A DNA stretch of 64,000 nt from a virus. Shown one piece after another: positions 1-64,000 of the stretch. The stretch is taken from IMG/VR virus record IMGVR_UViG_3300043446_004613, positions 62,001 through 126,000 of that record; one strand, given 5' to 3'. Within the stretch, counting starts at the first letter, position 1, and every line of letters starts with the position of its first letter. The notes beneath the pieces were generated by a model. It saw nothing but the letters and a program-made list of their open reading frames with translations. It was not told the DNA's origin and ran no database searches. A program made the position numbers and the translations under genes.

Positions 1-155
1 TTGCTTCCGAGATAGTTGTACAGCGCCTGTAGCACATTATCCGGGCGATCATCACGATCCAGCGCCTGTTTGAGCGCAAGGTACTGTGGCGTCCAAATAC
101 CTGTTGGATTTGTCGGGCCGGACAAATCGCTAAAATTGGCAGCAAAAGCTTTCAT
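1..155 (-). CDS. Hypothetical protein, C-terminus cut by window edge
   Basis: This reading frame starts with ATG at 155 and stays open to base 1, giving 51 visible residues that begin MKAFAANFSDLSGPTNPTGI. The rest lies outside the window. It follows the gene ending at 165 with only nine bases between, so it is probably the next member of the same minus-strand operon. No family is recognised from the visible part. Confidence 0.6.
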   Translation of the reverse strand, partial: MKAFAANFSDLSGPTNPTGIWTPQYLALKQALDRDDRPDNVLQALYNYLGS

Positions 156-164
156 CTGGTGTAA

Positions 165-353
165 CTACCAGTTCAGCGCATCTTCGTACTTGCGCATCAA
201 CTGCTCGATATAGCCGCGTTCATCGTCAGTGTAATGCTCCTTGTCGAGGCTTTTAGCTATAAATTGCTGTTCAGATTCGGTCAACTCAAGCTCTGAGTCG
301 GAGAGCTTTATCAAAAAGTTGCCGCGAATCTGGTCGGTGTCGTAGTAGCTCAT
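165..353 (-). CDS. Small acidic hypothetical protein (62 aa)
   Basis: A 62-residue acidic protein, predicted mostly helical, with no recognisable domain. Its ATG overlaps the stop of the glycosyltransferase gene upstream (ATGA arrangement), which indicates translational coupling in one operon. No function can be assigned. Confidence 0.6.
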   Translation of the reverse strand: MSYYDTDQIRGNFLIKLSDSELELTESEQQFIAKSLDKEHYTDDERGYIEQLMRKYEDALNW

Positions 354-868
354 TTTCGGATACTGCCGCTAATGTAGGACTTCAAGCCCGGTTTTTGGCG
401 AACGTACATCTGATCTGTCACTGGCCGCCAGACCCGCAACTTAAAGCGGTGCTCAACCCGATTCCACATATCATCAAAAGGCGGCGTGCTGGCAGGATCG
501 GTGTACTGCTTCGCCCATTCAGTCATGCGCCCGCGTGCGTAAGGTGAAACCCACATGGCGTGTGTACCCCATGATCCGGTTGGCCCGCAGCGACAAAGCA
601 CGCCGATGTACACAAGATCGTGATCGTGACAGTGCTTCAGTGGGGCTAGAAAGTTATCGGCAACAATCAGGCAGTCATCCTCGAAAACAAGAACGTCTTC
701 GTCTGGAGCTAGGCTATTGTAGATGCCGAAATGACTGCGGCGACAGCCTTCCCGGCCATCATCCATCATCACGGCAGGCCAGATTTGAGCGTTCGCACGT
801 TGCACCAGTTGCTGCACCATGTCGGAACGCTCAGTACACTTAGTATCGTGTATAACGTACGTTTTCAC
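350..868 (-). CDS. GT25-like glycosyltransferase
   Basis: 172 residues resembling glycosyltransferase family 25 (LPS/lipooligosaccharide galactosyltransferases). Visible marks are the GCRRSH segment near residue 61, which corresponds to the family's GC..SH motif, and VFEDD near residue 80, the nucleotide-sugar/metal-binding acidic motif. The protein is shorter than cellular GT25 enzymes (about 250), so it is a minimal domain. It is predicted to move a sugar from a nucleotide sugar to an unknown acceptor. It is one of about eight glycosyltransferase genes scattered singly through the window. Confidence 0.75.
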   Translation of the reverse strand: MKTYVIHDTKCTERSDMVQQLVQRANAQIWPAVMMDDGREGCRRSHFGIYNSLAPDEDVLVFEDDCLIVADNFLAPLKHCHDHDLVYIGVLCRCGPTGSWGTHAMWVSPYARGRMTEWAKQYTDPASTPPFDDMWNRVEHRFKLRVWRPVTDQMYVRQKPGLKSYISGSIRK

Positions 869-889
869 AGGGTCTTCGATGTGACGTCG

Positions 890-1126
890 TCAAGACCAGT
901 CAATAACGCACGGGCCGATGGCGTATACAGCCACTTTAGCTTTACGCTCTTGCGCGTCTGCGATGTAGGCAAACACGTCGGCGGATTTAAGCACAACACA
1001 CACCGGCTCATCACCCGGCGCAATACCTGTGTAGTCTTTGGCTATAAATCCGTTGGCTTCGCACATGCGCCAACGTGAAAGATCAGCGGCGGCGGCACTC
1101 AGTTTATTTTCAGTTTCTTTGTTCAT
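890..1126 (-). CDS. Hypothetical protein (78 aa)
   Basis: Start taken at ATG 1126 (MNKETENKLS) rather than a longer alternative at 1204. The shorter start has the recurrent start-proximal motif TGTTCTA six bases upstream and does not run into the small gene at 1167-1328. The product has a helical N-terminal half and a beta-rich C-terminal half. No family recognised. Confidence 0.6.
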   Translation of the reverse strand: MNKETENKLSAAAADLSRWRMCEANGFIAKDYTGIAPGDEPVCVVLKSADVFAYIADAQERKAKVAVYAIGPCVIDWS

Positions 1127-1166
1127 GTTTGATAGAACAGCATCTGGTTGATTTATTTCGTGCTTG

Positions 1167-1328
1167 TCAATGATTGACGTCAGGTTGAGCCATGAACGCG
1201 GCACCCTCGGCAGTTTTCATCCAGCGATCTAACCGGCTAAAATAGACCGGCACTTTCAACGGACGCTGAGGACGCTTAACTTTACGAAAAAATTCGCGCT
1301 CTGTTAGAGGTTTACGCTTGCGGGACAT
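1167..1328 (-). CDS. Small basic hypothetical protein (53 aa)
   Basis: A 53-residue, strongly basic N-terminus (MSRKRKPLTEREFFRKVKR) suggests nucleic-acid binding. The start overlaps the 3' end of the 357-aa gene upstream by 17 bases, and the frame fills what would otherwise be a gap. Function unknown. Confidence 0.55.
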   Translation of the reverse strand: MSRKRKPLTEREFFRKVKRPQRPLKVPVYFSRLDRWMKTAEGAAFMAQPDVNH

Positions 1329-2385
1329 TTTCCACCTCCGGGGCGTTGATCAAGACCGGTTCGATCCAAGTCAAACGTTTTGGTGACGCATCGTTCCAAG
1401 GCTTCGGGCCGAAGGGTTGATTACGCATGTGGCCGCGCCGCCAGTGCATGCGAGGAGATGCGTGAGCGCCGGGTGCTCCTGAACTTTCGACACGCTGCGC
1501 CTTGTAGTCCCAACCGATGCAGTTCGGCTGCCAAAGTGCTTCCTGTTCAATCGCACCTTTACGGTTGCGCTTTTCCGGGCGCTGCAAGGCTCCAAGCTTG
1601 ATGACATGAGGCCGGGCAGTCATGGCCAACAACAGCTTGATCGCAAACATCTGAACTTTTGCGTTGAACTGCTTATCTTCGGCGTCGGTCGGAAAGCCGT
1701 CACGGCATGCGTTTAGCGTATCCGGTGAAAGTTGCTCTTCAAGATACGTTGCATCTTCAAACGGAGCGCTATCCATGTCGCGGATGTTCATGTGCGTCGG
1801 AAAACTTCCGACATAGTCCATAGGAATAGCGCCGTCGTTTCCAACCACGATACTGACAATATTGATGCGCTCTGACTGGTTATCGATCTTGTTGAGCGCG
1901 TCCAGCGGGATGTCACAGGCAGGCATGTTTTTAAGGCACTGCGGATAAATGCCGATCGGACTGCGCGTAACGCTGATAAATGGCACGGCATAGCCAAAGT
2001 ACTTTACGGAGAAGTCGACCGGTAGCACGAAGGTCATGGCTGGTAATGGCCACTTAATCTGGTCAAGAACGAAGTCGTCTGGTGGTTCCGTCTGGATTAC
2101 GGCTTGAGCAAACTCACTCTGCACAAAATAAGTCGGAACGCGATACTGCATCTGCATCAGGCTATTGATCAGGCCGGTGACATGCGGAATCATGTGCAGT
2201 TCAGCCTTAAAGCCAGTGAGCAACTCGCTAAGTAAGCTGGCTGCATAGTATTTAGGATTGAGATACTTGTCGCTTGGCGGCTGGATACGTTTTGGGTAAA
2301 GCGCTTTGAATGTATTAGGCTGATCTTTGAGCAGCCCTTTAAGGACGGTATCAAGTATTGATTTTGTATTCACGTTCAAGATCAT
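1312..2385 (-). CDS. Conserved phage protein with C-terminal SPRxHWRRGHxR motif
   Basis: 357 residues from ATG 2385; a TTG start at 2406 is possible. The C-terminal region carries SPRMHWRRGHMR, followed about 20 residues later by a WIEPV segment. This tail motif is shared by a family of phage and mobile-element proteins, some of which, from memory, have been annotated as AcrVA2-like anti-CRISPR proteins. I could not verify that link, and no catalytic motif is visible. Just upstream, a short overlapping frame (2351-2410, MFALTMLTYDLEREYKINT) reads like protein and could be the true N-terminus joined by a +1 shift. Confidence 0.65.
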   Translation of the reverse strand: MILNVNTKSILDTVLKGLLKDQPNTFKALYPKRIQPPSDKYLNPKYYAASLLSELLTGFKAELHMIPHVTGLINSLMQMQYRVPTYFVQSEFAQAVIQTEPPDDFVLDQIKWPLPAMTFVLPVDFSVKYFGYAVPFISVTRSPIGIYPQCLKNMPACDIPLDALNKIDNQSERINIVSIVVGNDGAIPMDYVGSFPTHMNIRDMDSAPFEDATYLEEQLSPDTLNACRDGFPTDAEDKQFNAKVQMFAIKLLLAMTARPHVIKLGALQRPEKRNRKGAIEQEALWQPNCIGWDYKAQRVESSGAPGAHASPRMHWRRGHMRNQPFGPKPWNDASPKRLTWIEPVLINAPEVENVPQA

Positions 2386-2440
2386 AAGTGAGCATCGTAA
2401 GGGCAAACATGTTCGCTGTCAACATCAATATTTAACATAA

Positions 2441-2875
2441 ATGAGTACCGGTAACAAGCACAGCAAAACGCGCTACGAGACAATCGTACCTCGGGAGTTC
2501 AAGGCGACTATTCCAGATCACATTCTGGATCGGCTGCCTACGGATGAGCGCTATATTGTCAGTGCTCTCAGCAAGTTAGAGAACAGCAGCGATTGGGTTG
2601 TGCAGCACCTGCTTAAAACAAACAAGGCTATCCAAGACTTGGATTCGCGTATCGACGATGTAAACACTCGGATTACGGACGGTGAAAACGAGCAAGCCGC
2701 GCTCAACGTCCGGGTGCAGAAAACCGAAGGTGTCGCGGAAAAAGTGCAGAGGCTGTGGGATTGGAAGCAGTATTTTTCTGGCAAATGGGCGGCGTTGGGA
2801 TGTATTGGACTGGTAGTCCTGACAGCACTCGTAAAAGTTGCCTGTGACGCTTTGTACAAACATTTTACCCACTAA
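2441..2875 (+). CDS. Coiled-coil protein with C-terminal membrane anchor
   Basis: 144 residues. A central helical, heptad-like stretch (about residues 50-105) is followed by one hydrophobic segment near residues 117-133 and a short basic tail, giving a tail-anchored coiled-coil topology. It could be a spanin-like or membrane-tethering factor, but no family is recognised. The stop overlaps the ATG of the receiver-like gene (TAATGA), so the two are co-expressed. Confidence 0.55.
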   Translation: MSTGNKHSKTRYETIVPREFKATIPDHILDRLPTDERYIVSALSKLENSSDWVVQHLLKTNKAIQDLDSRIDDVNTRITDGENEQAALNVRVQKTEGVAEKVQRLWDWKQYFSGKWAALGCIGLVVLTALVKVACDALYKHFTH

Positions 2876-3306
2876 TGACAATCGCAGAAGGCTTAATACT
2901 AAGGTTGTTTCGACCGCCTAAGTTTCTTGTTGTCGAAGCACATGCAGGCATCAGCACGTTACTTAGTGCGCACTATGACTGCGACTTGGTGCAGGCAGGT
3001 TCGGCAGTTGAAGCAGCTGACTGTCTAGCATCCGGCGTGTATGACCTGATCATTTTGGATGCTGCGACACTTAACGGGAGCACAGCAACCCTGATCAAGA
3101 ACATTCAGACCATGTGTCCAGATACACCCACCGTAGCGTTTAATGCTGTTAATACTGCGTTCGACGAAGACGCGTTGGTTACGGTATTCAATGGGGCGAT
3201 AAAAATTGAACTGCTGGAACATCTGTTCAAGCAGTTCAAGATTAAGCTGCGCACCCGCGAGATCGCGGAGTACTGTGCAAGCATTGACCGGACGGCTGCC
3301 GCTTAG
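2875..3306 (+). CDS. Response-regulator receiver-like protein
   Basis: 143 residues with the alternating beta/alpha pattern of a CheY-type receiver. Beta1 is FLVVEAHAG, beta3 ends with DLIILD whose aspartate (about residue 62) sits at the phospho-acceptor position, and a late lysine (NGAIKIE) occupies the conserved Lys site. The usual Thr/Ser after beta4 appears to be Asn. There is no output domain, only a short helical tail. It overlaps the membrane coiled-coil gene upstream and could act at the membrane with it. Phosphorylation competence is an inference. Confidence 0.6.
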   Translation: MTIAEGLILRLFRPPKFLVVEAHAGISTLLSAHYDCDLVQAGSAVEAADCLASGVYDLIILDAATLNGSTATLIKNIQTMCPDTPTVAFNAVNTAFDEDALVTVFNGAIKIELLEHLFKQFKIKLRTREIAEYCASIDRTAAA

Positions 3307-3680
3307 CGTGGCGCTTGGGTAACGATCGAGTGGATTTTCTGGAGCAGCATGTCGTGCGACGGCGGCAACTGGACGTTGCGGGCTTCGTCGAGAACATGTT
3401 GCAGCAAGTTGACCGGTACTTCCTTTCCGGCCATCAGGGCTTCAATGATCTGCTTGTCTTGATCACTGTTGGCGAGGTGCGCGAGGATCAGCACCAGCAC
3501 GTCTTTCATCTGGCTCACTTCACGCGGAGAAAATTGGCCGGGAGGCTGCATGCCTTCACGCCCGCCGCCCATCACACGGGAGAGGTCATCACCACGGCGC
3601 GGCATCGGACGACGACCCGGATCACGGGGCGGCATCGACGGCATATCATCATTTTCACGAATAAGGTTTTTTGCGTTCAT
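3303..3680 (-). CDS. Hypothetical protein, proline/arginine-rich N-terminus
   Basis: Start at ATG 3680 (MNAKNLIREND) because the recurrent motif CGTATTTA lies eight bases upstream (3689-3696); ATG 3689 is the alternative. The product (125 aa) has a low-complexity segment rich in Pro, Arg and Asp followed by a helical C-terminal domain of about 80 residues. It overlaps the convergent receiver gene by four bases at the stop codons. Function unknown; a structural role is possible. Confidence 0.55.
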   Translation of the reverse strand: MNAKNLIRENDDMPSMPPRDPGRRPMPRRGDDLSRVMGGGREGMQPPGQFSPREVSQMKDVLVLILAHLANSDQDKQIIEALMAGKEVPVNLLQHVLDEARNVQLPPSHDMLLQKIHSIVTQAPR

Positions 3681-3826
3681 ATCGTCCATAAATACGGTTG
3701 CCAGTCCAGACTGGCGTGGAACCACTGTCCCGGTTCTGGCGAGAGGTTCTCTCCCTCTGTCAACTCTGCTTGTTCTAAGGCGTTGAGTTTTACCAAATGG
3801 TGGCTGACTAATCTCTTCGATTAACA

Positions 3827-3856
3827 GCGTGCAGCCAAAGCGCTTCAACTGCACGC
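3827..3856. repeat. Inverted repeat in the gap after the tRNA-like gene
   Basis: GCGTGCAG (3827-3834) and CTGCACGC (3849-3856) are perfect complements around a 14-base loop containing AAGCGCTT. It lies in the roughly 200-base stretch 3690-3892 that holds no convincing gene. On the minus strand this stretch also offers GGCTGAT (from 3885) pairing with GTCAGCC before ACCA (3798), i.e. a second, degenerate tRNA-like outline. I see nothing else there. Confidence 0.4.
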
Positions 3857-3892
3857 CTGTCCAGAATTGTACCAAACCATCAGCCGTTAAAA

Positions 3893-4006
3893 TGGTGGCT
3901 AGGGCTGGATTTGAACCAGCGTTCATACGATGCCTATGCTTTAGGGTGCCCCCCACACAGGAGACTCAGAGTGCCCTCCGGGCGTCTACCGCTGCGCCAC
4001 CTAGCC
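3893..4006 (-). tRNA. Atypical tRNA-like gene (long internal insertion)
   Basis: On the minus strand the ends form a seven-base-pair acceptor (GGCTAGG with CCTAGCC) followed by ACCA. A normal T arm (GCTGGTTCAAATCCAGC) and a D-arm-like GCGCAGCGGTAGACGC are present. The region between them is about 59 bases, some 20 more than even a class II tRNA, and no canonical seven-base anticodon loop can be drawn. CTG in a CTCTGAG loop is the least bad choice. A strong sigma70-type promoter sits directly upstream. It may be an atypical class II tRNA, one with an insertion, or a tRNA-like pseudogene. Confidence 0.5.
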
Positions 4007-4014
4007 ATGACCGT

Positions 4015-4043
4015 ACTGTATACACGTTATTGCTTATCGTCAA
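4015..4043 (-). promoter_or_regulatory. Sigma70-type promoter for the tRNA-like gene
   Basis: Read on the minus strand: -35 TTGACG (4038-4043), a 17-base spacer and -10 TACAGT (4015-4020). Transcription would start about one or two bases before the tRNA-like 5' end at 4006. The same architecture precedes the initiator tRNA at 37969, which supports both. Confidence 0.65.
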
Positions 4044-4443
4044 CAGCAGCTTTTAACAAAGTTTCGTCAGGGCAGAGCATAACGGCGGCCTGTTGGTAAA
4101 TCTGACCTTCCAGTTCGTTACCGTCGGCAAAAAATTTACCGGCCATCTCCGAGGCTTTGATCCAAGCGTCTTTTCCGTGTTGAATTTCCAGCTGGCGACA
4201 GACCAGTGATGGTCGCCACAAGCGCTCTACCGGGCGTACGCTGCCGCAGTCGAGGAATACCTGAATACCGGTCAGGATAAACAGCGCACTGTTGGCTGCC
4301 TCTGCCGGATCAGCACCTTCACTAGCCATCAACAAGGCCAGCATGTTGGCTAATTTCTCGTTCTCGCCGCCTTCCTTTAGCGGCAGCAACTGAATCGGTT
4401 CAGGTTTTGCTTCGGGCGATGGTGTTGGTTGTGGAGTATCCAT
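4027..4443 (-). CDS. Hypothetical protein (138 aa)
   Basis: A Pro/Glu-rich N-terminus of about 30 residues precedes a helical domain. The 5' end overlaps the 3' end of the HldE-like nucleotidyltransferase gene by 44 bases. No family recognised. Confidence 0.55.
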   Translation of the reverse strand: MDTPQPTPSPEAKPEPIQLLPLKEGGENEKLANMLALLMASEGADPAEAANSALFILTGIQVFLDCGSVRPVERLWRPSLVCRQLEIQHGKDAWIKASEMAGKFFADGNELEGQIYQQAAVMLCPDETLLKAAVDDKQ

Positions 4444-4891
4444 GTATTAAAGGTAGTATTTTGATTTTAGCGCCGACACGTTCCGCAACGGAGCGTTCTC
4501 CGGCATCAAGTGTTTCTAGCGTGTAATCGCCGCCTTTTACCCAGACGTCCGGTGCGATTTTCTCAATCACGTCAGTACAGCGCGTATCGTTAAAAGTAAG
4601 AACGTAATCAACAGGCTCCAGCGCGGCTATGAGTGCAACTCGGTCGTTCTCGTTGTTGATCGGGCGTGTCGGCCCTTTTAGTGTGCGGACGCTCTTGTCA
4701 CTGTTTACAGCAACGACCAACACAGCAGGCATGTCCGACAAAGCATCTCCGGTAGCGCGGGCACGCATCAGCAGGTTGAGGTGTCCAACGTGAAGGATGT
4801 CAAAGCAGCCGTTCGTCAAGATGACACGGCAACCTAAAGGTTTTATCCACGTGCTTGTCGAAACGATGATCTTGTCCTGCCAGTTTCTCAT
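4400..4891 (-). CDS. HldE/RfaE2-type nucleotidyltransferase
   Basis: 163 residues from ATG 4891, chosen because an upstream in-frame start would overlap the small gene 4888-5043. It matches the cytidylyltransferase-like fold of D-glycero-beta-D-manno-heptose 1-phosphate adenylyltransferase (the C-terminal half of HldE). The nucleotide-binding TNGCFDILHVGH with its HxGH signature lies near residues 23-34, with KGGDYT and the ISTT-like GYSTTNTI near the end. It would activate a sugar phosphate with a nucleotide and could feed the glycosyltransferases nearby. The true substrate is unknown; glycerol-3-phosphate cytidylyltransferase-like activity is the alternative. Confidence 0.8.
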   Translation of the reverse strand: MRNWQDKIIVSTSTWIKPLGCRVILTNGCFDILHVGHLNLLMRARATGDALSDMPAVLVVAVNSDKSVRTLKGPTRPINNENDRVALIAALEPVDYVLTFNDTRCTDVIEKIAPDVWVKGGDYTLETLDAGERSVAERVGAKIKILPLIHGYSTTNTIARSKT

Positions 4892-5043
4892 TTTTTGCGT
4901 AACTGCACGTTTACCTTGCCGTGACGTAGAACAGAAAATCCAAGCTGCCAGAACTTGCGGGCGGTGCGTAATCTTTCGCGCCATGTGCTGGCTGTAAATT
5001 TCAGTTCATGTGCGTCAGCTGTGGGTGAGTGTTGTGCGGTCAT
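4888..5043 (-). CDS. Small basic hypothetical protein (51 aa)
   Basis: From ATG 5043 (MTAQHSPTADAHELKF). It lies one base after the stop of the glycosyltransferase gene at 5045 and overlaps the nucleotidyltransferase start (ATGA), so it is translationally coupled in an operon. The C-terminal half is rich in Arg/Lys. Function unknown. Confidence 0.5.
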   Translation of the reverse strand: MTAQHSPTADAHELKFTASTWRERLRTARKFWQLGFSVLRHGKVNVQLRKK

Positions 5044-5044
5044 A

Positions 5045-5692
5045 TCAGTAAGTGATTGGGGTATGGCGTTGGCGTAAAAAGAAATTTTGATACTCCTGTT
5101 TGGTAAAGACGCTGACTTTAAGGCCGTTGCGTACAGCGGCATCGAGAATGAACGGGAATGATAGCTGATCACGCCACGAGTAGCGGCAAATCTCAGCCCA
5201 CCATGCTTCGTTCAGGGCAGTTGTGAGCGAGTTGTGTCGCCGGATCAGTACACTGCAAAAGAAAAGGCCCTCCTTAAATCCGAGGGCCTTGTATTTCTCA
5301 AGCTGGGGTGTGACATTTTCCGGGAGATCGTAGCGCTGCGCTAGAATGTGAGCACCTTCTGTGTAGACATCTTTACGGTCAAAGTGCGCAGCTACTGCCA
5401 CGTCAGCCTCGCCGAGCAAGTCACTAATTATCGCCGAAGGTTTGCGTAACATGCGCACGTTACCATCCAGCCAGATGGAAGTGTCACAGTCTTCGTATTT
5501 GTGGGCTAATACTTTGTGGATTTTGGCATTTTTCTTCGGCTCTACGAACATGGAACACGGCGGTTTTGTCTCCCAAAAGACGGAAGGCTGCTGAGTGTAT
5601 GCGACATAGCGGGCATGATCGTCCGCAGGCTGATCGAGCAGTGTATCACGACCAGTTCCGGTGATTGCGGTTATGACTGCTATTTTCTGCAT
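5045..5692 (-). CDS. DUF616/TOD1-like glycosyltransferase
   Basis: 215 residues. The central segment KVLAHKYEDCDTSIWLDGNV (about residues 60-79) matches the DUF616/TOD1 family (PF04765), in which HKY and the IWxDGN motif mark the nucleotide-sugar site of a GT-A fold. It is followed by the helix containing HFDRKDVYTEG. The family moves hexoses onto protein or lipid acceptors; the acceptor here is unknown. It heads a minus-strand set with a nucleotidyltransferase two genes downstream. Confidence 0.75.
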   Translation of the reverse strand: MQKIAVITAITGTGRDTLLDQPADDHARYVAYTQQPSVFWETKPPCSMFVEPKKNAKIHKVLAHKYEDCDTSIWLDGNVRMLRKPSAIISDLLGEADVAVAAHFDRKDVYTEGAHILAQRYDLPENVTPQLEKYKALGFKEGLFFCSVLIRRHNSLTTALNEAWWAEICRYSWRDQLSFPFILDAAVRNGLKVSVFTKQEYQNFFLRQRHTPITY

Positions 5693-5707
5693 TGTGTTCT
5701 AAAAGAC

Positions 5708-6127
5708 GTGTACGAACCGAAATACAAGCTTAACCGGCGCGATAATGATCGCTGGCTTCAACTGCTGGCCCGACACTGTCTTGAAGCCAGCCCGAAGAGC
5801 AAATCTAAATACCCACCGCTCTCTGCTAAAGAGAACCGGGAATTCGAGGCCCTTAGCCGGAAGCGTTCACGCAAAATTGAGTCGCACCCGACGGTTAAGG
5901 CTGAGATACTGCATACGCGTCGCCTGAACCGTCGGCTTAACCGGCTTGTGAACAAGCTGGATCGTTTACTAACGGTAGCTGTAAGTCGATGGACGTACCC
6001 AGCTTGGAATATGTATCGAAGCTCCTCAAATTCGAGGAGGCGTACACGTCACCACATTGAGGTCGTGACGTTACCGTGGGCCGGGTTAGGTTGCTCCATG
6101 ACCCATTTCTGGCCTACGGTCATGTAA
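5708..6127 (+). CDS. Small basic hypothetical protein, C-terminus uncertain
   Basis: GTG start at 5708, placed five bases after the start-proximal motif TGTTCTAA. Residues 1-90 are very rich in Arg and Lys (repeated RRLNRRLNRLVNK-like helices), suggesting nucleic-acid binding. The frame given runs to 6127 and overlaps the convergent gene by 79 bases with unprotein-like sequence. Another frame (shifted -1) is open from about 5941 and ends at 6058-6060 with MDVPSLEYVSKLLKFEEAY, which reads much better. A frameshift or a separate tiny gene near 5960 is therefore likely. Confidence 0.45.
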   Translation: MYEPKYKLNRRDNDRWLQLLARHCLEASPKSKSKYPPLSAKENREFEALSRKRSRKIESHPTVKAEILHTRRLNRRLNRLVNKLDRLLTVAVSRWTYPAWNMYRSSSNSRRRTRHHIEVVTLPWAGLGCSMTHFWPTVM

Positions 6128-6393
6128 ACCTTACCGTCCAGTTTGGCCATCTGGATATAAAGCCCGGTCTTAGCTTCCGTGACACTGCTCAGTGTCACGG
6201 TTTCGCTTTTTAATACGGATGCGGCAAAGCCTTCTTCACGGACAGGCTCGCCGGAACTAAGAGCGTCGAGCGCGGTTTTGTACATCTTTGCCAGCAGCGG
6301 CGCAGTGGCCGCGCTGACGATACTGTGGTTGCGGACGGTAGCTTCCAGCGGCACAACGTGCTTTGGGTCGATATAGGTATAGCGTGCGAACAT
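6049..6393 (-). CDS. Hypothetical protein (114 aa)
   Basis: Start ATG 6393 lies five bases after the motif TGTTCTTA on the minus strand. The product has a helical middle and a beta-rich C-terminal third. No recognisable family. Confidence 0.6.
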   Translation of the reverse strand: MFARYTYIDPKHVVPLEATVRNHSIVSAATAPLLAKMYKTALDALSSGEPVREEGFAASVLKSETVTLSSVTEAKTGLYIQMAKLDGKVYMTVGQKWVMEQPNPAHGNVTTSMW

Positions 6394-6413
6394 GGTATTA
6401 AGAACAGAATATC

Positions 6414-6971
6414 TTAAAAATGACGTGCTCGGACAACCGTACGCTGCTCGCCTTCGTTACACCAGAACTTACGGGTGCGCCCGTCACCGATCATTGAATC
6501 ATCCTCCCAGAGCGCGTCGCATACAGCCTTGCCGATGTTGTCCCAGTCTGGCTTTTGACGGTGAAGGCTGCCAAGCATCTCAGCTTTTTTCTTTTTGCTC
6601 CATGACTCAGGCATGGCTATGTAGGCGATAACATCCACCGCGTACACATCAGCGGTCTGTAACCCGTTCGGCGCGGCCTCGCGCAGCCGGTCGCAGTAGT
6701 CACGATAGCGCAGCACCACGTCACGTTTCATCCAGCGGTCGCGCTGGGTCATGCGCGGCTTTCCCATCGGATCACCAACGGAGGTGAATTCAGTGGTTTT
6801 TGCACCCTCTGGTTCAGGTACATCAGAACTTAGCGGCGGTGAACAGTATTTCGGTTCAACCTTAACATTTTCAGTTGCTTGTTCTTTGGATTTAATGTTT
6901 ACTCCAACCAGACTGTTTACTTTTGGATGCTTTGCTAGTTGCTTTTCTAGTTGTGCTTGTGTCCATCCCAT
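6414..6971 (-). CDS. RusA-like Holliday junction resolvase
   Basis: 185 residues. The C-terminal 125 match the RusA family: a GDPMGKPRMTQRDRW segment (about residue 66), and KPDWDNIGKAVCDAL (about 140), whose aspartates correspond to the metal-binding catalytic Asp residues, followed by DDSMIGDG. The N-terminal 60 residues are an unrelated low-complexity extension. RusA enzymes cut four-way junctions, here presumably during replication or packaging, alongside the RecA-like recombinase at 55.6-56.9 kb. The start has the motif GGTTCTTA seven bases upstream. Confidence 0.85.
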   Translation of the reverse strand: MGWTQAQLEKQLAKHPKVNSLVGVNIKSKEQATENVKVEPKYCSPPLSSDVPEPEGAKTTEFTSVGDPMGKPRMTQRDRWMKRDVVLRYRDYCDRLREAAPNGLQTADVYAVDVIAYIAMPESWSKKKKAEMLGSLHRQKPDWDNIGKAVCDALWEDDSMIGDGRTRKFWCNEGEQRTVVRARHF

Positions 6972-6976
6972 ACAGT

Positions 6977-6993
6977 TCTAAGAACCGTATTTA
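6977..6993. promoter_or_regulatory. Divergent start-proximal motif pair
   Basis: Between the resolvase gene (minus) and the paralogue gene at 7003 (plus), the palindrome GTTCTAAGAAC is followed by CGTATTTA (6986-6993). The plus-strand motif ends nine bases before ATG 7003; the minus-strand GGTTCTTA ends seven bases before ATG 6971. Neither gene has a Shine-Dalgarno sequence. Confidence 0.5.
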
Positions 6994-7002
6994 TTACACA
7001 TT

Positions 7003-8247
7003 ATGCCATATACCGATCCTAATGTTCTGACGGTACTGCAAAAGTACCGTGTTGCTGATGAGCAGGGCAACCTGCGCATGTCACCTATACGCCGTAATCG
7101 GCCAAACGCGCAGCCCGTACCAGTGCTCTCCGCTGACGTTATCGACAAGCTGGTTGCTTCTGATCCTACGCCCGATAAACGCTGGCTCGACTGGATTTTC
7201 TACCAAGCGGGCGGCGGTGACACTGCTAAAAACATGGCGAAGCAGGCACTTGATTCGATCAAACAGCGTTTCATCGATGAGCGCGTTAACGGCTGGACTC
7301 AACCTGTAACTGGTCAGTATCAAAATCCTGTTCCTCGTGCGGAAGCGGTCGCCCGTTGGGAACGTGCCGAACCTAAGTTTCGCGACGTGCTTTTGGTGAG
7401 TGACGAAGACACGGTAAAGAAGCTAAGAACCTTCGGCTTTTATCGCGAATGGCCCGGCAACGCAAATGTATACGCAAACGTGGTCGATGCCATGAACGCA
7501 TACATGAAAGTTTTCAAGCTTTTGGAAAAGATGAACACCGAGCTTGTGCGCGAAGGCGGCGAGCAGCTGCCGACAACACCGGATGGAATTCCAACATTCA
7601 GTCGCATGAAGGAAATCGCGCAGAAGGTTGAGCGCTACTACGCTTCCAAGAAAGCTCGCTCGGACATCCGCGAACAGACGATCTACGACGACGATGTCAT
7701 CACTGCCTTGGCTCCGTTGACGTATGCAGCTGCCGTCAAGTACGGCTATGATCAGTGGCCGTGGGCAAGCCGCAAGGGCTTTGAAGCTGTATTGGCAGGC
7801 GATCCCGGTAACTGGCGTACTCGCGATGAGTGGAAAGCAAACACCAGTCGCGGTACGGCGATCGTTTACCTGACTTTCCATACGCCGGTACCGGCTTGGA
7901 TTGTCCGTCGCGACGGCGCATGGGATGTGAAAGACCTGACGGACTTAGCTCTGCATCTGGAACCGTCCGACGCCAAAGAAAATCCTGATACTTGGCAGGT
8001 TTATGACCAAGAAAACCAGAACACGCGCACGCTTGCTCAAATCAAGCAGATGATCCTCAGCGAGCCTACCCGCACAGACGCGGAAGAGGATGAAGTGCCG
8101 ATCAAGCGTGGTGCAAATGTATACAAGACAACCGAAGAAGCGCAGCATGTCGTTAACAGCCTTGACCGTGCGGTTAACGCTGTTCAGAAATGGCTGGCTA
8201 AGTTCGACATGAAAGCGGTCAAATCGGACGTGTTCACTCTCGATTGA
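7003..8247 (+). CDS. Conserved phage protein, paralogue A
   Basis: 414 residues, clearly paralogous to the next gene. Shared blocks include ADPTPDKRWL(D/E)WI near residue 52, the YDDD-VxxLTYAAAxKYGY block near residue 240 and a C-terminal VV(N/D)SLxxAV helix. The LTYAA..KYGY..W block is reminiscent of a motif in uncharacterised large-phage proteins. The promoter-like motif CGTATTTA upstream and position at the head of a virion-type region suggest a late, possibly structural gene. Function unknown. Confidence 0.6.
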   Translation: MPYTDPNVLTVLQKYRVADEQGNLRMSPIRRNRPNAQPVPVLSADVIDKLVASDPTPDKRWLDWIFYQAGGGDTAKNMAKQALDSIKQRFIDERVNGWTQPVTGQYQNPVPRAEAVARWERAEPKFRDVLLVSDEDTVKKLRTFGFYREWPGNANVYANVVDAMNAYMKVFKLLEKMNTELVREGGEQLPTTPDGIPTFSRMKEIAQKVERYYASKKARSDIREQTIYDDDVITALAPLTYAAAVKYGYDQWPWASRKGFEAVLAGDPGNWRTRDEWKANTSRGTAIVYLTFHTPVPAWIVRRDGAWDVKDLTDLALHLEPSDAKENPDTWQVYDQENQNTRTLAQIKQMILSEPTRTDAEEDEVPIKRGANVYKTTEEAQHVVNSLDRAVNAVQKWLAKFDMKAVKSDVFTLD

Positions 8248-8248
8248 T

Positions 8249-9487
8249 ATGCCGTACGATCAGATAACCAACAGTATTCTTGAAAAGTACTGGGTGACTA
8301 ATCCAGACGGCTCACTGCGCACGGCACCGCTGCGTCCGTCTGATCCAGACAGGACACGTCATCCGTACATAAACCCTGACGTACTGGACAGATTGGTTAA
8401 AGCTGATCCTACACCCGACAAACGCTGGCTAGAATGGATTATGTTTAACGCTGGTGGCGGTAAACAAGCGCACGCTAAATCCGTATCCGATGCTGCCGGG
8501 GCTAAATCCAAGTTCATCAACACCCGCGTCGCAGGTTACACCTTAAACGGTGTGACTTATGCACCAATGTTGAGAGAGAAAGCGGAAGAACTTTGGAAAA
8601 AGAACGAAGCGACTATCATCAATCTCATTATGCACGGAGATCAACCGCTGATTGATCGCTGTCATACTTTTGGTTATTACCGCACGTGGCCGGGTAAGGA
8701 TAATCGTTATGCTCACGTTGTTGATGCTATGCAGCAGTTCATGGCTGTGTATCCGCAGCTGAAAAAGCTCAACGCGGAACTGAAAGCGCAAGGTAAAACA
8801 ACCCTTGCGGATTCACCTCGGCGCATCGAAAACCCTACGGAAATGCTGAACGTCGTTGACGAGGTAAAACGGCACATTGCTGCTAAAAAAGCGCGAACAG
8901 ATGTACGCGAGGAAACTGTTTACGACGATGACAACTTGTCGGTTATCGTGCCGCTGACTTACGCCGCAGCATTGAAGTACGGCTATTCTGGCTGGAATGT
9001 TGCCAACCCGGAGACGTTCGAGCGCGTGCTCACGGTAAAAGGAGCGGCAGGCAACTGGCAAGACCCGTGGAACACGATTACGTCTAGTCAGCAAGTGCCG
9101 TTTTTTATTCACTTCAAAGCACCTGTTCCCGGCTGGACTTCAAGCAAGCGCGGCGAGTATAAACAGTACGATTTCACCGATCTTGTGCTGCCCCTATCAG
9201 TTAACGACGCGGAAAAAGTTGAACCCAAAAGCTGGTCGGTAATAGACCAAGAAAATCGGGTAGATACGACGCTGTGGGATGTGACGAGCGCAATTACCAG
9301 CGCAGGTGCAAAGGCTCAACCTGAAGACGCTTCGCCTCTGGACATCTCTATGAACGCTTGGGGACAGACAAACCAGTCACCGGAAGAGGCTCAATCCGTG
9401 GTTGACTCTTTGAATAAGGCAGTAAAAGAAATCCAGAGATGGATCAAGGAGTTTGATCACCAAAAGATTGTGACGCCCGCTGTTTAA
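8249..9487 (+). CDS. Conserved phage protein, paralogue B
   Basis: 412 residues, begins one base after the stop of paralogue A and aligns with it along most of its length, including the PDKRWLEWI block and KYGYSGWNVANPETFE. Tandem duplication with divergence is the simplest explanation. The last four bases overlap the convergent gene at 9484. Function unknown; co-expression with A is expected. Confidence 0.6.
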   Translation: MPYDQITNSILEKYWVTNPDGSLRTAPLRPSDPDRTRHPYINPDVLDRLVKADPTPDKRWLEWIMFNAGGGKQAHAKSVSDAAGAKSKFINTRVAGYTLNGVTYAPMLREKAEELWKKNEATIINLIMHGDQPLIDRCHTFGYYRTWPGKDNRYAHVVDAMQQFMAVYPQLKKLNAELKAQGKTTLADSPRRIENPTEMLNVVDEVKRHIAAKKARTDVREETVYDDDNLSVIVPLTYAAALKYGYSGWNVANPETFERVLTVKGAAGNWQDPWNTITSSQQVPFFIHFKAPVPGWTSSKRGEYKQYDFTDLVLPLSVNDAEKVEPKSWSVIDQENRVDTTLWDVTSAITSAGAKAQPEDASPLDISMNAWGQTNQSPEEAQSVVDSLNKAVKEIQRWIKEFDHQKIVTPAV

Positions 9488-10191
9488 GCGTCCGGCATCG
9501 CAATCCGAACAACCCGCTGGACGATGCCGCGCATCGAATACGCCACGCTCTTGTCCCGCACGCTATTCAACTGGTCTAGCACCATGCTGGTCAAGGCGCT
9601 TCCAAAGTCAGTGTGAACGTCAGCCGGTGCGTACGCGCTCGTCAGCGGCACAAGGCAGTGATACTTCTCACGTTTGCAGTAACTGGTTGTCGGCCCCCAT
9701 TCCATGATGTCTACACCGACACTATCCATGTAGGCGATGTTGTTGGCCAACAGTGCGTTTACGACATTGATGTAGACAAGGCGGTCAACACTTCCGCCGG
9801 TATTTGGATAGCTGTCGAGCACATCCTTGTAGGTCTTGCAGGTCTTGCGTAACTCAGCATCTTCCAGCTTTCCTTTGACTGTGGCGACTTGCTCGACCGT
9901 CGGAACGTCCAACTTGTTTTTCCAGATCGCTTCGCCACGTTCGCCGGAGCGCTTCAAGATGAACAGTCCAAATTGGCGAAGGACATCCTCCTCGGCGTTT
10001 TTCACGCTATGCAGGGACGGGTACAGATTGATGACCGCGTTGCCTTTGGCGTCCAGCACCGCAGGCGATCCGATGTCATCATTGTGCCCTTGAAACTCCA
10101 GCAAGCGCCAAAGCGGCAGCAGAAGGTCTTTCAAGGCAGAGTTCAGCAAGTGGCTTTGCGCCGCCTGTACGACATGTTTGTAGTCAGCCAT
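9484..10191 (-). CDS. Hypothetical protein (235 aa)
   Basis: Mixed alpha/beta protein without a recognisable domain. A block near residue 165 (WGPTTSYCKREKYHCLVPLT) contains two Cys. It is the last gene of the minus-strand operon that starts at 12438 or further upstream; three bases separate it from the gene before. Confidence 0.5.
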   Translation of the reverse strand: MADYKHVVQAAQSHLLNSALKDLLLPLWRLLEFQGHNDDIGSPAVLDAKGNAVINLYPSLHSVKNAEEDVLRQFGLFILKRSGERGEAIWKNKLDVPTVEQVATVKGKLEDAELRKTCKTYKDVLDSYPNTGGSVDRLVYINVVNALLANNIAYMDSVGVDIMEWGPTTSYCKREKYHCLVPLTSAYAPADVHTDFGSALTSMVLDQLNSVRDKSVAYSMRGIVQRVVRIAMPDA

Positions 10192-10194
10192 AAG

Positions 10195-11286
10195 TCAATT
10201 TATGCGGCAGTAGACGGCACCGTTATCGCAAACGGTATAATCGTGATCGTAGTGTGCAACAAAATGCGCCCAGCCGTCAGTGCGAACAGCGCTTTCTGCC
10301 GCAGCCTTAATGTCTATTTGCGCAATACGTAGAGCCTCGCGCATGGCATCTCTTCCGTAAACATCGCGCATCCAAGCCCAAGGATCGACAGTCGGTTTTT
10401 CGTTGTCGATGTAATCCTGCTTTTTGCTGTCTAATAGCGCAGCCAACTCAGGAGTCTCCGGTAACGGCTCACCGTCGGCATCATAAAACGGATCGTTCGA
10501 ATCGACGTAATTGTTGTCATACAAAAACGTAAGAAGCTCGTCGTAGTCGAGGCTGTTTACTTCGTCGTCCCAGTCTTCGTAAGGATCGCCAATGGCATTG
10601 CGCAGAGAGTCCTCGTCAATAAAGCCGCTAAGCCATTCTTGATTGAATACATCCGGCTCATGTTCAAGGTCGTTTGTCACCAGTTCCAAGGCGAATTCTT
10701 CAGCTACGTCTTCATCCTTGAACATCTTGTAGGTTTGCCCTGCAACCTCGAACTCAAAGCGTGTTGTTGAGTCTTTATCGTCCGCATCGTAATCACCAAA
10801 ATGGCGGCTTTCGATTTCGATCTCACTGGTATCAATATTTTCATTTGCAGCGAACTCTATGAGGGCAACATCAACCCAGTTGCCTGCCAGCATGCGTATG
10901 ACTTCTTCACGGGCGTCTAGGTTAGGTTCAGCTTCAAAATCAGGCTCAGGAACTGGATCAGGCTCGGGCGGAAGCGGCAGTTCTTCGGCCTCTCCAACCA
11001 ATTTTGCCATCGGTTTGATCTTGGCCTGTGGGTCGTGGAGTACTTTTTGGACTTCGTCCTTGAGGGCATTAACCGAATCATAGTCACAGCCCGGACAAAG
11101 CTTCTTGGCGTGCGCCTCGCGCATGGATGTGAACGTGCCATGAACACCGCCGCACTTAGGACAGCGTACGTACCACTTCACTTCGTGCGGCCAGTTGGAA
11201 TGATCAGCATAGACGCCGAGAGAACCACTCCAGCCCTCAGCGGATTTTCCCTCACAGATCGCTTGGATGGCAGCTTCAGGAGTCAT
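10195..11286 (-). CDS. Acidic protein with N-terminal zinc ribbon
   Basis: 363 residues. Residues about 39-68 contain CPKCGGVHG and LCPGCD, two CxxC knuckles typical of a zinc ribbon. The remainder is highly acidic (many Asp/Glu runs), as in DNA-mimic or internal head proteins. The start overlaps the stop of the gene upstream (ATGA). Function unknown. Confidence 0.55.
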   Translation of the reverse strand: MTPEAAIQAICEGKSAEGWSGSLGVYADHSNWPHEVKWYVRCPKCGGVHGTFTSMREAHAKKLCPGCDYDSVNALKDEVQKVLHDPQAKIKPMAKLVGEAEELPLPPEPDPVPEPDFEAEPNLDAREEVIRMLAGNWVDVALIEFAANENIDTSEIEIESRHFGDYDADDKDSTTRFEFEVAGQTYKMFKDEDVAEEFALELVTNDLEHEPDVFNQEWLSGFIDEDSLRNAIGDPYEDWDDEVNSLDYDELLTFLYDNNYVDSNDPFYDADGEPLPETPELAALLDSKKQDYIDNEKPTVDPWAWMRDVYGRDAMREALRIAQIDIKAAAESAVRTDGWAHFVAHYDHDYTVCDNGAVYCRIN

Positions 11287-11852
11287 GTGGCACGTGGAGC
11301 GTGACGGCGCGGATATTCCGGCTGATCGTTCATCTCCAGCGTGCCGTCAGGCAGGATAGTGTCTTTACGTGAAAAAGGTAGAAGCTCGCCGCCACTCTCA
11401 CGCGTACCGGCGTTGGTGCGGCGATTAAACCAGTACCACGTACCTTTCTGTTGAAAGATGCTCCAACCGGTGCCGTCAATGTATTTGGTGATCCGGTCAC
11501 GGGTAGTCGATGTCTGCCATCCGCCGGTATCGACGACGACTCTGCCGTCTGGATACGCAACGACCACGTCCGTATGGTGGAGATGTACGGCTAATCGATG
11601 ATACGGGCCTCCGTTGTCGTGATTGAAGAGGTAGGTGTTGTTATCGATTTTGCGTCGATAGCGCCCGTTGCTTAAAGCGAGCAGCCTGCGGTAAACGTCA
11701 TTACCTGATCCCGGTACTCGATGCTTAACACCTGCTGCTTGTATCTGCGCCAGTTCATCTGCTGCCGCGCCTAGAGCAAGAGGATCGAAGCCGGAATCAA
11801 CCGGCTGTTCCTCTTCAATGAGCAGGCGTACGATGGTATTGGCAGGGAGCAT
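11283..11852 (-). CDS. Conserved phage protein with GGWxTxTT block; leader-type N-terminus
   Basis: Start at ATG 11852 (MLPANTIVRLLIEEEQPVD), directly after the previous stop; a longer in-frame start is unlikely because it would overlap that gene by 138 bases. The core (residues about 70-150) has NNTYLFNHDNG, a histidine-rich beta strand, and VVDTGGWQTSTTRDRITKYI. This arrangement is common in uncharacterised large-phage proteins. The N-terminus resembles the VVDxLLE leader seen in several other genes here. Function unknown. Confidence 0.6.
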   Translation of the reverse strand: MLPANTIVRLLIEEEQPVDSGFDPLALGAAADELAQIQAAGVKHRVPGSGNDVYRRLLALSNGRYRRKIDNNTYLFNHDNGGPYHRLAVHLHHTDVVVAYPDGRVVVDTGGWQTSTTRDRITKYIDGTGWSIFQQKGTWYWFNRRTNAGTRESGGELLPFSRKDTILPDGTLEMNDQPEYPRRHAPRAT

Positions 11853-11853
11853 G

Positions 11854-12438
11854 TCACTTTTCGTCGGTAACCATGAATTCACCGGGCGCGTAAGAGCGAT
11901 CTTGCGGCGGCTTGTCCCCTTTGAAACGCAAGCGTACACGGCCATCCGCTTCAAAGTTGCTGATCTCGCCGTTATAGGTGTTGCCTTCAACGCTCACTGA
12001 TGCCGGTTCACCTACGCGGAACGGCTTGCGCGGTTGAGCTACCGGTGACGTCGGCGCTTTCGGGGTAGTGTCCGTCTGCACCATAGGTGTCCCACCAGTC
12101 GGTGTACTTGCGCCTTCAGGCCGGGACAGCCCGTAACCGGCGAACGCTTCGCGGATTGAGGTAGGCATGACGCGTGATTCCGTGACGTCTTTCTCCGCGC
12201 AGTCACAGTCGGTCTTGCCGCAATCCTTACATTTGCAGGCAGATTCCAGTTCAAGCAGCTTGCCGCCGCCAGTGTTCAGCGTCAGCAGGCCGGTTAATTC
12301 GTCGGCGACTAACCAGCGCTTTTCCAGCGCTTCTTGGATACCGTCAGAGCCGATGAGATTTAGCAATTCGCCTGTCGTCATGACAGGGCTGGCGCGAAAA
12401 CGACGTTCGTGCAGTTTGCGTGCGATCGAGATGTTCAT
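11854..12438 (-). CDS. Hypothetical protein with Cys-rich centre and Pro/Thr linker
   Basis: 194 residues. A helical N-terminal domain is followed by CKCKDCGKTDCDC (about residues 68-80), a likely metal-binding knot, a Pro/Thr-rich linker, and a C-terminal small beta domain resembling an SH3/Tudor-like module (EPASVSVEGNTYNGEISNF). The motif CGTATTTA stands four bases upstream of ATG 12438. Function unknown. Confidence 0.55.
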   Translation of the reverse strand: MNISIARKLHERRFRASPVMTTGELLNLIGSDGIQEALEKRWLVADELTGLLTLNTGGGKLLELESACKCKDCGKTDCDCAEKDVTESRVMPTSIREAFAGYGLSRPEGASTPTGGTPMVQTDTTPKAPTSPVAQPRKPFRVGEPASVSVEGNTYNGEISNFEADGRVRLRFKGDKPPQDRSYAPGEFMVTDEK

Positions 12439-12451
12439 ACGTTAAATACGA

Positions 12452-13153
12452 CTATGCCATGCCCATACGGCCTGTAGGCATTTCTTCAGGTTCAGGTGTT
12501 TCAATGCCGCCCTCTTCAGGAGCAGGAGCGCCCGGCTCAGCGCCCGGAGCTTCACCTTCACCGGGTGGAGTTCCTTCCTCGCCACCGGGAGGTGGTTCAG
12601 CGCCGCCTTCAGGGCCACCTTCGGGGCCACCCGCACCGGGTGCTCCGGGCATAGCAGGAGGAGCGCCGCCACCGCCGCCACCGGGCGGTTCTTCCTGCGG
12701 GCCAAAGCTGGGAGCCATCGGAGGCCCACCCATACCGCCACCGCCACCACCGGCCATCGGTTCATTGCCGGTGTCTTCCATGCCACGGGGCAGTTGTTCT
12801 TCAGAAGCGATCAGCACTTTAAGCTGGTCGCGCAAGCTGCTGAAATACTTGTTCAGCGTCCACTGGTCGACGGCAAGGATGTCAGCGCCGGACTTCAGGA
12901 CTTCGAGCGTTTCGCGGTTGATGGAGCCGGTGATCTCATTGGCCCGCCAAATCTTTAAGAACTCGCGGACTTTATCGGCGTAGGCGTAGTTACGACCCTT
13001 CTCGACTTCATCGAGCATGTTCATCAGCTGGCGCTCGATCTTGCCCTGCCACTGCACGACGGAAGTACCGGCAAAGCCTTCCATGATGTCTGCGCGGTAC
13101 GCAGAAAAATCAAGGCACCCCATGCTTTCGTAATCGTAAAAATTGCGGTTCAT
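12452..13153 (-). CDS. Helical protein with long Gly/Pro/Glu-rich tail
   Basis: 233 residues. Residues 1-130 are helical and look folded; residues 130-233 are a low-complexity tail of poly-Gly, Pro and Glu. The tail explains the many spurious reading frames on the opposite strand here. The start overlaps the gene upstream by four bases. Such tails occur in phage structural and scaffold-like proteins, but nothing specific is recognisable. Confidence 0.6.
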   Translation of the reverse strand: MNRNFYDYESMGCLDFSAYRADIMEGFAGTSVVQWQGKIERQLMNMLDEVEKGRNYAYADKVREFLKIWRANEITGSINRETLEVLKSGADILAVDQWTLNKYFSSLRDQLKVLIASEEQLPRGMEDTGNEPMAGGGGGGMGGPPMAPSFGPQEEPPGGGGGGAPPAMPGAPGAGGPEGGPEGGAEPPPGGEEGTPPGEGEAPGAEPGAPAPEEGGIETPEPEEMPTGRMGMA

Positions 13154-13515
13154 ACGCCTAAATTAAAATCTTGCTGTTTGATCGGGCCTGCGCCCGGTTT
13201 TGTTGACCACTCATCCGCGTTCCGGTCGGTGATGTAAAAACAGTCGTACATCCCGTACTTTACCGGAATCTGAAATTCGCCCGGACGCGTCTTCCACGTT
13301 TTTGTTTTACCGTTGCGGCGGACTTCGGCTTGACCCCGTGTATTCCGCTTGGTGCGGTGGTAAAAGCGCTGTGCAGTCTGCGCAGTGCGATAGTTCACAA
13401 CACCAGAGGCATCCTCTACAGCCGATGCGTCAGCATGCTGATGTACAAAGTCAACCGGATCAAAATCCGGCTCAGCTTCCAGCAGCGAATCAACGACTTG
13501 GCTTGCCTTGCTCAT
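13150..13515 (-). CDS. Hypothetical protein with VVDSLLE leader
   Basis: 121 residues. The N-terminus MSKASQVVDSLLEAEPDF is a clear example of the leader found on several unrelated proteins here; a cut after LLE would leave a mature protein of about 108 residues. The mature part is basic and beta-rich. The start lies inside the 3' end of the upstream gene (26-base overlap). Function unknown; virion location inferred from the leader. Confidence 0.6.
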   Translation of the reverse strand: MSKASQVVDSLLEAEPDFDPVDFVHQHADASAVEDASGVVNYRTAQTAQRFYHRTKRNTRGQAEVRRNGKTKTWKTRPGEFQIPVKYGMYDCFYITDRNADEWSTKPGAGPIKQQDFNLGV

Positions 13516-14395
13516 GCTTCTTAGCTTTATTCTTGCGGAAGCGGTTACGTAAAGGCTGACCCATCGGCGACTCTACCGCCGGGATCGCCGAGACGCCGGT
13601 CATCTCCTGTAATTCGCTTTCATCGATGTCGTCGATGTCGCGAACATACTTATGACAGTCACAGCGGTTACCGTTGCCGGAACCGTTCCAGCACGCACCT
13701 AAGCGCACACCTGTTCCTTCAGGGTCTTCGCGGTGGTCTTCCTTGGTGTGACCGCAACGGGCGCAAACATGATGCTTTTCGTCCAACATACGCTTTGCCA
13801 GAGCACGGGCAGACTCCTTAACGCCCTTGGGTTTACCTTCGGGTTTGTCGCCGTCTTTGGGCTTACCAACGCCTTTCTGGCCGTCGGAACTACCCTTGGT
13901 ATCGTATGTGACAGGGTTGAGTTCATCGTCGTGTTCCACCGGGGTGGTGGCAAACTTCTGCGCATCCTTGACGACCTTTTCCAAGGATTCGGCATCCTTC
14001 TTGTTATCCGGGGTGTCGAGGATTCCCAGTTCGATGAAACCGATCTTCAGGTCGGGCACTTCGTTGCTCATGGCCTGATCGCCACGCTGGGACATAATCC
14101 AGCCCTGCTCGGCGAGTTTGTGCATCGCTTCCGGTGTACGCAGCTTAGCCACGAGTTCGTGGTATTCCGCATCGCAGTCGCAATGAATCTCGTAGCACTC
14201 GTCGGCGTCGCCAACTTCCTTGTCGATGCCGATAGATTTGAGTGCGGCGACGAGCGGCTTTTTGCTCGCCGCCGTCTGTTCCATCTCTTCCTCAGCGGCA
14301 TCTTCAAACAGCTTCACGATGCTCTCACCCAACGCTTCGTTGGTCTGACGAACGGCTGCCGGGCCAAATAGGAATTCAAGCAGATTTTTTCGCAT
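13490..14395 (-). CDS. Hypothetical protein with zinc-knuckle region
   Basis: 301 residues. The N-terminus MRKNLLEFLFGP is followed by ALGESI, a possible prohead-protease site. The C-terminal third has VCARCGHTKEDH and a later GNRCDCHKY, Cys/His clusters suited to binding zinc. The centre is charged and low complexity. The motif CGTAGTTA (14404-14411) ends eight bases before the start. Confidence 0.55.
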   Translation of the reverse strand: MRKNLLEFLFGPAAVRQTNEALGESIVKLFEDAAEEEMEQTAASKKPLVAALKSIGIDKEVGDADECYEIHCDCDAEYHELVAKLRTPEAMHKLAEQGWIMSQRGDQAMSNEVPDLKIGFIELGILDTPDNKKDAESLEKVVKDAQKFATTPVEHDDELNPVTYDTKGSSDGQKGVGKPKDGDKPEGKPKGVKESARALAKRMLDEKHHVCARCGHTKEDHREDPEGTGVRLGACWNGSGNGNRCDCHKYVRDIDDIDESELQEMTGVSAIPAVESPMGQPLRNRFRKNKAKKHEQGKPSR

Positions 14396-14428
14396 ATCCG
14401 ACCTAACTACGCTAGTCGCGTCAGCAAT

Positions 14429-14917
14429 CTACTTTTGTTGCTTATCACGATTATGCGCATCGACCAGCTGAGCTTGGATAATCGGTGCCAGAACGGCTGG
14501 ACTATAGCTCGGCCCTTTGACCCACTTACCATCTTCACGGCGGTGGCCGTCGATGAACTTGGAGTCGTTGCTGCGCATGACTTCATCAAATCCGGGCTTA
14601 CACTCGATGCCCATCGCGACGGCGGCACCTAAAACCACGACCTGTAAGTCGTTAACTCCGTCGTAGGCTTCCACAAGATCATGAAAATTGAGCGCCGGTT
14701 TAGCGTCGTCGGCGACAATTTCAATCTTCGGTTTTTTACCTTTACGGGTATCCAGTACCATGCGCAGGCCGAAAGCGGCGCACAGTTCAGCCAATTCCTC
14801 GGCGATCAGCTTGATGCGGAGGACACGGGTTTCATGATCAGGCATCGTTGGGCGATCGGGTGTCGCCTGACCAGCCTTGACCATCCATTCACGTACATGT
14901 TGTTGTTCGTTTTTCAT
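14429..14917 (-). CDS. MazG/PRA-PH-like nucleotide pyrophosphohydrolase
   Basis: 162 residues of the all-alpha NTP pyrophosphohydrolase superfamily. The metal-binding acidic helices are visible as LIAEELAELCAAFG (about residues 34-47) and DGVNDLQVVVLGAA (about 83-96), matching the ExxE and ExxD-type sites. The C-terminal segment NDSKFIDGHRREDGKWVKG is typical of the phage phosphoribosyl-ATP pyrophosphatase-like subfamily. It probably hydrolyses nucleoside triphosphates, either cleaning the pool or altering alarmone levels. It overlaps the helicase gene by four bases. Confidence 0.8.
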   Translation of the reverse strand: MKNEQQHVREWMVKAGQATPDRPTMPDHETRVLRIKLIAEELAELCAAFGLRMVLDTRKGKKPKIEIVADDAKPALNFHDLVEAYDGVNDLQVVVLGAAVAMGIECKPGFDEVMRSNDSKFIDGHRREDGKWVKGPSYSPAVLAPIIQAQLVDAHNRDKQQK

Positions 14918-16560
14918 GAGTAAAACTTAAAAGAGTCTTTGAACCATTTCGGGAAGAACTTGCTATTTTCGTTGTACAGTCGGATAAAATCACGATCCAG
15001 AATATAAGTCGAGCCGTGATCAGTTTCGCTGCGGACAATGCGACCGCACGCCTGTAAAATAGTCATGACTGTCTGTAGCGTATACCAGTCTTTATCGATT
15101 TCCATCTTAGCTGCAACCTGCTCGTCACCGAGGTAAGGAAACGGCACTTTTGCGATGATCTGAAAACGGGCTAGATCATCATCAAAGCTGTAGCCTTCTA
15201 CGATGCTTGGACTGAGCATTACGGTCGGCAAGGTACTTTGCCGATGATGGTTGAAATCCGAGACACGCGACGCAGCTTTTTGGGAAAACAACAAACGTTT
15301 ACCGTGAGGTGTCGTCCGCATGTGCTCGTAAATTTTTTGACCTAGAGCGTAGCTGTGACAGTGGATGATTCCTTTCTCGTCCGGGTGTGCGTCAAGAATC
15401 GTGCTGCACATCGACATCAAACGGGGAAGTGTTTCATCGATGTACTTGCGCCCCATCGAACCGACGGTTGTCATGTGTACCAAACGGTTGTCTACAGGAA
15501 ATGTACTGTCTAGTTCCAACCACGCTACGCCAGCTGGATCAAGCCCCATGCTGCGGCAGAACACATCTTTCGGCCCCGGATATGCGCTCATGTAAACACG
15601 GATGGCGCTCATTGAATCAAGCAGCTGCGGTGCAAACGGTGCTGCGCTTAACGGTTTGGCGATCGATACCAAATCATCCTCAGTCTGTTTTTGCCAGAAA
15701 ATCCAGTCTTTCGGGTAACTGACCATTGTGTCTACAGCGTAAGTTATACGCCCAACATGGTTCTGTAAACGCTTGAGTTCGTCCTGCATCTTCCGGTTTT
15801 GATAGCCGCTGGCGGCTAAGTTTTCGGCTAACATGTCTAGGCGGTTCGTGCAGGTCTTCAAGTAACAATTCTTCAGCCAGTCAACAAACTGAGCCAACTT
15901 ATTCATCTTCGGTACCGGGCGGCAATCAGGTGCCCAGTTGTCTAGTGCTTCACTGTCTACAACGACTTCAACGAAACCGGTAATCTGCCGTTCAAGGGTG
16001 TGGCACTCGTCACAGATGATAATGTTGCGCGGCGGCAGTTCGTTGACGTACAGGTGCTCTGTAAACAGATACGGATAATTCGTGACGGCAACTTTCGACA
16101 TCGAGAAACGCCATTTTGCCAACTGGTACGGGCACGTTTTGTTCGCACGTTGGCTACACATTTTGCCGTTTTTATCCCCTTCTGCGCTGGCCATGCCGCC
16201 AAGCATGCAGTTACCGTAGCGCTGGCAGCCGTACTCTGAACTGCTCTTGATGGAACCAGCATCCGTTCTGAATTTTGCGATGAAGCGCGGAAAGTCCGCC
16301 TCCAGCTGATCTTGCAGCATCTTTTGCGTGACGAGGTAGTAGCCTCCGCGCTCATAGCCGTTTAGCTCAAAAGATGAACCCCAGATTGACACTGCTGTTC
16401 CAATACCTGTTTTACCGACACCGGTTGGGGCTGCAATGACGATGTCGCGGTAGCCTTGGTTGACCGCATCTTGGATAAATTCCAGTGCCTCTACCTGCGC
16501 GGGACGCGGGTTAGCCATTGGAAAGTAATCCATGATCTGGCCGCCTATTTTTTCATTCAT
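14914..16560 (-). CDS. DinG/XPD-like superfamily 2 DNA helicase with Fe-S cysteines
   Basis: 548 residues from ATG 16560, chosen because the start-proximal motif CGTTCTTT lies seven bases upstream. Walker A is APTGVGKT (about residue 45) and the DEAH box is DECH (about 185). Between them four Cys (CQRYGNC, CSQRANKTC region) match the iron-sulfur cluster domain of XPD/DinG helicases. Motif VI is QACGRIVR near residue 505. It would unwind DNA 5' to 3' in repair, recombination or replication. Confidence 0.85.
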   Translation of the reverse strand: MNEKIGGQIMDYFPMANPRPAQVEALEFIQDAVNQGYRDIVIAAPTGVGKTGIGTAVSIWGSSFELNGYERGGYYLVTQKMLQDQLEADFPRFIAKFRTDAGSIKSSSEYGCQRYGNCMLGGMASAEGDKNGKMCSQRANKTCPYQLAKWRFSMSKVAVTNYPYLFTEHLYVNELPPRNIIICDECHTLERQITGFVEVVVDSEALDNWAPDCRPVPKMNKLAQFVDWLKNCYLKTCTNRLDMLAENLAASGYQNRKMQDELKRLQNHVGRITYAVDTMVSYPKDWIFWQKQTEDDLVSIAKPLSAAPFAPQLLDSMSAIRVYMSAYPGPKDVFCRSMGLDPAGVAWLELDSTFPVDNRLVHMTTVGSMGRKYIDETLPRLMSMCSTILDAHPDEKGIIHCHSYALGQKIYEHMRTTPHGKRLLFSQKAASRVSDFNHHRQSTLPTVMLSPSIVEGYSFDDDLARFQIIAKVPFPYLGDEQVAAKMEIDKDWYTLQTVMTILQACGRIVRSETDHGSTYILDRDFIRLYNENSKFFPKWFKDSFKFYS

Positions 16561-16623
16561 GCGTGACAAAGAACGGCGTTTTGTAAACACGTACGACGTA
16601 AATCTGCGCCGGTATGTAAGGAT

Positions 16624-17031
16624 ATGGCAGATTTCATGTATCCGAGCATAAAAGAAAAGATGCTATCAGGTCAGTTTAACTGGCTTTCTGACAGCATCGT
16701 AGCGATTCTCGTCGCTTCCGGCAAGTATACACCGTCGGTAAATCACGCCTCTTTGCTCGATTTACCAGTGACTGCGCGGGTCGCCACGTCGGATGTGCTT
16801 ACCGGTCGCACCGTTGTAAATAATGTTGTTGACGCAGACGACTACCTCTTCTCTAACGTGTCAGGCCCGCAGGTTGCAGCCGTCGTTCTCGCTGTCAACA
16901 GCGGCACAGAGGCTACCTCATGGTTGATTGCTTATCTGGATAAGGGTGTCAGCGGGCTGCCGTTTAATCCGTCAGATGGCCCGGCCCAGCTGGCTTGGGA
17001 TAACGGAGCTAATAAGATTTTTGCCCTGTAG
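16624..17031 (+). CDS. Phage virion (tail-region) protein family
   Basis: 135 residues beginning MADFMYPSIKEKMLSGQFNW. This pattern (MADF.YP..KE..L.G..NW.SD) belongs to a small protein family common among tailed phages near tail genes, function unknown. A weak Shine-Dalgarno-like AAGGA precedes the ATG, an exception here. It opens the plus-strand tail cluster that includes the baseplate gene. Confidence 0.55.
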   Translation: MADFMYPSIKEKMLSGQFNWLSDSIVAILVASGKYTPSVNHASLLDLPVTARVATSDVLTGRTVVNNVVDADDYLFSNVSGPQVAAVVLAVNSGTEATSWLIAYLDKGVSGLPFNPSDGPAQLAWDNGANKIFAL

Positions 17032-17038
17032 TTATTGC

Positions 17039-17290
17039 ATGTGGTACGCCATAACACTAATCGGAGCGGTGATCCTCACCGCATTGGTTGTTCGCAGCTG
17101 CTGTCGGACATCTGCTACTATTGGACTGGCCCGCTGGGTGCCCAACCGCGAGCGTAAATTCGGGCAAGCCTTGTCCTACGGAATCGTCATTGTTCGGGTT
17201 GAAGGTCAGGCTGAAGAGCGCTGGGTGTTTACGCCGCACGAGCGCGAAAACATGCTAAAACGCGCTGAAGCTAATCCCGAAGATAATTGA
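17039..17290 (+). CDS. Small membrane protein (83 aa)
   Basis: ATG 17039 follows TGTAGTTA with a four-base spacer. Residues 4-20 are a hydrophobic segment (ITLIGAVILTALVV), followed by a CC pair and a basic, soluble C-terminal domain. A type I or lipid-anchored small membrane protein. Function unknown; operon position suggests co-expression with tail genes. Confidence 0.6.
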   Translation: MWYAITLIGAVILTALVVRSCCRTSATIGLARWVPNRERKFGQALSYGIVIVRVEGQAEERWVFTPHERENMLKRAEANPEDN

Positions 17291-17306
17291 TTTGGTTCTT
17301 ACCGGC

Positions 17307-17534
17307 ATGGCTATAAATTTCAAGGCTCATGCCGAAAACTTACGCACGCTGGCTGATGGAGCGTCTAGGCTCGATCGGCAGAACTGCAACAATCTGCACT
17401 TAGTGGCCGATGTTCTAAACCGCATCGATCACCTTAAACAACAGCTTACGAACTGTAATGCGGACGATGATGACGACGTCACCCGCACAGCAAAAGAGCT
17501 TATGGCCGTGCTTGGAATCCAGCCCGGTAGTTAA
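17307..17534 (+). CDS. Small helical protein (75 aa)
   Basis: ATG 17307 chosen because GGTTCTTA ends five bases upstream. A predicted helical hairpin ending with an Asp-rich stretch (ADDDDDVTR). No family recognised. Confidence 0.55.
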   Translation: MAINFKAHAENLRTLADGASRLDRQNCNNLHLVADVLNRIDHLKQQLTNCNADDDDDVTRTAKELMAVLGIQPGS

Positions 17535-17537
17535 AGC

Positions 17538-19877
17538 ATGGCGAACGAGACACTTCGCTACATAAAGTACGACTACCAAAGTCAGAAGGATGCGCTGTTA
17601 CAGCGGATTCGTGACCGGTGGCCGGGGCGCTGGAACGATTTTCTTGCCAACAGTCTTGGCATCGTGATCGTTGATGTCGTTGCGTGGTCACTCGCGACGC
17701 TGGCGTTCTTGGTCAATCGCGTTGCGGGCGAGCAGTATGTGCCTACGATGACGTTGCGGGAGTCGGCGGTGCGCATTGGAGCTTTAACCGGCTACCAGCT
17801 ACGCAGCGCTTTGCCTTCTACTGTCAGCTGCGAGGCGACGATCACGACACCGCAGCCTGCATCAATTACCATCTACAAAGGCACGCTGATCCGCAGTAGC
17901 GACAGCAAATCGCTGGCGTTTGAAGTTGTCAAAGACTACACGATTGCAGCGGGCGAGTACACGCCCAAGGCGCTGGTGGTTACGTTCAGCCCCAGTATTT
18001 CCGGTCAAAACGTTCTCAACACGTTTTTGCGCGTCACGAACGGTTCTTCGGCGGTGGACGAAGTAGACACGACAATCGATCTCTCACAGTACATCGAAAT
18101 CGGCCAGACGCTGTACATGCTGAATGACACCACCGGCTACACGATCCAGAACATCGAAACGGCTCCGGGAGGCGTCAACAATAATTCCCGTATTGTGCTG
18201 GATTCCCCTTGGACGGGTGACAGCGGTGTTATCGAAGCGCAGGTATTCGAGCAGCGCATCCAACTGGTGCAGGGTCAGACGGTAATCGACCGCTTCGTAG
18301 CTCCGGCGCAGACTACCGGCTATGCAGTGCGCTTGAGCCGTACACCTGTAATCGATGACTCGGTTCAAGTCAGTGTCAACGGCGAACCGTGGCAGCAGGC
18401 ATCTTCGGTCGGTGTGCAAGACGGAACCGCCACAGTTTTCCAAGTAAAGACCTACGTAAACGGCGAAACAGCCATCCTGTTTGGCGACGGTGTATTCGGT
18501 GCAGCCGTGCCTGCGGACGCTGCGATTACCGTGACCTACCGGATTGGCGGCGGTGTTGCGGGCAATATTCCGCTGAACACCATCAACACGTCTGTTACCG
18601 GACTGGTCACCAGCCTTTCAAACCCGGTATCGGTGCAGATCACCAATCAGGTCAGCACCGGCCAAGGCGGCAAAGAAGCGGAAACTCTGGATCAGGCCCG
18701 TGTTAACATCCCATACTACACGCGCACTAATGATCGGGCAGTTACGCTAAGCGATTACCAGACAATCGCTCAACAGTACAGTGATGCGCAGCTAGGTGCG
18801 GTAGCCTATGCGCGGGCCGTTGTCCGCACGGAAAACTCCCTGCTTGAAGGTAACGTCGTCAGTGTTTACGCGTGGACTACCGGTACCGATGGCGGCCTAG
18901 TCTCGCTGAACGCGCAGCTTAAAGTCGCACTGCGCTCCTATCTGCAAACAAAAGCAGTCGGCACCGATTTCGTTCAAATCTTAGACGGTACAAGTCGCCC
19001 GGTTCCGATCAGCTTGCGGTTCAAGACTGCCAGCGGTTTCGGGATCAGTGACACCAAATCGCTCATTATTGGCACCATCGACAAGTACATCACGTCGCTT
19101 CGGCCCGGTGATCCGGTCATCTACAGTGACCTCGTTTCCCAGTTGGATGGCGTGCTCGGTGTATCCAGCTTGATCATGGCTACACCGAACACTGACCTGT
19201 ATCCGTCAAACAGCACAGAATTATTCACGGTACCGCAAGATACGTTTGTTTACGCGCTCAGTAAAACAGCCAGCGGCTCTCCGATTGCCGACGGTAGCAG
19301 CCCCTATACGGTGCAGCTACCGGTATTCCCTGTTCAGACTTGGTCATTTAACCTGCTACTTGGCGGAAAAGAGATCAGCATCCTGCCTTACATCTATCAA
19401 GGTGCTGATGGTCGCGTGTTGGTTCAACAGAGCCGTTTGATTGGCGAAGACCTGAGCACGGAAGCAGTCAGCACGGTGAACCTCTTGACCGGGCAGGCGG
19501 TGCTGTACATCAAAGGCGCTCCCGGCGATCTGGTAATGGAACTGGTCACTGCTCAAGGCTACAGCGCAGACCGCGTAGTCAACCTGTACATTGGGTACAC
19601 GGGCGATACCAGCCAGACCAAGCGCCGCGAAATTCGCGCTGCGTTGCAGGCATGGAGTCAGGGCCTGTACATCGGCGGCGTCATTTACGCAAACGAAGTC
19701 GACGGTGTTGCGGCCTCGGTGGTGAACGTCAAAGACATGGTGGCGTCCATTCCCGGAATAACAGCCGTAAGCCGGGTGGCTTTGGATACCCCGGCAAACA
19801 CGCTTGAAAGGGTCACGGCATCGGACTACGAACTGTTGCGCGTTGGCCAGATTGTGCTTAACAACCAAGTTGATTGA
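17538..19877 (+). CDS. Baseplate wedge protein (gp6/J-like)
   Basis: 779 residues. The N-terminal region (DYQSQKDALLQRIRDRWP, then VDVVAWSLATLAFLVNR) and the central GQGGKEAETLDQARVNIPYY block near residue 375 match the baseplate J / T4 gp6 family. That family forms the wedge ring of contractile tails. A later domain resembles the repeated J C-terminal module (VGTDFVQILDG, PGDPVIYSDLVSQLDGV). The motif GGTAGTTA ends four bases before the ATG. This is the clearest evidence for a myovirus-type tail. Confidence 0.88.
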   Translation: MANETLRYIKYDYQSQKDALLQRIRDRWPGRWNDFLANSLGIVIVDVVAWSLATLAFLVNRVAGEQYVPTMTLRESAVRIGALTGYQLRSALPSTVSCEATITTPQPASITIYKGTLIRSSDSKSLAFEVVKDYTIAAGEYTPKALVVTFSPSISGQNVLNTFLRVTNGSSAVDEVDTTIDLSQYIEIGQTLYMLNDTTGYTIQNIETAPGGVNNNSRIVLDSPWTGDSGVIEAQVFEQRIQLVQGQTVIDRFVAPAQTTGYAVRLSRTPVIDDSVQVSVNGEPWQQASSVGVQDGTATVFQVKTYVNGETAILFGDGVFGAAVPADAAITVTYRIGGGVAGNIPLNTINTSVTGLVTSLSNPVSVQITNQVSTGQGGKEAETLDQARVNIPYYTRTNDRAVTLSDYQTIAQQYSDAQLGAVAYARAVVRTENSLLEGNVVSVYAWTTGTDGGLVSLNAQLKVALRSYLQTKAVGTDFVQILDGTSRPVPISLRFKTASGFGISDTKSLIIGTIDKYITSLRPGDPVIYSDLVSQLDGVLGVSSLIMATPNTDLYPSNSTELFTVPQDTFVYALSKTASGSPIADGSSPYTVQLPVFPVQTWSFNLLLGGKEISILPYIYQGADGRVLVQQSRLIGEDLSTEAVSTVNLLTGQAVLYIKGAPGDLVMELVTAQGYSADRVVNLYIGYTGDTSQTKRREIRAALQAWSQGLYIGGVIYANEVDGVAASVVNVKDMVASIPGITAVSRVALDTPANTLERVTASDYELLRVGQIVLNNQVD

Positions 19878-19878
19878 T

Positions 19879-20134
19879 ATGGTTTCACCTCAGATTAAAA
19901 AGCTTGTTGAGGATGAGTCTGTAGACGCGCAAGGCTACATCGATAGCACGCCCAATCCGTACGAGGTAGAAGTGCGCGTCTGGATAAAGTTTTCCGAACC
20001 GCTTGCTAACCGCGAAGTGGTTGCTGACCGCGTTAAAAGCTGCCCTAGCCGCTGAAATTGAAAGCGGTAATGGATTATCCGGTGACGAGAATGAAGCATA
20101 CACTGAGTCATTCACCGTCCAGCTTGTCGACTGA
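19879..20134 (+). CDS. Baseplate-associated small protein, interrupted by a +1 frameshift
   Basis: From ATG 19879 the frame reads 58 residues and stops at 20055. If one base is skipped in the A-run 20035-20038, the frame continues as RVKAALAAEIESGNGLSGDE and ends at 20132-20134, exactly abutting the convergent gene that ends at 20135. The joined product (84 aa) is protein-like throughout. The cause may be a programmed shift, a real mutation or a homopolymer sequencing error. It directly follows the baseplate gene. Confidence 0.6.
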
Positions 20135-20941
20135 TCACGGAAGTCTTCCAAACATCAACTCTTTGGGAATAGCTGTCGGCCCCTCGATATTACGGAACGC
20201 ACTTCCCGGCAATGATCGATTCTGCGGATAGCTGTAATCTCCAATCTGCACGAATAGCTGAGGGAAAAGATCACGATCAGTGTCAACGCTCTCGCCGAAT
20301 TGGCACGCTTCGCGGTATAGGCGATGACCGTACTTATGCGCCAGATTGGTCAGCATTGCTTGTTCACAGCGGTGCTCGTGAAAGCCTTCAACCTCCGGTG
20401 CCAGCACACTCGGATCAAACGTGTTGCAGCGAATGTCGAGCACGTAATGCTGCCACTCTGCAAGAAATGGTATGTGATCCTTTGTGAACGCCATGAAACG
20501 CGCAACAGCGTGCTGCTGGTCGTAGTATTTCGGCTCATCCTGCCCCATTAAGATGTAGCAGTCGCGTTTGCACCAGCGGCGCTGCCAGCAGCCGACTGCG
20601 GAAAACAGCATGATGCGCTCCCGTTCCGCTGTGTCGTAGATTACGGATAGATCGTGGATCGGATGAGTATCTCCGTCGACAAAAAGCACAACCGCATCCG
20701 GGTTGCGGAAGAGCGCGTCCATGATAACAAACGGTTTCCAGCTGAACCAGCCGTAGCCGCGAGTTTTTGGATGTGTAAAAAGCGGGTTAGCTTTAGCCAT
20801 GAACTCGGGACACGCAGTAGAGAGCCAGTGGTCATCGTAAACAGTAACTTGCTCGGCACCGAATTTTGGTGCGTTCTGAACGGCAAGACTTGTTGGGTTA
20901 TGGTAGCGCTGGCCGCTGAAAGTAATATAAATGCGTTTCAT
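20135..20941 (-). CDS. Glycosyltransferase with GYGWFSWKP motif
   Basis: 268 residues. GYGWFSWKPFVIMDAL (about residues 62-77) and VDGDTHP (about 88-94) fit the family of GT-A-type transferases with GYGYWxWKP and a DxD metal site. The donor and acceptor are unknown. Its start overlaps the FkbM methyltransferase stop by four bases, so the two probably act on the same glycan. Codon use looks like its neighbours. Confidence 0.7.
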   Translation of the reverse strand: MKRIYITFSGQRYHNPTSLAVQNAPKFGAEQVTVYDDHWLSTACPEFMAKANPLFTHPKTRGYGWFSWKPFVIMDALFRNPDAVVLFVDGDTHPIHDLSVIYDTAERERIMLFSAVGCWQRRWCKRDCYILMGQDEPKYYDQQHAVARFMAFTKDHIPFLAEWQHYVLDIRCNTFDPSVLAPEVEGFHEHRCEQAMLTNLAHKYGHRLYREACQFGESVDTDRDLFPQLFVQIGDYSYPQNRSLPGSAFRNIEGPTAIPKELMFGRLP

Positions 20942-21534
20942 CGTGACATAATTACATTCTCGGCGTTTTGTCCGATGGGACGAAAACCGTACTGTTCTGC
21001 AATTTGGCGCATCTCGTTGACATGCCCGTCATGCTCCACGCAGATTACACGTGTGGCGGTAAGCTGCGTCCACGGTAAAGCGCGGAACAAGTCGATGTTA
21101 ATGCTCTCGACGTCAATGTTTATGAATTCGTGTTGTGTACCGAATGATTCAAACAGCACCCCAAGCGGCATCGTGTATACCCAGTGCTTATTGAAGCGGA
21201 TGGTTGAACCAGCTTCCCATTTATCTTTATGCGCCGCGCTGACGCTTGATACGCCGTCACCGTTGCTATCATACCACGGACAGAGTGTTCCAGCAGTCCC
21301 CGGCGTTATGGCGGCATTGACGAGGGAGATTTTCGGGTTGTCCTTATGCAGTTCAGCCAAGCGGACAAAGACGCACGGTGATGGTTCAACGCATACCCCA
21401 GACCAGCCTAATTCGACCAAACGGTAAGTGTTGCTTAAAGCCTTGCCGTCAAACGCGCCAATGTCGAGAAAGCTGCCGGTGATACCTTCCAGTGCTTTGG
21501 TGATGATCTGCTCTTCGTTATTTTGTGAGTACAT
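20938..21534 (-). CDS. FkbM-family methyltransferase
   Basis: 198 residues. SQNNEEQIITKAL opens the domain; FLDIGAFDGKALSNT (about residues 22-36) is the SAM-binding glycine motif of FkbM methyltransferases (PF05050), followed by GWSGVCVEPSP with the acidic SAM-ribose ligand. FkbM enzymes O-methylate sugars or small molecules. Coupled by ATGA-type overlap to the glycosyltransferase downstream, it may cap or decorate the sugar that enzyme adds. The motif AGTTCTTT lies five bases upstream of the start. Confidence 0.85.
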   Translation of the reverse strand: MYSQNNEEQIITKALEGITGSFLDIGAFDGKALSNTYRLVELGWSGVCVEPSPCVFVRLAELHKDNPKISLVNAAITPGTAGTLCPWYDSNGDGVSSVSAAHKDKWEAGSTIRFNKHWVYTMPLGVLFESFGTQHEFINIDVESINIDLFRALPWTQLTATRVICVEHDGHVNEMRQIAEQYGFRPIGQNAENVIMSR

Positions 21535-21569
21535 GTTAAAAAGAACTTACTTTTTATTAAATTTTTATG

Positions 21570-21598
21570 TTTACGTTTGTTGTGCTACTGTCTACACT
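21570..21598 (+). promoter_or_regulatory. Sigma70-type promoter before the peptidase gene
   Basis: -35 TTTACG (21570-21575), 17-base spacer, -10 TACACT (21593-21598). The GTG start at 21605 would sit at or a few bases after the transcription start. The -10 hexamer is the same as before the DUF6011 gene at 48944. Confidence 0.45.
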
Positions 21599-21604
21599 CC
21601 TGAC

Positions 21605-22429
21605 GTGAATATCGAAACCCTTAAAGACCTGCTGGCCGTTCCAACGCTCAGCTACAAAGAACACGCGTTAGTGAACTGGCTGGTTCACTACATCACACAC
21701 AACATTCCCGGCTGCACCGTTACAATCGATCCCTATCGTAACGTGTACGTGCGCAAAGGTACGGCTAAACAGGCACCCTGCATCGGAGCGCACATCGACA
21801 GCGTCCAGCCGCTGCGCAAAGTCAAAATCGTACAGGAAGGTACGCGTATTATCGGTTATGCCGATAAAAATCGTCAAGTTGGTATCGGCGGTGATGACAA
21901 GGCGGGCGTTTTCGTGTGCCTTAACCTGCTTGAGCGCTTCAGTGACATCAGCGTGATCTTTTTCGCTACCGAGGAGTGCGGTTGCGTCGGCGCACGTAAT
22001 GTAGACCCTGAGTTTATTGCCGGAGTGGGATACTTGATCGAATACGACTGCCCCAGCCGTAACATGTTATCGTATTCCGTTGGCGGTACCCGCCTGTTCC
22101 AGAACCGGGGTGACTTTATTCAGACAGCTTTTCCTGTCCTTATGCGCCACGGCACCCAGCTATGGCAACGGCATCCGTACACCGATGTCATGGCCATCCG
22201 CCGGTTATTTCCGATCTCGTGCCTGAATCTGTCCTGTGGCTACTACAACTGGCACGCAGATAACGAGTTTGTCAGCCTGCCTGATGTTGACTTGGCCATC
22301 GCACAGGGCGAGGAGTTGATCGCTACACTGGGAAGTAAGGCATACCCTTGCCCGATCGACTTAGCGTTTGATACGGATGCGCCATTGACGCCGATTACAA
22401 GTCTGCACGTGCCAGACCCGCTATCGTAG
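21605..22429 (+). CDS. M20/M28/M42-type zinc peptidase
   Basis: 274 residues from GTG 21605. Metal-ligand motifs in order are GAHIDSVQP (first zinc histidine and Asp), GGDDKAG (bridging Asp), FFATEECGCVGARN (catalytic EE pair), YDCPS and a C-terminal WHADNEFV histidine. This matches PepT-like co-catalytic zinc aminopeptidases. It is about 100 residues shorter than cellular PepT and seems to lack the dimerisation insert. The substrate is unknown. The radical SAM gene starts 12 bases downstream, so the two may process the same peptide. Confidence 0.8.
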   Translation: MNIETLKDLLAVPTLSYKEHALVNWLVHYITHNIPGCTVTIDPYRNVYVRKGTAKQAPCIGAHIDSVQPLRKVKIVQEGTRIIGYADKNRQVGIGGDDKAGVFVCLNLLERFSDISVIFFATEECGCVGARNVDPEFIAGVGYLIEYDCPSRNMLSYSVGGTRLFQNRGDFIQTAFPVLMRHGTQLWQRHPYTDVMAIRRLFPISCLNLSCGYYNWHADNEFVSLPDVDLAIAQGEELIATLGSKAYPCPIDLAFDTDAPLTPITSLHVPDPLS

Positions 22430-22441
22430 TTAAGGCTGCAC

Positions 22442-23290
22442 ATGTTTGAAGCTGCGTGGGTCATAAATAAATTCTGCAACATGGAGTGCTCGTACTGCAA
22501 CGCGCACAACGTGACGAAGCAACAGCAGATACCAGTCGACAGAATACTACGCTTTTTCAACAGTAAAGGGCGCAAGTGGCACATCAATATTGCGGGCGGT
22601 GAACCGTTTCTGTACCCGAAATTCAATGACCTATTGCACCGGCTTTGTGAAAACCACGAAGTCAGTATCATCACTAATCTGGATACGCCGCCCGTTCTTG
22701 ACTTCATTCAGACGCCACCTAAAAGCGTTCGGTACGTGATGGCCTCCCTGCATCTAGGCCAAAATCGGCGTCTGTCTGTGGATGAGTTTTGCGCCCGGAT
22801 AAAAGCTCTCAACCAAAAAGGTATTCACACGTTTGCGACGCAGGTCATCACACCAGAGGTATTCGATGCGTTTGACGGTGTGCTGAACGAATTCATATCC
22901 AAACACGGACTGGTGGTAGCCCCCAAGTGTCTGCGGGGTCTGCACGCTGGCAGTGTATATCCGGCAGCGTACACAACAGAACAAAGAGAAAAATTCTTGG
23001 AGTGGAGCCTGCTTGCGCAGCAAAGCCATAACGGGCAGCTGCACGATATGTCTGTTGATCGGGCATTTATCCACGGACGCGCTCCGTTTTTAGGCAAGCA
23101 CTGTCGGGCAGGTACGGACTTCATCCGCATACATGCAAGCGGCAAGATCACACGCTGCGGCGACAGTAACACTGTGATCGGAAACCTTTTGACGGGTGAG
23201 CTTCACCTAAAGGCGGAGCCTGCGCTGTGCGATATAAAAGACGCCTGTCCGTATTTTTGTTACCGGCACTCTTTACTGACAGCGCCGTAG
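22442..23290 (+). CDS. Radical SAM enzyme
   Basis: 282 residues. NKFCNMECSYCNAHN (about residues 11-24) carries the CxxxCxxC motif that binds the [4Fe-4S] cluster and SAM, and NIAGGEPFLYP is the GGE motif that contacts SAM methionine. The C-terminus has further Cys (CRAGTDFI, CGDSN, CDIKDACPYFC), suggesting a SPASM/Twitch-like auxiliary cluster as in peptide- or carbohydrate-modifying radical SAM enzymes. The substrate is unknown. CGTAGTTA lies nine bases before the ATG. Confidence 0.85.
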   Translation: MFEAAWVINKFCNMECSYCNAHNVTKQQQIPVDRILRFFNSKGRKWHINIAGGEPFLYPKFNDLLHRLCENHEVSIITNLDTPPVLDFIQTPPKSVRYVMASLHLGQNRRLSVDEFCARIKALNQKGIHTFATQVITPEVFDAFDGVLNEFISKHGLVVAPKCLRGLHAGSVYPAAYTTEQREKFLEWSLLAQQSHNGQLHDMSVDRAFIHGRAPFLGKHCRAGTDFIRIHASGKITRCGDSNTVIGNLLTGELHLKAEPALCDIKDACPYFCYRHSLLTAP

Positions 23291-23297
23291 TTAACAC

Positions 23298-24014
23298 GTG
23301 GATAACGATAATCCAGAAGCGTTTTTGGCGCACTTGCCGCCGACGAAAGAACTGCACGTACAAGAATTGCGACGCAACATGTTCAATTACGTGCAGGATT
23401 TCTTTTACGATAACGAGGAAGAAAGCGACGACGTTCGGATGTACACAGAAGACGGTGCTTACGTGAGGCAGGTTCCAAACAGCTACAACGGACGTGACAT
23501 CTACGTAGCTGTTCGCGACGATCATCCAAATCCCGAGCGCCGTCGGTCTGAAGTTGTGCTTACTGATCTTCAACACCGTACGATTACAACGTATAGACAC
23601 CACATCAGTTTTGCAGAAGCAGCTATGTCGGCGATAGCCCTTGCAGCGAAGCTGGAGAACGGCCAAGCTGAAATTGTAGGCCGAAACCGTTTAATCGTTC
23701 ACGAATCTATGATCACTGAAAGTAAACACAAAGCAGACTGCACCTGTGGTTTCTGTAAAAACAAAGGGAGCTTCGGCAAAAAAGAAAAGGCCGAAGCCAA
23801 GCCTGAGATGACCGCAGAAAGCGTTGTAGACACGCTTCTTGAAAACGATTACGCGCAGCGCATGAAAATCGGCGCGGACGTTGAAAGCGAACACACCAGT
23901 GATCCAAAAAAGAAGCGTAAAATTGCACGCGAGCACATGCGCGAGAATCCAAAGTACTATCCCAAGACGCCTAAGCCGAAGGGCGCTAAAGAAGCGTTGC
24001 GCTGGACAAAATAG
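23298..24014 (+). CDS. Hypothetical protein with CxCxxC knuckle and internal leader motif
   Basis: 238 residues from GTG 23298, four bases after CGTAGTTA. The middle has DCTCGFCKNKG, a Cys cluster. From residue 171 (ATG 23808) the sequence MTAESVVDTLLENDYAQRMK repeats the VVDxLLE leader of other proteins, so an internal start giving a separate 68-residue basic product is possible. No known family. Confidence 0.55.
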   Translation: MDNDNPEAFLAHLPPTKELHVQELRRNMFNYVQDFFYDNEEESDDVRMYTEDGAYVRQVPNSYNGRDIYVAVRDDHPNPERRRSEVVLTDLQHRTITTYRHHISFAEAAMSAIALAAKLENGQAEIVGRNRLIVHESMITESKHKADCTCGFCKNKGSFGKKEKAEAKPEMTAESVVDTLLENDYAQRMKIGADVESEHTSDPKKKRKIAREHMRENPKYYPKTPKPKGAKEALRWTK

Positions 24015-24097
24015 TTAAGCACTTGGTCTGCCGTCAGCGTGTTAGTGCTGGCTGCTTCGACAGGTGCGAATACCAGCACGCGCTACTGACCGGTTGC

Positions 24098-24340
24098 TTA
24101 GACGGCTCTGATCGGGTGTTCCACAGGCCAGCGCTTTTCTAGTTCAATCAGGCGCTCTTTTAGACTGTACGGGCTGATTAACTCCTCAACACCTGTACCG
24201 TTTGTAGCGTGCTGATAGTAGTAGCGCAGCGAAGCAAGGTAGCAATGTCCGGGCGTACGTGCATATTTTGCACCTAAGCATACGGAAATCAACAAAGGGC
24301 AGCGTCCGTTTTGACCTCCTCTGTAGATCGTTTTTCCCAA
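24098..24340 (-). CDS. Hypothetical protein (80 aa, TTG start uncertain)
   Basis: No ATG or GTG is available; TTG 24340 gives 80 residues and a TTG near 24292 a shorter product. The C-terminal half (ISPYSLKERLIELEKRWP) is a plausible helix. It overlaps the upstream 48-aa gene. The stretch 24015-24097 beyond its stop holds no gene I can support. Confidence 0.4.
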   Translation of the reverse strand: MGKTIYRGGQNGRCPLLISVCLGAKYARTPGHCYLASLRYYYQHATNGTGVEELISPYSLKERLIELEKRWPVEHPIRAV

Positions 24341-24435
24341 TCATCGTTTACATCATCGTACGCGTATCCCAGCGTTTTCAAGAGCATGCCGACATCAGGC
24401 AACTCATCAACATAGCGTGCCGGGTCATCGTCCAT
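24289..24435 (-). CDS. Small acidic protein (48 aa)
   Basis: MDDDPARYVDELPDVGMLLK onward, Asp-rich. It follows the 24492-24977 gene in the same direction. A 16-codon frame (24445-24495) overlaps that gene's stop and could couple the two. Function unknown. Confidence 0.4.
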   Translation of the reverse strand: MDDDPARYVDELPDVGMLLKTLGYAYDDVNDDWEKRSTEEVKTDAALC

Positions 24436-24491
24436 GCTGGAATCTTACAGCAGGCGAGCTACCGCACAGGCTGCACATGTCGCGGCGATAC

Positions 24492-24977
24492 TCATTGAGG
24501 CGTCGGCGGTAGAGGTTTGTCAAACCAGACACGTGAACCATCGTTCAGTTCAACACCTAGCATGTGATCGCGGTATTTTCCGTGCAGGTCAGTAAAGCTG
24601 TAGCGCACTTCTTTTTCTTTTAGCGGGCCGCCGCAGTATTGACATTTTTCGCCAGTTTGTGGCTTTAACGCGTTGCATTGTGAATCGGCACAGACATGTA
24701 CCGTGTGTGTTTGCTTGTAATTGTCAGTACTGCCGATCTGCGCCCCGTAAATTCGGTGACTGACATCAGGCTTATCCACACCGATCCGCGCCAGCGCTCG
24801 TTCGTATCCGATGGATCGGCCCAGTTCAAGAAATAGCTCGTGCGCCTGCCGTTTCTTTTGCAGTAACTCATCGTAGGTTTGACCCGCTTTATCCCAGTGC
24901 TGTACGCGATTATACGCCTTCACGTGCTGGTTGAGGTCATTCTCCAGCAATCTGTCTACTATGTGTTTTGCAGTCAT
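24492..24977 (-). CDS. Zinc-ribbon protein with IVDRLLE leader
   Basis: 161 residues. The N-terminus MTAKHIVDRLLENDLNQH matches the recurrent leader; processing after LLE would remove 12 residues. A CADSQC and CQYCGG pair (about residues 100-124) forms a zinc ribbon. A basic helical segment lies between. Function unknown; the leader suggests virion packaging. Confidence 0.6.
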   Translation of the reverse strand: MTAKHIVDRLLENDLNQHVKAYNRVQHWDKAGQTYDELLQKKRQAHELFLELGRSIGYERALARIGVDKPDVSHRIYGAQIGSTDNYKQTHTVHVCADSQCNALKPQTGEKCQYCGGPLKEKEVRYSFTDLHGKYRDHMLGVELNDGSRVWFDKPLPPTPQ

Positions 24978-24980
24978 ATT

Positions 24981-25145
24981 CTAATTACCGTAGTATTCAA
25001 TCTCAAGCAGTTGGGCGACGAGCGAAGCGTCAGCTTGCCTGTCTTGGCGCGTGCGCCGGTCTGCCCACTTATGCTTGTGTGGTTTGCACATGGCGCAGCT
25101 ACAGCCCGGCTTGTTGGATAACTTTCGTTTAAGACGATTGTTCAT
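24981..25145 (-). CDS. Small CSCxMC zinc-binding protein (54 aa)
   Basis: Too short for most gene callers. A basic N-terminus (MNNRLKRKLSNKPGCSCAMC) and KPHKHKW form a Cys/His cluster seen in many small phage proteins of the GCSCxMCKPHK type, function unknown. The ATG overlaps the stop of the 2H phosphoesterase gene (ATGA), placing it in the same operon. Confidence 0.6.
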   Translation of the reverse strand: MNNRLKRKLSNKPGCSCAMCKPHKHKWADRRTRQDRQADASLVAQLLEIEYYGN

Positions 25146-25552
25146 AGCGGCTCAATGGTTACCACGCCTTCCAGAGTGAAAATGTTCACGTGGATATGGT
25201 CGGCAGTAGCTAAAGTCGTATTACTGTATACAGGTTTAATTCCGTCGGCAACGGAGATTGTTATGTGTGGGTAGTCGTTTTCGCTTTCGACGCCGACAAG
25301 GGCCGCCTGCGCTTTACCGTCATCAGCGTAAGCTACGACAGGTATGTGTACGATTTCACCTTCAAGGTCACGGTATTTGGACAGAGTCGCTTCATCCGGG
25401 TCATAGGCCATCGTGACGTGATGCGCTATTACACGTTCCAGCGTCGGCGGGATGCGTCGCAAAAGCTCGGCACGGCTGGCCGGTGTCAGCACGGCACCGA
25501 CAAAGAGTCCGGTGCTTTCGAGCATCTGCTTTACAACATTCTGCGCGTTCAT
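25142..25552 (-). CDS. 2H phosphoesterase-like protein with leader
   Basis: 136 residues. Two HxT motifs, HVT at residues 45-47 and HIT at 96-98, are spaced as in the 2H phosphoesterase superfamily, whose members cut 2'-5' or cyclic phosphodiester bonds (RNA ligase/cyclic phosphodiesterase fold; the T4 anti-CBASS protein Acb1 belongs here). The N-terminus MNAQNVVKQMLESTG fits the VVDxLLE leader. CGTAGTTA lies four bases before the ATG. Candidate roles are degradation of cyclic-nucleotide defence signals or RNA-end processing. Confidence 0.7.
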   Translation of the reverse strand: MNAQNVVKQMLESTGLFVGAVLTPASRAELLRRIPPTLERVIAHHVTMAYDPDEATLSKYRDLEGEIVHIPVVAYADDGKAQAALVGVESENDYPHITISVADGIKPVYSNTTLATADHIHVNIFTLEGVVTIEPL

Positions 25553-25556
25553 GTCG

Positions 25557-25570
25557 TAACTACGTAGTTA
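25557..25570. promoter_or_regulatory. Palindromic divergent start motif TAACTACGTAGTTA
   Basis: A perfect 14-base palindrome between the divergent phosphoesterase and tubulin genes. Each half supplies a GTAGTTA motif facing one gene: four bases from ATG 25552 on the minus strand, and zero bases from ATG 25571 or six from ATG 25577 on the plus strand. A near copy lies at 41661-41676. Confidence 0.55.
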
Positions 25571-26701
25571 ATGGATATGAGCGAAGAAAACTTAGACAGC
25601 TTTGATGTTGTTGTACCGGAAATTCCATTACCGGTAGCAGCAGAAACCGCAGACATTAAAGATGAATTCGAGGGCGGTTTCAAATTCGCTTTTATTGGCA
25701 GCGGCCAAGGCGGCGGGCGACTGGCACATACTTTCTGGAAGCTCGGCTACCGTCGCGTTTGCGCCGTCAACACCGCGTCGCAGGACTTGGCAACCTTGCC
25801 GTTGCCGGAGGCCAACAAGCTGTGTCTCGGCGATGCAGGCGGCGCAGGCAAGAATCCAGCGGTGGCCAAAGCCACGTTCAAAGAGCGCAAAGAGGACGTT
25901 CTCGATTTCATGCGTCGCTCATTCGGCCCCGGACTCGATCGCGTATTTGTCTGCGTTGGTGCGGGCGGAGGAACTGGCGCGGGTACGGCAGTGCAGCTTG
26001 TAGACACAGCCGTCGAACTTCAGAAATCGCTCAAGTGCAAGAGCGACAAGGTCGGCGTCATCGTAGCGCTGCCCAAGCTGGCCGAAGGCAAGAAGGTAGC
26101 CGCTAATGCGTACAACACGCTGAACGATCTTCTGTTCCTTGTTGAAAAGGAGGTCGTATCACCGTTGATTGTGGTTGATAACGAGAAGATTGGAACACTC
26201 TATCCGAATCTCGCTGTTGATCCATTTTGGGATACATCGAATACGAGCGTGTGCTCCCTGTTCCATCTGTTCAATACGATCTGCGTCAAAAACAGCAGCT
26301 ACACCAGTTTCGATCGCGCTGACTTGCTGACGGTACTCGACAGCGGCTTAATCACTTTTGGAGCCAATCCGGTTACTTCGTACAGCAGTGAAACGGACAT
26401 CAGCTATGCTGTTCGTAACAATCTGCGTAAGAACATTCTTACCGGCGGCATTGACCTCGCTACCGGGGACATTGCAGCCGCTGTGGTTATCGGCGGTGCC
26501 GAGATCATGAACTCAATGCCGCAGGCATATATCGAGCACGCGTTTGACCAGCTGAACCGCATGCTCAAAGCAGGCAGCACTGTTCATCGCGGCATCTACA
26601 AGGGCAACAAGAATAACCTAGTCGTGTATACGATGGTAGGCGGTTTGGCGAAGCCGAAAGAGAAACTGGCTGATCTCAAGCGTGTTGGCGACCTGATTTA
26701 G
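25571..26701 (+). CDS. Tubulin/FtsZ-family GTPase
   Basis: 376 residues. GTP-binding loops are visible in order: T1 GSGQGGGRLA (43-52), T2 NTASQDL (67-73), T3 GDAGGAGKNP (87-96) and the tubulin signature GAGGGTGAGT (130-139). Later FDRADLLTVL supplies the DxxD of the catalytic T7 loop. The first 36 residues are an acidic extension. Phage tubulins (PhuZ, TubZ) form filaments that position DNA or the phage nucleus; the G box here is closer to FtsZ/TubZ type. ATG 25577 fits the motif spacing better and would shorten the product by two residues. Confidence 0.88.
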   Translation: MDMSEENLDSFDVVVPEIPLPVAAETADIKDEFEGGFKFAFIGSGQGGGRLAHTFWKLGYRRVCAVNTASQDLATLPLPEANKLCLGDAGGAGKNPAVAKATFKERKEDVLDFMRRSFGPGLDRVFVCVGAGGGTGAGTAVQLVDTAVELQKSLKCKSDKVGVIVALPKLAEGKKVAANAYNTLNDLLFLVEKEVVSPLIVVDNEKIGTLYPNLAVDPFWDTSNTSVCSLFHLFNTICVKNSSYTSFDRADLLTVLDSGLITFGANPVTSYSSETDISYAVRNNLRKNILTGGIDLATGDIAAAVVIGGAEIMNSMPQAYIEHAFDQLNRMLKAGSTVHRGIYKGNKNNLVVYTMVGGLAKPKEKLADLKRVGDLI

Positions 26702-26712
26702 TTCTTGAGGGA

Positions 26713-27471
26713 ATGATCAGAGTCATCACTGCTGCTGACGACGTGTTTAAGCACGCCGTCATGCTTACGGTTAATGCGTCTGCCCGCGCAGGCTATACCA
26801 CTGAGGTTTATGATCTCGGTGGTTTAGGTTTTGGAAAGCCGTATCCGCGACCGGAGCAGTACAAAAACCATCGCCGATCTCATCTGTTCGGCCCATGCAA
26901 GCTGATTGATCAAAACGTTCGAGGTGTCGCGCCTTGGAAACCTGCATTGATCCGGGATGTACTGCTTACCTGTAAACCGGAAGATTACGTAGTTTGGCTT
27001 GATGCCGACGCTTGGATCATAAGGCCACTGAACGCTATCCAGACCGACGACTACGACATCGGCGTTACTGTCCGAAACGCGAACGAAACAGATCACGGGC
27101 ACGGCTTAATAAATGCCGGTGTCTTGTTTTTAAGACCAACACAAGCAGCCTTAAATTTCATTGACCGCTGGATACAGGAAATACCGCTCTCGACGGTACA
27201 GTCCGATCAGTTCACGCTAAATGATCTTCTGGAACGGGAAAACGTATTCAGATCGCGTGATGCTGTGTCTGTCGGGTATAACACGCGTTTTAAGTTTTTT
27301 CGTGCCGAACAGTTCAATTTCTACTACGCTCCAAAACCCCTGCTGCCTACGACCGCTATAGTACATTTCAAGCGTGATACACGTAAAAAGCACGCTGATT
27401 TTGAGCAGTGGATCGCTACAACTGCACCAGCATATCTCACTGCTGGCCTATCTGTTGATCGCGTGGCGTGA
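26713..27471 (+). CDS. Glycosyltransferase (GT-A fold, DxD)
   Basis: 252 residues. VVWLDADAWIIRP (about residues 94-106) is the nucleotide-sugar/metal DxD motif, and INAGVLFLRP (about 132) is the typical GVxxxR strand of the nucleotide-diphospho-sugar transferase fold (PF03407/GT8-like). APWKPALIRDVL upstream resembles the xWKPxxI motif of the 20135 gene. AGTTCTTG AGGGA precedes the ATG, so it has both the start motif and a partial Shine-Dalgarno. Acceptor unknown. Confidence 0.7.
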   Translation: MIRVITAADDVFKHAVMLTVNASARAGYTTEVYDLGGLGFGKPYPRPEQYKNHRRSHLFGPCKLIDQNVRGVAPWKPALIRDVLLTCKPEDYVVWLDADAWIIRPLNAIQTDDYDIGVTVRNANETDHGHGLINAGVLFLRPTQAALNFIDRWIQEIPLSTVQSDQFTLNDLLERENVFRSRDAVSVGYNTRFKFFRAEQFNFYYAPKPLLPTTAIVHFKRDTRKKHADFEQWIATTAPAYLTAGLSVDRVA

Positions 27472-27667
27472 CCTTAGCGCCGGGCGGATATGAGCCGACA
27501 TAGACAGGCGCACCGCTTTGCGCATAGCCGCTGCGCAGCATTGAACTGCCAAGCTTTATACCCAGCTGCGCCCAAGCATCTTCGGGATTAGAGGCCGTGA
27601 CGCCGATAACTTGTCGCTTTTCCTGATTTGTAAACGTGTAGCTGTAGTAGCGAATAAGGGCACTCAT
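27437..27667 (-). CDS. Hypothetical protein (76 aa)
   Basis: A small beta-rich protein (MSALIRYYSYTFTNQEKRQV). CGTAGTTA stands five bases before ATG 27667. Its 3' end overlaps the convergent glycosyltransferase by 35 bases. Function unknown. Confidence 0.5.
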   Translation of the reverse strand: MSALIRYYSYTFTNQEKRQVIGVTASNPEDAWAQLGIKLGSSMLRSGYAQSGAPVYVGSYPPGAKVTPRDQQIGQQ

Positions 27668-27701
27668 TGCTTTAACTACGGCTCGGCGTTGTATTTAGTG
27701 C

Positions 27702-28157
27702 GTGGATTACAGAAACACATTTGCATACAAGCTGTTGCAGAAGTTCGAGTCAATGCGTGAGCGTGTTGCGCATTACGTGGCTGTTATTGATGAGTGCCCT
27801 ATCCCAGCGTTCATAACATCGCGAGACGGAAAGGAACTGTATTACGTAAATGCCGCGTACCGCGAGCTTTTTGGCAAGGATGAAGCGCAGCTTCAGGAAG
27901 ATGAGTGGATGAAATTGATCCACCCAGATGACCGCGCTAAGGCGGCCACTGTCTGGCAGGAATATATTAAAAATCCAGTGAATAATGTCCCGATGATCCA
28001 CACGCTGCGGTACATTACACGCAATGGTGTGTTGCCAGCATCTACGAAAGTTACCGCTATTCCGGGTAACGGCATCGTAGGATACATCGTGTGCGCAACA
28101 GGATGTTCAGCGTCTAGTATTCGCGATCTTCAGCCGGTTTCGACTCCGTCGATATAG
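27702..28157 (+). CDS. PAS-domain protein
   Basis: 151 residues from GTG 27702, four bases after TGTATTTA. Residues about 25-130 form a PAS domain: AVIDECPIPAFITSRDGKEL, YVNAAYRELFG, then WMKLIHPDDR, the classic PAS/PAC marks. No histidine kinase or other output domain follows. PAS proteins sense ligands or mediate protein contacts; in a phage this is unusual. The 3' end overlaps the ligase gene by 44 bases. Confidence 0.8.
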   Translation: MDYRNTFAYKLLQKFESMRERVAHYVAVIDECPIPAFITSRDGKELYYVNAAYRELFGKDEAQLQEDEWMKLIHPDDRAKAATVWQEYIKNPVNNVPMIHTLRYITRNGVLPASTKVTAIPGNGIVGYIVCATGCSASSIRDLQPVSTPSI

Positions 28158-30108
28158 TGCGTCCCATCATCTGCGCAAACTGCGTTTCGGTAAGCTTAGG
28201 CACACCGTACTTTAGCGCGGCAGCCAGTTTATTCACACCGGGGTCAGTGCCAACGACAAGGTAGTCAGTTTTGCTGGTCACGCTGCTCTTCCAAACACCG
28301 CCTGCATTGCGGATAATGTCCGGTAGGTCATCGCGACCGCCGCACAAAAGACCTCCGGTAACACAGAACGATTTACCTTCCAGCGGCCCGCTGGCGCGTT
28401 TTTCACCGCTTAGCTTGATGAGTTGGTCAAGGCTGTCGATCTCTTCAACGTTGTTCAGGACGTACTCCGTCAAGTTTTGCATCACGACTGGCCCTACAAT
28501 CTCAACCAGTGCTTTGGTGTCATCATCAGTCGCAAACATCTCAGGCAGGCTCGCCCAACGATCGGCTATTTCCATGCTTAGGGCTTGACCTAGGCCGTCA
28601 ATGCCGAGTGCGTGGAGTTTGCGCCAAAACGGTTTACCAGCTACTGCGGCCCGCCCCGCCAGAAACCGTTTTTTGGCCGCTGCCTTTAGGAAGGTAGGGT
28701 CAATCGTAAACACGTCCGATATTGAACGTACCCCGTTTTCGACCAAGGTCTGGACAAGCACGTCGCCGCAACCATCAATGTCCAGCGCCTGCTTGCTACA
28801 GGCATGCTGGATACGTCCGACAATCTGATCTTTGCACTCTGGGTTTAAGCAAAACGTGTCCACAAACCCTTCCGGTCGTTGCAGTACGGACTGGCAGCAC
28901 GGACACGTGGATGGAAGTTTGTAGACACCCTTAGCGTTTTTATTGGTAAGCCCGACAATTTTCGGGATGATTTCAGCCGACTTTTCAACCAACACATCAT
29001 CACCGACATTGATGCCTAAACGGTCAATCTCGTCTTGGTTGCAGATCGAAGCCCGAGCTACCGTAGTTCCGCTCAAACCAACTGGGTGAAGGTTAGCCAC
29101 TGGAGTCAGCTTGCCTGTGCGTCCGACTTGAACCGTAATGCTTTCAAGTCGTGTCGTTTTACGTTCCGGCGGAAACTTGTAGGCACAGGCCCATTTGGGA
29201 TACTTTGTGCCGACACCCAGCTTCAGCTGTTCGCGCAAGTCATTGATCTTGAAAACCAGTCCGTCGGTAGGCAGATCAAGGAATTGACGGGCCGCGTCAG
29301 CCTCGGCAATACGCTTCGCAAGCTGTTCAGCAGTTTCAACCTTAAAGCAGTCTGCCACCGTATTGCACGATTGCGTTACCGGAAGCCAGTAGACACTTTG
29401 GAAGCCTAAAAACTCTAGGTAGTCTGTCAGGCCGCTTTGGCTGGGTGCGACGGCGTCTCCACGCGTCATACCGTAAGCCACAAAGCAAAGGTTGCGTTCG
29501 GCAACCTGTCGTGGATCGCGCAGTTTAAGTGTGCCTGCGGCAGCGTTACGTGGATTAGCCAGCAGCGGTTTACCCTCCTTTTCCAGTTTCGTGTTTAACT
29601 GGTTAAAGGTGCTGTAGCGCATGTAGACCTCACCTTTGACTTTGCAGTCAACAGGCGCTGAGAGCTTGAGTGGTATAGTCGGTATTGTACGCGCATTTGC
29701 GGTTACATCGTCGCCTTCCATGCCGTCACCGCGAGTGATCGCTTGCGTCAGCACGCCCTTCACGTAGATCAGCTTTAAGGACAACCCGTCAATCTTAGGC
29801 TCCATCGTTACCTCGGTCGGCCCGAGATATTTGAGCACTTCCTCGGCAGTGAACGTATTCTCAAGCGACAGCATCTTTTCATCGGTATGCGGAACCTTGT
29901 TAAAAGAGGTACACTTGGCACCGACACGCTGCGTAGGGCTGGCAGGATCAGCATACTGAGGGAATTCACGTTCCAGATCGGCAAGCTCATTGTACAGCTT
30001 ATCGAACTCGGCATCAGTGATTGGGCTGCAATTCAAGACGTAGTACTGGTAAGAGTAACGGGTGACGTCAGCCCGGAGCTTGGAAATACGATCAGATGTT
30101 TCGGACAT
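28114..30108 (-). CDS. ligA: NAD+-dependent DNA ligase
   Basis: 664 residues, close to the length of bacterial LigA (about 670). The N-terminal Ia domain carries YSYQYYVL; the adenylation motif KIDG has its catalytic Lys at residue 105. RGDGxxGDDVTAN follows, then the OB fold, a zinc finger (CPCCQ...FCLNPEC), helix-hairpin-helix repeats and a C-terminal BRCT domain (CVTGGLLCGGRDDLP). It seals nicks during phage replication using NAD+. Most phages encode ATP ligases, so a complete NAD ligase is notable. Confidence 0.95.
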   Translation of the reverse strand: MSETSDRISKLRADVTRYSYQYYVLNCSPITDAEFDKLYNELADLEREFPQYADPASPTQRVGAKCTSFNKVPHTDEKMLSLENTFTAEEVLKYLGPTEVTMEPKIDGLSLKLIYVKGVLTQAITRGDGMEGDDVTANARTIPTIPLKLSAPVDCKVKGEVYMRYSTFNQLNTKLEKEGKPLLANPRNAAAGTLKLRDPRQVAERNLCFVAYGMTRGDAVAPSQSGLTDYLEFLGFQSVYWLPVTQSCNTVADCFKVETAEQLAKRIAEADAARQFLDLPTDGLVFKINDLREQLKLGVGTKYPKWACAYKFPPERKTTRLESITVQVGRTGKLTPVANLHPVGLSGTTVARASICNQDEIDRLGINVGDDVLVEKSAEIIPKIVGLTNKNAKGVYKLPSTCPCCQSVLQRPEGFVDTFCLNPECKDQIVGRIQHACSKQALDIDGCGDVLVQTLVENGVRSISDVFTIDPTFLKAAAKKRFLAGRAAVAGKPFWRKLHALGIDGLGQALSMEIADRWASLPEMFATDDDTKALVEIVGPVVMQNLTEYVLNNVEEIDSLDQLIKLSGEKRASGPLEGKSFCVTGGLLCGGRDDLPDIIRNAGGVWKSSVTSKTDYLVVGTDPGVNKLAAALKYGVPKLTETQFAQMMGRTISTESKPAEDREY

Positions 30109-30184
30109 AATCTGTTCTTTATGTTAGGTGATTCAGAGTGTAGACAGTTACGCATTACGAATCAACATTTTATTTTAATTATTT

Positions 30185-30475
30185 ATGGTCATCGATGAAC
30201 AGACAGCAAAGACAGCCCAGAGCGTGCTCATGTACGTAGGGCTGGTGGCGTTGCTTAGTGCGGTAGGTTGGCCGCTATTTCGTCTTGTGCGCTGGGCACG
30301 TAAATTTTGGAAGGCGCGTCGACGCTTTAGCGCGGTTGGATGCTACTGTGCGCACTGTGCCGCTCCAAACACAGGTGATCCACAAAAAGCAATAGCCGTG
30401 GATGACCACGGCTATTTTGTCTACCAATGCCGCTACTGCGAGCAGCTGACACTACTTCCGCTGCCGAATAAGTGA
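30185..30475 (+). CDS. Small membrane protein with zinc ribbon
   Basis: 96 residues. A hydrophobic segment (about residues 14-33, SVLMYVGLVALLSAVGWPLF) is followed by a basic patch and two CxxC knuckles, CAHCAAP and CRYCEQL, forming a cytoplasmic zinc ribbon. The last 24 bases overlap the convergent 436-aa gene. Function unknown. Confidence 0.6.
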   Translation: MVIDEQTAKTAQSVLMYVGLVALLSAVGWPLFRLVRWARKFWKARRRFSAVGCYCAHCAAPNTGDPQKAIAVDDHGYFVYQCRYCEQLTLLPLPNK

Positions 30476-31762
30476 TGCGGCTAAGCTCTCTTCCTGACGG
30501 CCTTCTTCCTCGGCGCGGATTTCGTTAACGATGTTCTGGATGTACTGACGTCCGCGAGGTGTCTCCTGTAGGATGTCCTGCATCAACTGGTTGAATTCAC
30601 CTGTTGGGCGCGTGACCAGATGGCGGTAAATCTTGCCCATCAAATCGGCACCTCCAGCGTTATTTACGAGATGGTTCAGATGACGCCAGACGCCCGGCCC
30701 TTTCATGATGTCCCACTGTTCATTCGCAAGCGTGTCGCCCTTGGAATAGGCATACTTGCGCACTTCTTCCGGGTCATCCTCGTTGAAGGACAGGAACTCG
30801 TACAAGCCTTTGGCCAGTTCTTGGATCAGCACTGGGAATACCAGAGCAGAAGCACGAATTGTGTACGTGCCATCATCTTCCGGTGTCACTTCTTCCATGC
30901 CGCCACCGCCCGCGCCAGAACCCATCATCTGGTTGAGGGTATCTTCCGGCATCATCCAGTACATCAACTCAGCGATAGACATGAGCTTACCGTAGGTTTG
31001 TAGGATGTTCGGGTCGATTGCCCGTAGCTGGTCGGCGATCTGGTGGTAGGCGTAATTCTTGTTGATGGCCGCGCCTTGGATGAGCATGTTGATGAAGCGG
31101 CGTTTATTAGCTTCTTCGTCGTATTCGCCGCGAATCTGAGGCACGTCTAAACCGAGTTCGGCGCGTTCCTCTTCTGTCTCCTCACCCGGTTCAACCTGCA
31201 TCTGCTGGCCCTGCTCTTCCTCATCTTCGGCTTCCTCAGCTGCACCTTGGATACGCTGCTGCATTTTGCGCATCATCGCTTGCGGATCAAGCAACCGAGC
31301 TTCAATTTTCAGATCACCGGATTCAACAGCTTCGCGGGCATCGCGGAATTCAGGCAAGCTGAGCACCACTTCAACCGCTGCCTGTTCCAGTTCTTGGCGG
31401 TGCGCGGCCTCGGCGCGGGTAGCCTGCTGCATCGCCTGCATCATGAGCATACCCAGCTGCTGCGGCTGCATGCGGCGTGGGTCTTGCCCAGTGTACTGCT
31501 GCACCTTGCGCACGATCTCAGGATACACGTTGGACGTCACCAATTCGCTGTAAGACTGGGTCGGATCAGGCCGATTTGGGTCATCGCGGTATGGCGCACC
31601 TTGGCGGCGTGCTGGCTTGTTCTGCGGAAAGGCAGGATTACCAGCATACGGATGCTGGCCGGTCTGGATTTTGCGCTTTTTCTGTGGATCGATCCAGTCA
31701 GGCACGTCGCCCAGATCGAGTGCCATTTCCGTCAGGATGCGCTTGGATAGTGGAGTACTCAT
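30452..31762 (-). CDS. Large acidic/glutamine-rich protein, probably virion or scaffold-type
   Basis: 436 residues from ATG 31762, overlapping the previous stop (ATGA). The N-terminus MSTPLSKRILTEMALDLGDV resembles the leader class (ILTE). The middle has a charged low-complexity stretch (EEAEDEEEQGQQMQVEPGEE) and the rest is helical. Similar sequence character is seen in head-associated phage proteins, but no family is recognised. Confidence 0.5.
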   Translation of the reverse strand: MSTPLSKRILTEMALDLGDVPDWIDPQKKRKIQTGQHPYAGNPAFPQNKPARRQGAPYRDDPNRPDPTQSYSELVTSNVYPEIVRKVQQYTGQDPRRMQPQQLGMLMMQAMQQATRAEAAHRQELEQAAVEVVLSLPEFRDAREAVESGDLKIEARLLDPQAMMRKMQQRIQGAAEEAEDEEEQGQQMQVEPGEETEEERAELGLDVPQIRGEYDEEANKRRFINMLIQGAAINKNYAYHQIADQLRAIDPNILQTYGKLMSIAELMYWMMPEDTLNQMMGSGAGGGGMEEVTPEDDGTYTIRASALVFPVLIQELAKGLYEFLSFNEDDPEEVRKYAYSKGDTLANEQWDIMKGPGVWRHLNHLVNNAGGADLMGKIYRHLVTRPTGEFNQLMQDILQETPRGRQYIQNIVNEIRAEEEGRQEESLAASLIRQRK

Positions 31763-31983
31763 GCGCCTTTGATGAGTTGCTTGGCCTTGCTCTCCCAACA
31801 AGCTTTTGGCTTAGGCATCGGCCCCGGTTCAGTGCCGTGACGGCGACGACGGAACGGATTGGGATGTTTGCTAGGAGCCGGGCGACCCGGTTTGGTGTCG
31901 GGCTTGACGTCAGGTTTGACATCAGGCTTGGTCGGAGCTTCAGTCGGGCCAGCGGCCCGTTCAAATAGTTGACGCGCTTTCAT
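31759..31983 (-). CDS. Small Pro/Lys-rich protein with KPD repeats (74 aa)
   Basis: N-terminal helix MKARQLFERAAG is followed by KPDVKPDVKPDTKPG, a degenerate repeat, and a basic FRRRRHG patch. Likely disordered and nucleic-acid binding. CGTATTTA (31992-31999) ends eight bases before the start. Confidence 0.5.
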   Translation of the reverse strand: MKARQLFERAAGPTEAPTKPDVKPDVKPDTKPGRPAPSKHPNPFRRRRHGTEPGPMPKPKACWESKAKQLIKGA

Positions 31984-32002
31984 GCTATCCTTAAATACGT
32001 GG

Positions 32003-35000
32003 TCACTTGTCGATAATGAGCAACTTGTCCCAGTCGATGTCCTTCTTAGGAATCTTTTTCATGTTCAAGTAGTTCAAACCGACTTCACAGTCACCGCTAA
32101 ACGGAACCAGCATCCAAGACGTATCGAAGTTATTTCCGAACACATGCTTAAAAACGTCAGGAAAGTTGTTCAATACATCGGTTACGATTTCGTGGACGAT
32201 TGGAAGTTCTTCGCGGACGGCGTCGATGACCAGCGAGTCATGCACCGTTGAAACCAGAATAGATTCCAAGTTCATCTGGCGCATAAGGTCTTCGATGACA
32301 CACAGAGCCGTCAACATCATATCCGAAGCTGTTGACTGAATGAGGTGGTTACATCCAGCCCGTAAAGCTTTAGCCTGTGCTTCCTTATCCTCGCCAAGAA
32401 CTTCCTCAAACACACGCACACGGCCAAAAACGGAACAGGCAACGTGGTTGTCCATGATGAAGCGCTTGTACTCCATCAGCAGCGTCTTCAGTGAAGGGTA
32501 GGAGTCGAAAAATAGCTCGATGATATGCTGACATTCTTCAGGGCTGCGGAAAATGCCTTTCATCGCCAGCACGTTTTGTAGACCAAACGCACCGCCACCG
32601 TAGCCGGTCAAAAAGTTTACGGTCTTGCCGATGGAGCGCTTTTCATCCAGTTCCTTCGCCTCTTTGCTGTTACCCTTCTCCTGCAACGACTTCATGTAGT
32701 CCTTACTGAAGTGCTCGTAAGGTACGTCGAATATGCGACTGGTCGTAAGCGAGTGCAGATCGATGTCATCAAAATACGCTTTTACCATCGTCGGATCACC
32801 GCAGGCGGCAGCCATGAGGCGTAGTTCGATCTGCGACAAGTCCCCTTGATACATGCAGCCGCGCTTACCGAAACGGGATACGAACATGGATTTAACAGCG
32901 CCGTCGCGGGGTAGCTGTTGCAAGTTCGGGTCTTTGCACGACAGACGACCTCCGCGAGTCCCGGTTAGCAAAAAGCTGGCGTGGATACAGCTGTCAAAGC
33001 ACAGATGCGCATCTGCTGTGCGCTGCTTCTTATCCAAACCTTCGCTGAAATAGTTTTGCAGTGGCCGAACGTAGGTGCTGTAGAGCTTGAACTCTTTCCG
33101 GTAATTCATCAGTGGGCGGAGTTGCTCGTGCTCTGAGCATAGATTGTTAAGTGTGAACTTGTCTACAGCTGCGACCTCGCGCAGCTGCTCCTGCACAGCG
33201 GCGTTCAGTGCAGCCTCGTCATGGTTTAACTCCGGGCGCATTGATGCGATTGTCGCGGTTAGACTCGCGGTTGCCTCGTCAATATTTTCGCCGAGCAGCT
33301 TTCGACCCTGCTTGGTAAAGCGCTTTACAGGTAGTTTTAGGACATTGAATATCAAGTCTTTAAGCTGACTCTTGTTTTCAAGGTCTAGCTCAAAGCCTTT
33401 CTCTGTCGCCGCTTTCTCCTTGATCCACGATGCGATACGCGGGTCAACATTGGCCATGCTTGTGCGCAGTTCCTTGATGCGCTTAGGCATAGTGTCTTCC
33501 ATCATGTGCAGCGTAGCTTTATCAATGTATAGACCGCGAGCCATCATCTTCATCAAAACACTCGCAGCGGGAGACATGATCTTTTCGTAGACCCATTCGC
33601 GATTATGTGGGGCATACCAGCGAAACTTTCCGGGACGCTTTGGATCAGCTAACGGAATCTCGTAAAGGCGACTCGTTGCCAGCTTTTCAGCAATCTTCTC
33701 TCGGGCTTGATAGCACACTTCAACGTCACCCATTACGTAAGGGATCAAGTGCGTCTCGGTTTTATCAACCGGACAGTTTAGGTAGTGGCCACCTTTACCT
33801 TCTGCCGGGTGCATGCTTTCACGGTGGAGGTCGATTAGAAGCGTCATGTCTTCTTCATAACCGGCAAGGTCAGGTACCCACTCGTAAGCAAGCACCTCTA
33901 GGCCAAGGCTGCCACGGCGCTGCTGGATGGCAAACGCCATGTGCCACGTGTCGTACTTGCAGGCGTTCGCGAGCTTTACCAACCAGCTGTCGCGCTTGCG
34001 GTTGTACTGCGGATCATCCCAACCGACCAGCTTCGTTTTCCAGAAGGTGGCGTAGGTGTAAAGCATGTCGAAGGTCAAGTTATGGCCAATTAGTGTTGAC
34101 TGCGTCAGCACCTTCCAGACATCCAACTTCAGCACGTGCAGATAAGGTCGCAGCGGGCTTTCGCGCCACTCAGGGAAATCCTGCGTAGGGCCGAAATCCC
34201 ACGGAAATCCTATAGAGCGCGGCTTATTTGTAAACGGGTCTGTCCAGCGCAACATGATGCTGACAATCGCCGCATCTTTAGCCCACGGACGCACACCTGT
34301 AGTTTCCGTATCGTAGCATATAGCGAGCTTCTTACCGTTCGCCTTCAAAGCTTCGATCTGCTCGAGTAGTTCACCCAATACAGCGCTGACTTCTGCCGGG
34401 TCTTCTGTCCAGTGATACCACTTGCGTGTGTACTTTGGAGCCGGTACGCCCTGCTTTGCCATCTTCAGCGCGGCCACGATTTGCTTTTCCCAGCGAGCAC
34501 GTACACTGCGATTTTGGCGTGCGTTGATGATGCGCGGCGACTGGATAGGCACCATAGGTATGCGCCAGTCCGGTATTGGGCCGAAAAGTGGATGACCGAT
34601 GGCGTCAACATTATTAGGCAATTTGTACGATAGAGCGTACTTCGGATTTGTCAGCCAATCATCCGGCCAACCGCGAAAAGTCAGGAGGCGACCTGACCAT
34701 TCTTCGGCATTTGATTTGTGTGATAGCATGCCGAGTGCGACCGTACCGACAGGCATTATCAGCGCAGGCGGGTAGCGCATTAAGTCATCAATCGCATGAT
34801 AGCGGCACCAATTAGCACGCGGCTTCAGATCGACCATCTTTTTAAGCCAATTCGAGCAGCGCGTCATGGTAACCCAACGTACGTCGTCCAAGGTAACGCC
34901 TGTTGTAGCTTGGTGTTTACGGATTATCTGGCGAAGCACTGCCGGGCTGCCATCACCGGCAATACCGAGCGCTCCCGCCATATCGTCAGGATGGGTAACA

Positions 35001-35380
35001 CCGTCAAAAATAATCGTAATCAGTGGCTTTTTGCTGCCGCCGAAAGGCATGAAAGGGGTACGGCACTCGTGGTTGAAAAGGTCGCACTGCTTACAAAGCG
35101 GTGATTCGGCGCTGGGTACAGGTGCCTTTGGCAGCATCGGCGGATTTTGATCGTACGGCGTAATCCACTCGATCTTCTCTTTCTTCTTTCCGGTGGGAGG
35201 TGTTATCGATTTCTCTTCGCCGTAGTAGTAGATGAGCATGTCCTTGTCCATCTTGGGCAGGATCTTCAACTGAGACTGTGTTACCAGCGTCCCATCCGAT
35301 AAACGGAATAAGCGCTTTTTACTCGGTTTGCGAGGCGCAAGCGTCTCTTCTGCTTTTTGCTGTTCTGTTTCGTCTGACAT
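32003..35380 (-). CDS. Family A DNA polymerase with N-terminal uracil-DNA-glycosylase-like domain
   Basis: 1125 residues. Residues about 90-245 look like a family 4 uracil-DNA glycosylase: CKQC (96-99), TRC (175) and WC (192) provide the four iron-sulfur cysteines, with PALIMPVGTVAL as a core strand. A 3'-5' exonuclease follows (DTETTG, 357-362). The polymerase has motif A DLSQIELRLMA (about 845), motif B RSIGKTVNFLTGYGGG (about 915) and motif C TVHDSLVID (about 1045). It is the replicative polymerase. CGTTCTTT lies seven bases before the ATG. Confidence 0.93.
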   Translation of the reverse strand: MSDETEQQKAEETLAPRKPSKKRLFRLSDGTLVTQSQLKILPKMDKDMLIYYYGEEKSITPPTGKKKEKIEWITPYDQNPPMLPKAPVPSAESPLCKQCDLFNHECRTPFMPFGGSKKPLITIIFDGVTHPDDMAGALGIAGDGSPAVLRQIIRKHQATTGVTLDDVRWVTMTRCSNWLKKMVDLKPRANWCRYHAIDDLMRYPPALIMPVGTVALGMLSHKSNAEEWSGRLLTFRGWPDDWLTNPKYALSYKLPNNVDAIGHPLFGPIPDWRIPMVPIQSPRIINARQNRSVRARWEKQIVAALKMAKQGVPAPKYTRKWYHWTEDPAEVSAVLGELLEQIEALKANGKKLAICYDTETTGVRPWAKDAAIVSIMLRWTDPFTNKPRSIGFPWDFGPTQDFPEWRESPLRPYLHVLKLDVWKVLTQSTLIGHNLTFDMLYTYATFWKTKLVGWDDPQYNRKRDSWLVKLANACKYDTWHMAFAIQQRRGSLGLEVLAYEWVPDLAGYEEDMTLLIDLHRESMHPAEGKGGHYLNCPVDKTETHLIPYVMGDVEVCYQAREKIAEKLATSRLYEIPLADPKRPGKFRWYAPHNREWVYEKIMSPAASVLMKMMARGLYIDKATLHMMEDTMPKRIKELRTSMANVDPRIASWIKEKAATEKGFELDLENKSQLKDLIFNVLKLPVKRFTKQGRKLLGENIDEATASLTATIASMRPELNHDEAALNAAVQEQLREVAAVDKFTLNNLCSEHEQLRPLMNYRKEFKLYSTYVRPLQNYFSEGLDKKQRTADAHLCFDSCIHASFLLTGTRGGRLSCKDPNLQQLPRDGAVKSMFVSRFGKRGCMYQGDLSQIELRLMAAACGDPTMVKAYFDDIDLHSLTTSRIFDVPYEHFSKDYMKSLQEKGNSKEAKELDEKRSIGKTVNFLTGYGGGAFGLQNVLAMKGIFRSPEECQHIIELFFDSYPSLKTLLMEYKRFIMDNHVACSVFGRVRVFEEVLGEDKEAQAKALRAGCNHLIQSTASDMMLTALCVIEDLMRQMNLESILVSTVHDSLVIDAVREELPIVHEIVTDVLNNFPDVFKHVFGNNFDTSWMLVPFSGDCEVGLNYLNMKKIPKKDIDWDKLLIIDK

Positions 35381-35387
35381 CGAATCA

Positions 35388-35404
35388 AAAGAACGGTGTT
35401 CTTA
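35388..35404. promoter_or_regulatory. Back-to-back start motifs for polymerase and 35411 genes
   Basis: AAAGAACG (35388-35395, minus-strand motif CGTTCTTT) and TGTTCTTA (35397-35404) are separated by one base. They face the polymerase start at 35380 and ATG 35411 respectively, seven and six bases away. The whole intergenic region is only 30 bases, so any promoter must lie here. Confidence 0.55.
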
Positions 35405-35410
35405 AAAAAT

Positions 35411-36481
35411 ATGGAACGTGAATCACAAAGTATACCGCTACCATGCTTCGGCATGGAGCATAATAGCAGCGATCCGCAGTGTTTAAGCTGTAAGCATGAA
35501 GCCGATTGCCGCATATTCATGGGTGCTCGCGCAGATAAAGTGACGCTGGATCAGGTAAAGTTCGACTTGATCTCAGACAAGTACCCAAAAGAAATATTTA
35601 ATGTTGACGACCCTGACAAGGTGCGACTGCAAACACTATACTGTAATTGTTACGCTACGGTATTTGACGGAGTAGTCCCCGATAAAAACGACAATGCTGA
35701 GCGCTTTAGTGCAAAGATATTAGCCAACGCCAACGCTGCTGATTGTTCACTTCGCATGTTCATGCTGTCAAACATGATAGCTCACGAGACACACGAAAAA
35801 CAGGTTATCAAGCATACGGAGAAACTGCGAGCGTCACGCTTTACGGCACGTTCGCTCACAAGCGCGTACGCCATAAAACGGGCGCAGATGTATCAACAGA
35901 TGTGCCGTGACCGCTTTGGCGTATTCAGTGTTAAAAGCTTGGCGGCATTGTCGGATGATAAGGAAACCATGACCGACACTGAACAGCTGATGCTGCAAAA
36001 TGAAGTCATGGCCGGTACGTGGATGGTGCGCCACAAGATATTTAACAGCGGCCCGAGCGAAAGACTGATGTTTGACACCCTTGAATTCCAACTGAGCCAT
36101 GAATGGTTGGCACTGGAATCATCTTACACGCGCTACGTGCTCACGCCGATGCGCCTCGGCGAGCTTAAAAGCACCAAGGTACAGGAGTATCGGCGCAAAG
36201 AAGTACTCGACCTTATCGGTTTTTTGAAGCGTAACCCGAGCAAAGGCCGCTGGTATTGGACGACGCGTCAGGCTATCATGGCAAAAGCTGTGACGCAGGT
36301 GCTCGCAAAATTTAATCTGCAACCGTGCGATTTCATGTATAGTCGCGAACCTGTCACAGACGTGATGAGTTTTTGGCGCACGCTGGGCCTGACAGTCCGG
36401 CACTACCACTGCCTGTTGTACCTGAACGGCGAAAACAATTTATTTACGCCGCGTCACCTTCGCTGGGAACACCGTTCTTAA
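35411..36481 (+). CDS. Replication-region protein with N-terminal Cys cluster
   Basis: 356 residues from ATG 35411; a GTG at 35396 is in frame but would include the motif TGTTCTTA. The N-terminus has CFGMEHNSSDPQCLSCKHEADC, a four-Cys metal site like the one in the sigma-like protein at 51486 (CNTCDLRHSC). The rest is helical. It lies between polymerase and helicase, eight bases before the helicase, so a primase, loader or replication-factor role is possible but not shown. Confidence 0.55.
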   Translation: MERESQSIPLPCFGMEHNSSDPQCLSCKHEADCRIFMGARADKVTLDQVKFDLISDKYPKEIFNVDDPDKVRLQTLYCNCYATVFDGVVPDKNDNAERFSAKILANANAADCSLRMFMLSNMIAHETHEKQVIKHTEKLRASRFTARSLTSAYAIKRAQMYQQMCRDRFGVFSVKSLAALSDDKETMTDTEQLMLQNEVMAGTWMVRHKIFNSGPSERLMFDTLEFQLSHEWLALESSYTRYVLTPMRLGELKSTKVQEYRRKEVLDLIGFLKRNPSKGRWYWTTRQAIMAKAVTQVLAKFNLQPCDFMYSREPVTDVMSFWRTLGLTVRHYHCLLYLNGENNLFTPRHLRWEHRS

Positions 36482-36488
36482 CACCGCT

Positions 36489-37928
36489 ATGTCACGCTGG
36501 GAAACCTACAACTTCACGAACGACTTTCAGGACATGATCCTCGCGTGCCTTATCCGGCACCCGGAAGAATTTTATGCGTTCGGCGAAATCATCAAACCGG
36601 AATTCTTCACCGGATCAATAGCCACCGAAGCGGTATTCAATCTGATGCAGTATCGGACTGAGTACGGCAAGGTGCCTAACTTTACGGTACTGGCCAACTA
36701 CGCCTTTCACCGCTCGGCCACCGTTAACATCGATCACGCCAAGGAACTTTTCGACTACATCGAGAAACTGGCCAGCATTGAAACATCGGAGCGCAAGTAC
36801 ATCGTCAACTCGACGGTAAAATTTGCGAAGGAGCGGGCTATCTATGACGCGATCCGCAAGATTCACGCAGCCCAGACAGAAGGTAAACCGTTGGATGTCG
36901 TCAAAGTCATGTCCGATGCGCAGGCCGTCGGCGAGAACATGAACGATTACGGCCTGTCGCTGGCCCACGACACCGACAAGATCATCGATACGGTCACCCA
37001 GAAGAGCTACGGCGTCATGACGGGCTACGCGGAATTCGACAAGCTCTGGAAAACCGGCTGGGCACCCGGCTGGCTGATCGTACCGCTGGCTCCGCCTAAG
37101 CGCTACAAGACCACGTTTTCGATCAATCTGGCGCTTAATATCGTCACCAATCAGGACGCGGATGTGCTGTATTACGCCTGCGAAATCTCGCAGGAACTGG
37201 CAGGCATGCGTGCGCTTTGTAATGTCACGGGATGGAGTACCGATGCTTTCTACGAAAGCCCGGAAAAGGGCAAGCTTACGGCCAAGAAAGCTGTTGATGG
37301 AAAACTCTGGGGTAACATCGTCTTCAAAAGCTATCCGTCCAAAAGTGCATCGATCAGTCAGATCAAAGCCCATGCCAAGCACCTGATTGAAACACACTCG
37401 TTGAACGTCAGAGCGATCATCATCGACTACGCAGAAACGGTTAAGGCAGACAAGGTCGATAAAGACATGCCTGACTGGCGTCAGCAAGCTGACATCTACA
37501 CGCAGGCGCGTGCGATGGGGTCTGAACTTGGATGCTGCGTCATCATGCCGGATCGCTGCAATAAAGACACGGTGGGCCGTGATGTGCCGAGCATGAAGTC
37601 GTTCCAAGGTGCGTTTGAGAAAGCCGGTATTGTCGACATCGCTATCGGTCTGTGCGCCAGCGACAGCGAACTGAAGCAAAACCGGATGCGCTATTTTGTG
37701 TTCCTCAACCGTCACGGAGAAGCCTTGAAGCACTACGAGGGCAGCATCGATCCTGAACGTATGCAGATGTCCGTCGGGAGCGAGATCGAGTACAATCCAG
37801 ACGAAGAAGAAAACCAAAGCCGTGGCGGTGGTAGCGGCCATTCCCGCAGCGGTTTACCTAAAAAGCGCACAAGCGCAGCGTCTCGGCAAGCGGCACACGA
37901 AGCGGCGATGACTCAAGCAGACGGATAA
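36489..37928 (+). CDS. DnaB-type replicative helicase with altered Walker A
   Basis: 479 residues. The N-terminal helical domain (about 1-150) and RecA-like ATPase match DnaB/gp41 helicases: GVMTGYAEFDKLWKTGWAPG, ATP loop APPKRYKTT (about 203), Walker B IIIDYAE (about 311), and sensor-like CNKDTVGRD. The conserved Gly before Lys in GKT is Tyr here (RYKTT), a strong deviation. It likely unwinds DNA at the fork with the polymerase encoded divergently. CGTTCTTA lies eight bases before the ATG. Confidence 0.85.
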   Translation: MSRWETYNFTNDFQDMILACLIRHPEEFYAFGEIIKPEFFTGSIATEAVFNLMQYRTEYGKVPNFTVLANYAFHRSATVNIDHAKELFDYIEKLASIETSERKYIVNSTVKFAKERAIYDAIRKIHAAQTEGKPLDVVKVMSDAQAVGENMNDYGLSLAHDTDKIIDTVTQKSYGVMTGYAEFDKLWKTGWAPGWLIVPLAPPKRYKTTFSINLALNIVTNQDADVLYYACEISQELAGMRALCNVTGWSTDAFYESPEKGKLTAKKAVDGKLWGNIVFKSYPSKSASISQIKAHAKHLIETHSLNVRAIIIDYAETVKADKVDKDMPDWRQQADIYTQARAMGSELGCCVIMPDRCNKDTVGRDVPSMKSFQGAFEKAGIVDIAIGLCASDSELKQNRMRYFVFLNRHGEALKHYEGSIDPERMQMSVGSEIEYNPDEEENQSRGGGSGHSRSGLPKKRTSAASRQAAHEAAMTQADG

Positions 37929-37934
37929 TTTTAA

Positions 37935-37963
37935 TTGACTGTATACATTTGTGTGCGTACAGT
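37935..37963 (+). promoter_or_regulatory. Sigma70-type promoter of the tRNA/tmRNA locus
   Basis: -35 TTGACT (37935-37940), a 17-base spacer, -10 TACAGT (37958-37963). The predicted start lies at about the first base of the tRNA. The hexamers match the promoter of the tRNA-like gene at 4006. Confidence 0.7.
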
Positions 37964-37968
37964 CTGTT

Positions 37969-38045
37969 CGCGGGGTGGAGCAGCCCGGTAGCTCGTCTGG
38001 CTCATAACCAGAAGGTCGTTGGTTCAAATCCAACCTCCGCAACCA
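37969..38045 (+). tRNA. Initiator tRNA-Met (CAT)
   Basis: 77 bases with encoded CCA. The unpaired C1 x A72 at the acceptor end (CGCGGGG against CTCCGCA), the D arm GAGCAGCCCGGTAGCTC and the loop CTCATAA are hallmarks of bacterial initiator tRNA; it closely resembles E. coli tRNA-fMet. The anticodon stem is TCTGG/CCAGA, so it keeps two rather than three of the G-C pairs used for P-site selection. It is directly upstream of a structured RNA and the tmRNA. Confidence 0.93.
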
Positions 38046-38228
38046 ATTTCGGTAGCTTGCCGTGAGCAAGTGAATGTCGCAGCACGAGCGGCTAGGTACA
38101 GTGCGGGTTGAGAGATTCCCGGCGTCGTGCAGTGTCTCTCTGGTGGAGGGCCAGTGATGGCCCCCGGCGAGCAGCCTAGCGTGACTGCCGCAGTCTTTAC
38201 CGGCTGCAACTGCTCGCTTTTTGATTTT
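38046..38228 (+). ncRNA. Structured RNA of unknown class between tRNA-fMet and tmRNA
   Basis: This 180-base stretch has no gene but many helices: CTTGC/GCAAG (38056-38070), GCACGA/TCGTGC (38082-38087 with 38125-38130), and a perfect GGGCCA-GTGA-TGGCCC hairpin with a GNRA loop (38148-38163). A closing stem CGAGCAG/CTGCTCG (38168-38174 with 38210-38216) is followed by a T-run (38218-38222). GCTAGG/CCTAGC can also pair at distance. The last stem plus T-run looks like a terminator. No match to SRP, 6S or RNase P RNA motifs is visible. Confidence 0.45.
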
Positions 38229-38234
38229 TGATTT

Positions 38235-38652
38235 GGGCGCGTACTGGTTTCGACTTTGATCGTAGCGGTGACGCCGACATGCCGAGGATGATGGTTGGCC
38301 TCGTAAAACAAACCGTCAAAAGTTAAATGCTGAAGAAGCTGAACTGAACAGCCTCCTCGCGGAAGCCGAAAGCATTTTCAACAATGCTGACGAAGTTCTC
38401 GCGAACGCTGAAGCTGTGGCGGCCTAACGGCCACCACCCGTTTACCGATCGATGCCTGCTGAATCGAGTAAACGCCATTAGCAGGACAGTGTGGATGCCG
38501 AGCAACGTCGGCGTTGGCCCGTGCCAGCCTATGGCGCAACCGGCAGGGTTTTCAGTTGTCGCTCTGATCCTGCCGCACAAAAGCGAAGAAGCATGTGAAT
38601 GGTGCAGTGTTACGGACATAGGACAGGGGTTCAACTCCCCTCGCGTCCACCA
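38235..38652 (+). ncRNA. ssrA: Phage-encoded tmRNA with 32-codon tag
   Basis: 418 bases. The tRNA-like ends pair as GGGCGCG/CGCGTCC before CCA, with a T arm CAGGGGTTCAACTCCCCT and a degenerate D arm (TACTGGTTTCGAC). The first pseudoknot region CATGCCGAGG...GGTTGGCCTCGTAAAA is nearly identical in form to bacterial tmRNA. The resume codon is GCT 38329; the tag reads AEEAELNSLLAEAESIFNNA then DEVLANAEAVAA and stops at 38425-38427. Its AA end resembles a ClpXP degron, but 32 residues is long (E. coli has 10). It rescues stalled ribosomes. Confidence 0.92.
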
Positions 38653-38656
38653 CTTT

Positions 38657-38761
38657 ATGAAAGAATTCTTGATCATGTTCGGTGTTGGCTTTGGTGTAGT
38701 CTTGCTTGGGTTTTTGATTGGAAGGCTCTTGGCTAACGTCCTTTTCCCAGAGTCAGACTAA
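38657..38761 (+). CDS. Possible 34-aa single-pass membrane peptide
   Basis: MKEFLIMFGVGFGVVLLGFL onward, ending ANVLFPESD: one clear transmembrane helix with an acidic tail. The ATG is only five bases after the tmRNA 3' end and has neither the start motif nor a Shine-Dalgarno, so expression is uncertain. Confidence 0.35.
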   Translation: MKEFLIMFGVGFGVVLLGFLIGRLLANVLFPESD

Positions 38762-38813
38762 TTTTACACGACCGTCAAAGACGACGTAGAGCGCGATCCA
38801 TTTGATATTAACC

Positions 38814-38903
38814 GATCCAGCGAATCCGATTAGTCCGCTTAATCCAGCGAATCCAGCTAATCCAAGCAACCTTCTCAATCCAGCAAATCCAGCTAGTCCG
38901 CTG
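38814..38903. repeat. Ten tandem 9-base repeats (consensus AATCCAGCN)
   Basis: Ten consecutive 9-base units, for example AATCCAGCG, AATCCAGCT, AATCCAAGC, AGTCCGCTT. They fill most of the gap 38762-38922. The plus strand would encode NPANPxSPL-type repeats without a start codon. The minus strand encodes GLAGFAGL-type repeats in an open frame (38753-38878, TTG start) ending VNIKWIALYVVFDGRVK. It could be iterons, a protein-coding low-complexity repeat, or both. Confidence 0.7.
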
Positions 38904-38928
38904 TGGCCGCGCTGATGTAGTTATGGGC

Positions 38929-39201
38929 ATGGATTACGACCCGCTTGAAGTACAGAAAAATATCGACCACGCGAATAATCTGCGAGCGCGGATTAAGCAG
39001 TCGTTATCAAAGTCACCTGCACACACGGTTGTAAACCGGCTGTTGGACGAGCCTCTTCCGAAACATGGAGCACGCGGCACTCAGCGCAAAAAAGCCGCCA
39101 GCGCTCGATCGGCCCGCATGAGCACCAACCGTAACCTGCGTGCGCGGAGCTTTGGTCGCAACGACAACTACAGCGTCCGCGATCGCGGCTGGCCAACGTG
39201 A
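38929..39201 (+). CDS. Small basic protein with VVNRLLD motif
   Basis: 90 residues from ATG 38929, chosen because TGTAGTTA ends five bases upstream; ATG 38923 overlaps the motif. The segment HTVVNRLLDEPLPKHG (about residue 31) resembles the leader found on other proteins but is internal here. The C-terminal half is rich in Arg/Lys and Ser. The stop overlaps the GTG of the next gene. Confidence 0.5.
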   Translation: MDYDPLEVQKNIDHANNLRARIKQSLSKSPAHTVVNRLLDEPLPKHGARGTQRKKAASARSARMSTNRNLRARSFGRNDNYSVRDRGWPT

Positions 39202-39962
39202 AACAGGCTGTTGTATTTGTTTGCCACCGTTGGTGCGCGTCTACGCGCTCAGAATTTGAGCGCATGCAGCGCGAGATCGGAAACCGCGCCGACTGCTACC
39301 TGCTTTTTCAGTCAGATACTCCAGTCGACTATCCCGTTTTTCGCGTAACGTCTGCCGATCTTATTGACCTTGGTTACCGTAATCTGACACTGCCGCTACA
39401 GGCAGGTTTTAAGCAGCTGCCTGTTTTCGTCTTCCACCGCAAGCAATCTTATGACTACTACTGGTTCGTCGAGTATGACGTACGTTTTACCGGTAATTGG
39501 GAATTATTGTTGACGAGCTTTGAGACTAATCCGGTCGACTTTCTAGCAGCGCACGTGCGCACAGACGTGCAAGAACCTGAATGGTGCTGGTGGCCTAGCC
39601 TGCAACACCCTACACAAGTACACCGGAATAAACTCAGGTGTCTTGCGGTCGTGTTTAGAATCAGCCGTGCTGCGATGGGCTGCCTTGATGATGCCTACGT
39701 CTCTGGTTGGATCGGTCACCCCGAGGTGCTGTGGCCTACAATCCTGTATCATGCTGGGTATACGATCGAAGATTTTGGCGGTGAAGGTGCATTTACACCT
39801 GCCGGTCGCGTGGCACGCTGGTACTGCGATAGCTCTCCGAACAGTAAAGGTCAGCTATACGACGGCACTTTACGCTTCCGAAACCCTATGCGTGTTGCCG
39901 GTACTTTGACGGATAAGCTCTACCATCCAGTTAAAACGGCTGATCATCAGGAACAGGTTTAG
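39198..39962 (+). CDS. DUF3405-like glycosyltransferase
   Basis: 254 residues from GTG 39198. YDYYWFVEYDVRFTGNWELL (about residues 89-108) has the W..E.D..F pattern of the DUF3405-type GT-A family, with an acidic metal-binding EYD in place of DxD. WPSLQHP and a C-terminal histidine segment follow. Substrate unknown. Its 3' end overlaps the convergent HNH gene by 32 bases. Confidence 0.6.
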   Translation: MKQAVVFVCHRWCASTRSEFERMQREIGNRADCYLLFQSDTPVDYPVFRVTSADLIDLGYRNLTLPLQAGFKQLPVFVFHRKQSYDYYWFVEYDVRFTGNWELLLTSFETNPVDFLAAHVRTDVQEPEWCWWPSLQHPTQVHRNKLRCLAVVFRISRAAMGCLDDAYVSGWIGHPEVLWPTILYHAGYTIEDFGGEGAFTPAGRVARWYCDSSPNSKGQLYDGTLRFRNPMRVAGTLTDKLYHPVKTADHQEQV

Positions 39963-40407
39963 CGTCGTATTCGCTTTCGTCCGCATCTCCACGCTCCGTG
40001 CGCGGTGTGTTGTCGGCACCTTGAGCACTATTCTCTGCGTGGGTTAAAACCCGGATATTCCAGATGTGGTAGCCTTCATTCCAGTCTTTACGGTCGATTG
40101 TAAGGTCATCTGGTTGATTGCCGCGCTTGGCTAAATAACCCGTATCTGTGCAGAATTTAATGAATTGTTCAAGGGTTAGTGTAAAAGGCAGATTCCGTTT
40201 ACGAGCGCTGTGCCTGAGCATATTCAGCACGTACGTCGCAGGATGTCGCTCTTTAAGACGGCGAGAACGACACTTCCAGCAATGCTCCAGCATATAGCCG
40301 TTAGAGTTAACGGCTCGCGCATTACGGCACCACTTAGACGCGCACTTGTCCTCTTTGCTTCGCGCTTTGGGTGCCTGCTTCCACTTTTTACGGTTACGTC
40401 GGCGCAC
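39931..40407 (-). CDS. HNH-type (homing-like) endonuclease
   Basis: 158 residues from GTG 40407, placed six bases after CGTTCTTA. An N-terminal Cys/His cluster (CASKWC, HCWKCRSRR) binds zinc. The C-terminal LTIDRKDWNEGYHIWNIRVL resembles the D-R-x-N..GY...N motif of group I intron/free-standing HNH endonucleases. It probably makes strand breaks that promote its own spread; no intron is seen beside it. Confidence 0.7.
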   Translation of the reverse strand: MRRRNRKKWKQAPKARSKEDKCASKWCRNARAVNSNGYMLEHCWKCRSRRLKERHPATYVLNMLRHSARKRNLPFTLTLEQFIKFCTDTGYLAKRGNQPDDLTIDRKDWNEGYHIWNIRVLTHAENSAQGADNTPRTERGDADESEYDAKPVPDDQPF

Positions 40408-40503
40408 GCAGGTTAAGAACGGATTAAGTATTTTTTGATTACGGTTGAAAAAGCGTTTACAAATAAGTTGCACGGCTGTTGCATACAGTGTATCGTCCTG
40501 CGT

Positions 40504-40692
40504 ATGGACGCTGCTGTAAACAACCAGCCGTGCAACTGCGAACTATGCCAGCCAAACTGGCATTTAGGTCGCGACGGTGAGTTTGAGCGTGCCCCGGAGA
40601 CGGTCGAAAAGAATTCGACCGCGTTTACCCCGGAGCACTTGCTTGCTCATTTTCGTCGGATCGAAGCAGAGTTTGAGTTTGTCATTGGCTGA
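40504..40692 (+). CDS. Small Cys-containing protein (62 aa)
   Basis: From ATG 40504 (MDAAVNNQPCNCELCQPNWH). CNCELCQ is a CxCxxC knuckle like that in 24981-25145. The rest is an acidic helix. Start motif absent; a promoter cannot be assigned. Its 3' end overlaps the convergent gene by 11 bases. Confidence 0.5.
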   Translation: MDAAVNNQPCNCELCQPNWHLGRDGEFERAPETVEKNSTAFTPEHLLAHFRRIEAEFEFVIG

Positions 40693-41599
40693 CCGGAGGC
40701 TTGCAAAAGCCTGTAAAAGCCTGTGGAAGCGCAGGCTTAGCAGGACGCGTCACCGCCGTTTTCTTCGACAGAATCACACCCGCCTTCTCAAGTGAAGCTG
40801 CGTTTGAATAGTAGATCAGCAGCGTGCAGAGTTCATTCTCGCGCTCGAACATAGTCTCGCTCACCTCGCTTTTAACTGATGTGCCCCAGCCGGTACCAAG
40901 GCTGAAATCCGGCACGCTGACGCTGTTGCACATAATACGGCCTTCGCTTTTGTTCGGGGTCATGCGCATTACATTTCCAGAATAGAGCGTAGAGTCACCT
41001 GCTACACTTGAGTCGGCAGGTGTATTGAAAGTCGTATACGTGGGCTGGCACGTATAGTCCACCATCCAGATCGGCGTGCCGGGCCATGCTGGTTTAGCGG
41101 GCCATGTCGGTGGCGGAGGATAGTGCCAGTGGTGATGGTGCTCCTCCACGATGGTCTGCTGCTGCTGCTTTTTGAAAGCTTCCAGTATCTTATTCGCTTT
41201 GGGTTTTTCGCTGATAAACTTCACACCGATTACGCCACAATTATGCACGTCACCTGAAGCTGATTTGGCATAAGCTTTCTCCTTATTTTCAAAGACGAAG
41301 CGGCTGGCCTCCTTCAAACTGGTGCGCCAGCCGTCCACTTCCACGGTACTGTACGCCGGGACAACGTAGCCACGAGCTTCCGGCGCACAGGGCTGGCCAT
41401 CGACGACGTTTACACCATCGATGCTGACAACCGCCAAGACGCGCTGGGCGCTGTTGTTGGTCAGCTTTACCGTGTAGGGTTGACCCTGACGCCCTTCAAC
41501 GAAGGTCAGGCCGTTCAGGCCGTATTCAGGAATGTTTACTGTGCCGGTGCCTTTGGAACGAGGCACGGCTACGGATACTTCAAACAGGTCATGTTTCAT
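40682..41599 (-). CDS. Beta-rich protein with His/Pro linker
   Basis: 305 residues from ATG 41599; longer in-frame starts are rejected because they overlap the divergent gene at 41685. The N-terminal domain (about 1-130), with KLTNNSAQRVLAVVSIDG and VDGWRTSLKEASRFVF, matches a domain widespread in bacterial and phage proteins of unknown function. A low-complexity linker EEHHHHWHYPPPPTWPAK follows, then a C-terminal domain. The domain plan fits a secreted or virion surface protein. Confidence 0.6.
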   Translation of the reverse strand: MKHDLFEVSVAVPRSKGTGTVNIPEYGLNGLTFVEGRQGQPYTVKLTNNSAQRVLAVVSIDGVNVVDGQPCAPEARGYVVPAYSTVEVDGWRTSLKEASRFVFENKEKAYAKSASGDVHNCGVIGVKFISEKPKANKILEAFKKQQQQTIVEEHHHHWHYPPPPTWPAKPAWPGTPIWMVDYTCQPTYTTFNTPADSSVAGDSTLYSGNVMRMTPNKSEGRIMCNSVSVPDFSLGTGWGTSVKSEVSETMFERENELCTLLIYYSNAASLEKAGVILSKKTAVTRPAKPALPQAFTGFCKPPVSQ

Positions 41600-41660
41600 T
41601 TTACCTTTCTGCCGCATACGCGGACTTTTGTTTACAGCTGGCGTGTTTGCCGGTTGTATA

Positions 41661-41676
41661 TTAACTACGTAGTTAA
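41661..41676. promoter_or_regulatory. Palindromic motif TTAACTACGTAGTTAA
   Basis: A perfect 16-base palindrome between divergent genes; its core is the same as the 25557-25570 palindrome. The plus-strand CGTAGTTA lies nine bases before ATG 41685 and is followed by AAGAACAG, the complement of a CTGTTCTT box facing the minus-strand gene. Confidence 0.5.
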
Positions 41677-41684
41677 GAACAGAA

Positions 41685-42224
41685 ATGACCGCACCGAAAG
41701 GAACAAATCTTAAAGCTGTTGCGATCGCCGCCAAACTGCTTGAAAACGAAGACCTGTCGTTTACGAACCAGTACCGTGGAGGCGATGGCACAGGTGGTCT
41801 TATTCTCTGGGGTGGCTCGCCATCTGACCCTGATGGTGATCCAGAAGGTACCATTCTTATCGAGTGGGGCGTTGAGATCGAAGCACGTAGCTGGGGCATA
41901 AAGGACATCGTGCCGTTCATCAAGCGCATCGTGCTGGATGGATACTGGAACATCTATCAGGAAACAGGCCCGGATGTTGAGAGCGAAGAGCGCTTTCATT
42001 ACGAATACCCGGAGACACCGGAAGCAAAGCCTACGGTTAAAGCAACAGCAGGCTCTGTAGACGTCGATACAGCTAATCCCGAGGATGTTGAACGCTTGGC
42101 ACAGCCACCAAAATGGAAGCTGGAATATGGTATCGACCGCTATCGCGACAACGATAACCGTACCACGTTCATTCCAAAAGCGGATGTTAATCTGACCACC
42201 CGAACGATTGAAATCACGTTCTAA
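41685..42224 (+). CDS. Hypothetical protein (179 aa)
   Basis: A beta-rich protein with an Asp/Gly loop (GGSPSDPDGDPEGTILIEWG). No family recognised. It stops five bases before the cell-wall hydrolase gene. Confidence 0.5.
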   Translation: MTAPKGTNLKAVAIAAKLLENEDLSFTNQYRGGDGTGGLILWGGSPSDPDGDPEGTILIEWGVEIEARSWGIKDIVPFIKRIVLDGYWNIYQETGPDVESEERFHYEYPETPEAKPTVKATAGSVDVDTANPEDVERLAQPPKWKLEYGIDRYRDNDNRTTFIPKADVNLTTRTIEITF

Positions 42225-42229
42225 GCAGC

Positions 42230-42910
42230 ATGGCAAACTACCGGCTGACCACCCGAACGTTTTCAAGGCAGTGGCGGCGCAGCAAACTCTACTCTGATAA
42301 AGAGATCAGATGGCTTGCGCGTAAACGCAACTTGACCCTTAAAGACGAGCGCACCGCTATCCAAGTTCTTGACCGTAACGCTAAGGTAGTCGCAGCCTTT
42401 CAGCAGGTTGATGAAGCTGAAGCTCCACACATGCGAAAAAAATCAAACCTGTACGCCGCACTAAAGCTTGGACTTTGGCTGCTTTGCGCGTTGCCTGCTG
42501 CGGCCCAAACGTACGAGGAAAAGGTGATTGCTGCTGTACTAATGGGTGAAGCTTGGGGCGAAGGTACGAACGGTATGACCGCTGTCGCAGAAGTAATTCA
42601 TCAGCGGTCTGTTGATAAGCAAAAGACGCTCCTCCAAATCGTCACGACTCATAGCGGACACATCCACGCGTTTTCATGCTTGAACGGAACATCGCCCAGT
42701 CAGCTTATCAGCAAGTTCAAAGACGAACCTGACTTTCAAAAAGCGCTAGAGATTGCCAAAACAGCATGCCGTACGCCGGATCAGTTGCCGGGCACGACGA
42801 AGCATGCTAATCATTTTACACGTACAGACGAAACACCGTGGTGGGCAAAAAACAAAAAGGCAGTCGCCGTAGTCGGAAATCACTCGTTTTACCGCATGGA
42901 GCGGTACTAG
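42230..42910 (+). CDS. SleB-type cell-wall hydrolase with internal signal peptide
   Basis: 226 residues. The C-terminal part (about 96-226) is a Hydrolase_2/SleB domain: VLMGEAWGEGTNGMTAVAEV contains the catalytic Glu pair, followed by VIHQR and HAFSCLNG, then the conserved HFTRTDETPWWA and GNHSFYR. Such enzymes cut peptidoglycan glycan strands. At residue 68 MRKKSNLYAALKLGLWLL with ALPAAA forms a good signal peptide. Translation from ATG 42431 would give a secreted hydrolase, while the longer form carries a 67-residue basic extension. Confidence 0.8.
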   Translation: MANYRLTTRTFSRQWRRSKLYSDKEIRWLARKRNLTLKDERTAIQVLDRNAKVVAAFQQVDEAEAPHMRKKSNLYAALKLGLWLLCALPAAAQTYEEKVIAAVLMGEAWGEGTNGMTAVAEVIHQRSVDKQKTLLQIVTTHSGHIHAFSCLNGTSPSQLISKFKDEPDFQKALEIAKTACRTPDQLPGTTKHANHFTRTDETPWWAKNKKAVAVVGNHSFYRMERY

Positions 42911-43179
42911 CGCTTGGATTCATTGACGGCTCGAGCGAACCGGGAGCACACATCTCACCGGAAACGGCGGAGCTTTGCGGCTTTAAGCACGGAGATTACG
43001 TGCAGATCGAAAGCGATGAGTCGTGTACTTCAATCACGCGCTCTCTCTGCACTCACGGCCATTTTGGTATGCAACCGAACTACATCTATCTGGATGACGA
43101 CAGTCTCGACTACTTGCAGAGTGAGACAAGGAAACCGGTAAAGGTTTGCCTTTCAAGCGTCACCTTTGATGTACCTTGA
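42838..43179 (+). CDS. Hypothetical protein, possible double-psi barrel
   Basis: 113 residues from GTG 42838, overlapping the hydrolase by 73 bases; no better start exists downstream. ISPETAELCGFKHGDYVQIE resembles small beta-barrel (AbrB/double-psi) strands. The first 25 residues may be partly artefactual. Function unknown. Confidence 0.45.
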   Translation: MVGKKQKGSRRSRKSLVLPHGAVLALGFIDGSSEPGAHISPETAELCGFKHGDYVQIESDESCTSITRSLCTHGHFGMQPNYIYLDDDSLDYLQSETRKPVKVCLSSVTFDVP

Positions 43180-43292
43180 CTCAGGTAAACTGTATACACT
43201 TGAGCAACTAAATAACTTGTTTGCGCCGTGACTTTACTGACAACGGGCCAAGTAATTAAATTGAACAAAAATTAAAAATAACGTGTTTGATG

Positions 43293-43323
43293 GAACGGCA
43301 ACCTTCGGGTTGCCGTTCTTTTT
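43293..43323 (+). terminator. Intrinsic terminator
   Basis: GAACGGCAACC-TTCG-GGTTGCCGTTC, a perfect 11-bp stem with a UUCG tetraloop, followed by TTTTT. It closes the plus-strand cluster ending at 43179. The region 43180-43292 holds no gene; it has CTGTATACACTTG, close to the -10 of other promoters here, and AT-rich sequence. The 3' arm also forms CGTTCTTT seven bases before ATG 43329. Confidence 0.85.
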
Positions 43324-43328
43324 AGCGT

Positions 43329-43628
43329 ATGGCACAAGACAAAAACGAAAACGAATACAAAGAGCATCCGATGCGCATATCGGTGGCTGAAATCAATCCC
43401 GACGCGTTATTTATGGACGGTCACGATGATGCAATCATCGGCGTCGCTTCACGCTGCGGCATGAATGACGTCGCTTGCTATGACTACGACAAAGTGATAG
43501 CAAAGCACATCGAAGAAGGAATGTCCGAAGAAGAAGCGATTGAGCACTTCAGCTACAATCAGATCGGCGGTTGGGTTGGAGATAATACGCCGGTATTTGT
43601 CCGTCTGCTCCCGCCCGCTTCCGAATAA
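43329..43628 (+). CDS. Conserved phage protein (DGHDDAIIGV family)
   Basis: 99 residues. INPDALFMDGHDDAIIGVAS and the block GMSEEEAIEHFSYN match a small protein family common in phages and plasmids, of unknown function (consensus around DGfDdALIG and MtxEEAxEyF). The start follows the terminator directly. Confidence 0.65.
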   Translation: MAQDKNENEYKEHPMRISVAEINPDALFMDGHDDAIIGVASRCGMNDVACYDYDKVIAKHIEEGMSEEEAIEHFSYNQIGGWVGDNTPVFVRLLPPASE

Positions 43629-43669
43629 AATGTCAGCGTAAAAATTACAAAAACCTGTTCTTAGTACAC

Positions 43670-44764
43670 ATGAGCAATACTCAACAAATGACTAATGTCG
43701 TTGGATACTACAACGGAAACAAGTGGCCTATTCAGCTTGTAATATCCAAGCTGAACCTCACCCTGACACTGGAACCGGGTAAGTACGTTCTTGATCGACA
43801 GGGACGTAAGATCAACGATCCCTACTTCGAGGTGTTTGCGAACAACAAGCAGCTTCACCGCGAAACGTCCACTACATCAGTGCCGGTAATCGCCATTCCG
43901 GTAGTTGCGGCAACAACAACAACACCTTCACCGTCTACAAATCCAGTGCGCTCGATTGATAAGTTTGAGCGCGATACCAAAGGTGTGCGTCGCCCGGTAT
44001 TGACTCAAGCGCAACCGGTTGAAATGCCAAAACCTTCCATTCCGGTGGTTGCTTCCAACAGTCAAGCCATCCATGCGCTTTCGATGGATGAAGCACGCCG
44101 TCTTGGTTTCGTCAGGAAGGTACGCGAAGTGCCGGAAGATTACGGCGTCACGGACACGAACGGTTTACCGCCGTCACGTATCCCCGAGATGAAGTACTCG
44201 ATTGATCCGACCATCAACAAAGCGCAGCCGCCGTTGCCCAAGGAGATGCTCAACCTGCCGAAAGATGATCCAAGCAATCCGCAGCGTTCGCAGCTTGTCG
44301 CCGGACTCACCCAGAGTAACCGGATGCCCGCCCCTGACGCGTCGACCAGTCCATTTGCCAACACGACGGTAGCAGACGCACCTGCCGAAAGTCCGCTTGT
44401 CGCCGGAACGCCGATTACCGAAGCGCAGGAATCGCTGCCCGAAGAAAGCCAACCCGTCCTCGATGAAGGTGCCGTGGAAAGCGACCCGGTGGTTGAAGCC
44501 GCCGAGACGATCCTGCCGATGCCGAATCTGGACGACGACGACGACGACGACGAAGAACCTGCACCTGCACCTCAGCCCGCAGCGGCAGCCCCAAAACCGG
44601 CTCCGGCAGCCCCCAAGGCACCGACCAGCGCTGGCAAGTACATCTGCGTCGGATGCGGTAAACCGTTCGGCATGCTCAATCAGTTGAAGCGCCACGCCGA
44701 GAAGGAACATCCCGACCGTTTGAACGCCATCTTGTCACCGTACCGGCAACAGACACTACCTTGA
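43670..44764 (+). CDS. Low-complexity protein with C-terminal C2H2 zinc finger
   Basis: 364 residues. The N-terminal ~60 residues are a small beta domain; the middle is Pro/Thr/Ala-rich with a DDDDDDDEE run. The end YICVGCGKPFGMLNQLKRHA continues with EKEHPDR to form a single C2H2 zinc finger (C-x2-C-x12-H-x4-H type). This is rare in phages and may bind DNA or protein. TGTTCTTA (43656-43663) lies six bases before the ATG. Confidence 0.65.
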   Translation: MSNTQQMTNVVGYYNGNKWPIQLVISKLNLTLTLEPGKYVLDRQGRKINDPYFEVFANNKQLHRETSTTSVPVIAIPVVAATTTTPSPSTNPVRSIDKFERDTKGVRRPVLTQAQPVEMPKPSIPVVASNSQAIHALSMDEARRLGFVRKVREVPEDYGVTDTNGLPPSRIPEMKYSIDPTINKAQPPLPKEMLNLPKDDPSNPQRSQLVAGLTQSNRMPAPDASTSPFANTTVADAPAESPLVAGTPITEAQESLPEESQPVLDEGAVESDPVVEAAETILPMPNLDDDDDDDEEPAPAPQPAAAAPKPAPAAPKAPTSAGKYICVGCGKPFGMLNQLKRHAEKEHPDRLNAILSPYRQQTLP

Positions 44765-44775
44765 GTAGTTAAGGC

Positions 44776-45546
44776 ATGGTATCAGGCCCGAGCAGTAACG
44801 GCAGTCAGCCGGTCAGCACGAGTGCGCAGAGTCCCGATCTGCTCCCGCTGACCGGCTACTCTATTGATCAACTGAAGAACTACATCATGCGCCAGCTTGG
44901 CGCTCCGACGTGGAACGTTGAGTTGACCAATCAACAGATCATTGATTGCATCCAAGATGCGCTCGGCCTGTATTCTCAGTGGGTGCCGAACATAAAAGTC
45001 GGCAATCTCTTGCTGACACGCGGCCAGTTCAAATACCTCGTAAACGAAAACGTAGGGCTGGGCGTCGCTCGGGTTGACTTTGTCGAACCTAACCCAGTAC
45101 CCACGGAAATCTTCTATGGTAACCTGATCAATCCTGCGCCGCTCTTTCGTACCGGCTTGGACGAGTACGATGTGTTTCTGCGCTGGCGTAAGACGTGGCA
45201 GCGTGTCACGTCAATCAAGCCAGACTGGTTTTATGACGAGATGGAGCACGCGCTTTACATCCATAACCCGATTGAGCGTTATCAGGCTGGCATATTCTGC
45301 TACTGGCCACACGAGAAGACCGAAAAGCTGAATTACACAGGTGCTGACTGGGTCAAGCGCTTTGCACTGGCCCGCTCCAAGTTGTTGCTTGCAGAGACGT
45401 GGATGAAATTTTCCGGCGCTATTCCCGGCCCCGGTCAAAACATCCAACTGGATCAGCAACGGCGTGAGTCTGCGCAGAGCGAAATCGATAAGCTGATGGA
45501 ACAGCTAAAGGGCATGCAATTAAGCACGCCAATCATGGTCGATTAG
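44776..45546 (+). CDS. Putative neck/connector structural protein
   Basis: 256 residues. The C-terminal region (DWVKRFALARSKLLLAETWM, then GAIPGPGQNIQLD and QQRRESAQSEIDKLMEQL) fits the pattern of T4-like neck or tail-connector proteins (W...YALA.AK..LG..R.KF...P.PGG). The N-terminal half is Ser-rich then helical. AGTAGTTA ends four bases before the ATG. Assignment rests on pattern memory. Confidence 0.5.
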   Translation: MVSGPSSNGSQPVSTSAQSPDLLPLTGYSIDQLKNYIMRQLGAPTWNVELTNQQIIDCIQDALGLYSQWVPNIKVGNLLLTRGQFKYLVNENVGLGVARVDFVEPNPVPTEIFYGNLINPAPLFRTGLDEYDVFLRWRKTWQRVTSIKPDWFYDEMEHALYIHNPIERYQAGIFCYWPHEKTEKLNYTGADWVKRFALARSKLLLAETWMKFSGAIPGPGQNIQLDQQRRESAQSEIDKLMEQLKGMQLSTPIMVD

Positions 45547-46321
45547 TTGAAAAATGTGCCCGGACAGTTTTGCGGATGTTATTTGCCAGCGTACTGGCTC
45601 TTTTGTCATCATTTTTCGGTGTAGCCTCAATGAAACCTTTTATCTGCTTGAACGATGCGCTAGGCACGTGCGCGGCGCACAGTGTGCCTAGACCCATCGT
45701 TCGATCGCAGTTATCGAGTGTCAGCATCACAGGTGTTCCTACTGCCACACACGGTAAGGCGACGTGAAGCCGAGAGGTTATTACGCAGCGTGCGGCAGCG
45801 TAACGGCGTAAACGTTTCAATGCCTGCCATTCGCGGCGACCAACAGGTGCGTTAGGATCGACTTCGACGTCGGCGTAGACTAGCGGCAGACCGGCACAGG
45901 GCGGAATGTCCACCGCCAGCACTTCTTCAGTTTTAGGCACATCAGGTCGATTTAAGGTCAGTGTCACGCAGCCAGCAAAGTAAGCTTCGATACCGCAGGC
46001 TTCAAAAATGGCAGCGGTTGATGTATCACGCGTATACACCGGTTTTCCGTAGCTATTCCAGTAATCACGGTGTTTATCGACAAGCTCACGTTTAGCGATG
46101 TGCACGCCGACAAACAGCGGATTATAGTTGGGATGCGGCGGCCAGTCCCATGCGTTGTGCTTGTACCATCCTGCAACAACGACGTTTGTGCCGGGTGGCA
46201 CGCAGTATCCGAGGTGCTCGCGATCGACTTCCAAGTCGACGCCGGGCATCATGTTGCGCACGGCAAGTGCCTGCATATCGTCGCCGTTGTTCGTAGTTGA
46301 GCAAACAATTAACGCGTTCAT
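45533..46321 (-). CDS. Polysaccharide pyruvyl transferase-like protein
   Basis: 262 residues. The N-terminal NNGDDMQALAVRN, the middle YFAGCVTLTLNRP and the C-terminal CVITSRLHVALPCVAVGTPV match the polysaccharide pyruvyl transferase (CsaB) fold. TSRLH with its catalytic-site His is the diagnostic element. It would add pyruvate ketal to a sugar. The start has TGTTCTTT five bases upstream. The 3' end overlaps the neck-like gene by 14 bases. Confidence 0.8.
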   Translation of the reverse strand: MNALIVCSTTNNGDDMQALAVRNMMPGVDLEVDREHLGYCVPPGTNVVVAGWYKHNAWDWPPHPNYNPLFVGVHIAKRELVDKHRDYWNSYGKPVYTRDTSTAAIFEACGIEAYFAGCVTLTLNRPDVPKTEEVLAVDIPPCAGLPLVYADVEVDPNAPVGRREWQALKRLRRYAAARCVITSRLHVALPCVAVGTPVMLTLDNCDRTMGLGTLCAAHVPSASFKQIKGFIEATPKNDDKRASTLANNIRKTVRAHFSTNRP

Positions 46322-46336
46322 GCTAGAAAGAACAAT

Positions 46337-46915
46337 ATGTCTAAAGTCATTTGTGTTGGTAATCCTAAAACAGCAACAACAAGTTTACAGCGGGCTATGG
46401 AATTGCTTGGTTACTCTGTAATGGGTTGGAATGACTACGCTGTGCAGTCTTGGATTTCTGGGCAAGATGAGTTGTGCCTGAGCTTGGCAAAACCATACGG
46501 ATTTTTGAAGGATTGGCCTTGGCGCACGTACTACAGAGTGTTTGATAAAGCATATCCCGGCAGTAAGTTTATCCTTACTACGCGAAATGTAGACGCTTGG
46601 GTTGACAGCTTGATTCGCCATCTAGCCTACCATAAATCGACACCTTGGGCAGAACAAGCTCGTATCAAAGGTTATGGCTTTGACCCCCGTAAGCACGTCA
46701 ACGACAAAGCGTTTCTCATCGACTACTACGAGGCAAAAAACGCCGAAATAAGAAACTACTTTATCTCCAGACCTGATGACCTTCTGGAGCATGACTTTAC
46801 GATTGATCCAACATGGGAAGCGCTATGCGGTTTTCTCAAGAAACCGGTTCCATTAAAAGCGTTTCCAAAATTAAACGTAAATCCGCTTAAAAGTGAAAAT
46901 GTTCAACGTACTTAG
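46337..46915 (+). CDS. Sulfotransferase-like protein A
   Basis: 192 residues. VICVGNPKTATTSLQRAMEL (about residues 4-23) is the PAPS 5'-phosphosulfate loop (KTGTTS type), and FILTTRNVDAWVDSLIRH (about 75-92) is the 3'-phosphate loop with Arg and Ser of the Sulfotransfer_4-like family. It would transfer sulfate from PAPS to a sugar or other acceptor. The gene at 46919 is a tandem paralogue. Lower GC-rich codon use than neighbours, with many AT-ending codons, hints at later acquisition. Confidence 0.75.
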   Translation: MSKVICVGNPKTATTSLQRAMELLGYSVMGWNDYAVQSWISGQDELCLSLAKPYGFLKDWPWRTYYRVFDKAYPGSKFILTTRNVDAWVDSLIRHLAYHKSTPWAEQARIKGYGFDPRKHVNDKAFLIDYYEAKNAEIRNYFISRPDDLLEHDFTIDPTWEALCGFLKKPVPLKAFPKLNVNPLKSENVQRT

Positions 46916-46918
46916 TAC

Positions 46919-47518
46919 ATGAGCAAGATAATCTGTGTCGGCAACTCTAAAACGGTATCGTCGTCAATACTGACGGCGGCTAACATACTAGGTTACAGCA
47001 CCATCGGCTGGAACGAGCACTACGTTAAAGCGTGGAATTCCGGCGATGAATCCTCTTGCCTATTAACGGCGCAGGCGTATGACTTTTTATACAGTTGGCC
47101 GTGGCGCTGCCTTTACCAGCAGCTGGATGCAGCCCATCCCGGCAGCAAGTTCATCCTGTCTACAATGAATAGCGACACATGGGCCGATCAGTTTGTGCGT
47201 CATATCGCCTACAATCGACCCCTGTCGTGGATTACGGAAGCTCGCATCAAAGCGTACGGTTTTGATCCAGAGATGTACTTGGATGACAAGCCTTACCTTA
47301 TCCAAAACATCTACGAGGCCAAAAACGCAGAGGTTCAAGCGTACTTCGCAAGTCGCCCGGACGATTTGCTTACCGTTGACTTCAACACTGATCCTACGTG
47401 GGATGCCCTTTGCACCTTTTTGGGTAAGCCGATACCGGATGTACCATTTCCGGTCATTCCAGCAGCAAGTAGCCCCGTCATTCTTGGGTACGGAGCGACA
47501 GGCACTAATGTTCCGTGA
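46919..47518 (+). CDS. Sulfotransferase-like protein B
   Basis: 199 residues, a paralogue of the preceding gene (shared VGNxKT loop, LGYSxxGWN, PWRxLY, HPGSKFIL, ARIKAYGFDP, YEAKNAE). Its phosphosulfate loop is KTVSSS and the 3' loop is STMNSDTWADQFVRH, with the Arg of A changed to Met/Asn, so its PAPS binding may be altered. CGTACTTA lies four bases before the ATG. A duplicated pair with diverged active site suggests different substrates or a pseudoenzyme. Confidence 0.7.
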   Translation: MSKIICVGNSKTVSSSILTAANILGYSTIGWNEHYVKAWNSGDESSCLLTAQAYDFLYSWPWRCLYQQLDAAHPGSKFILSTMNSDTWADQFVRHIAYNRPLSWITEARIKAYGFDPEMYLDDKPYLIQNIYEAKNAEVQAYFASRPDDLLTVDFNTDPTWDALCTFLGKPIPDVPFPVIPAASSPVILGYGATGTNVP

Positions 47519-48867
47519 ACCGCATTGTAGACAAGCTGCTTGAAATGGACATTCCAGACGATCCTCTGGAGTTAATCCATCAAACGCACAATCCGTCCGA
47601 TGAAGCGCAAAGCATCTTGCGCGATGAGCTTGTCGACATGGGCTGGCGGCATATCCGACTCACTCTCTCTGATGAAGGCTGGTTGCTTCACGCCGGTATG
47701 ATTGATCCGCAGCACCGCGCAGAGTGGGAAAATAGCGGTGCTCGTGTAGCACCGGCTCCCCAAGAAACGCCGCTGCTACGCCCGCGCATAATGCGGACGT
47801 TCAAGGCTGCGGCTCGTCGCGCTGGCATGGACGTAAGTAGCGCGAAGCTGACGTCAATAAGACCTGCGTATGACTCGCACGATCTGTACTACGCATGGGA
47901 AGACTTTGAAGATGATCCCGGTGATTGGGAGATCGAAATTGAACTCCAGTGGTCACCAAAAGACAAGTTTTGGAGCAAAGCCAGCGCAGCACTCGGCTAC
48001 GAGACTAAACCCTACCAGCAGGCAGGAAAGCTCGCAAAAACCGGTTCAGCAAAACCATCTCCACTTACCCCTGAACAGCTAGATGCTGCGGATGACGCTA
48101 CGCGCTCACGGCTCTTAAAAGCTGAACGTGCCGCTCAAGGTTCGGAAGAACGTGCGGATAAAGCCTTGCAGCGTTGGCGTCAGGCCGGAGCCGACCGGGC
48201 TGAACTGTCGAAATACCTTGAGCAGACAGACGAAAGCATAAAAGGCATGGTCGCTGCCGGATTACTCGGTGCCTCCACTTTAGCCGGAACGGCAGCAAAG
48301 CACACTCAGCGCCCGGCACGCATGCCGCATAGCCAGATTGTTCAAACCGCAAAGCGTATGGATACACAGTCACCAGAATCGATCATCATGGGTTATGAAA
48401 ACAGCAAAGATAACCCAAAAGGCGGCTACGATAAGCGAACTGGACGTTGGTATCCACATCGCAGCATTGAAGGCGGTTCAGACACGATTGCCTACGGGCA
48501 CAAGATTCAAGCCGGTGAAGACTATAGCAACGGTTTGTCTGACGCAGAGGCTACGGCACTTTTGCGGCAAGACATCGCAAAGCGGGAACGCGACATCCAG
48601 CGCAATATTCCGGCGTACGCCAGCTTGCCGCAGTACGTTAAAAATGCGGTGATTAGCGCGTGGTACCGTGGTGATCTCGGCCCACGGGCGACTCCGCGCA
48701 CACTCCGTTTGATAAACGCAGGCCAGTGGGAGCAGGCAGCCCGCGAATATCTCAATCATAATGATTTCCGTAATGGCCCGAATGGCGTCAAAAACCGTAT
48801 GCAGAATAACGCAAACGCTTTTGCCCGCTATGCTCAAGAAAAAGGCACAACATACGCAAGTCACTGA
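47515..48867 (+). CDS. Lysozyme (GH24) with leader and long N-terminal domain
   Basis: 450 residues from GTG 47515. Residues about 290-440 match phage lysozyme: GYENSKD carries the catalytic Glu, DTIAYGHK corresponds to TIGIGH, and VISAWYRG and NRMQNNANAF follow. Residues 246-262 (MVAAGLLGASTLAGTAA) form a hydrophobic segment. The N-terminus MNRIVDKLLEMDIPDDPLEL is a leader-type sequence. It may be a virion-associated lysozyme rather than the endolysin, with 42230-42910 serving release. Confidence 0.8.
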   Translation: MNRIVDKLLEMDIPDDPLELIHQTHNPSDEAQSILRDELVDMGWRHIRLTLSDEGWLLHAGMIDPQHRAEWENSGARVAPAPQETPLLRPRIMRTFKAAARRAGMDVSSAKLTSIRPAYDSHDLYYAWEDFEDDPGDWEIEIELQWSPKDKFWSKASAALGYETKPYQQAGKLAKTGSAKPSPLTPEQLDAADDATRSRLLKAERAAQGSEERADKALQRWRQAGADRAELSKYLEQTDESIKGMVAAGLLGASTLAGTAAKHTQRPARMPHSQIVQTAKRMDTQSPESIIMGYENSKDNPKGGYDKRTGRWYPHRSIEGGSDTIAYGHKIQAGEDYSNGLSDAEATALLRQDIAKRERDIQRNIPAYASLPQYVKNAVISAWYRGDLGPRATPRTLRLINAGQWEQAAREYLNHNDFRNGPNGVKNRMQNNANAFARYAQEKGTTYASH

Positions 48868-48910
48868 TAATAAGGCGCATGCGTAGAAGTAAAATAATTA
48901 AATAATAGTG

Positions 48911-48938
48911 TTGACGCTTGGCTTATCGTGTATACACT
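48911..48938 (+). promoter_or_regulatory. Sigma70-type promoter of the DUF6011 gene
   Basis: -35 TTGACG (48911-48916), 16-base spacer, -10 TACACT (48933-48938). GGAG follows directly, then the ATG at 48944, so the leader would be nearly absent. It lies in the 76-base gap after the lysozyme gene. It probably drives early expression by host RNA polymerase. Confidence 0.65.
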
Positions 48939-48943
48939 GGAGC

Positions 48944-50312
48944 CATGAAATATACGATATTCGAGCACAACTTCAGTGTCCTCACCAAGAAGCTGACGAA
49001 CCTCAATCAGAAGCTCACACGTATTGGCGCAAGCCCAGTGGCTTTTTCCGTTACAGGCCAGCACGATGTTCCGGCAAACGACAACCCGACCAAGCTGCTG
49101 CGCACGTTCGATATTGAAGTCAGCTGCGCCAATCCTAGCCACAACGGTTGGAAGTTTATCGCGACAATCGTTCATACGGACGAAGGCAACATCGTTCGCG
49201 CTGTTCCGGGCTTTGAAGTATCTGCTGAACACCGCGACCGCCCAACGTGGTGTGATCACTGCAAAACTAACCGTCAGCGCCACGACACGTATATTGTCCG
49301 GCATGATGACGGTCGCACCATGCAGGTCGGTTCATCCTGCCTCGGCGAATTCATCGGCTCAGCCAATCCAAACACCCTGTGCAAAGCTGCCGAACACATG
49401 CTCAACGCGTTCGACGTATGCGACGCTGCACAGAGCCGCAACTGGCTCGGCGGTGAAGGCGCGGGTGTTTACCGGATCGACCTCGACACATTCCTCGCTA
49501 ATGTCGCTGCTACCGTGCTGGCGCAAGGACAGTATGTTACGCGCAAGAGCGCCTATGAACAACATACCACAGCAACCAGCGACATCGCCCGCAACAGCCG
49601 CTACGAGGTTACACCTGAAGCGATTAAGCTTGCGACCGATGCCCGGAACTGGGTTTTGAACACGTATAGCCCTGCAATTACCGATGTTGATGGCCTCAGC
49701 GACGGTGCGATCATCGACATGATCACCGATAGTTTCAAGTCCAGTAATCGCCAGCTGTCCGACTTTGAGCACAATCTGCTCGCAGCTGCTCGCGCTGAAG
49801 CGATTGAACCCCGCCTTTGCGGTATTGCGGCATACATCGTAGAAGCCTATCGTCGTGCGCAGCCTAAGACCAAGCCGACACAGCTGGACGCTGTGGGTCT
49901 GGAACGTATTTTCCAGATGTTTGATAAGGCAAAGTCCAACAAGCTGGCACACCCCGGTATTCGCCTTGTGGACGACGCCGGACAACATTTGAAGCTATCA
50001 CTTGCGGCAGATTCATCGAAGAACGCGGGATACGTTTACGTAAAGGGCACCGAGTACTTTGGCAAAATCTCTCCGAAAGGTGAGTTCTTCCCGGTCAAAG
50101 CGTGCCCTAGCACTGTCCACGGCCAGCTGGCCGCGTTCGCTGCTGATCCTGAAACGATTGCAGCCAAGTACGGTAAGATGACCGGATGCTGCTGCTTTTG
50201 CAGCCGTAAGCTGGATGATGCGCGTTCAACTGAAGTCGGTTACGGCCCGGTCTGCGCTAAAAAATTCGGACTGAACTGGGGTAAGCAGCTTGAAGAAGTT
50301 TTAGCCGCGTAA
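48944..50312 (+). CDS. DUF6011-type zinc protein, probably early
   Basis: 456 residues from ATG 48944. WCDHCKTNRQRHDTYIVRHD (about 94-113) is a zinc-ribbon half, and the C-terminal GCCCFCSRKLDDARSTEVGY ending GPVCAKKFG is the DUF6011 signature found in many large phages. A basic N-terminal domain precedes. It has its own sigma70-type promoter and terminator, unlike most genes here, suggesting an early, highly expressed, possibly host-targeting protein. Function unknown. Confidence 0.65.
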
Positions 50313-50336
50313 GCGGTTTAGTGGGACAGGGGAACC

Positions 50337-50367
50337 AAAAGGCGATCTCTTAGGAGGTCGCCTTTTT
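50337..50367. terminator. Bidirectional intrinsic terminator
   Basis: AAAAGGCGA (50337-50345) pairs with TCGCCTTTTT (50358-50367), giving a stem with A-run and T-run on either side. It lies between the convergent DUF6011 and HAD genes and can serve both. Confidence 0.8.
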
Positions 50368-50704
50368 ATTTTACAAGTCGGCGCAAGATGTTTGCAGGAC
50401 GCCCGGTATTCGCGACAAGCTCTACAGCGCTGTCATCCCAAATCTCAACGCAATCGAAGTCCTTCGCATTAGTCACCTCAAGATCAGGAAGCCCTTGAGC
50501 ACGCAACCAGTCTTTTACGTAGGGGATGTTCGCAGGAACAGCAGCCCGAGCCGTAAAAATCTTCACAGTCTTCCCGTCGGCCAGCCAATCGCGTACACGA
50601 TCAAGCATCTCTGGTATAGCCGGGCCAATGTGCTGCGGCCCTTTCCACCCAGAGTAGTGAGCAAGTGTGCCGTCAAGATCGACACCTATCCAACGTTTAT
50701 CCAT
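50366..50704 (-). CDS. HAD-superfamily phosphatase-like protein
   Basis: 112 residues. GVDLDGTLAHYSGW (residues 7-20) is HAD motif I (DxDGT) with nucleophile Asp, VKIFTARAAV is motif II (Thr/Ser position), and IWDDSAVELV near the end gives the motif IV acidic pair. It is a minimal HAD without cap, similar to phage phosphatases that act on small phosphates or nucleotides. TGTAGTTA ends five bases before the ATG. Confidence 0.8.
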   Translation of the reverse strand: MDKRWIGVDLDGTLAHYSGWKGPQHIGPAIPEMLDRVRDWLADGKTVKIFTARAAVPANIPYVKDWLRAQGLPDLEVTNAKDFDCVEIWDDSAVELVANTGRPANILRRLVK

Positions 50705-50712
50705 GTTGTTAA

Positions 50713-50865
50713 CTACATGCGCGGGCGCACCCTCTTAAAAGGATAGCCCTCTATGCTTGTGCTGGTTTTGCCGCAAGGGCACGTGAAACGGAATTTCTTC
50801 GCGTCCCAGAGCAACGTCGGAGAACCGCAGCAAGCTGTCGGTTGTTTTAGCTCTTTTGGCTTCAC
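50713..50865 (-). CDS. Small zinc-ribbon protein (50 aa)
   Basis: GTG 50865 overlaps the HU stop (GTGA). ACCGSPTLLW and FTCPCGKTST supply CC and CxC knuckles of a compact zinc ribbon; the tail is basic. Function unknown; translational coupling with HU suggests a nucleic-acid role. Confidence 0.5.
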   Translation of the reverse strand: MKPKELKQPTACCGSPTLLWDAKKFRFTCPCGKTSTSIEGYPFKRVRPRM

Positions 50866-51158
50866 TCAGGATTAAGCTGATTGTTGAGTTCTTTGCCAGC
50901 ACGGAAACGAACAGCCTTACGCGCAGGGATGCTGACGTTGCCCTTTTCAGGGTGCTTTGGGTTACGTCCTACTTTCGCTTTTCGATCGACGACGTCAAAC
51001 ATTCCAAAGCCGCGAAATTCAACGTTGTTACCGCTGGCTAGGGCATCAGTAAGCACGGATAGAGTGACGTCAACAATGCCACGGGCGCGGTCTACCGGCA
51101 TACCGAGGCGCAAGTTGAGTTCTATAGCTAGGTCGTTACGTGTAAAGTTTTGGCTCAT
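50862..51158 (-). CDS. HU/IHF-family DNA-binding protein
   Basis: 98 residues, the usual HU length. RNDLAIELNLRLGM opens the helical part; VEFRGFGMFDVVDRKAKVGR matches the core strand, and NPKHPEKGNVSIPARKAVRF is the DNA-intercalating arm with its proline. It bends and compacts DNA and could act in replication, packaging or gene control. It lies in an operon with the sigma-like genes. Confidence 0.92.
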   Translation of the reverse strand: MSQNFTRNDLAIELNLRLGMPVDRARGIVDVTLSVLTDALASGNNVEFRGFGMFDVVDRKAKVGRNPKHPEKGNVSIPARKAVRFRAGKELNNQLNPE

Positions 51159-51484
51159 TTTTTACGTCCTTCCCAGAATCCGAGTACGATGCGTGCGGCG
51201 GATTCAGGCATTAAGTTGATGTCGGCTTGCACGTCCAAGATGAAAACCAGCCCGCGATAAACGAGCACGATAATCCAGCACTGCGTCAGGAAAACGGCGG
51301 CAAGCGCCAAGCCAATCAGCTGGATTCCGGTAGGTGATCCAACCAGTTTCCAGACCAAAGCACTGATCCAGATTAGGAGAACAACGCCCAGACAGACAAA
51401 GTCGTGCGGCGCAAAAAGTCCAAGTTTGCGCTGTGCTTGAAAGCGCGACATCTGCTTCTCGGGAGCAATGACAGGTTCAGCCAT
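51155..51484 (-). CDS. Small membrane protein with two hydrophobic segments
   Basis: 109 residues from ATG 51484. Two hydrophobic stretches (about 30-47, VCLGVVLLIWISALVW; about 55-77, IGLALAAVFLTQCW) suggest a helical hairpin in the inner membrane with both ends inside. A holin-like role is conceivable but nothing is diagnostic. It overlaps HU by four bases. Confidence 0.5.
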   Translation of the reverse strand: MAEPVIAPEKQMSRFQAQRKLGLFAPHDFVCLGVVLLIWISALVWKLVGSPTGIQLIGLALAAVFLTQCWIIVLVYRGLVFILDVQADINLMPESAARIVLGFWEGRKK

Positions 51485-51485
51485 A

Positions 51486-53003
51486 TTATTCAAAGGTTTC
51501 TTTGCTGTGCTGTTCAATCAATGCGATAAGCTCAGCCAGCGGAGTATTATCGCGGGGATACCACGTCTTTTGTTTACCCGTCAGCTTCTTTTTAAGCTCA
51601 TCGCTGGGTTCGCAAAAACGAAGTTTCATCGGAGCTTCACTGTCGAGACAGAACAGAAAACAACGTTTACGCTCCGCCCCTACGTAGTGATACCAAAACT
51701 GACGACCTTGGCGTTCAGCACGGTTAAATGTCTCATCGAGGTGACTGATGATTTCTGCCTCATCGTTGCTGGTAATCCGCTGACTGGGTTCGTTGGTAGG
51801 CCGGGGCAGGTAGGCAGGCGTGCGCTGCTGGCGGGCACCCAGCAGCTTAGGGCTGATTGCCATCTTTGATAGCCCAAGATTTGCGGCTTCGACAGAGCAG
51901 GAGTGACGCAAGTCACAGGTGTTGCATTGGCGAGCGTTCTTGGAGTACAGGATGCCATAGCAGGCGAGTTTTCCGTTTCCGATCGAACGCGGAACCTTGG
52001 CGTTAACCTCAGTCAACATCTCGGCAACTTGTGGCGACACCTTGTCAAATTGATCACGGGCCGCCATCGTGAGCATGCGGCGTACGACCATACCGTCAAG
52101 GTCAGTTGGAATCTGTAGTCCGAAGACAAGTTTAAGCTGTGCGATGATTGCGTTTTGACGGGCTTCGCCGTCGTGTTGTTCTTGAGTTACCATACGATGC
52201 GCTAGAGTTTTGTTACGTATTGATAGAACAGCTTCTGAAAATAGTTCGGTCGAAATTCCGACAGCTTCCGCCATGTGCGTGAATTTTATTTTTACCGTCA
52301 CCTTTCCCTTGTTGCCTTTGCGCATCGCGTCCAATTCGGCATAGCAGCGTGCGTGCGCACTAGGGCTAATTAGTTCGTGAAAAACAAGCTTCTCTACAGG
52401 CGTAAGTTGGAAAGCAAACTCAGCCGCTGTTTGGCTAAATCCCCAATCAATGTCGTTTTCGTCGCATCCACTGTCTACGTCGTGCATGTCCGGCACTTGC
52501 AGTCCCAAATCAGGGTCGTCAAGTGATAGGTCAACGTTCTTGTGATACTCTGGCGTTTCCTCGCTGTCATGCGCAGCTTTAGGCGCGTCTAGTTTTTGCT
52601 GTTGACGCGGCGGCGGTTTTTGACCAGTGCGCTTTTCCGTAAAGCGGTATTTCTGAACACGGCTTTTGGTGTTGTTGTTTACACTTGTCTTGAAAAAGGC
52701 AAAAAACGAGTGACGAGTCGGACACTTATCGCCGCCCATGATGCCCTTGCTGATAAGTTTGCTGAGCACAAGGTTGCCTTCACCCATCAGTTCGTCAAAC
52801 TGAAGGTGCGGCGTAGTCTCGTCGCGGTATTGGTTAGCCACAGTGGCGATGACACGCTGTAGATCAGGCATCATCTCTTCCAACACCGGAGGTCTAAGCT
52901 TCGGGTCTTTGAAGATTAGGAATAAACGTTGACGCTTTGGGCGCAGTGCGCCAAGGATGTCACTCGTTAGCCGAATCTTCGTTGAAAATGCTGTGCTCGC
53001 CAT
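51486..53003 (-). CDS. Sigma70-region-2-like protein with Cys cluster
   Basis: 505 residues. LQFDELMGEGNLVLSKLI (about residues 70-87) followed by HSFFAFFKTSVNNNTKSRV and a basic stretch resembles sigma region 2.1-2.4. KIKFTHMAEAVGISTELFSE (about 230) could be a region 3/4 helix-turn-helix. The C-terminal half carries CNTCDLRHSC, a four-Cys motif. Compared with T4 gp55 it is nearly three times longer. It overlaps the second sigma-like gene by 44 bases. Probably redirects host RNA polymerase. Confidence 0.6.
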   Translation of the reverse strand: MASTAFSTKIRLTSDILGALRPKRQRLFLIFKDPKLRPPVLEEMMPDLQRVIATVANQYRDETTPHLQFDELMGEGNLVLSKLISKGIMGGDKCPTRHSFFAFFKTSVNNNTKSRVQKYRFTEKRTGQKPPPRQQQKLDAPKAAHDSEETPEYHKNVDLSLDDPDLGLQVPDMHDVDSGCDENDIDWGFSQTAAEFAFQLTPVEKLVFHELISPSAHARCYAELDAMRKGNKGKVTVKIKFTHMAEAVGISTELFSEAVLSIRNKTLAHRMVTQEQHDGEARQNAIIAQLKLVFGLQIPTDLDGMVVRRMLTMAARDQFDKVSPQVAEMLTEVNAKVPRSIGNGKLACYGILYSKNARQCNTCDLRHSCSVEAANLGLSKMAISPKLLGARQQRTPAYLPRPTNEPSQRITSNDEAEIISHLDETFNRAERQGRQFWYHYVGAERKRCFLFCLDSEAPMKLRFCEPSDELKKKLTGKQKTWYPRDNTPLAELIALIEQHSKETFE

Positions 53004-53970
53004 AACGCCGTGGGTCGATAGTCTCGATCATCTCGTTGTACGTTTCTTGTGCTGAACGTACAGTTTTCTTGTGTTTGCGGGCGACCTCTGCGATCGAATC
53101 AGGGTCTAAATCTGTCTTGTCGATGTCACGCATCAACAAGTAATCAGAATGGATTTTTGACAGCTGTTGGATGGTAGGAAACTTCATCCGTTTGCCTCCG
53201 AACAGCACGCACAGCTTTTTAGCAACTTCAAACCCGAACTCATCTACAATATCGGGCAGATACGTGTAGCTTTGAGAAGCCAGCACAAGATCGTATTCTG
53301 TAAACGGGACGTAAGTTTGTTTATAGAAGGCTTGGCGCAAATTCACGATTGACCAGTCGTAAAAGAATTTGGATAAGTCGAAACTGATACCGTAGGCATA
53401 AGCTGCGCTGCGAATTGCGTCCTGCTTATCGTGCTCGTCGTCTATGATACACTGGATCAAGAAGCGGATAGCGCCAATCTCCTGTGGATCGCCCCATCGA
53501 CAGTTTAGCTCTCTAAGCTTGTTGTGCGTTTCCTGTACGGCATCGTGCTTGTCGACTTCGTGATCATCAACGCCGTAAAACTTTTCAAGGTTATCGCTGG
53601 TGACGTGGAATCGACGCCGGTACTGATTTACTTTCTGTAGTTCAGAACGAAAAGCGTTTTTAGCGCATTTGCTAAACCAAGAAAACAACTTGCCCTTTTT
53701 AGGCTGCCACGCTGCCAGCCACTTGATGACTTTTTCCTGTGCAGCGCTGACCAGTTGTGGAAGATCGACCGTGTAATGAAAATCTTCAAACTGCGCTAAA
53801 CGCTCAAACATCGCCGAGGAGCCGACGACAATGTTTTCAAGCACGAGCATCGCATCTTTGTGGCGACCAGCCGCGTTCAGCTGCTTCCACTGGATAGCCA
53901 GCGGCGTCAGTTGACTTGCCGGAAATATATGCTCTCCGTCAGCGGGTGTTGCTGGATTCTTCTTTGGCAT
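52960..53970 (-). CDS. Sigma factor-like protein (T4 gp55-like region 2)
   Basis: 336 residues. LVSAAQEKVIKWLAAWQPKK (about residues 73-92) and LFSWFSKCAKNAFRSELQKV (about 95-114) correspond to the sigma region 2 pattern found in T4 gp55 (KxxNxxxYxTxxxxNAFxxRIKKE). Basic residues follow (YRRRFHVT). A C-terminal KIHSDYLLMRD and EVARKHKKTVRSAQETY could form a helix-turn-helix. Adjacent to another sigma-like gene and HU. Candidate recogniser of the start-proximal motif. Confidence 0.65.
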   Translation of the reverse strand: MPKKNPATPADGEHIFPASQLTPLAIQWKQLNAAGRHKDAMLVLENIVVGSSAMFERLAQFEDFHYTVDLPQLVSAAQEKVIKWLAAWQPKKGKLFSWFSKCAKNAFRSELQKVNQYRRRFHVTSDNLEKFYGVDDHEVDKHDAVQETHNKLRELNCRWGDPQEIGAIRFLIQCIIDDEHDKQDAIRSAAYAYGISFDLSKFFYDWSIVNLRQAFYKQTYVPFTEYDLVLASQSYTYLPDIVDEFGFEVAKKLCVLFGGKRMKFPTIQQLSKIHSDYLLMRDIDKTDLDPDSIAEVARKHKKTVRSAQETYNEMIETIDPRRYGEHSIFNEDSANE

Positions 53971-54661
53971 CGGCGGGTAAAACGGTGTACTGGTGAACTT
54001 TGTTGATCAGTTTTTCCGTATCGGCGCAAACATCGTCAGCTTCCTTGTCGCCGTTTGTAACGTGAGGTTGCATAAGCTGCATGACGCCTTCAAGAAGGCT
54101 CAGTGCGGCAACGCCGACCAGATATGGAAAATGCGGACGAATGAACTTTGGCGCATCTCCAGCGTTGTCCGTCTTTTTACCAGACTTTTGGTCGCTGTCA
54201 ACCGCAGGTGCTGGTTTGGCTTTTGCAGCCTTGGCTTTCGGGGCACTGGTGGGTTTAAGCTCTTCCGCTTTAACCGGTTCAGCCTTCGGTTCTTCCGCGT
54301 TGGTTTCTGCCGGTACGTCAAGCTTAGCTGCGGGCTTAGCTTTGGGTTTTGGCGCTCTGCTGCGCGGTGCGGGCTTTTGCGTTGGAACCTTCTGCGTGAT
54401 TTTGATCGCAGGGTTGCTGCTCAAAAAGCGGTGCGCGTGACTTAACAAGTCCAATTTGGACATTGATGCCACGTCGCCACCATTGTCATGGATATTATCG
54501 ACGACGGCTACAACTTCGGCGGGAAAATCAACAAACGACTGATCAGGCTTGCCGATGGCCACCGTATTTGTGCTGAGTTTGCGCTTGAGCGCGTGGTCGT
54601 TCGACAAAATAGTGTGTACGCGTTGGTAGCGAACAAATGAGGTACGTTTAGTTTCAGGCAT
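53939..54661 (-). CDS. Protein with Ala/Lys/Pro-rich linker
   Basis: 240 residues from ATG 54661. A folded N-terminal part (about 1-95) precedes a disordered Ala/Lys/Pro linker (PRSRAPKPKAKPAAKLDV and similar), then a C-terminal hydrophobic helix FPYLVGVAALSLLEGVMQLM. The linker resembles histone H1-like tails. Function unknown. Confidence 0.55.
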   Translation of the reverse strand: MPETKRTSFVRYQRVHTILSNDHALKRKLSTNTVAIGKPDQSFVDFPAEVVAVVDNIHDNGGDVASMSKLDLLSHAHRFLSSNPAIKITQKVPTQKPAPRSRAPKPKAKPAAKLDVPAETNAEEPKAEPVKAEELKPTSAPKAKAAKAKPAPAVDSDQKSGKKTDNAGDAPKFIRPHFPYLVGVAALSLLEGVMQLMQPHVTNGDKEADDVCADTEKLINKVHQYTVLPADAKEESSNTR

Positions 54662-54692
54662 AAAGCGCAACTTGTTATTATGTTGTAAACAG

Positions 54693-54737
54693 TGGGAGAT
54701 CAAAAGTAAACATAAATCGTTATATTTTGATCTCCCA
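54693..54737. terminator. 13-bp inverted repeat, likely bidirectional terminator
   Basis: TGGGAGATCAAAA (54693-54705) and TTTTGATCTCCCA (54725-54737) are perfect complements around a 19-base AT-rich loop. It lies between the 54745-55554 gene and the next minus-strand gene. The long loop is unusual for a terminator, so an operator or cruciform role is the alternative. Confidence 0.6.
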
Positions 54738-54744
54738 TTTTGAT

Positions 54745-55554
54745 TTAATCTTCAGGTTCAGGGTCGCCTACGAGCACTGGTTTGTTACGGCGTGGCACAG
54801 GGCGAGCGAGAACACGTGGCTTTTCTTCCTCATCCTCATCCTCATCCGCGTTTGGCGCAGCATCTTCAGCTTCCTCACCTTTCGCCTTGGGTTGAGCTTT
54901 GGCCGCGTTTACGACACGACGAGACAAATAGTTCTCATCGGAGTCTTCTGCGCTTTTACTCTTCCCTTTGGGACGTGAAGGTGCTTCGTCCTGTTCAGGT
55001 GCTTCTTCCGCAGCAGGCGTTTCGTCCTGTGCAGCGGATTTACCTGCTTGGATGGCTTTTCCGGCTTGCACTGCTCCGGCGACGGCAGTCAACAGGGTGT
55101 GGCGTAGACCAGCCGCTTCAAAAAACCCCGACACACGCGGACTGTAAGGCCCAAAGCGCTTGATGACACAAGCCATGTCTTGAAAGTCCCACGGGCGCGT
55201 TTTTAACTTAACTCCGTCGTCCTTTACGACAACCTCGATCCGGGAAAGGTAACGGAACATCTCCGCGTTACGTGTTCTATCGTCGGACTTTTTCCAGAAG
55301 TGGTTGTCGACAACAAGGACGTAATTCGGACGCGACTCGACCAGAAGTCGGAACTCTTCTGGCATTTTCTTTAGCTTGAGTACTTCGCCTTTTGGTTCGA
55401 TTTCCTCTTGGTTCTCGTCCATACGGACGCATAGAACTGGTTCGATTACGACGTTATTCTCGATCAGCGGCGCAAACATCAGGTCGCTGTTCAGACACTT
55501 TTGGAACATGTCTGACAGTTCCTTTTCTTGCACGTATTCAATATGTGTTGGCAT
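54745..55554 (-). CDS. Metallopeptidase-like fold without HExxH; disordered tail
   Basis: 269 residues. Residues about 1-135 (YVLVVDNHFWKKSDDRTRNA, then FRYLSRIEVV and WDFQDMACVIKRFG) follow the layout of a phage putative-metallopeptidase family, but the HELxH zinc motif is absent, replaced by FRYLSRIEV. The C-terminal half is charged low complexity. It directly follows the RecA-like gene (three-base gap), so a recombination accessory role is possible. Assignment is tentative. Confidence 0.45.
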   Translation of the reverse strand: MPTHIEYVQEKELSDMFQKCLNSDLMFAPLIENNVVIEPVLCVRMDENQEEIEPKGEVLKLKKMPEEFRLLVESRPNYVLVVDNHFWKKSDDRTRNAEMFRYLSRIEVVVKDDGVKLKTRPWDFQDMACVIKRFGPYSPRVSGFFEAAGLRHTLLTAVAGAVQAGKAIQAGKSAAQDETPAAEEAPEQDEAPSRPKGKSKSAEDSDENYLSRRVVNAAKAQPKAKGEEAEDAAPNADEDEDEEEKPRVLARPVPRRNKPVLVGDPEPED

Positions 55555-55557
55555 AGT

Positions 55558-56931
55558 TTATTCCTCGGTAGCTTCTTGCGACACGCCGAGCGGATCGGAC
55601 ATGTCTTCGTCAACTTCGACACCTTCATCAAGACCTTCGGTACTCATACAGTATTCGATGGCCTTGGCCCAAAGCAGGTCGATGTCTGCTTTGTGTTTAT
55701 CATAGAACTTAGGCCACTCTGACCGGAACTTAAAACCGGGGTCTTTGCGGCTTCCTGTGCGGCGGTTTGCAGGCAATTCGTCATCGTCTTCCAGTGACGT
55801 TTCAACTGACGCAGCGTCAAAAGTTGTCGGGACGATGCCATTCTTTTTGAACTTCAGGATGTAGCCAGTGTGCTTGGTTTCAGCCTCAACTTCAACGAAG
55901 CCAAGGTAAACCAGCGTTTCCAGCATACTGAAGATGTTATTGAGTCCGCCGTTCTTTTTATCAAAGAGCAGCACCATACGGCCATCGCGCAGCGGCGGTT
56001 TGATCCGGTTTTTCTTTGTATGGAATCCAACCAGCAAGCCCGCACTGAACTGAGCGTCCGGCACAAGCTTATATTTCTGGCCGTACGCATACATGAACAC
56101 GCGATGTGACGAATAAAAGCGGAGCGCCATACCGCCTACTGACGTGTAATCGTCAGGACTGATCGTGTAGCTGCCTTTTTGTCCCGGCGCGGAGCCGGGG
56201 TTGAATTTCGTACGTACCTGATTGGTGAACAAGATGGCGGCTTGACAGCGGTTAACTTTGCGCACCAGACGGCACAGAGCACGACTGATCTGCTTGGGCT
56301 GGCGCGGGAAATCTTCCGTTCCCCACTTGGCCTCAAGCTCTTGGCGTGTCGACGTAGAGGCAATGGTATCGACTACGATGAACATGAAGCGCATGATGCC
56401 ATCCTTTTCCTGTTGCGCCAGACGGTCATTCTGATACGACAACGCACCGTCGATTGCCTTAAACACGTCGTCAGTGGTATCAAATCGCCCACCGACAACG
56501 TCGAGTGCTTCGCCATCGACGACAAGCTTCATGTCGTCGTCGAGCGAACCTTCGTTATCAATGTACACAGTTACAACTTTACACTTATCAGGATCAAGGG
56601 GCTTGAGTGTTACATTGCCGTGTTCGTCGCGAACAATCTCGGCAACGTGCTTCTTCATCGCACGGCCCGCACAGCGGATGGCCATCGCGGTTTTACCGCA
56701 ACTTTCCAGTCCGTACAGTTCAACCATGCGACCGATTGGAATACCGCCTGCGATGTCGTCAAACGACTCGATGCCGGTGGTCAGCACGTACTTGACCTCG
56801 CTTAACACGAGGTCTTTAGTACGGCTGATTTCCCAGCTGGCAGCGTTTTCACCTTTAGGTGCAATGGACTTGAGCTTGGCAATCAAACCCTCGTTCTCAT
56901 CGACCTCTACAGTTTTACGTTTAGCTGCCAT
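55558..56931 (-). CDS. RecA/UvsX-family recombinase
   Basis: 457 residues. Walker A GLESCGKT (about 73), Walker B MFIVVDTIAST (about 180) and ILFTNQVRTKF (L2-adjacent, about 235) define a RecA-type ATPase. The C-terminal extension is acidic. It would drive strand exchange and recombination-dependent replication. It is five bases from the SSB gene, as in T4-type recombination modules. Confidence 0.93.
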   Translation of the reverse strand: MAAKRKTVEVDENEGLIAKLKSIAPKGENAASWEISRTKDLVLSEVKYVLTTGIESFDDIAGGIPIGRMVELYGLESCGKTAMAIRCAGRAMKKHVAEIVRDEHGNVTLKPLDPDKCKVVTVYIDNEGSLDDDMKLVVDGEALDVVGGRFDTTDDVFKAIDGALSYQNDRLAQQEKDGIMRFMFIVVDTIASTSTRQELEAKWGTEDFPRQPKQISRALCRLVRKVNRCQAAILFTNQVRTKFNPGSAPGQKGSYTISPDDYTSVGGMALRFYSSHRVFMYAYGQKYKLVPDAQFSAGLLVGFHTKKNRIKPPLRDGRMVLLFDKKNGGLNNIFSMLETLVYLGFVEVEAETKHTGYILKFKKNGIVPTTFDAASVETSLEDDDELPANRRTGSRKDPGFKFRSEWPKFYDKHKADIDLLWAKAIEYCMSTEGLDEGVEVDEDMSDPLGVSQEATEE

Positions 56932-56936
56932 AAGTT

Positions 56937-58343
56937 TTAAGCGTCAGCGGGCATGGTGGTTAAACGGGCGCGAAGACGATTGGCTGATTCTGTGCCAGCA
57001 CCTTTACCGCGAGCCACTGGCGTTGGAACGTCGTCATCTTCTTCCGGTTCAGCATCTACCGGCGCAGCTGTCCGCTTCGGCGCGGGCGGCACTGGATCGG
57101 TGTCATCTTCAGGCAGGTTGTCTTCTTCTTCAGATTCCGCCTGCGGAGTTCCGGTTGCTTCGCTCTTAGCAGGGGTAGCTGCGGCGGAGCGCTTGGACGT
57201 CTGACCGAAGTTGCGAACCGGTGACTTTGCAGGTGGTTCGCTTTCTTCCGCAGGCTCGTTGGAAGCGTCATCATCGACGGGTTCTGAGCGACGGATAGGC
57301 TTGGGCTGGGCTTTGGGCGGCGTGCGCTGTGGGCCAAGATCACCGTCGTCATCATCGTCGACAGCTTCATGTGCCGGATTAGCGCGAGCAGGGCGGCGCG
57401 GAGCTTCAACTTCATGCTCAACCGGGGCGCTACGACGAGCACGCGGAGCTTCGTCTTGCTCGTCAGCTTCCGGTGCTGCACGGCGGCCTGCCGGACGAGC
57501 CGGTGCGTCATCAACGTCATCTTCAACCGCAGGACGTGCAGAGCGAGCCGGACGACGGAACGCTGCTTCGTCATCATCGCCGTCATCGGCGTAACCACCA
57601 CGAACAGCACCGCGACGCGGAACGTCGCCACCGCCGCGATGTGCGCTTTCCTGAAGCTTGTCAGCAAACTGCTGCATCTGTTCGGCGGTTGGAATTGTCA
57701 CTTTCGGCGGCTTGCACGCGGCCATGATCTTCTTGATGTGCTCGTTATACTTCGGATCATCCAGAGTGAAGATCGGAGCACTGTCTTGTTTATCAAGGCG
57801 CATACCCTTACCGCCCTTGCTGACGACAAAGTCATTGCCCTGCTCAAAGTCCAAAATGCTGTCCATACACTTGCGACCACCCGCCATGTAGAACGCTTTC
57901 AGTTCTTCAAACGTTGAGCGATAGTGCCAGAACTCGTAAGGGTTAAGCACTTCCGACAAAGGCTGCTGCACGCCGTCTTTGTCGAAAACCAAACAGTAGG
58001 TAAGGAACTGCGGCGTCGACATGGCTTTGTAGCCAATCTTGCTGATCGCTTCGTCGCGGTCGGCGTTCAGTTCATCGCAGACCGTGCAGACAGGGCACTC
58101 GCAGTCCGGGTCGCCGCCGAAGTCCATCGCCGTATTGCGCGGGCAGGTGATCGGAAGCTTGTTGTTCCAGTGGCGGGCGATACGGGCGAACCAGAGTCCA
58201 TCCGGCCCGAGTTTGGCGGGCAGGAAGCGGATCGTCCAGCTTTGACCGCGTTCCAGTTTGACGCGGCGGTTGCCGCGTGATTGAGATTGCAAGAAGGCGT
58301 CTTCGCCCTGCATGCGTTTGAGGATTTTAGGATCGATGCTCAT
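56937..58343 (-). CDS. Single-stranded DNA-binding protein (T4 gp32-like)
   Basis: 468 residues. The N-terminal LKRMQGEDAFLQSQS and the core VKLERGQSWTIRFLPAKLG, followed by ITCPRNT and CECPVCTVCDEL (zinc cluster), match the gp32-type OB fold with its structural zinc. The C-terminal ~220 residues are a long charged, low-complexity tail with Asp/Glu/Arg/Pro blocks, longer than in T4 gp32 (301 aa in total) and probably the protein-interaction tail. Spurious long frames on other strands come from this tail. Confidence 0.85.
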   Translation of the reverse strand: MSIDPKILKRMQGEDAFLQSQSRGNRRVKLERGQSWTIRFLPAKLGPDGLWFARIARHWNNKLPITCPRNTAMDFGGDPDCECPVCTVCDELNADRDEAISKIGYKAMSTPQFLTYCLVFDKDGVQQPLSEVLNPYEFWHYRSTFEELKAFYMAGGRKCMDSILDFEQGNDFVVSKGGKGMRLDKQDSAPIFTLDDPKYNEHIKKIMAACKPPKVTIPTAEQMQQFADKLQESAHRGGGDVPRRGAVRGGYADDGDDDEAAFRRPARSARPAVEDDVDDAPARPAGRRAAPEADEQDEAPRARRSAPVEHEVEAPRRPARANPAHEAVDDDDDGDLGPQRTPPKAQPKPIRRSEPVDDDASNEPAEESEPPAKSPVRNFGQTSKRSAAATPAKSEATGTPQAESEEEDNLPEDDTDPVPPAPKRTAAPVDAEPEEDDDVPTPVARGKGAGTESANRLRARLTTMPADA

Positions 58344-58369
58344 AATACTTTTTCTGGTCTTGTTTTTGT

Positions 58370-58840
58370 TTATTCAACTACATTTCTACGTTTGTCCGGT
58401 TCATGCTCCATGCGACGAGTCGCTTCAATAGAACGGAGAAGTTCCATTTTCGCTTCGATGGCCTTGATCGTGGCCGTTATCCAGTCGTAGTCTTTCTCAG
58501 CGCGAGCGTAAGCTTCCGACGCTGCCTTAACCTCTGGAGCAAGAGTAACTGCGCGTTCAAGCGCGGCTTCGGTCATCTTTTCGCCGAAGCCTTGACTCAT
58601 GAAGCCGCCGTTTTTAAGGTCGAAGTATGCCTTCGCTTCGGCTTCCTTGAGTTTATATTTATTGTTGATGACGCGTTCGTTGGCTTTACCTTTTTGGTAG
58701 CCAAACCATCCGATGTAGGACGGCAGCATGCCAGCCGCCTCGCCGATGTCTTCAAACGAAGCCTTCAACACGGCATCGATGTCGGCAGTCTGGCCGTCGA
58801 TGGTGAAGGACTTCAAAACCGGTATGGACTGTTTTCTCAT
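58370..58840 (-). CDS. Helical protein beside SSB, possible recombination mediator
   Basis: 156 residues, almost entirely helical: LPSYIGWFGYQKGKANERVI, then heptad-rich ALERAVTLAPEVKAASEAYA. Phages often encode a protein of this character next to the SSB gene, and some act as recombination mediators. No diagnostic motif. Its stop lies 27 bases before SSB and its start overlaps the GT9 gene. Confidence 0.5.
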   Translation of the reverse strand: MRKQSIPVLKSFTIDGQTADIDAVLKASFEDIGEAAGMLPSYIGWFGYQKGKANERVINNKYKLKEAEAKAYFDLKNGGFMSQGFGEKMTEAALERAVTLAPEVKAASEAYARAEKDYDWITATIKAIEAKMELLRSIEATRRMEHEPDKRRNVVE

Positions 58841-60069
58841 GGTGTTGCCGGGTGAAAAGCATCCAACTGCTTTTGCGCTAATTCCATCAAGTCTACCTTC
58901 TTTAGAACGTCGTCAGGTGCAACTGCGGAGGTAACTTCGCAAGAATGTTGCCGGATACCTTGAGGGCACTTGTTTACAGGGAACTCGCCAAACGCAAAGC
59001 ACGGAGAGAATTGACAGGCATCCTGCTTCCAGACAGCTAAGTCCATGTAGTTTTTATCGTAACCGATGCGTGCGCCGGGAGCGTGTGTACCCCAGATGCT
59101 AACCGCAGGCGTGTTCAAAGCCTGCGCCATGTACAGCGGAGCGCTATCCAAACAGACTAATCCGGCTGAACGGGAGATCAGCGCCATGAGCACGCGGATC
59201 GACGTGCTGTCGATTGCGTTGATGACTCCGCCACCCAGCTGGGCTATACGTTGATTGAATTCGCCTGCGCTCATATCCATATCCGGCAGACGCAAAGAAC
59301 TGTTTCCTACAACCACAACCGGACGGCGTGTAGACATTTCTTTAATAATTTCCAACCACGTGCCGTAGTTCATGCTACGCAGGGTCGCGTTGCTGAAAGG
59401 TGCAACGACGTAGTAGCCAACATGCCGCAAGTCGACTTTACGCTGCTCCCAGACGTAACGGTAGAGTCGATCAAGGTTTTGATAGTCTTCAGAAATCAAG
59501 GTTGCCGTAGGGCGCTTCCACTTAGGATCAATACTTGCCGGATCAAAACCAAGCTGCTTAAACAGTGCATCATACACGTTCAGCTGGTCACCCTCACAGT
59601 CCTGCTCGGTGACCGTATTGATGAGCCAGTGGTAGTTGTACATGCGGAGATGGTCATACTCCAGCGGGCCGCATTTGACGCACTTGTTGCTGATGAGCGG
59701 GCTATGCGTCAACACTAATCCCCGATCTGCGAACGCCATGACGTCGATTTCAACGTCACCGCCCGATACGTGGTTGATGAAACCCAGCGGCCCGGTAAGG
59801 AACAACAGGTCACCTATGCCGCGCTCACGGCAACGCTCCACCAAAATCTTAGCGCCGGTCACGTTTTTACCAGCGGTAAGCCGGTTATAGAGCGAAGCCC
59901 CATCCAGTTCGGATACGGTATCAATGAAGTCCTTGATCGGTTCAATGCGGTTTGCGTTTACAACGTAGCGGCGGTTTGGATTGAACAGCCACGTTTCGTC
60001 AGCGGTCTGGTTAAACATCACCGGTTCCTTGACGGTTACTATCAGCCATTGCGTATTGATCGGAATCAT
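58837..60069 (-). CDS. GT9 (heptosyltransferase-like) glycosyltransferase
   Basis: 410 residues. CRERGIGDLLFLTGPLGF (about residues 80-97) is the N-terminal GxGDxxxxxP loop, and CLDSAPLYMAQALNTPAVSI with WGTHAPGARIGY (about 308-340) is the donor-binding D(S/T)xxxHxA-type block of GT9 ADP-heptose transferases. The usual His is Tyr (APLYMA). A CQFSPCF loop follows. It may add a heptose-like sugar, and the HldE-type enzyme at 4400-4891 could supply the donor. TGTTCTTT lies eight bases before the ATG. Confidence 0.8.
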   Translation of the reverse strand: MIPINTQWLIVTVKEPVMFNQTADETWLFNPNRRYVVNANRIEPIKDFIDTVSELDGASLYNRLTAGKNVTGAKILVERCRERGIGDLLFLTGPLGFINHVSGGDVEIDVMAFADRGLVLTHSPLISNKCVKCGPLEYDHLRMYNYHWLINTVTEQDCEGDQLNVYDALFKQLGFDPASIDPKWKRPTATLISEDYQNLDRLYRYVWEQRKVDLRHVGYYVVAPFSNATLRSMNYGTWLEIIKEMSTRRPVVVVGNSSLRLPDMDMSAGEFNQRIAQLGGGVINAIDSTSIRVLMALISRSAGLVCLDSAPLYMAQALNTPAVSIWGTHAPGARIGYDKNYMDLAVWKQDACQFSPCFAFGEFPVNKCPQGIRQHSCEVTSAVAPDDVLKKVDLMELAQKQLDAFHPATP

Positions 60070-60090
60070 GCGTTGTAAAAGAACAGGGTT

Positions 60091-61626
60091 TTAATTTTTT
60101 GTCGTACCAAGATACGGACGTACAGATGCAGGCATTTCTGCCAGTTCATTTTCCTTCCAAGCACGCACTTTTGGCCAAACTTGCCATTTTGTAAACATGT
60201 GTGCGTTCTGCATGCCCGGTTTTATGTTAGGCAGCTTATCCTTGATCCAGCCTTCAAAGTCATAGTCTGGATCGTCATAGTGGCCGCCACGACGGTGTTT
60301 TTTGACGGTTTCTTCCATATTACGGCGTGTACCGGTGAAATGGTAAATCATTGGGCGGAAGACAACTGTGGGGGGTGTAAAAGGGCTGCGACAAGCCTTA
60401 AAACGCATGCCCGACCCGATATAAACGACCGCCGTATCGGTTGCACCGTCAACAGGAAATCCCGGTAAACCGATGACAGGGATCATGCGCACGCTGACGC
60501 TTTGACGACCTTGTTCGACGTAAGCTTTGATTACTTTAAGCGTACCACGCATCCAAAGTTCATCGCCATCGACAATAAGGATATGCTCATAACCCAGCGA
60601 ACGAATCCAATCCAAGCTGGCATTACGCAGGCGGGTTTCTACGTCGATACGGCTGCTTCCCTCCGTAGTGTAGGAGTCAACATTATATTTTGAATAATGC
60701 ACTGTCTGACCGGCGTCTTTGAGCGCTTTGACAGCTTTTTGCACATCATCAACATTCTCTTGTTCAACCGGTTCACCTGACCAGTACTTATCGGGCTGGC
60801 AGAAACAGAAATCGTTAACACCCTCTTCAACAAGGCGTTGGCAAACGTCAAGCAGGCACAGGTCATCCTTTGTAACCTGCAAGTAGGCGACATACTTATC
60901 GTTTTTGTTATTTTTTGTTGACGCCTCTGATTTGACTGCTTTAGGGCCATCATCCAGAGGGAAACCGGCTGCACGGCGAAAGTTAAACAGCATCTCGCCT
61001 GTATTCCAACGTTCTTGCGACGCATGGATGAGATCGTGGCCATCGCGTGGGCGCTTGCCGCAGTCCGGGTGTAGGTGCTCAAACAATAGATGATTAGCGT
61101 CGATAACCACGCCGTCGCGAACAGCTACCTCGCCAAATTCCGTATCGTTGAACATGGACGGATATTTCGGGTAAAATAGATAACCGAAACGCTCATAGCG
61201 TTTACGCGTCAGGATTGAGAGTACAAAGATATTGTGGACGTAGCCGTCTTCGACTTTGACCACGTACTCCCCATCAATCCAATTAACAGGCTTGAGCGAA
61301 AGAAGTAACTCATCCCAGTTGTTTGGCGGCACAAAATCGTCGGCTACTGCAATGAGTACTTTACCTGTAGACACTTCGGCGGAAGCGTTCCAACCTGCGA
61401 CACAGGTTTTAGGGCCGTTGTTTACAGCTATTTTGACATTCAAGTTTTCTTCTGCCAGAGCCTTGGCTACGTCAAGGCAGGCACTATTTCCAGCATCGAT
61501 GCCCAAGCACCATTCGATAGTTTCAGGGTTTTTGGCACGGGTATTCCATAAATTAACGACACGGGCCATGATTTGAGGCCGGACACTGGTGAAGCACAGA
61601 GAAAATATAGGTGTAGATTTATTCAT
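60091..61626 (-). CDS. Two-domain GT2-like glycosyltransferase
   Basis: 511 residues with two GT-A-like modules. The first has FTSVRPQIMARVVNLW, GNSACLDVAKAL and VLIAVADDFVPPNNWDELLL (about 94-113), a GT2-type acidic metal motif. The second has DWIRSLGYEHILIVDGDELW (about 338-357) with DGDE as its acidic site. A polymerising or bifunctional transferase is possible. TGTTCTAC lies ten bases before the ATG within the 61629-61646 palindrome. Confidence 0.7.
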   Translation of the reverse strand: MNKSTPIFSLCFTSVRPQIMARVVNLWNTRAKNPETIEWCLGIDAGNSACLDVAKALAEENLNVKIAVNNGPKTCVAGWNASAEVSTGKVLIAVADDFVPPNNWDELLLSLKPVNWIDGEYVVKVEDGYVHNIFVLSILTRKRYERFGYLFYPKYPSMFNDTEFGEVAVRDGVVIDANHLLFEHLHPDCGKRPRDGHDLIHASQERWNTGEMLFNFRRAAGFPLDDGPKAVKSEASTKNNKNDKYVAYLQVTKDDLCLLDVCQRLVEEGVNDFCFCQPDKYWSGEPVEQENVDDVQKAVKALKDAGQTVHYSKYNVDSYTTEGSSRIDVETRLRNASLDWIRSLGYEHILIVDGDELWMRGTLKVIKAYVEQGRQSVSVRMIPVIGLPGFPVDGATDTAVVYIGSGMRFKACRSPFTPPTVVFRPMIYHFTGTRRNMEETVKKHRRGGHYDDPDYDFEGWIKDKLPNIKPGMQNAHMFTKWQVWPKVRAWKENELAEMPASVRPYLGTTKN

Positions 61627-61628
61627 AG

Positions 61629-61646
61629 TCTGTTCTGTAGAACAGA
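61629..61646. promoter_or_regulatory. Inverted repeat TCTGTTCTGTAGAACAGA
   Basis: Eight-base complementary arms around GT, centred between the divergent genes starting at 61626 (minus) and 61653 (plus). Each half is a TGTTCT start motif. It may be a divergent promoter or the operator of a dimeric repressor. Confidence 0.5.
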
Positions 61647-61652
61647 AAACTT

Positions 61653-61925
61653 ATGGACGCCAAACTGGATAGTGAACTTAAAATGACCCGGATACGCGGC
61701 GCGGCTTTGACTTTGCGCGTTCAGCCGGTAATGGTCATGTCTGAGATGCTGAGTGAGTACATTCAGCTTTGCGATGCTCAGCAACGTCAGATCGCTGACT
61801 TATGCGCCATAATTGCCAAATATGAAGCTAATCAAACAAATGATCCAGCAGTACCAAGCCAAGCACAACCGCCTGCCGCTGCAAGTCCTTGTACACCCGG
61901 TAGCACTGACAGCCCTCGCACTTAA
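61653..61925 (+). CDS. Hypothetical protein (90 aa)
   Basis: A helical N-terminal half (MVMSEMLSEYIQLCDAQQRQ) and a Pro/Ala/Ser-rich C-terminal tail that overlaps the next gene by 104 bases. No family recognised. Confidence 0.5.
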   Translation: MDAKLDSELKMTRIRGAALTLRVQPVMVMSEMLSEYIQLCDAQQRQIADLCAIIAKYEANQTNDPAVPSQAQPPAAASPCTPGSTDSPRT

Positions 61926-62055
61926 AAAGTCTGCCCTGCCGATGTGTGATGGCGTACCAATCGTGTGTCGTGAGGTTACAGTGGCACCTGCTGTAGACAG
62001 TCTTCGCCTTGGTATAACCGTAATCGACGGAGCCATCCGTACTTTTGACATCTAA
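61822..62055 (+). CDS. Hypothetical protein (77 aa)
   Basis: From ATG 61822 (MKLIKQMIQQYQAKHNRLPL). The block VLVHPVALTALALKK and ITVIDGAIRTF suggests a compact alpha/beta protein. It lies mostly within a different frame of the 61653 gene's 3' end, and its stop is five bases before the next gene. Function unknown. Confidence 0.5.
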   Translation: MKLIKQMIQQYQAKHNRLPLQVLVHPVALTALALKKSALPMCDGVPIVCREVTVAPAVDSLRLGITVIDGAIRTFDI

Positions 62056-62059
62056 TTTT

Positions 62060-62980
62060 ATGCGTAGCCTAATTGCAATCAAAACCTATCGCCGACTCCA
62101 CGCCCTCAAAGCTATGATGTCGGGCATCGAACAACACTGTCCGCAGTATCACTGCATTATCAGCGAAGACTGCGGTCAGCGTGATGGAACGACAGATTTC
62201 ATTACTAAAGGCCGTGTCGGCACAGCTGTGCCGGAACTGCTGTCGACAAAGCATGTCGTTGAAAGCGGCGACGCTAACTTCATTAACGCAGATGTATACA
62301 CTGGAGACGTAAATCTGGGTGTTACAGGCAACAACAACCGTTTGCTCAAGCTGTTCATGGATGGCGAGTGGGATCACCTGCTGCTGTGCGATGACGATTT
62401 GCTCGTGACGGGTGATTTCGTTGAAGCATACGCGAACGCCCATGCAGACCTTGGTGTGGACATGTTTTGCTTCTGCGACTTCACTGAAGCATCTCCAGCC
62501 ATATCCGGTGCCCCGGAAACGTATAAATGGACTACTTATCCGATGCGCGGTTATCAAGTAAAGTTTCTACCCCGCTTCACCGGCATCATGATGTCGGTAA
62601 CACGCAGCCTCATTGAAAAGATAGGCTACATGGATGCCGAGTTCGGCAAGTTTGGAGAAGAACACTGCGACTGGACAATTCGTGCGCGTATGGCAGGCGG
62701 CATACGTCTGAACAACACGGATATGAATTGTTTGGACATCGCCCATAACCGCCTGACCCATCAAAACGTACAGACCAGTATGTCAGGTTCAGCGCGTAAG
62801 CACGCTGATCAAGAAGCCCACGTCGCTATGCAGCGGGCTGCCTATGAATACCGTTTGCGTCACTATTACCGGCCCTTCCGTCTTACCTATCCAGTGATGG
62901 CGGCAGGCCATTCCGGTGTCGGCGTGCCCTGCCGCCAGCTGGATCAGATCGGCTATAGACTCGTGAACGCCCCTGCGTAG
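62060..62980 (+). CDS. GT2-family glycosyltransferase
   Basis: 306 residues from ATG 62060. SLIAIKTYRRLHAL opens the GT-A fold; LLLCDDDLLVTGDFVEAYAN (about 112-131) carries the DDD metal motif; FGKFGEEHCDWTIRARMAGG (about 194-213) contains the catalytic E(D/E)xDW-type block. Typical GT2 length and motif order. Acceptor unknown. It precedes a virion-type operon, so virion glycosylation is possible. Confidence 0.8.
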   Translation: MRSLIAIKTYRRLHALKAMMSGIEQHCPQYHCIISEDCGQRDGTTDFITKGRVGTAVPELLSTKHVVESGDANFINADVYTGDVNLGVTGNNNRLLKLFMDGEWDHLLLCDDDLLVTGDFVEAYANAHADLGVDMFCFCDFTEASPAISGAPETYKWTTYPMRGYQVKFLPRFTGIMMSVTRSLIEKIGYMDAEFGKFGEEHCDWTIRARMAGGIRLNNTDMNCLDIAHNRLTHQNVQTSMSGSARKHADQEAHVAMQRAAYEYRLRHYYRPFRLTYPVMAAGHSGVGVPCRQLDQIGYRLVNAPA

Positions 62981-62987
62981 TTAGGCT

Positions 62988-63635
62988 GTGACTAAGAATC
63001 CGCATCTGAAGAAATTACTCGGCGAATCGGAACACGACGAGGTTCACCGCTACGCCGATGCTATGCAGCAAACGCCGCAGAACGGACGCGAAGCATACCC
63101 AGATCAGCCTGAGCTTGCCTCTGCGTTTGATCGGCTGCATTTGCAGGATAAGTCGTTGGACGAACTGCGCGACATGGTTGCCAATCAAGCGCTAAACGGC
63201 TTTGAGCTTGAGGTCGTAAACAACGAGATCGAGTTTTTGAGCGGACTCTCTGAAAATCTCGAAGATCAGCAGAATATGCCCGCACGTCCAAAAGACGAGA
63301 CGCAGGACGACACGCCGATCAAGCCGAAAAGTAACAAGGCGGCCAGCTTCGGAAACGTCAACGTGGAACTGGCTCCGAGCGTGCGGGAATTGATCGGTCT
63401 TTGGAAGCGCGGCGAGCACATGGCAGTTGCCGCCCGCTTGATGTTCACGCCAGCGAGCTATGTCGATTTCATTGCGTTATCTTTTACCATTGGTCAAGCT
63501 GGTGCAATGGAATTGGCTGGTTTACTGGATGAACTTTCAGATACCGAAAATATGCGACCGCCGTCCACCCCGCCAGAGTACAAAGAATTGCTTCAAAAAG
63601 TCGCAGGAGCAAACGCAGAGGAAAACGTTATATGA
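62988..63635 (+). CDS. Hypothetical protein with LLGES N-terminus
   Basis: 215 residues from GTG 62988, four bases after CGTAGTTA. The N-terminus MTKNPHLKKLLGESEHDEV has LGE-S, a candidate prohead-protease site. The middle is acidic, the C-terminal third (ELIGLWKRGEHMAVAARLMF) helical. The stop overlaps the next ATG (ATGA). Virion association inferred. Confidence 0.55.
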   Translation: MTKNPHLKKLLGESEHDEVHRYADAMQQTPQNGREAYPDQPELASAFDRLHLQDKSLDELRDMVANQALNGFELEVVNNEIEFLSGLSENLEDQQNMPARPKDETQDDTPIKPKSNKAASFGNVNVELAPSVRELIGLWKRGEHMAVAARLMFTPASYVDFIALSFTIGQAGAMELAGLLDELSDTENMRPPSTPPEYKELLQKVAGANAEENVI

Positions 63636-64000
63636 GCAGCAACCCCCTTTTAGCCCGCGCCCTTGGTGAATCAACCGGCGATGTCGTGCCGGTTCTCGCC
63701 AATGTACCGCGCAGCACGCAACGCAGTCGTCTTGAGCGCCTGCGCCAGCGCCGTGATCCAGAAGGTATTGAATCCAAAAATGAAAGCCATCGGCGCGACA
63801 TCTCGCGCCTGATCGGTGAATCTGAAACCGATGAGCAGCAAAAGCGCAGCGATAGCGTTATCCCGGACGAAGCAGAGGAGATTGATAAGAGCGCCTACAC
63901 TGTAGGCAAGCCGATTGATCCGCCCAAGAAAGTCGTGCAGGAACCGTCGCATCCAACAGCTGATAAGGAGAAGTACATTACTCCGGCATCTGCTTTGACT
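63632..64000 (+). CDS. Hypothetical protein, cut by window end
   Basis: 123 residues visible from ATG 63632 (MSSNPLLARALGESTGDVVP). The NPLLxxxLGES start parallels the previous gene, and SRLIGESETD near residue 60 repeats the GES site. The rest is charged. Probably a virion or scaffold-type protein; the 3' end is outside the window. Confidence 0.55.
   Translation, partial: MSSNPLLARALGESTGDVVPVLANVPRSTQRSRLERLRQRRDPEGIESKNESHRRDISRLIGESETDEQQKRSDSVIPDEAEEIDKSAYTVGKPIDPPKKVVQEPSHPTADKEKYITPASALT

Follow-up and report, generated by a model that had tools for sequence, protein, structure and literature searches.

In phage T4, late promoters (TATAAATA, gp55/gp33) consist of a single -10-like element with no -35 element. 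Phage phiYS40 has early promoters with -35 and -10 elements, and its middle and late promoters carry one -10-like element. This large myophage of Thermus thermophilus uses the host RNA polymerase, and most of its middle and late mRNAs are leaderless (PMC3594737). In Deinococcus-Thermus bacteria, an ORF-adjacent -10 motif set against the start codon also gives leaderless mRNAs (PMC12340547). PhiEco32 encodes a sigma factor, gp36, which serves middle and late genes through a one-element promoter (PMC8948821).

The phage described here is closest to phiYS40, with which it shares the large myophage type, a probable reliance on host RNA polymerase, a promoter class with -35 and -10 elements, -10-like elements and leaderless-type mRNAs, the last predicted here from promoter geometry. 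In phiYS40, middle and late genes share one sigmaA-like element, whereas here we found two non-sigma70 words, GTANTTA (class A) and GTTCTW (class B), which are split by gene function; orthologues agreed in class in 105 of 107 typed pairs. Only middle and late mRNAs of phiYS40 are leaderless, whereas here a sigma70-type class (class C) has leaderless geometry as well; the two sigma-like proteins encoded here are a further difference. The Deinococcus-Thermus element is TANNNT, belongs to the housekeeping sigma factor and precedes cellular genes, whereas neither word of this phage has the form TANNNT. In phiEco32, middle and late genes share one sigma factor and one word, and start-codon placement is not reported in the passages on its promoters (PMC8948821). 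Class A resembles T4 late promoters in being one -10-like element without a -35 for putatively late genes, although the word differs.

The window analysed is a 64,000-nt stretch of the 211-kb phage record IMGVR_UViG_3300043446_004613. An initial annotation had described a single motif, GTWNTTA, before more than 30 starts, and had proposed position-aware enrichment in the full record and its relatives as a check. The results showed that enrichment was present in both. Across the whole record, GTWNTTA lay 4-9 nt upstream of 45/220 called ATG starts and of 8/5,880 other ATGs (p 7.7e-59), and within the window of 16/65 and 4/1,882, respectively (p 1.5e-21), indicating a real and strong signal. All 18 coordinates given by the annotation bear the words it named within 1 base, and its number of starts was right, the window holding about 22 class A and 16 class B starts after start reassignment. 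With start calls made without motif or Shine-Dalgarno (SD) information, the top upstream 7-mer was GTAGTTA (32 genes versus 0.5 expected), whose ends cluster 4-9 nt before the start, and de novo EM on upstream sequence returned GTW(G/C)TTA. When the words were read backwards, class A was found at 2 genes instead of 49 and class B at 3 instead of 34. SD-like 4-mers in this record showed no excess over shuffled upstream sequence, in agreement with the earlier view that SD sequences are mostly missing.

Approximately 60% of genes have no element, and many of these, not all, overlap the preceding gene. Class A and B words were rare at overlapping genes and over-represented where genes start divergently (37% versus about 17%, p 4e-7); the excess at divergent starts was repeated in five test genomes (p 6e-11). 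This is how promoters should behave. The modal gap to the start was 4 nt for class A, 6 nt for class B and 6 nt for class C. By inference, the words act as promoter elements of the -10 type placed right before the start codon, as the annotation had suggested.

The single motif was nevertheless dropped for GTANTTA and GTTCTW; one is not exchanged for the other between orthologues. Its description as a late motif fits GTANTTA, whereas GTTCTW (TGTTCTTA forms) fits replication and recombination (middle) genes. Class A has no -35 element and precedes virion genes, including those for the portal, two baseplate wedge proteins, a head-tail adaptor and a tail fibre. At the tail sheath gene, 15 nt separate GTAGTTA from the ATG, and no word was found upstream of the genes for the capsid protease and the major head protein. 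The class A sites in the window are as follows.

3689..3695, minus strand: GTATTTA before 3303-3680 (minus); shares bases with one ATG, and the next follows after 8 nt
6987..6993, plus strand: GTATTTA, 9 nt before 7003-8247; divergent from an opposite-strand class B element
12443..12449, minus strand: GTATTTA before 11854-12438 (minus)
14404..14410, minus strand: GTAGTTA before 13490-14395 (minus); kept in G001, G002 and G004, GTAATTA in G003
17028..17034, plus strand: GTAGTTA, 4 nt before ATG 17039
17527..17533, plus strand: GTAGTTA, 4 nt before baseplate wedge gene 17538-19877; identical in the G001, G002 and G004 orthologues
22426..22432, plus strand: GTAGTTA, 9 nt before ORF 22442-23290
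23287..23293, plus strand: GTAGTTA, 4 nt before GTG 23298
25557..25570, unstranded: palindrome TAACTACGTAGTTA of two opposed class A elements, serving 25142-25552 (minus) and 25577-26701 (plus)
31992..31998, minus strand: GTATTTA before 31759-31983 (minus)
38917..38923, plus strand: GTAGTTA, 5 nt before ATG 38929; a tmRNA lies upstream
41669..41675, plus strand: GTAGTTA, half of a second palindrome, 9 nt before 41685-42224
44765..44771, plus strand: GTAGTTA before head-tail adaptor gene 44776-45546; class A in 5/6 orthologues
46908..46914, plus strand: GTACTTA, 4 nt before 46919-47518
50710..50716, minus strand: GTAGTTA before 50366-50704 (minus)
62977..62983, plus strand: GTAGTTA, 4 nt before GTG 62988; class A in 4/4 orthologues found

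In 24 other viral contigs, TAACTACGTAGTTA was not enriched over control in the 18 records tested, indicating that the word is not general. The commonest class A gap (4 nt) would place the start only 5 nt past the element, at the short end of the sigma70 range, which counts against the promoter cascade proposed below.

Class B has A/T-rich bases 4-7 nt upstream of the word and precedes genes for DNA polymerase, two helicases, RusA, endonuclease VII, SbcC and SbcD. One endolysin-like gene is also class B, which likewise counts against the proposed cascade. The class B sites in the window all read GTTCTT.

6400..6405, minus strand: before 6049-6393 (minus)
6980..6985, minus strand: before RusA-like resolvase 6414-6971 (minus)
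16569..16574, minus strand: before DNA helicase 14914-16560 (minus); class B in 6/8 orthologues
21541..21546, minus strand: before 20938-21534 (minus); class B in G002, G042 and G028
35389..35394, minus strand: before DNA polymerase 32003-35380 (minus); class B in 5/6 orthologues
35398..35403, plus strand: before 35411-36481
36474..36479, plus strand: before DnaB-like helicase 36489-37928
40415..40420, minus strand: before endonuclease VII-like gene 39931-40407 (minus)
43657..43662, plus strand: before 43670-44764
46328..46333, minus strand: before 45533-46321 (minus)
60079..60084, minus strand: before 58837-60069 (minus), which heads an operon of SSB- and UvsX-like genes followed by two sigma genes

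Class C is a sigma70-type promoter, TTGAC-N17-TACANT, with a TANNNT-like -10 and a spacer of 16-18 nt. In G002 and G006 it also lies 5' of amber-suppressor-type tRNA genes and is there not followed by a start codon.

2394..2422, minus strand: TTGACA-N17-TACGAT, 8 nt before the ATG of 1312-2385 (minus)
37940..37949, plus strand: class C-like -10 (TGTATACATT) 5' of a tRNA gene, with no start codon following and no -35 at standard spacing
48911..48938, plus strand: TTGACG (48911-48916), 16 nt, TACACT (48933-48938), 6 nt before the ATG of 48945-50312; class C in the G002 and G006 orthologues

The class C -10 mostly ends 6-8 nt and the -35 hexamer 28-31 nt before the ATG. Since sigma70 elements occupy -35 to -30 and -12 to -7 (PMC11598898), this geometry predicts that +1 falls on the A of the ATG or no more than about 2 nt away. 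Among the three classes, class C thus gives the firm prediction of a transcription start. Contrary to what the annotation had proposed, leaderlessness is not tied to late genes: this sigma70-type class shares the same geometry.

We compared the classes among orthologues in ten related records, and the typed pairs comprised 44 A/A, 55 B/B, 6 C/C and 2 A/B. The words were conserved while their flanks differed. Both words were also present in five independently called relatives with 49-68% GC, which served as test genomes; the p values ranged from 3.5e-5 to 4e-20 for class A and from 3.8e-5 to 3e-21 for class B. In a relative with 67.7% GC, the count against the reversed control was 16:0. G037 was poor in class A sites and showed a slight SD excess. 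The phage family has 57 close capsid matches in IMG/VR. A host search by DnaB in genome contigs gave no match, and the sole MCP match, a 3.8-kb contig from the bin of an uncultured Flavobacteriales MAG, was too weak a basis for naming a host.

The initial annotation had named two sigma-like genes as candidate readers of the motif, which is plausible given the following results.

51486..53003, minus strand: sigma-like protein, a homologue of SPO1 gp28 fused to a gp27-like zinc-motif segment (hhalign)
52960..53970, minus strand: second sigma-like protein (PDB fold matches of a low-confidence model)

An eight-member profile of the 51486 protein (A9) aligned with the gp28 profile over 186 columns (probability 93.7%, E 2e-7), scoring 57.8 against a shuffled maximum of 20.3, which demonstrates homology over the length of gp28. 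Of gp27, only the N-terminal zinc-motif segment (C-x-GI...C-x2-C-D...C) was matched (42.2 versus a shuffled maximum of 18.7). The matches in Goe2 correspond to gp28/gp27 of the SPO1 record, and a reading of them as gp34/gp33 was dropped. The protein is thus a fused homologue of gp28, the middle sigma factor, and gp27, which are separate adjacent genes in SPO1, and it is predicted to recognize promoters. For the 52960 protein, all 50 PDB fold matches listed were sigma factors or sigma-containing complexes, suggesting a sigma-like fold at the low confidence of the model; the AlphaFold models were poor (pLDDT 61 and 47). No significant sequence match of this protein to a known sigma factor was found, and PDB sequence searches gave nothing solid. 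Pfam Sigma70_r2 reached E 0.016 in one orthologue, and a Sigma70_r2 search over eight records gave no match. Its profile (A8) did not match SPO1 gp34 (14.0, shuffled maximum 23.1), and the score with gp33 (17.7, shuffled maximum 16.9) was not convincing, covering 18 columns of a single sequence. Membership of the SPO1 late pair gp33/gp34 was therefore rejected for lack of sequence homology, whereas the early/middle/late logic of the SPO1 cascade (gp28 middle, gp33/gp34 late) would be common to both phages. Both sigma genes lie in class B-led operons in 6/7 genomes, and thus they cannot alone account for initial class B transcription, which needs another source. We favour, as an unproven assignment, that the 52960 protein reads class A and the 51486 protein class B.

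We consider it quite probable that the three classes form an early, middle and late cascade of host RNA polymerase promoters that makes leaderless or nearly leaderless mRNAs. The words would be -10-position elements, and transcripts would begin at, or a few nucleotides from, the A of the AUG, a position that we infer from promoter geometry. Class C would be read by the host primary sigma factor and serve early genes and tRNA genes; class B would serve replication and recombination genes and the operon ending in the two sigma-like genes; and class A would serve the virion genes late. The gp28-gp27-type protein and the 52960 protein are the likely readers of the class A and B words. Translation of the messages would be leaderless, and genes further down an operon would be translated by coupling. 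Besides the class A spacing and the endolysin-like gene, several observations count against this reading: the genes that lack an element, those for the capsid protease and the major head protein among them; the distance at the tail sheath gene; the position of both sigma genes in class B-led operons; the missing sequence match of the 52960 protein; and the pattern in G037.

The words might instead be promoter elements whose transcripts start 5-15 nt 5' of the AUG, giving short leaders without SD sequences. Such a leader would fit the class A gaps of 7-9 nt and the 15 nt at the tail sheath gene, but the modal gaps leave no room for it, and we regard this as unlikely. Translation-initiation signals that lie within longer mRNAs and stand in for SD by pairing with rRNA or a ribosomal protein would account for both the SD-like spacing of 4-9 nt and the absence of SD. 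However, two unrelated words almost never swap between orthologues and divide by gene function, they are over-represented at divergent starts but seldom found where genes overlap, and class C, which occupies the same position, is a classic sigma70 promoter that includes a -35 box and also occurs 5' of tRNA genes; this explanation is thus distinctly unlikely.

Operators for one or two phage regulators at start codons, rather than RNA polymerase contacts, would be consistent with the palindromic sites such as that at 25557-25570. Most sites are single and directional, as the reversed control indicated (2-3 genes versus 49 and 34), and the words occupy the position of the class C -10 element, so that we rate operators as very improbable. 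Chance, or an artefact of start calling and of the stop codons TAG and TTA, could be suspected from the TAG inside GTAGTTA and the frequent overlap of the word with the previous stop codon. The enrichment over other ATGs already contradicts it, as do the words at divergent starts without an upstream stop and the high-GC relative, and we give it almost no credence.

The predicted promoter cascade is accompanied by one tRNA gene, the only one found in this record.

37969..38045, plus strand: initiator-type tRNA-fMet with a C1-A72 mismatch

The tRNA-Met of G042 and G036 is without the C1-A72 start, and the examined stretches of G028 and G037 yielded no tRNA-Met; an initiator tRNA as a family-wide requirement was therefore dropped.

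Tentatively, and with somewhat less than even confidence, we suggest that a widespread family of large phages may run its whole lytic programme on leaderless mRNAs, using two non-sigma70 words and two phage sigma factors, one of them a gp28-gp27 fusion, with some members adding an initiator tRNA that feeds leaderless initiation. The class of a gene can be read from sequence alone in this uncultured phage family, which helps start calling and allows genes of unknown function to be sorted into replication-type and virion-type groups by promoter word. The fused sigma factor ties the family to the classic SPO1 cascade, and the promoter words can be tested in vitro. Leaderless expression in phages has its best documented case in phiYS40; the cascade, if true, would broaden it to every promoter class, and it raises the question of how such a phage captures ribosomes without SD sequences.

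Judged from its gene content, G000, the 211,113-bp IMG/VR virus record whose bases 62001-126000 form the window, represents a large contractile-tailed phage, with replication genes (family A DNA polymerase, DnaB-like helicase, NAD ligase) and virion genes (baseplate wedge, portal, head protease, major head protein, tail sheath). Its polymerase had no isolate-phage match at 60% identity or above, and the highest-coverage matches were SPO1-like phages at about 24% identity. We gathered relatives via the polymerase, baseplate and sigma genes; the records compared may be incomplete, and annotation covers part of their genes. A search with the major head protein found 60 loci in viruses, almost all with at least 60% identity. 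This protein is highly conserved (close relatives share 88-93% identity in it, against often about 50% in their other proteins), and its gene at L008:9216-10676 (a stretch with its own coordinates) probably starts at the ATG at L008:9216, which has neither an upstream motif of the kind described here nor a Shine-Dalgarno (SD) sequence.

Genes in G000 were called with a codon-usage model blind to upstream sequence (255 genes, 89% coding). The top 7-mer upstream of called starts was GTAGTTA, present at 32 genes against 0.5 expected and separated from the start by 4-9 nt. Enrichment extended to GTTCTTA, GTTCTTT and GTATTTA, and an EM motif search recovered GTW(G/C)TTA unaided. The initial annotation had proposed GTWNTTA as one motif, possibly marking leaderless late transcription. 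Its motif coordinates all held on re-check, and enrichment at starts over non-start ATGs was confirmed in the whole record (5,880 non-start ATGs, odds ratio about 190, P = 7.7e-59) and within the window (odds ratio 153, P = 1.5e-21). On both strands of G000, 33 of 47 GTAGTTA copies directly precede assigned starts; several others precede an ATG or GTG overlooked by the gene caller. Start calls and class reassignments are our own; 49 of 186 typed starts were shifted to fit an element, and strict counts are independent of these shifts.

The single motif did not survive orthologue typing, which split it into two words: GTANTTA (class A) and GTTCTW with A/T-rich bases 4-7 nt upstream (class B). 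The word was kept in orthologues despite diverged flanks. Orthologue pairs typed on both sides agreed in class in 105 of 107 cases (A/A 44, B/B 55, A/B 2, and C/C 6 for a third class), where random exchange would leave about half discordant, although shared ancestry makes the pairs non-independent. Class A preceded two baseplate wedge genes and the head-tail adaptor, portal and tail fibre genes, whereas class B preceded the genes for DNA polymerase, two helicases, RusA resolvase, endonuclease VII, SbcC and SbcD; the chance probability of this division, five against seven, is 1/792 (Fisher's test). An endolysin-like gene, a GroES-like gene and a glycosyltransferase gene were also class B. The palindrome TAACTACGTAGTTA, at 25557-25570 and 41662-41675, consists of two opposed, overlapping class A elements, and the former copy serves two divergent genes.

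By a reversed-pattern control, class A was strong in many records (16:0 in G042, 19:0 in G028 and G026) and, as strict GTAGTTA, weak or absent in G033, G034, G036 and G037. When called genes were used and class A was taken as GTANTTA, each of the two words reached significance in every one of the five test genomes. One of them is G042 (67.7% GC), in which the class A gap was exactly 4 nt in 19 of 25 cases. The word was not enriched in the 18 viral records tested outside the family.

In genes lacking A and B, TGTTGAC was enriched 20-40 nt and GTATACA less than 20 nt upstream of the start. Together these form predicted sigma70 promoters, TTGAC-N16/18-TACANT (class C). The -35 hexamer mostly ended 28-31 nt before the ATG, and the -10 hexamer ended 6 nt before it in 13 of 23 cases and 7, 8 or 9 nt in the others. 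Since standard numbering places these elements at -35 to -30 and -12 to -7 (PMC11598898), the predicted +1 falls on the A of the ATG or within about 2 nt. Among G000 class C promoters within 120 nt of a start, 10 of 11 were no more than 20 nt away, for the most part 6-9 nt.

The words probably act as promoters rather than translation signals. Strict counting at called starts found A or B at 37% of divergently oriented starts and at 9% of those that overlap an upstream gene. The difference between divergent and same-strand starts had P = 3.6e-7, and P = 5.9e-11 across five test genomes. When same-strand genes lack an element, 46% of them start inside the preceding gene or within 4 nt of it, a pattern that translational coupling would produce. 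SD-like 4-mers showed no excess over shuffled sequence in class A, class C or untyped genes and were rare in class B genes (3%), in agreement with the earlier remark that SD sequences are mostly missing. In G002 and G006, class C is also found ahead of tRNA genes of amber-suppressor type, and the tRNA at 37969 has a class C-like -10 upstream; none of these sites serves a start codon.

tRNA genes in G000 and related records
Initiator-type tRNA-fMet, three members: window 37969-38045 (+); L026:12999-13072; L039:18783-18859
tRNAs with CTA (amber) anticodon, five members: L022:6701-6775; L024:11715-11791; L037:4837-4912; L141:3447-3523; L163:12581-12656
tRNA with TTA anticodon, G028: L155:7855-7929

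The sole tRNA of G000 is initiator-type (C1-A72), with U-A at pair 29-41 in place of the usual G-C, and G002 and G006 also carry this type. It fits a leaderless reading, because leaderless initiation requires initiator tRNA. None was found in G042 or G036, which rules it out as a family rule. TAG is an ordinary stop in about one fifth of genes in the records counted, despite the CTA-anticodon tRNAs. A tmRNA gene at 38235-38652 (+) has an unusually long predicted tag of 32 aa, AEEAELNSLLAEAESIFNNADEVLANAEAVAA; G036 also has a tmRNA, with an 18-aa tag.

Most middle and late mRNAs of phiYS40 are leaderless (PMC3594737), Deinococcus-Thermus bacteria have ORF-adjacent -10 elements (PMC12340547), and in phiEco32 a phage sigma factor recognizes promoters that consist of one element (PMC8948821). 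In a limited literature search, we did not find described the combination of two function-split words, a sigma70 class and a gp28-gp27 fusion, with all three promoter types set at the start codon.

That fusion is the product of 51486-53003 (-), one of two sigma-like genes named earlier as candidate readers. Its eight-member profile matched SPO1 gp28 over 186 columns (E = 2e-7; score 57.8 versus a shuffled maximum of 20.3), and after this part the gp27 zinc motif aligned (42.2 versus 18.7). SPO1 gp28 and gp27, annotated as middle-gene sigma factor and regulation/late gene expression, are separate neighbours, whereas 51486-53003 holds both in one chain. The other candidate, 52960-53970 (-), has a sigma-region-2-like stretch, TVDL..LVSAAQEKVVKWL..W.PKKGKLFSWFSKCAKNAFRSE. 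Its predicted structure was poor (pLDDT 47); the 50 PDB fold matches listed for this model were sigma factors or sigma-containing complexes, none with an individually significant E-value. The predicted sigma assignment is better placed for 51486-53003. The G007 sigma orthologue (L044:9943-11904) is 654 aa long with an N-terminal part without match, probably from a contig frameshift.

In each of the eight records found to carry them, the two sigma genes adjoin. A perfect 12-bp inverted repeat, GGGAGATCAAAA...TTTTGATCTCCC (54694-54736), lies immediately upstream of a block of three genes, the last of which are the sigma genes. The operon leading to them has class B elements at its head in six of seven genomes checked; therefore, class A is most likely the target of at least one sigma protein, which would act later than class B. 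We favour a scheme in which the 52960 protein would read A and the gp28-like 51486 protein would read B, with the first supply of the latter coming from low-level or read-through transcription.

Follow-up and report, generated by a model that had tools for sequence, protein, structure and literature searches.

Why some phages encode a tmRNA is a long-standing question, and it is raised again by a tmRNA gene in the 64,000-nucleotide stretch of DNA analysed here (the window), which represents positions 62001-126000 of an IMG/VR viral record of 211,113 bp that may be incomplete. The record carries phage DnaB, baseplate, PolA and lysozyme genes, and its PolA has no close relative among isolated phages. 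tmRNA tags are usually regarded as short, loosely constrained degrons. By contrast, the tag of the window is a long peptide module that is subject to strong purifying selection and has diverged less than the RNA around it, and through its core the question of why phages encode a tmRNA becomes testable. Phage-encoded tmRNAs as such are already established (PMC4131195, PMC7162821, PMC9004378), and the sequence-only reading that preceded this analysis called them rare, in agreement with the published count of 402 in 18,146 phage genomes (PMC9004378).

The feature in the window is a complete, real phage tmRNA. ARAGORN and Rfam independently gave identical bounds for a one-piece tmRNA gene (ssrA) at 38235..38652 on the + strand, and the match to RF00023 covered the full length of the model (1-374 of 374) with 127.5 bits (E 1.8e-49), far above the gathering score of 47. 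The hallmarks claimed in the sequence-only reading, which had named a covariance-model search as a suitable check, are thus borne out. The 5' half of the acceptor stem, GGGCGCG (38235..38241, +), pairs in the Rfam alignment with the 3' half CGCGUCC, which is followed by the discriminator A and an encoded CCA (38642..38652, +). Read from the sequence of both ends, the stem GGGCGCG/CGCGUCC contains a G3.U70 pair, the alanine identity pair recognised by alanyl-tRNA synthetase, and is followed by the encoded ACCA. The PK1 pseudoknot region, whose stem in the Rfam alignment is GAUGGUU/AACCGUC, lies at 38284..38317 (+), just 5' of the resume codon. Downstream of PK1, the resume codon GCU directly follows UUAAAU and begins an open tag frame that runs to TAA. 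On these features the tmRNA is very probably functional.

The gene has a tRNA neighbour. A tRNA-Met (CAT) gene at 37969..38045 (+; ARAGORN; Rfam RF00005, 61.4 bits) is co-directional with the tmRNA and lies 189 nt upstream of it. By eye, this tRNA resembles an initiator tRNA in its C1.A72 mismatch, and its anticodon stem has U-A in place of the first of the initiators' three G-C pairs. A hairpin-like sequence, CTGGTGGAGGG...CCCCCG, is found at 38139-38170 and at L300:1403-1440, 93-95 nt upstream of both tmRNAs, and similar GGTGGAGG stems occur inside the viral tmRNAs of loci L026, L032, L044 and L087. Folding of the whole 189-nt tRNA-tmRNA spacer was no better than that of shuffles. On the other side of the gene, a hydrophobic ORF of 34 residues (MKEFLIMFGVGFGVVLLGFLIGRLLANVLFPESD; 38657-38761, +) starts 4 nt past the CCA end of the tmRNA and is possibly a small membrane protein, and the gap after the tmRNA contains short imperfect tandem repeats of AATCCAGCN at 38815-38900.

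The tag frame, AEEAELNSLLAEAESIFNNADEVLANAEAVAA followed by the stop TAA, occupies 38329..38427 (+), as given by ARAGORN, by direct reading and by the tags of relatives, which are homologous and share the frame; the conservation of the frame, which had been put forward as a check on the locus, is therefore found. Its 32 codons (38329-38424; record positions 100329-100424) specify a peptide with a net charge of -8. The description of the tag as unusually long and acidic holds when it is set against a bacterial sample in which tags have only 8-14 residues (n=25, from one phylum), and within its own family, where the range is 32-46 residues, the window tag is among the shortest. A variable acidic N-terminal part is followed by a conserved core, SLLAEAESIFNNADEVLA (tag residues 8-25; 38350..38403, +; alignment of 32 tags), and by a variable acidic C-terminal part that mostly ends in -LAA and, in the window, in -VAA. 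In the AlphaFold2 prediction, residues 2-18 and residues 20-31 form two helices, with a break at N-N/A and a mean pLDDT of 90, in a type of model in which short Ala/Glu-rich peptides readily come out helical and confident. The tag profile gave nothing better than chance-level matches in the PDB (best E 0.078) and Pfam, and there was no second copy or mimic of the tag in the phage's own 211 kb.

The search for relatives started from a tmRNA 5'-end pattern that was blind to the tag and was run on viral contigs; at several of its loci ARAGORN read long acidic tags like that of the window. When viral contigs were searched with a degenerate DNA pattern that encodes the core I[FM]NNA..[VF]L, 60 loci were found, essentially all of them in-frame tmRNA tags. 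With a broader pattern, less strict about the residue in the F position, there were 64 viral loci, all of tmRNA-tag form. All but L312 had the signature of a 5' or 3' tmRNA end close by; L312 has a typical tag without a recognised tmRNA end nearby. Combined, the two core searches gave about 75 viral loci, essentially every one of them in a tmRNA tag of 32-46 residues, in a count that, like the others, includes near-identical contigs (36 unique tags among the 59 loci tallied). When the first core pattern was applied to about 85,000 bacterial and archaeal genomes or species (257 Gb), it matched 11 times, always outside a tmRNA. Since 0/11 cellular matches sit in a tmRNA, this family of tags, family A, appears to be virus-specific at the sensitivity of the search, and its core has so far been seen only in viruses.

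The family-A core is LLA[EQ]A[ED].I[FVIM]NNADE[VF]L, which the window tag carries in frame, and the family consensus is AEDNTSDLLAEAEYIFNNADEFLxGVEEEYxLAA; L10, A13, I16, N18, N19, A20 and L24 are invariant in 32 aligned tags. An HMM made from the relatives' tags, with the window tag left out, recovered the window tag from six-frame translation at E = 7e-10. An HMM of three tags (L035, L117, L074 type), from loci that were first found without use of the tag sequence, recovered it at E 1e-9. As judged from these alignments and profiles, the tag interior is a conserved module common to dozens of viruses, which the sequence-only reading had missed. It occurs in dozens of environmental phages, in contrast to the 85,000 bacterial and archaeal genomes in which the first pattern did not find it, and no description of a conserved virus-specific tag core was found in the open-access literature, which was incompletely covered.

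The phages that carry family A are diverse. G+C content runs from 29% to 52% among the loci sampled, most loci have no detectable protein in common with the window in the stretches fetched, and clustering of the adjacent genes gave no gene common to all. In DNA comparison with isolated phages, the only matches were to the short, conserved ends of tmRNAs that belong to other types. A tblastn search of isolated phages with the tag found no match, a result that is uninformative because the known Bxz1 tag was also missed as a control in the same search, probably owing to low-complexity masking. A related PolA stands alongside a family-A tag in L133 (50%) and alongside tags of a second family, described below, in L182 (49%) and L190 (47%), and a related tubulin is present in the second-family members L182 and L082. 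The tubulin/TubZ-like GTPase gene of the window itself (25571-26701, +) has relatives in 48 viral loci at 48-68% identity and is only distantly like the tubulin of Bacillus phage G. The PolA homologues in the L182 and L190 contigs (G037:31336-36738 and G035:30087-34166) appear as separate match blocks in longer frames of 1827 and 1425 codons, which suggests that these frames carry inteins or other in-frame insertions.

If the tag were conserved for structure in the mRNA-like domain of the RNA, the peptide itself would be irrelevant. At some codons there are indeed few synonymous variants, namely AAC at N18 and CTC at L24, the latter being partly imposed by the search pattern. However, synonymous change is frequent and replacement rare in the tag frame only. 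The LLAEAEY codons, which lie outside the first search pattern, gave a pS of 0.74, a pN of 0.11 and a pN/pS of 0.15, while AEDNTSDLLAEAEY gave a pN/pS of 0.27 compared with 1.2-1.6 in the two other frames; for codons that belong to the first search pattern, the pattern itself biases pN/pS, and these values were excluded as evidence. A pattern-free test was provided by relatives found via the phage's tubulin gene. In the closest of these, L251 (68% identity), the tmRNA (L299) encodes a tag of 41 residues, ADNSDDNILNIDSLLAQAESIVNNADEVLAQFPVEQELAAA, which carries SLLAQAESIVNNADEVLA. Between the window and L299, 16/18 core residues are identical, yet 14/18 third codon positions differ. The RNA beyond the tag is also much less conserved, with DNA identities between the window and family-A members of 55-70% for the tag and 35-45% for the inner RNA scaffold. 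RNA-level constraint as the cause was rejected on the codon variation, the frame test, the scaffold divergence and the L299 comparison, and we regard it as scarcely credible. The tag is almost certainly selected as a peptide and, by these codon comparisons, selection at the protein level has preserved its core even as the RNA scaffold diverged. The same purifying selection largely contradicts the view that the tmRNA plays no part in infection, being a carried-along host gene or a passenger in decay, because it has acted over the long term and across many phages; moreover, the structure and frame are intact and the tag appears virus-specific. That view could draw on the rarity of phage tmRNAs (402/18,146 genomes; PMC9004378) and on L002, the closest relative by DNA polymerase (71%), in which no tmRNA was seen in a 56.8-kb fragment, so that the gene may be dispensable. 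We consider it very improbable all the same.

Purifying selection on the peptide lends general support to the suggestion that the long tag does something special; the particular roles that had been proposed for it, sequestration of SmpB and protection of tagged proteins, fared less well. All 36 unique tags end in Ala and 26/36 end in -LAA, the departures being LEA, VVA, LTA, LVA, AVA and AAA together with the VAA of the window, whose degron-like end is AVAA (38413..38424, +). By analogy with ClpX biology, the C-terminus looks like a ClpXP-type degron. A tag that shields or diverts proteins from proteolysis, so that ribosomes are cleared and polypeptides saved, or that acts as a decoy for SmpB or ClpX, would fit the C-termini that are not -LAA, the window among them, and the ClpP-like genes present in 7/40 records, though absent from this phage. 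Protection is nevertheless disfavoured because the ends, with -LAA in most tags and Ala in all, look like a retained degron. Nothing in the sequence points to titration of SmpB, and SmpB binds a tmRNA elsewhere than at the tag; sequestration finds no support, and we hold shielding and decoy roles together to be quite improbable. SmpB itself was found in 0/40 records, this phage included (the control was positive in 10 genomes), and host SmpB is therefore presumably used. SspB is a known adaptor for E. coli tags; an SspB-family adaptor was likewise found in 0/40 records, with a positive control in E. coli and Caulobacter.

We favour, as the probable explanation, a working tmRNA with a peptide-selected tag that joins a degron end to a core docking a partner. 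During infection the tmRNA would be charged with alanine, bind host SmpB, enter ribosomes stalled on broken messages and add the tag by ordinary trans-translation. The C-terminus would stay a ClpXP-type degron, while the predicted two-helix core would dock a host or phage partner, be it a protease adaptor, an unfoldase or a sorting factor, and such docking would let the phage control the fate of the tagged proteins. We lean slightly towards the core being a protein-binding module, although the absence of SspB from the 40 records and the lack of a meaningful PDB or Pfam match count against it. If the core were instead a soluble, helical and acidic spacer for ClpXP or another protease, the tag would be an ordinary degradation tag without a specific partner. 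Flank lengths vary, yet the tags stay acidic and keep the -LAA end, and the long acidic Ala/Glu-rich tags of actinophages differ in sequence (ATDTDATVTDAEIEAFFAEEAAALV; AEADVVVSDSDIAEIEAYANEAALV in GodonK), as a spacer would allow. A spacer, however, has no need for seven invariant residues (L, A, I, N, N, A, L) at set positions, nor for the retention of 16/18 core residues despite largely changed third positions, and we think it rather unlikely. Returning to the docking core, it is tentatively proposed, with somewhat less than even confidence, that in diverse, mostly large phages a virus-only tag of this kind rewires trans-translation and delivers every stalled product to one specific partner. 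If this is true, that partner would be either a sorting factor of the phage or a protease adaptor that it has hijacked, and the host degradation tag would not simply have been copied.

The second long-tag family, NIVDFAPSVAEADEILAKFGYVEEE..LAA, comprises L180-L190, L016, L082, L086 and L115. Its tags resemble those of family A in being 31-35 residues long, acidic and mostly -AA at the end and in sharing [NE]ADE[IV]LA, but have APSVAEAD in place of LLAEAESIFNN. The profile-profile comparison of the two families was weak (probability 34%) and the tag of L312 (..SIVNNADEILASFGCEVLAA) looks intermediate between them; the second family may be a variant, and a relationship by direct homology is suggestive only. 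A third long tag type, basic and of 29 residues, GK[IA]KNVVNAIFGRGSRNESFVGGELALAA, was seen at L044:5175-5561 and L087:322-715. ARAGORN starts many of the family-A tags of L123-L179 about 10 codons late or gives only their last 9 residues, and it missed the tmRNAs of L299, L300 and Gordonia phage GodonK (L206). With common annotation software reading many of these tags only in part or overlooking the gene, truncation and gaps are likely in the published lists of viral tags.

Compared with known systems, the window tmRNA is like the bacterial one-piece tmRNAs of RF00023 in its full-length match, its tRNA-like domain with CCA, its PK1, its resume codon and its tag ending in -AA. It differs from them in the length of the tag, 32 codons as opposed to 8-14 residues, and in the conserved, predicted-helical core, which the first core pattern did not find in any bacterial tmRNA. 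The cyanophage S-SSM7 also has a phage tmRNA with a long tag, of 31 residues, but that tmRNA is two-piece and permuted (Rfam cyano_tmRNA), and its tag is unrelated in sequence and not strongly acidic. Among actinophages, the tag of GodonK, read by eye, is AEADVVVSDSDIAEIEAYANEAALV, and that of mycobacteriophage Bxz1/cluster C (Asterius, ATDTDATVTDAEIEAFFAEEAAALV) is likewise long, acidic and Ala/Glu-rich and is encoded by a one-piece phage tmRNA near tRNA genes. The Bxz1/cluster C tag, however, has 25 residues as annotated and does not match the family-A core profile, against which the Bxz1-type tag scored no higher than shuffled sequences. Long acidic phage tags of the Bxz1 type were already known, and what appears to be new, as far as the open-access literature was covered, is the conserved, virus-specific core.
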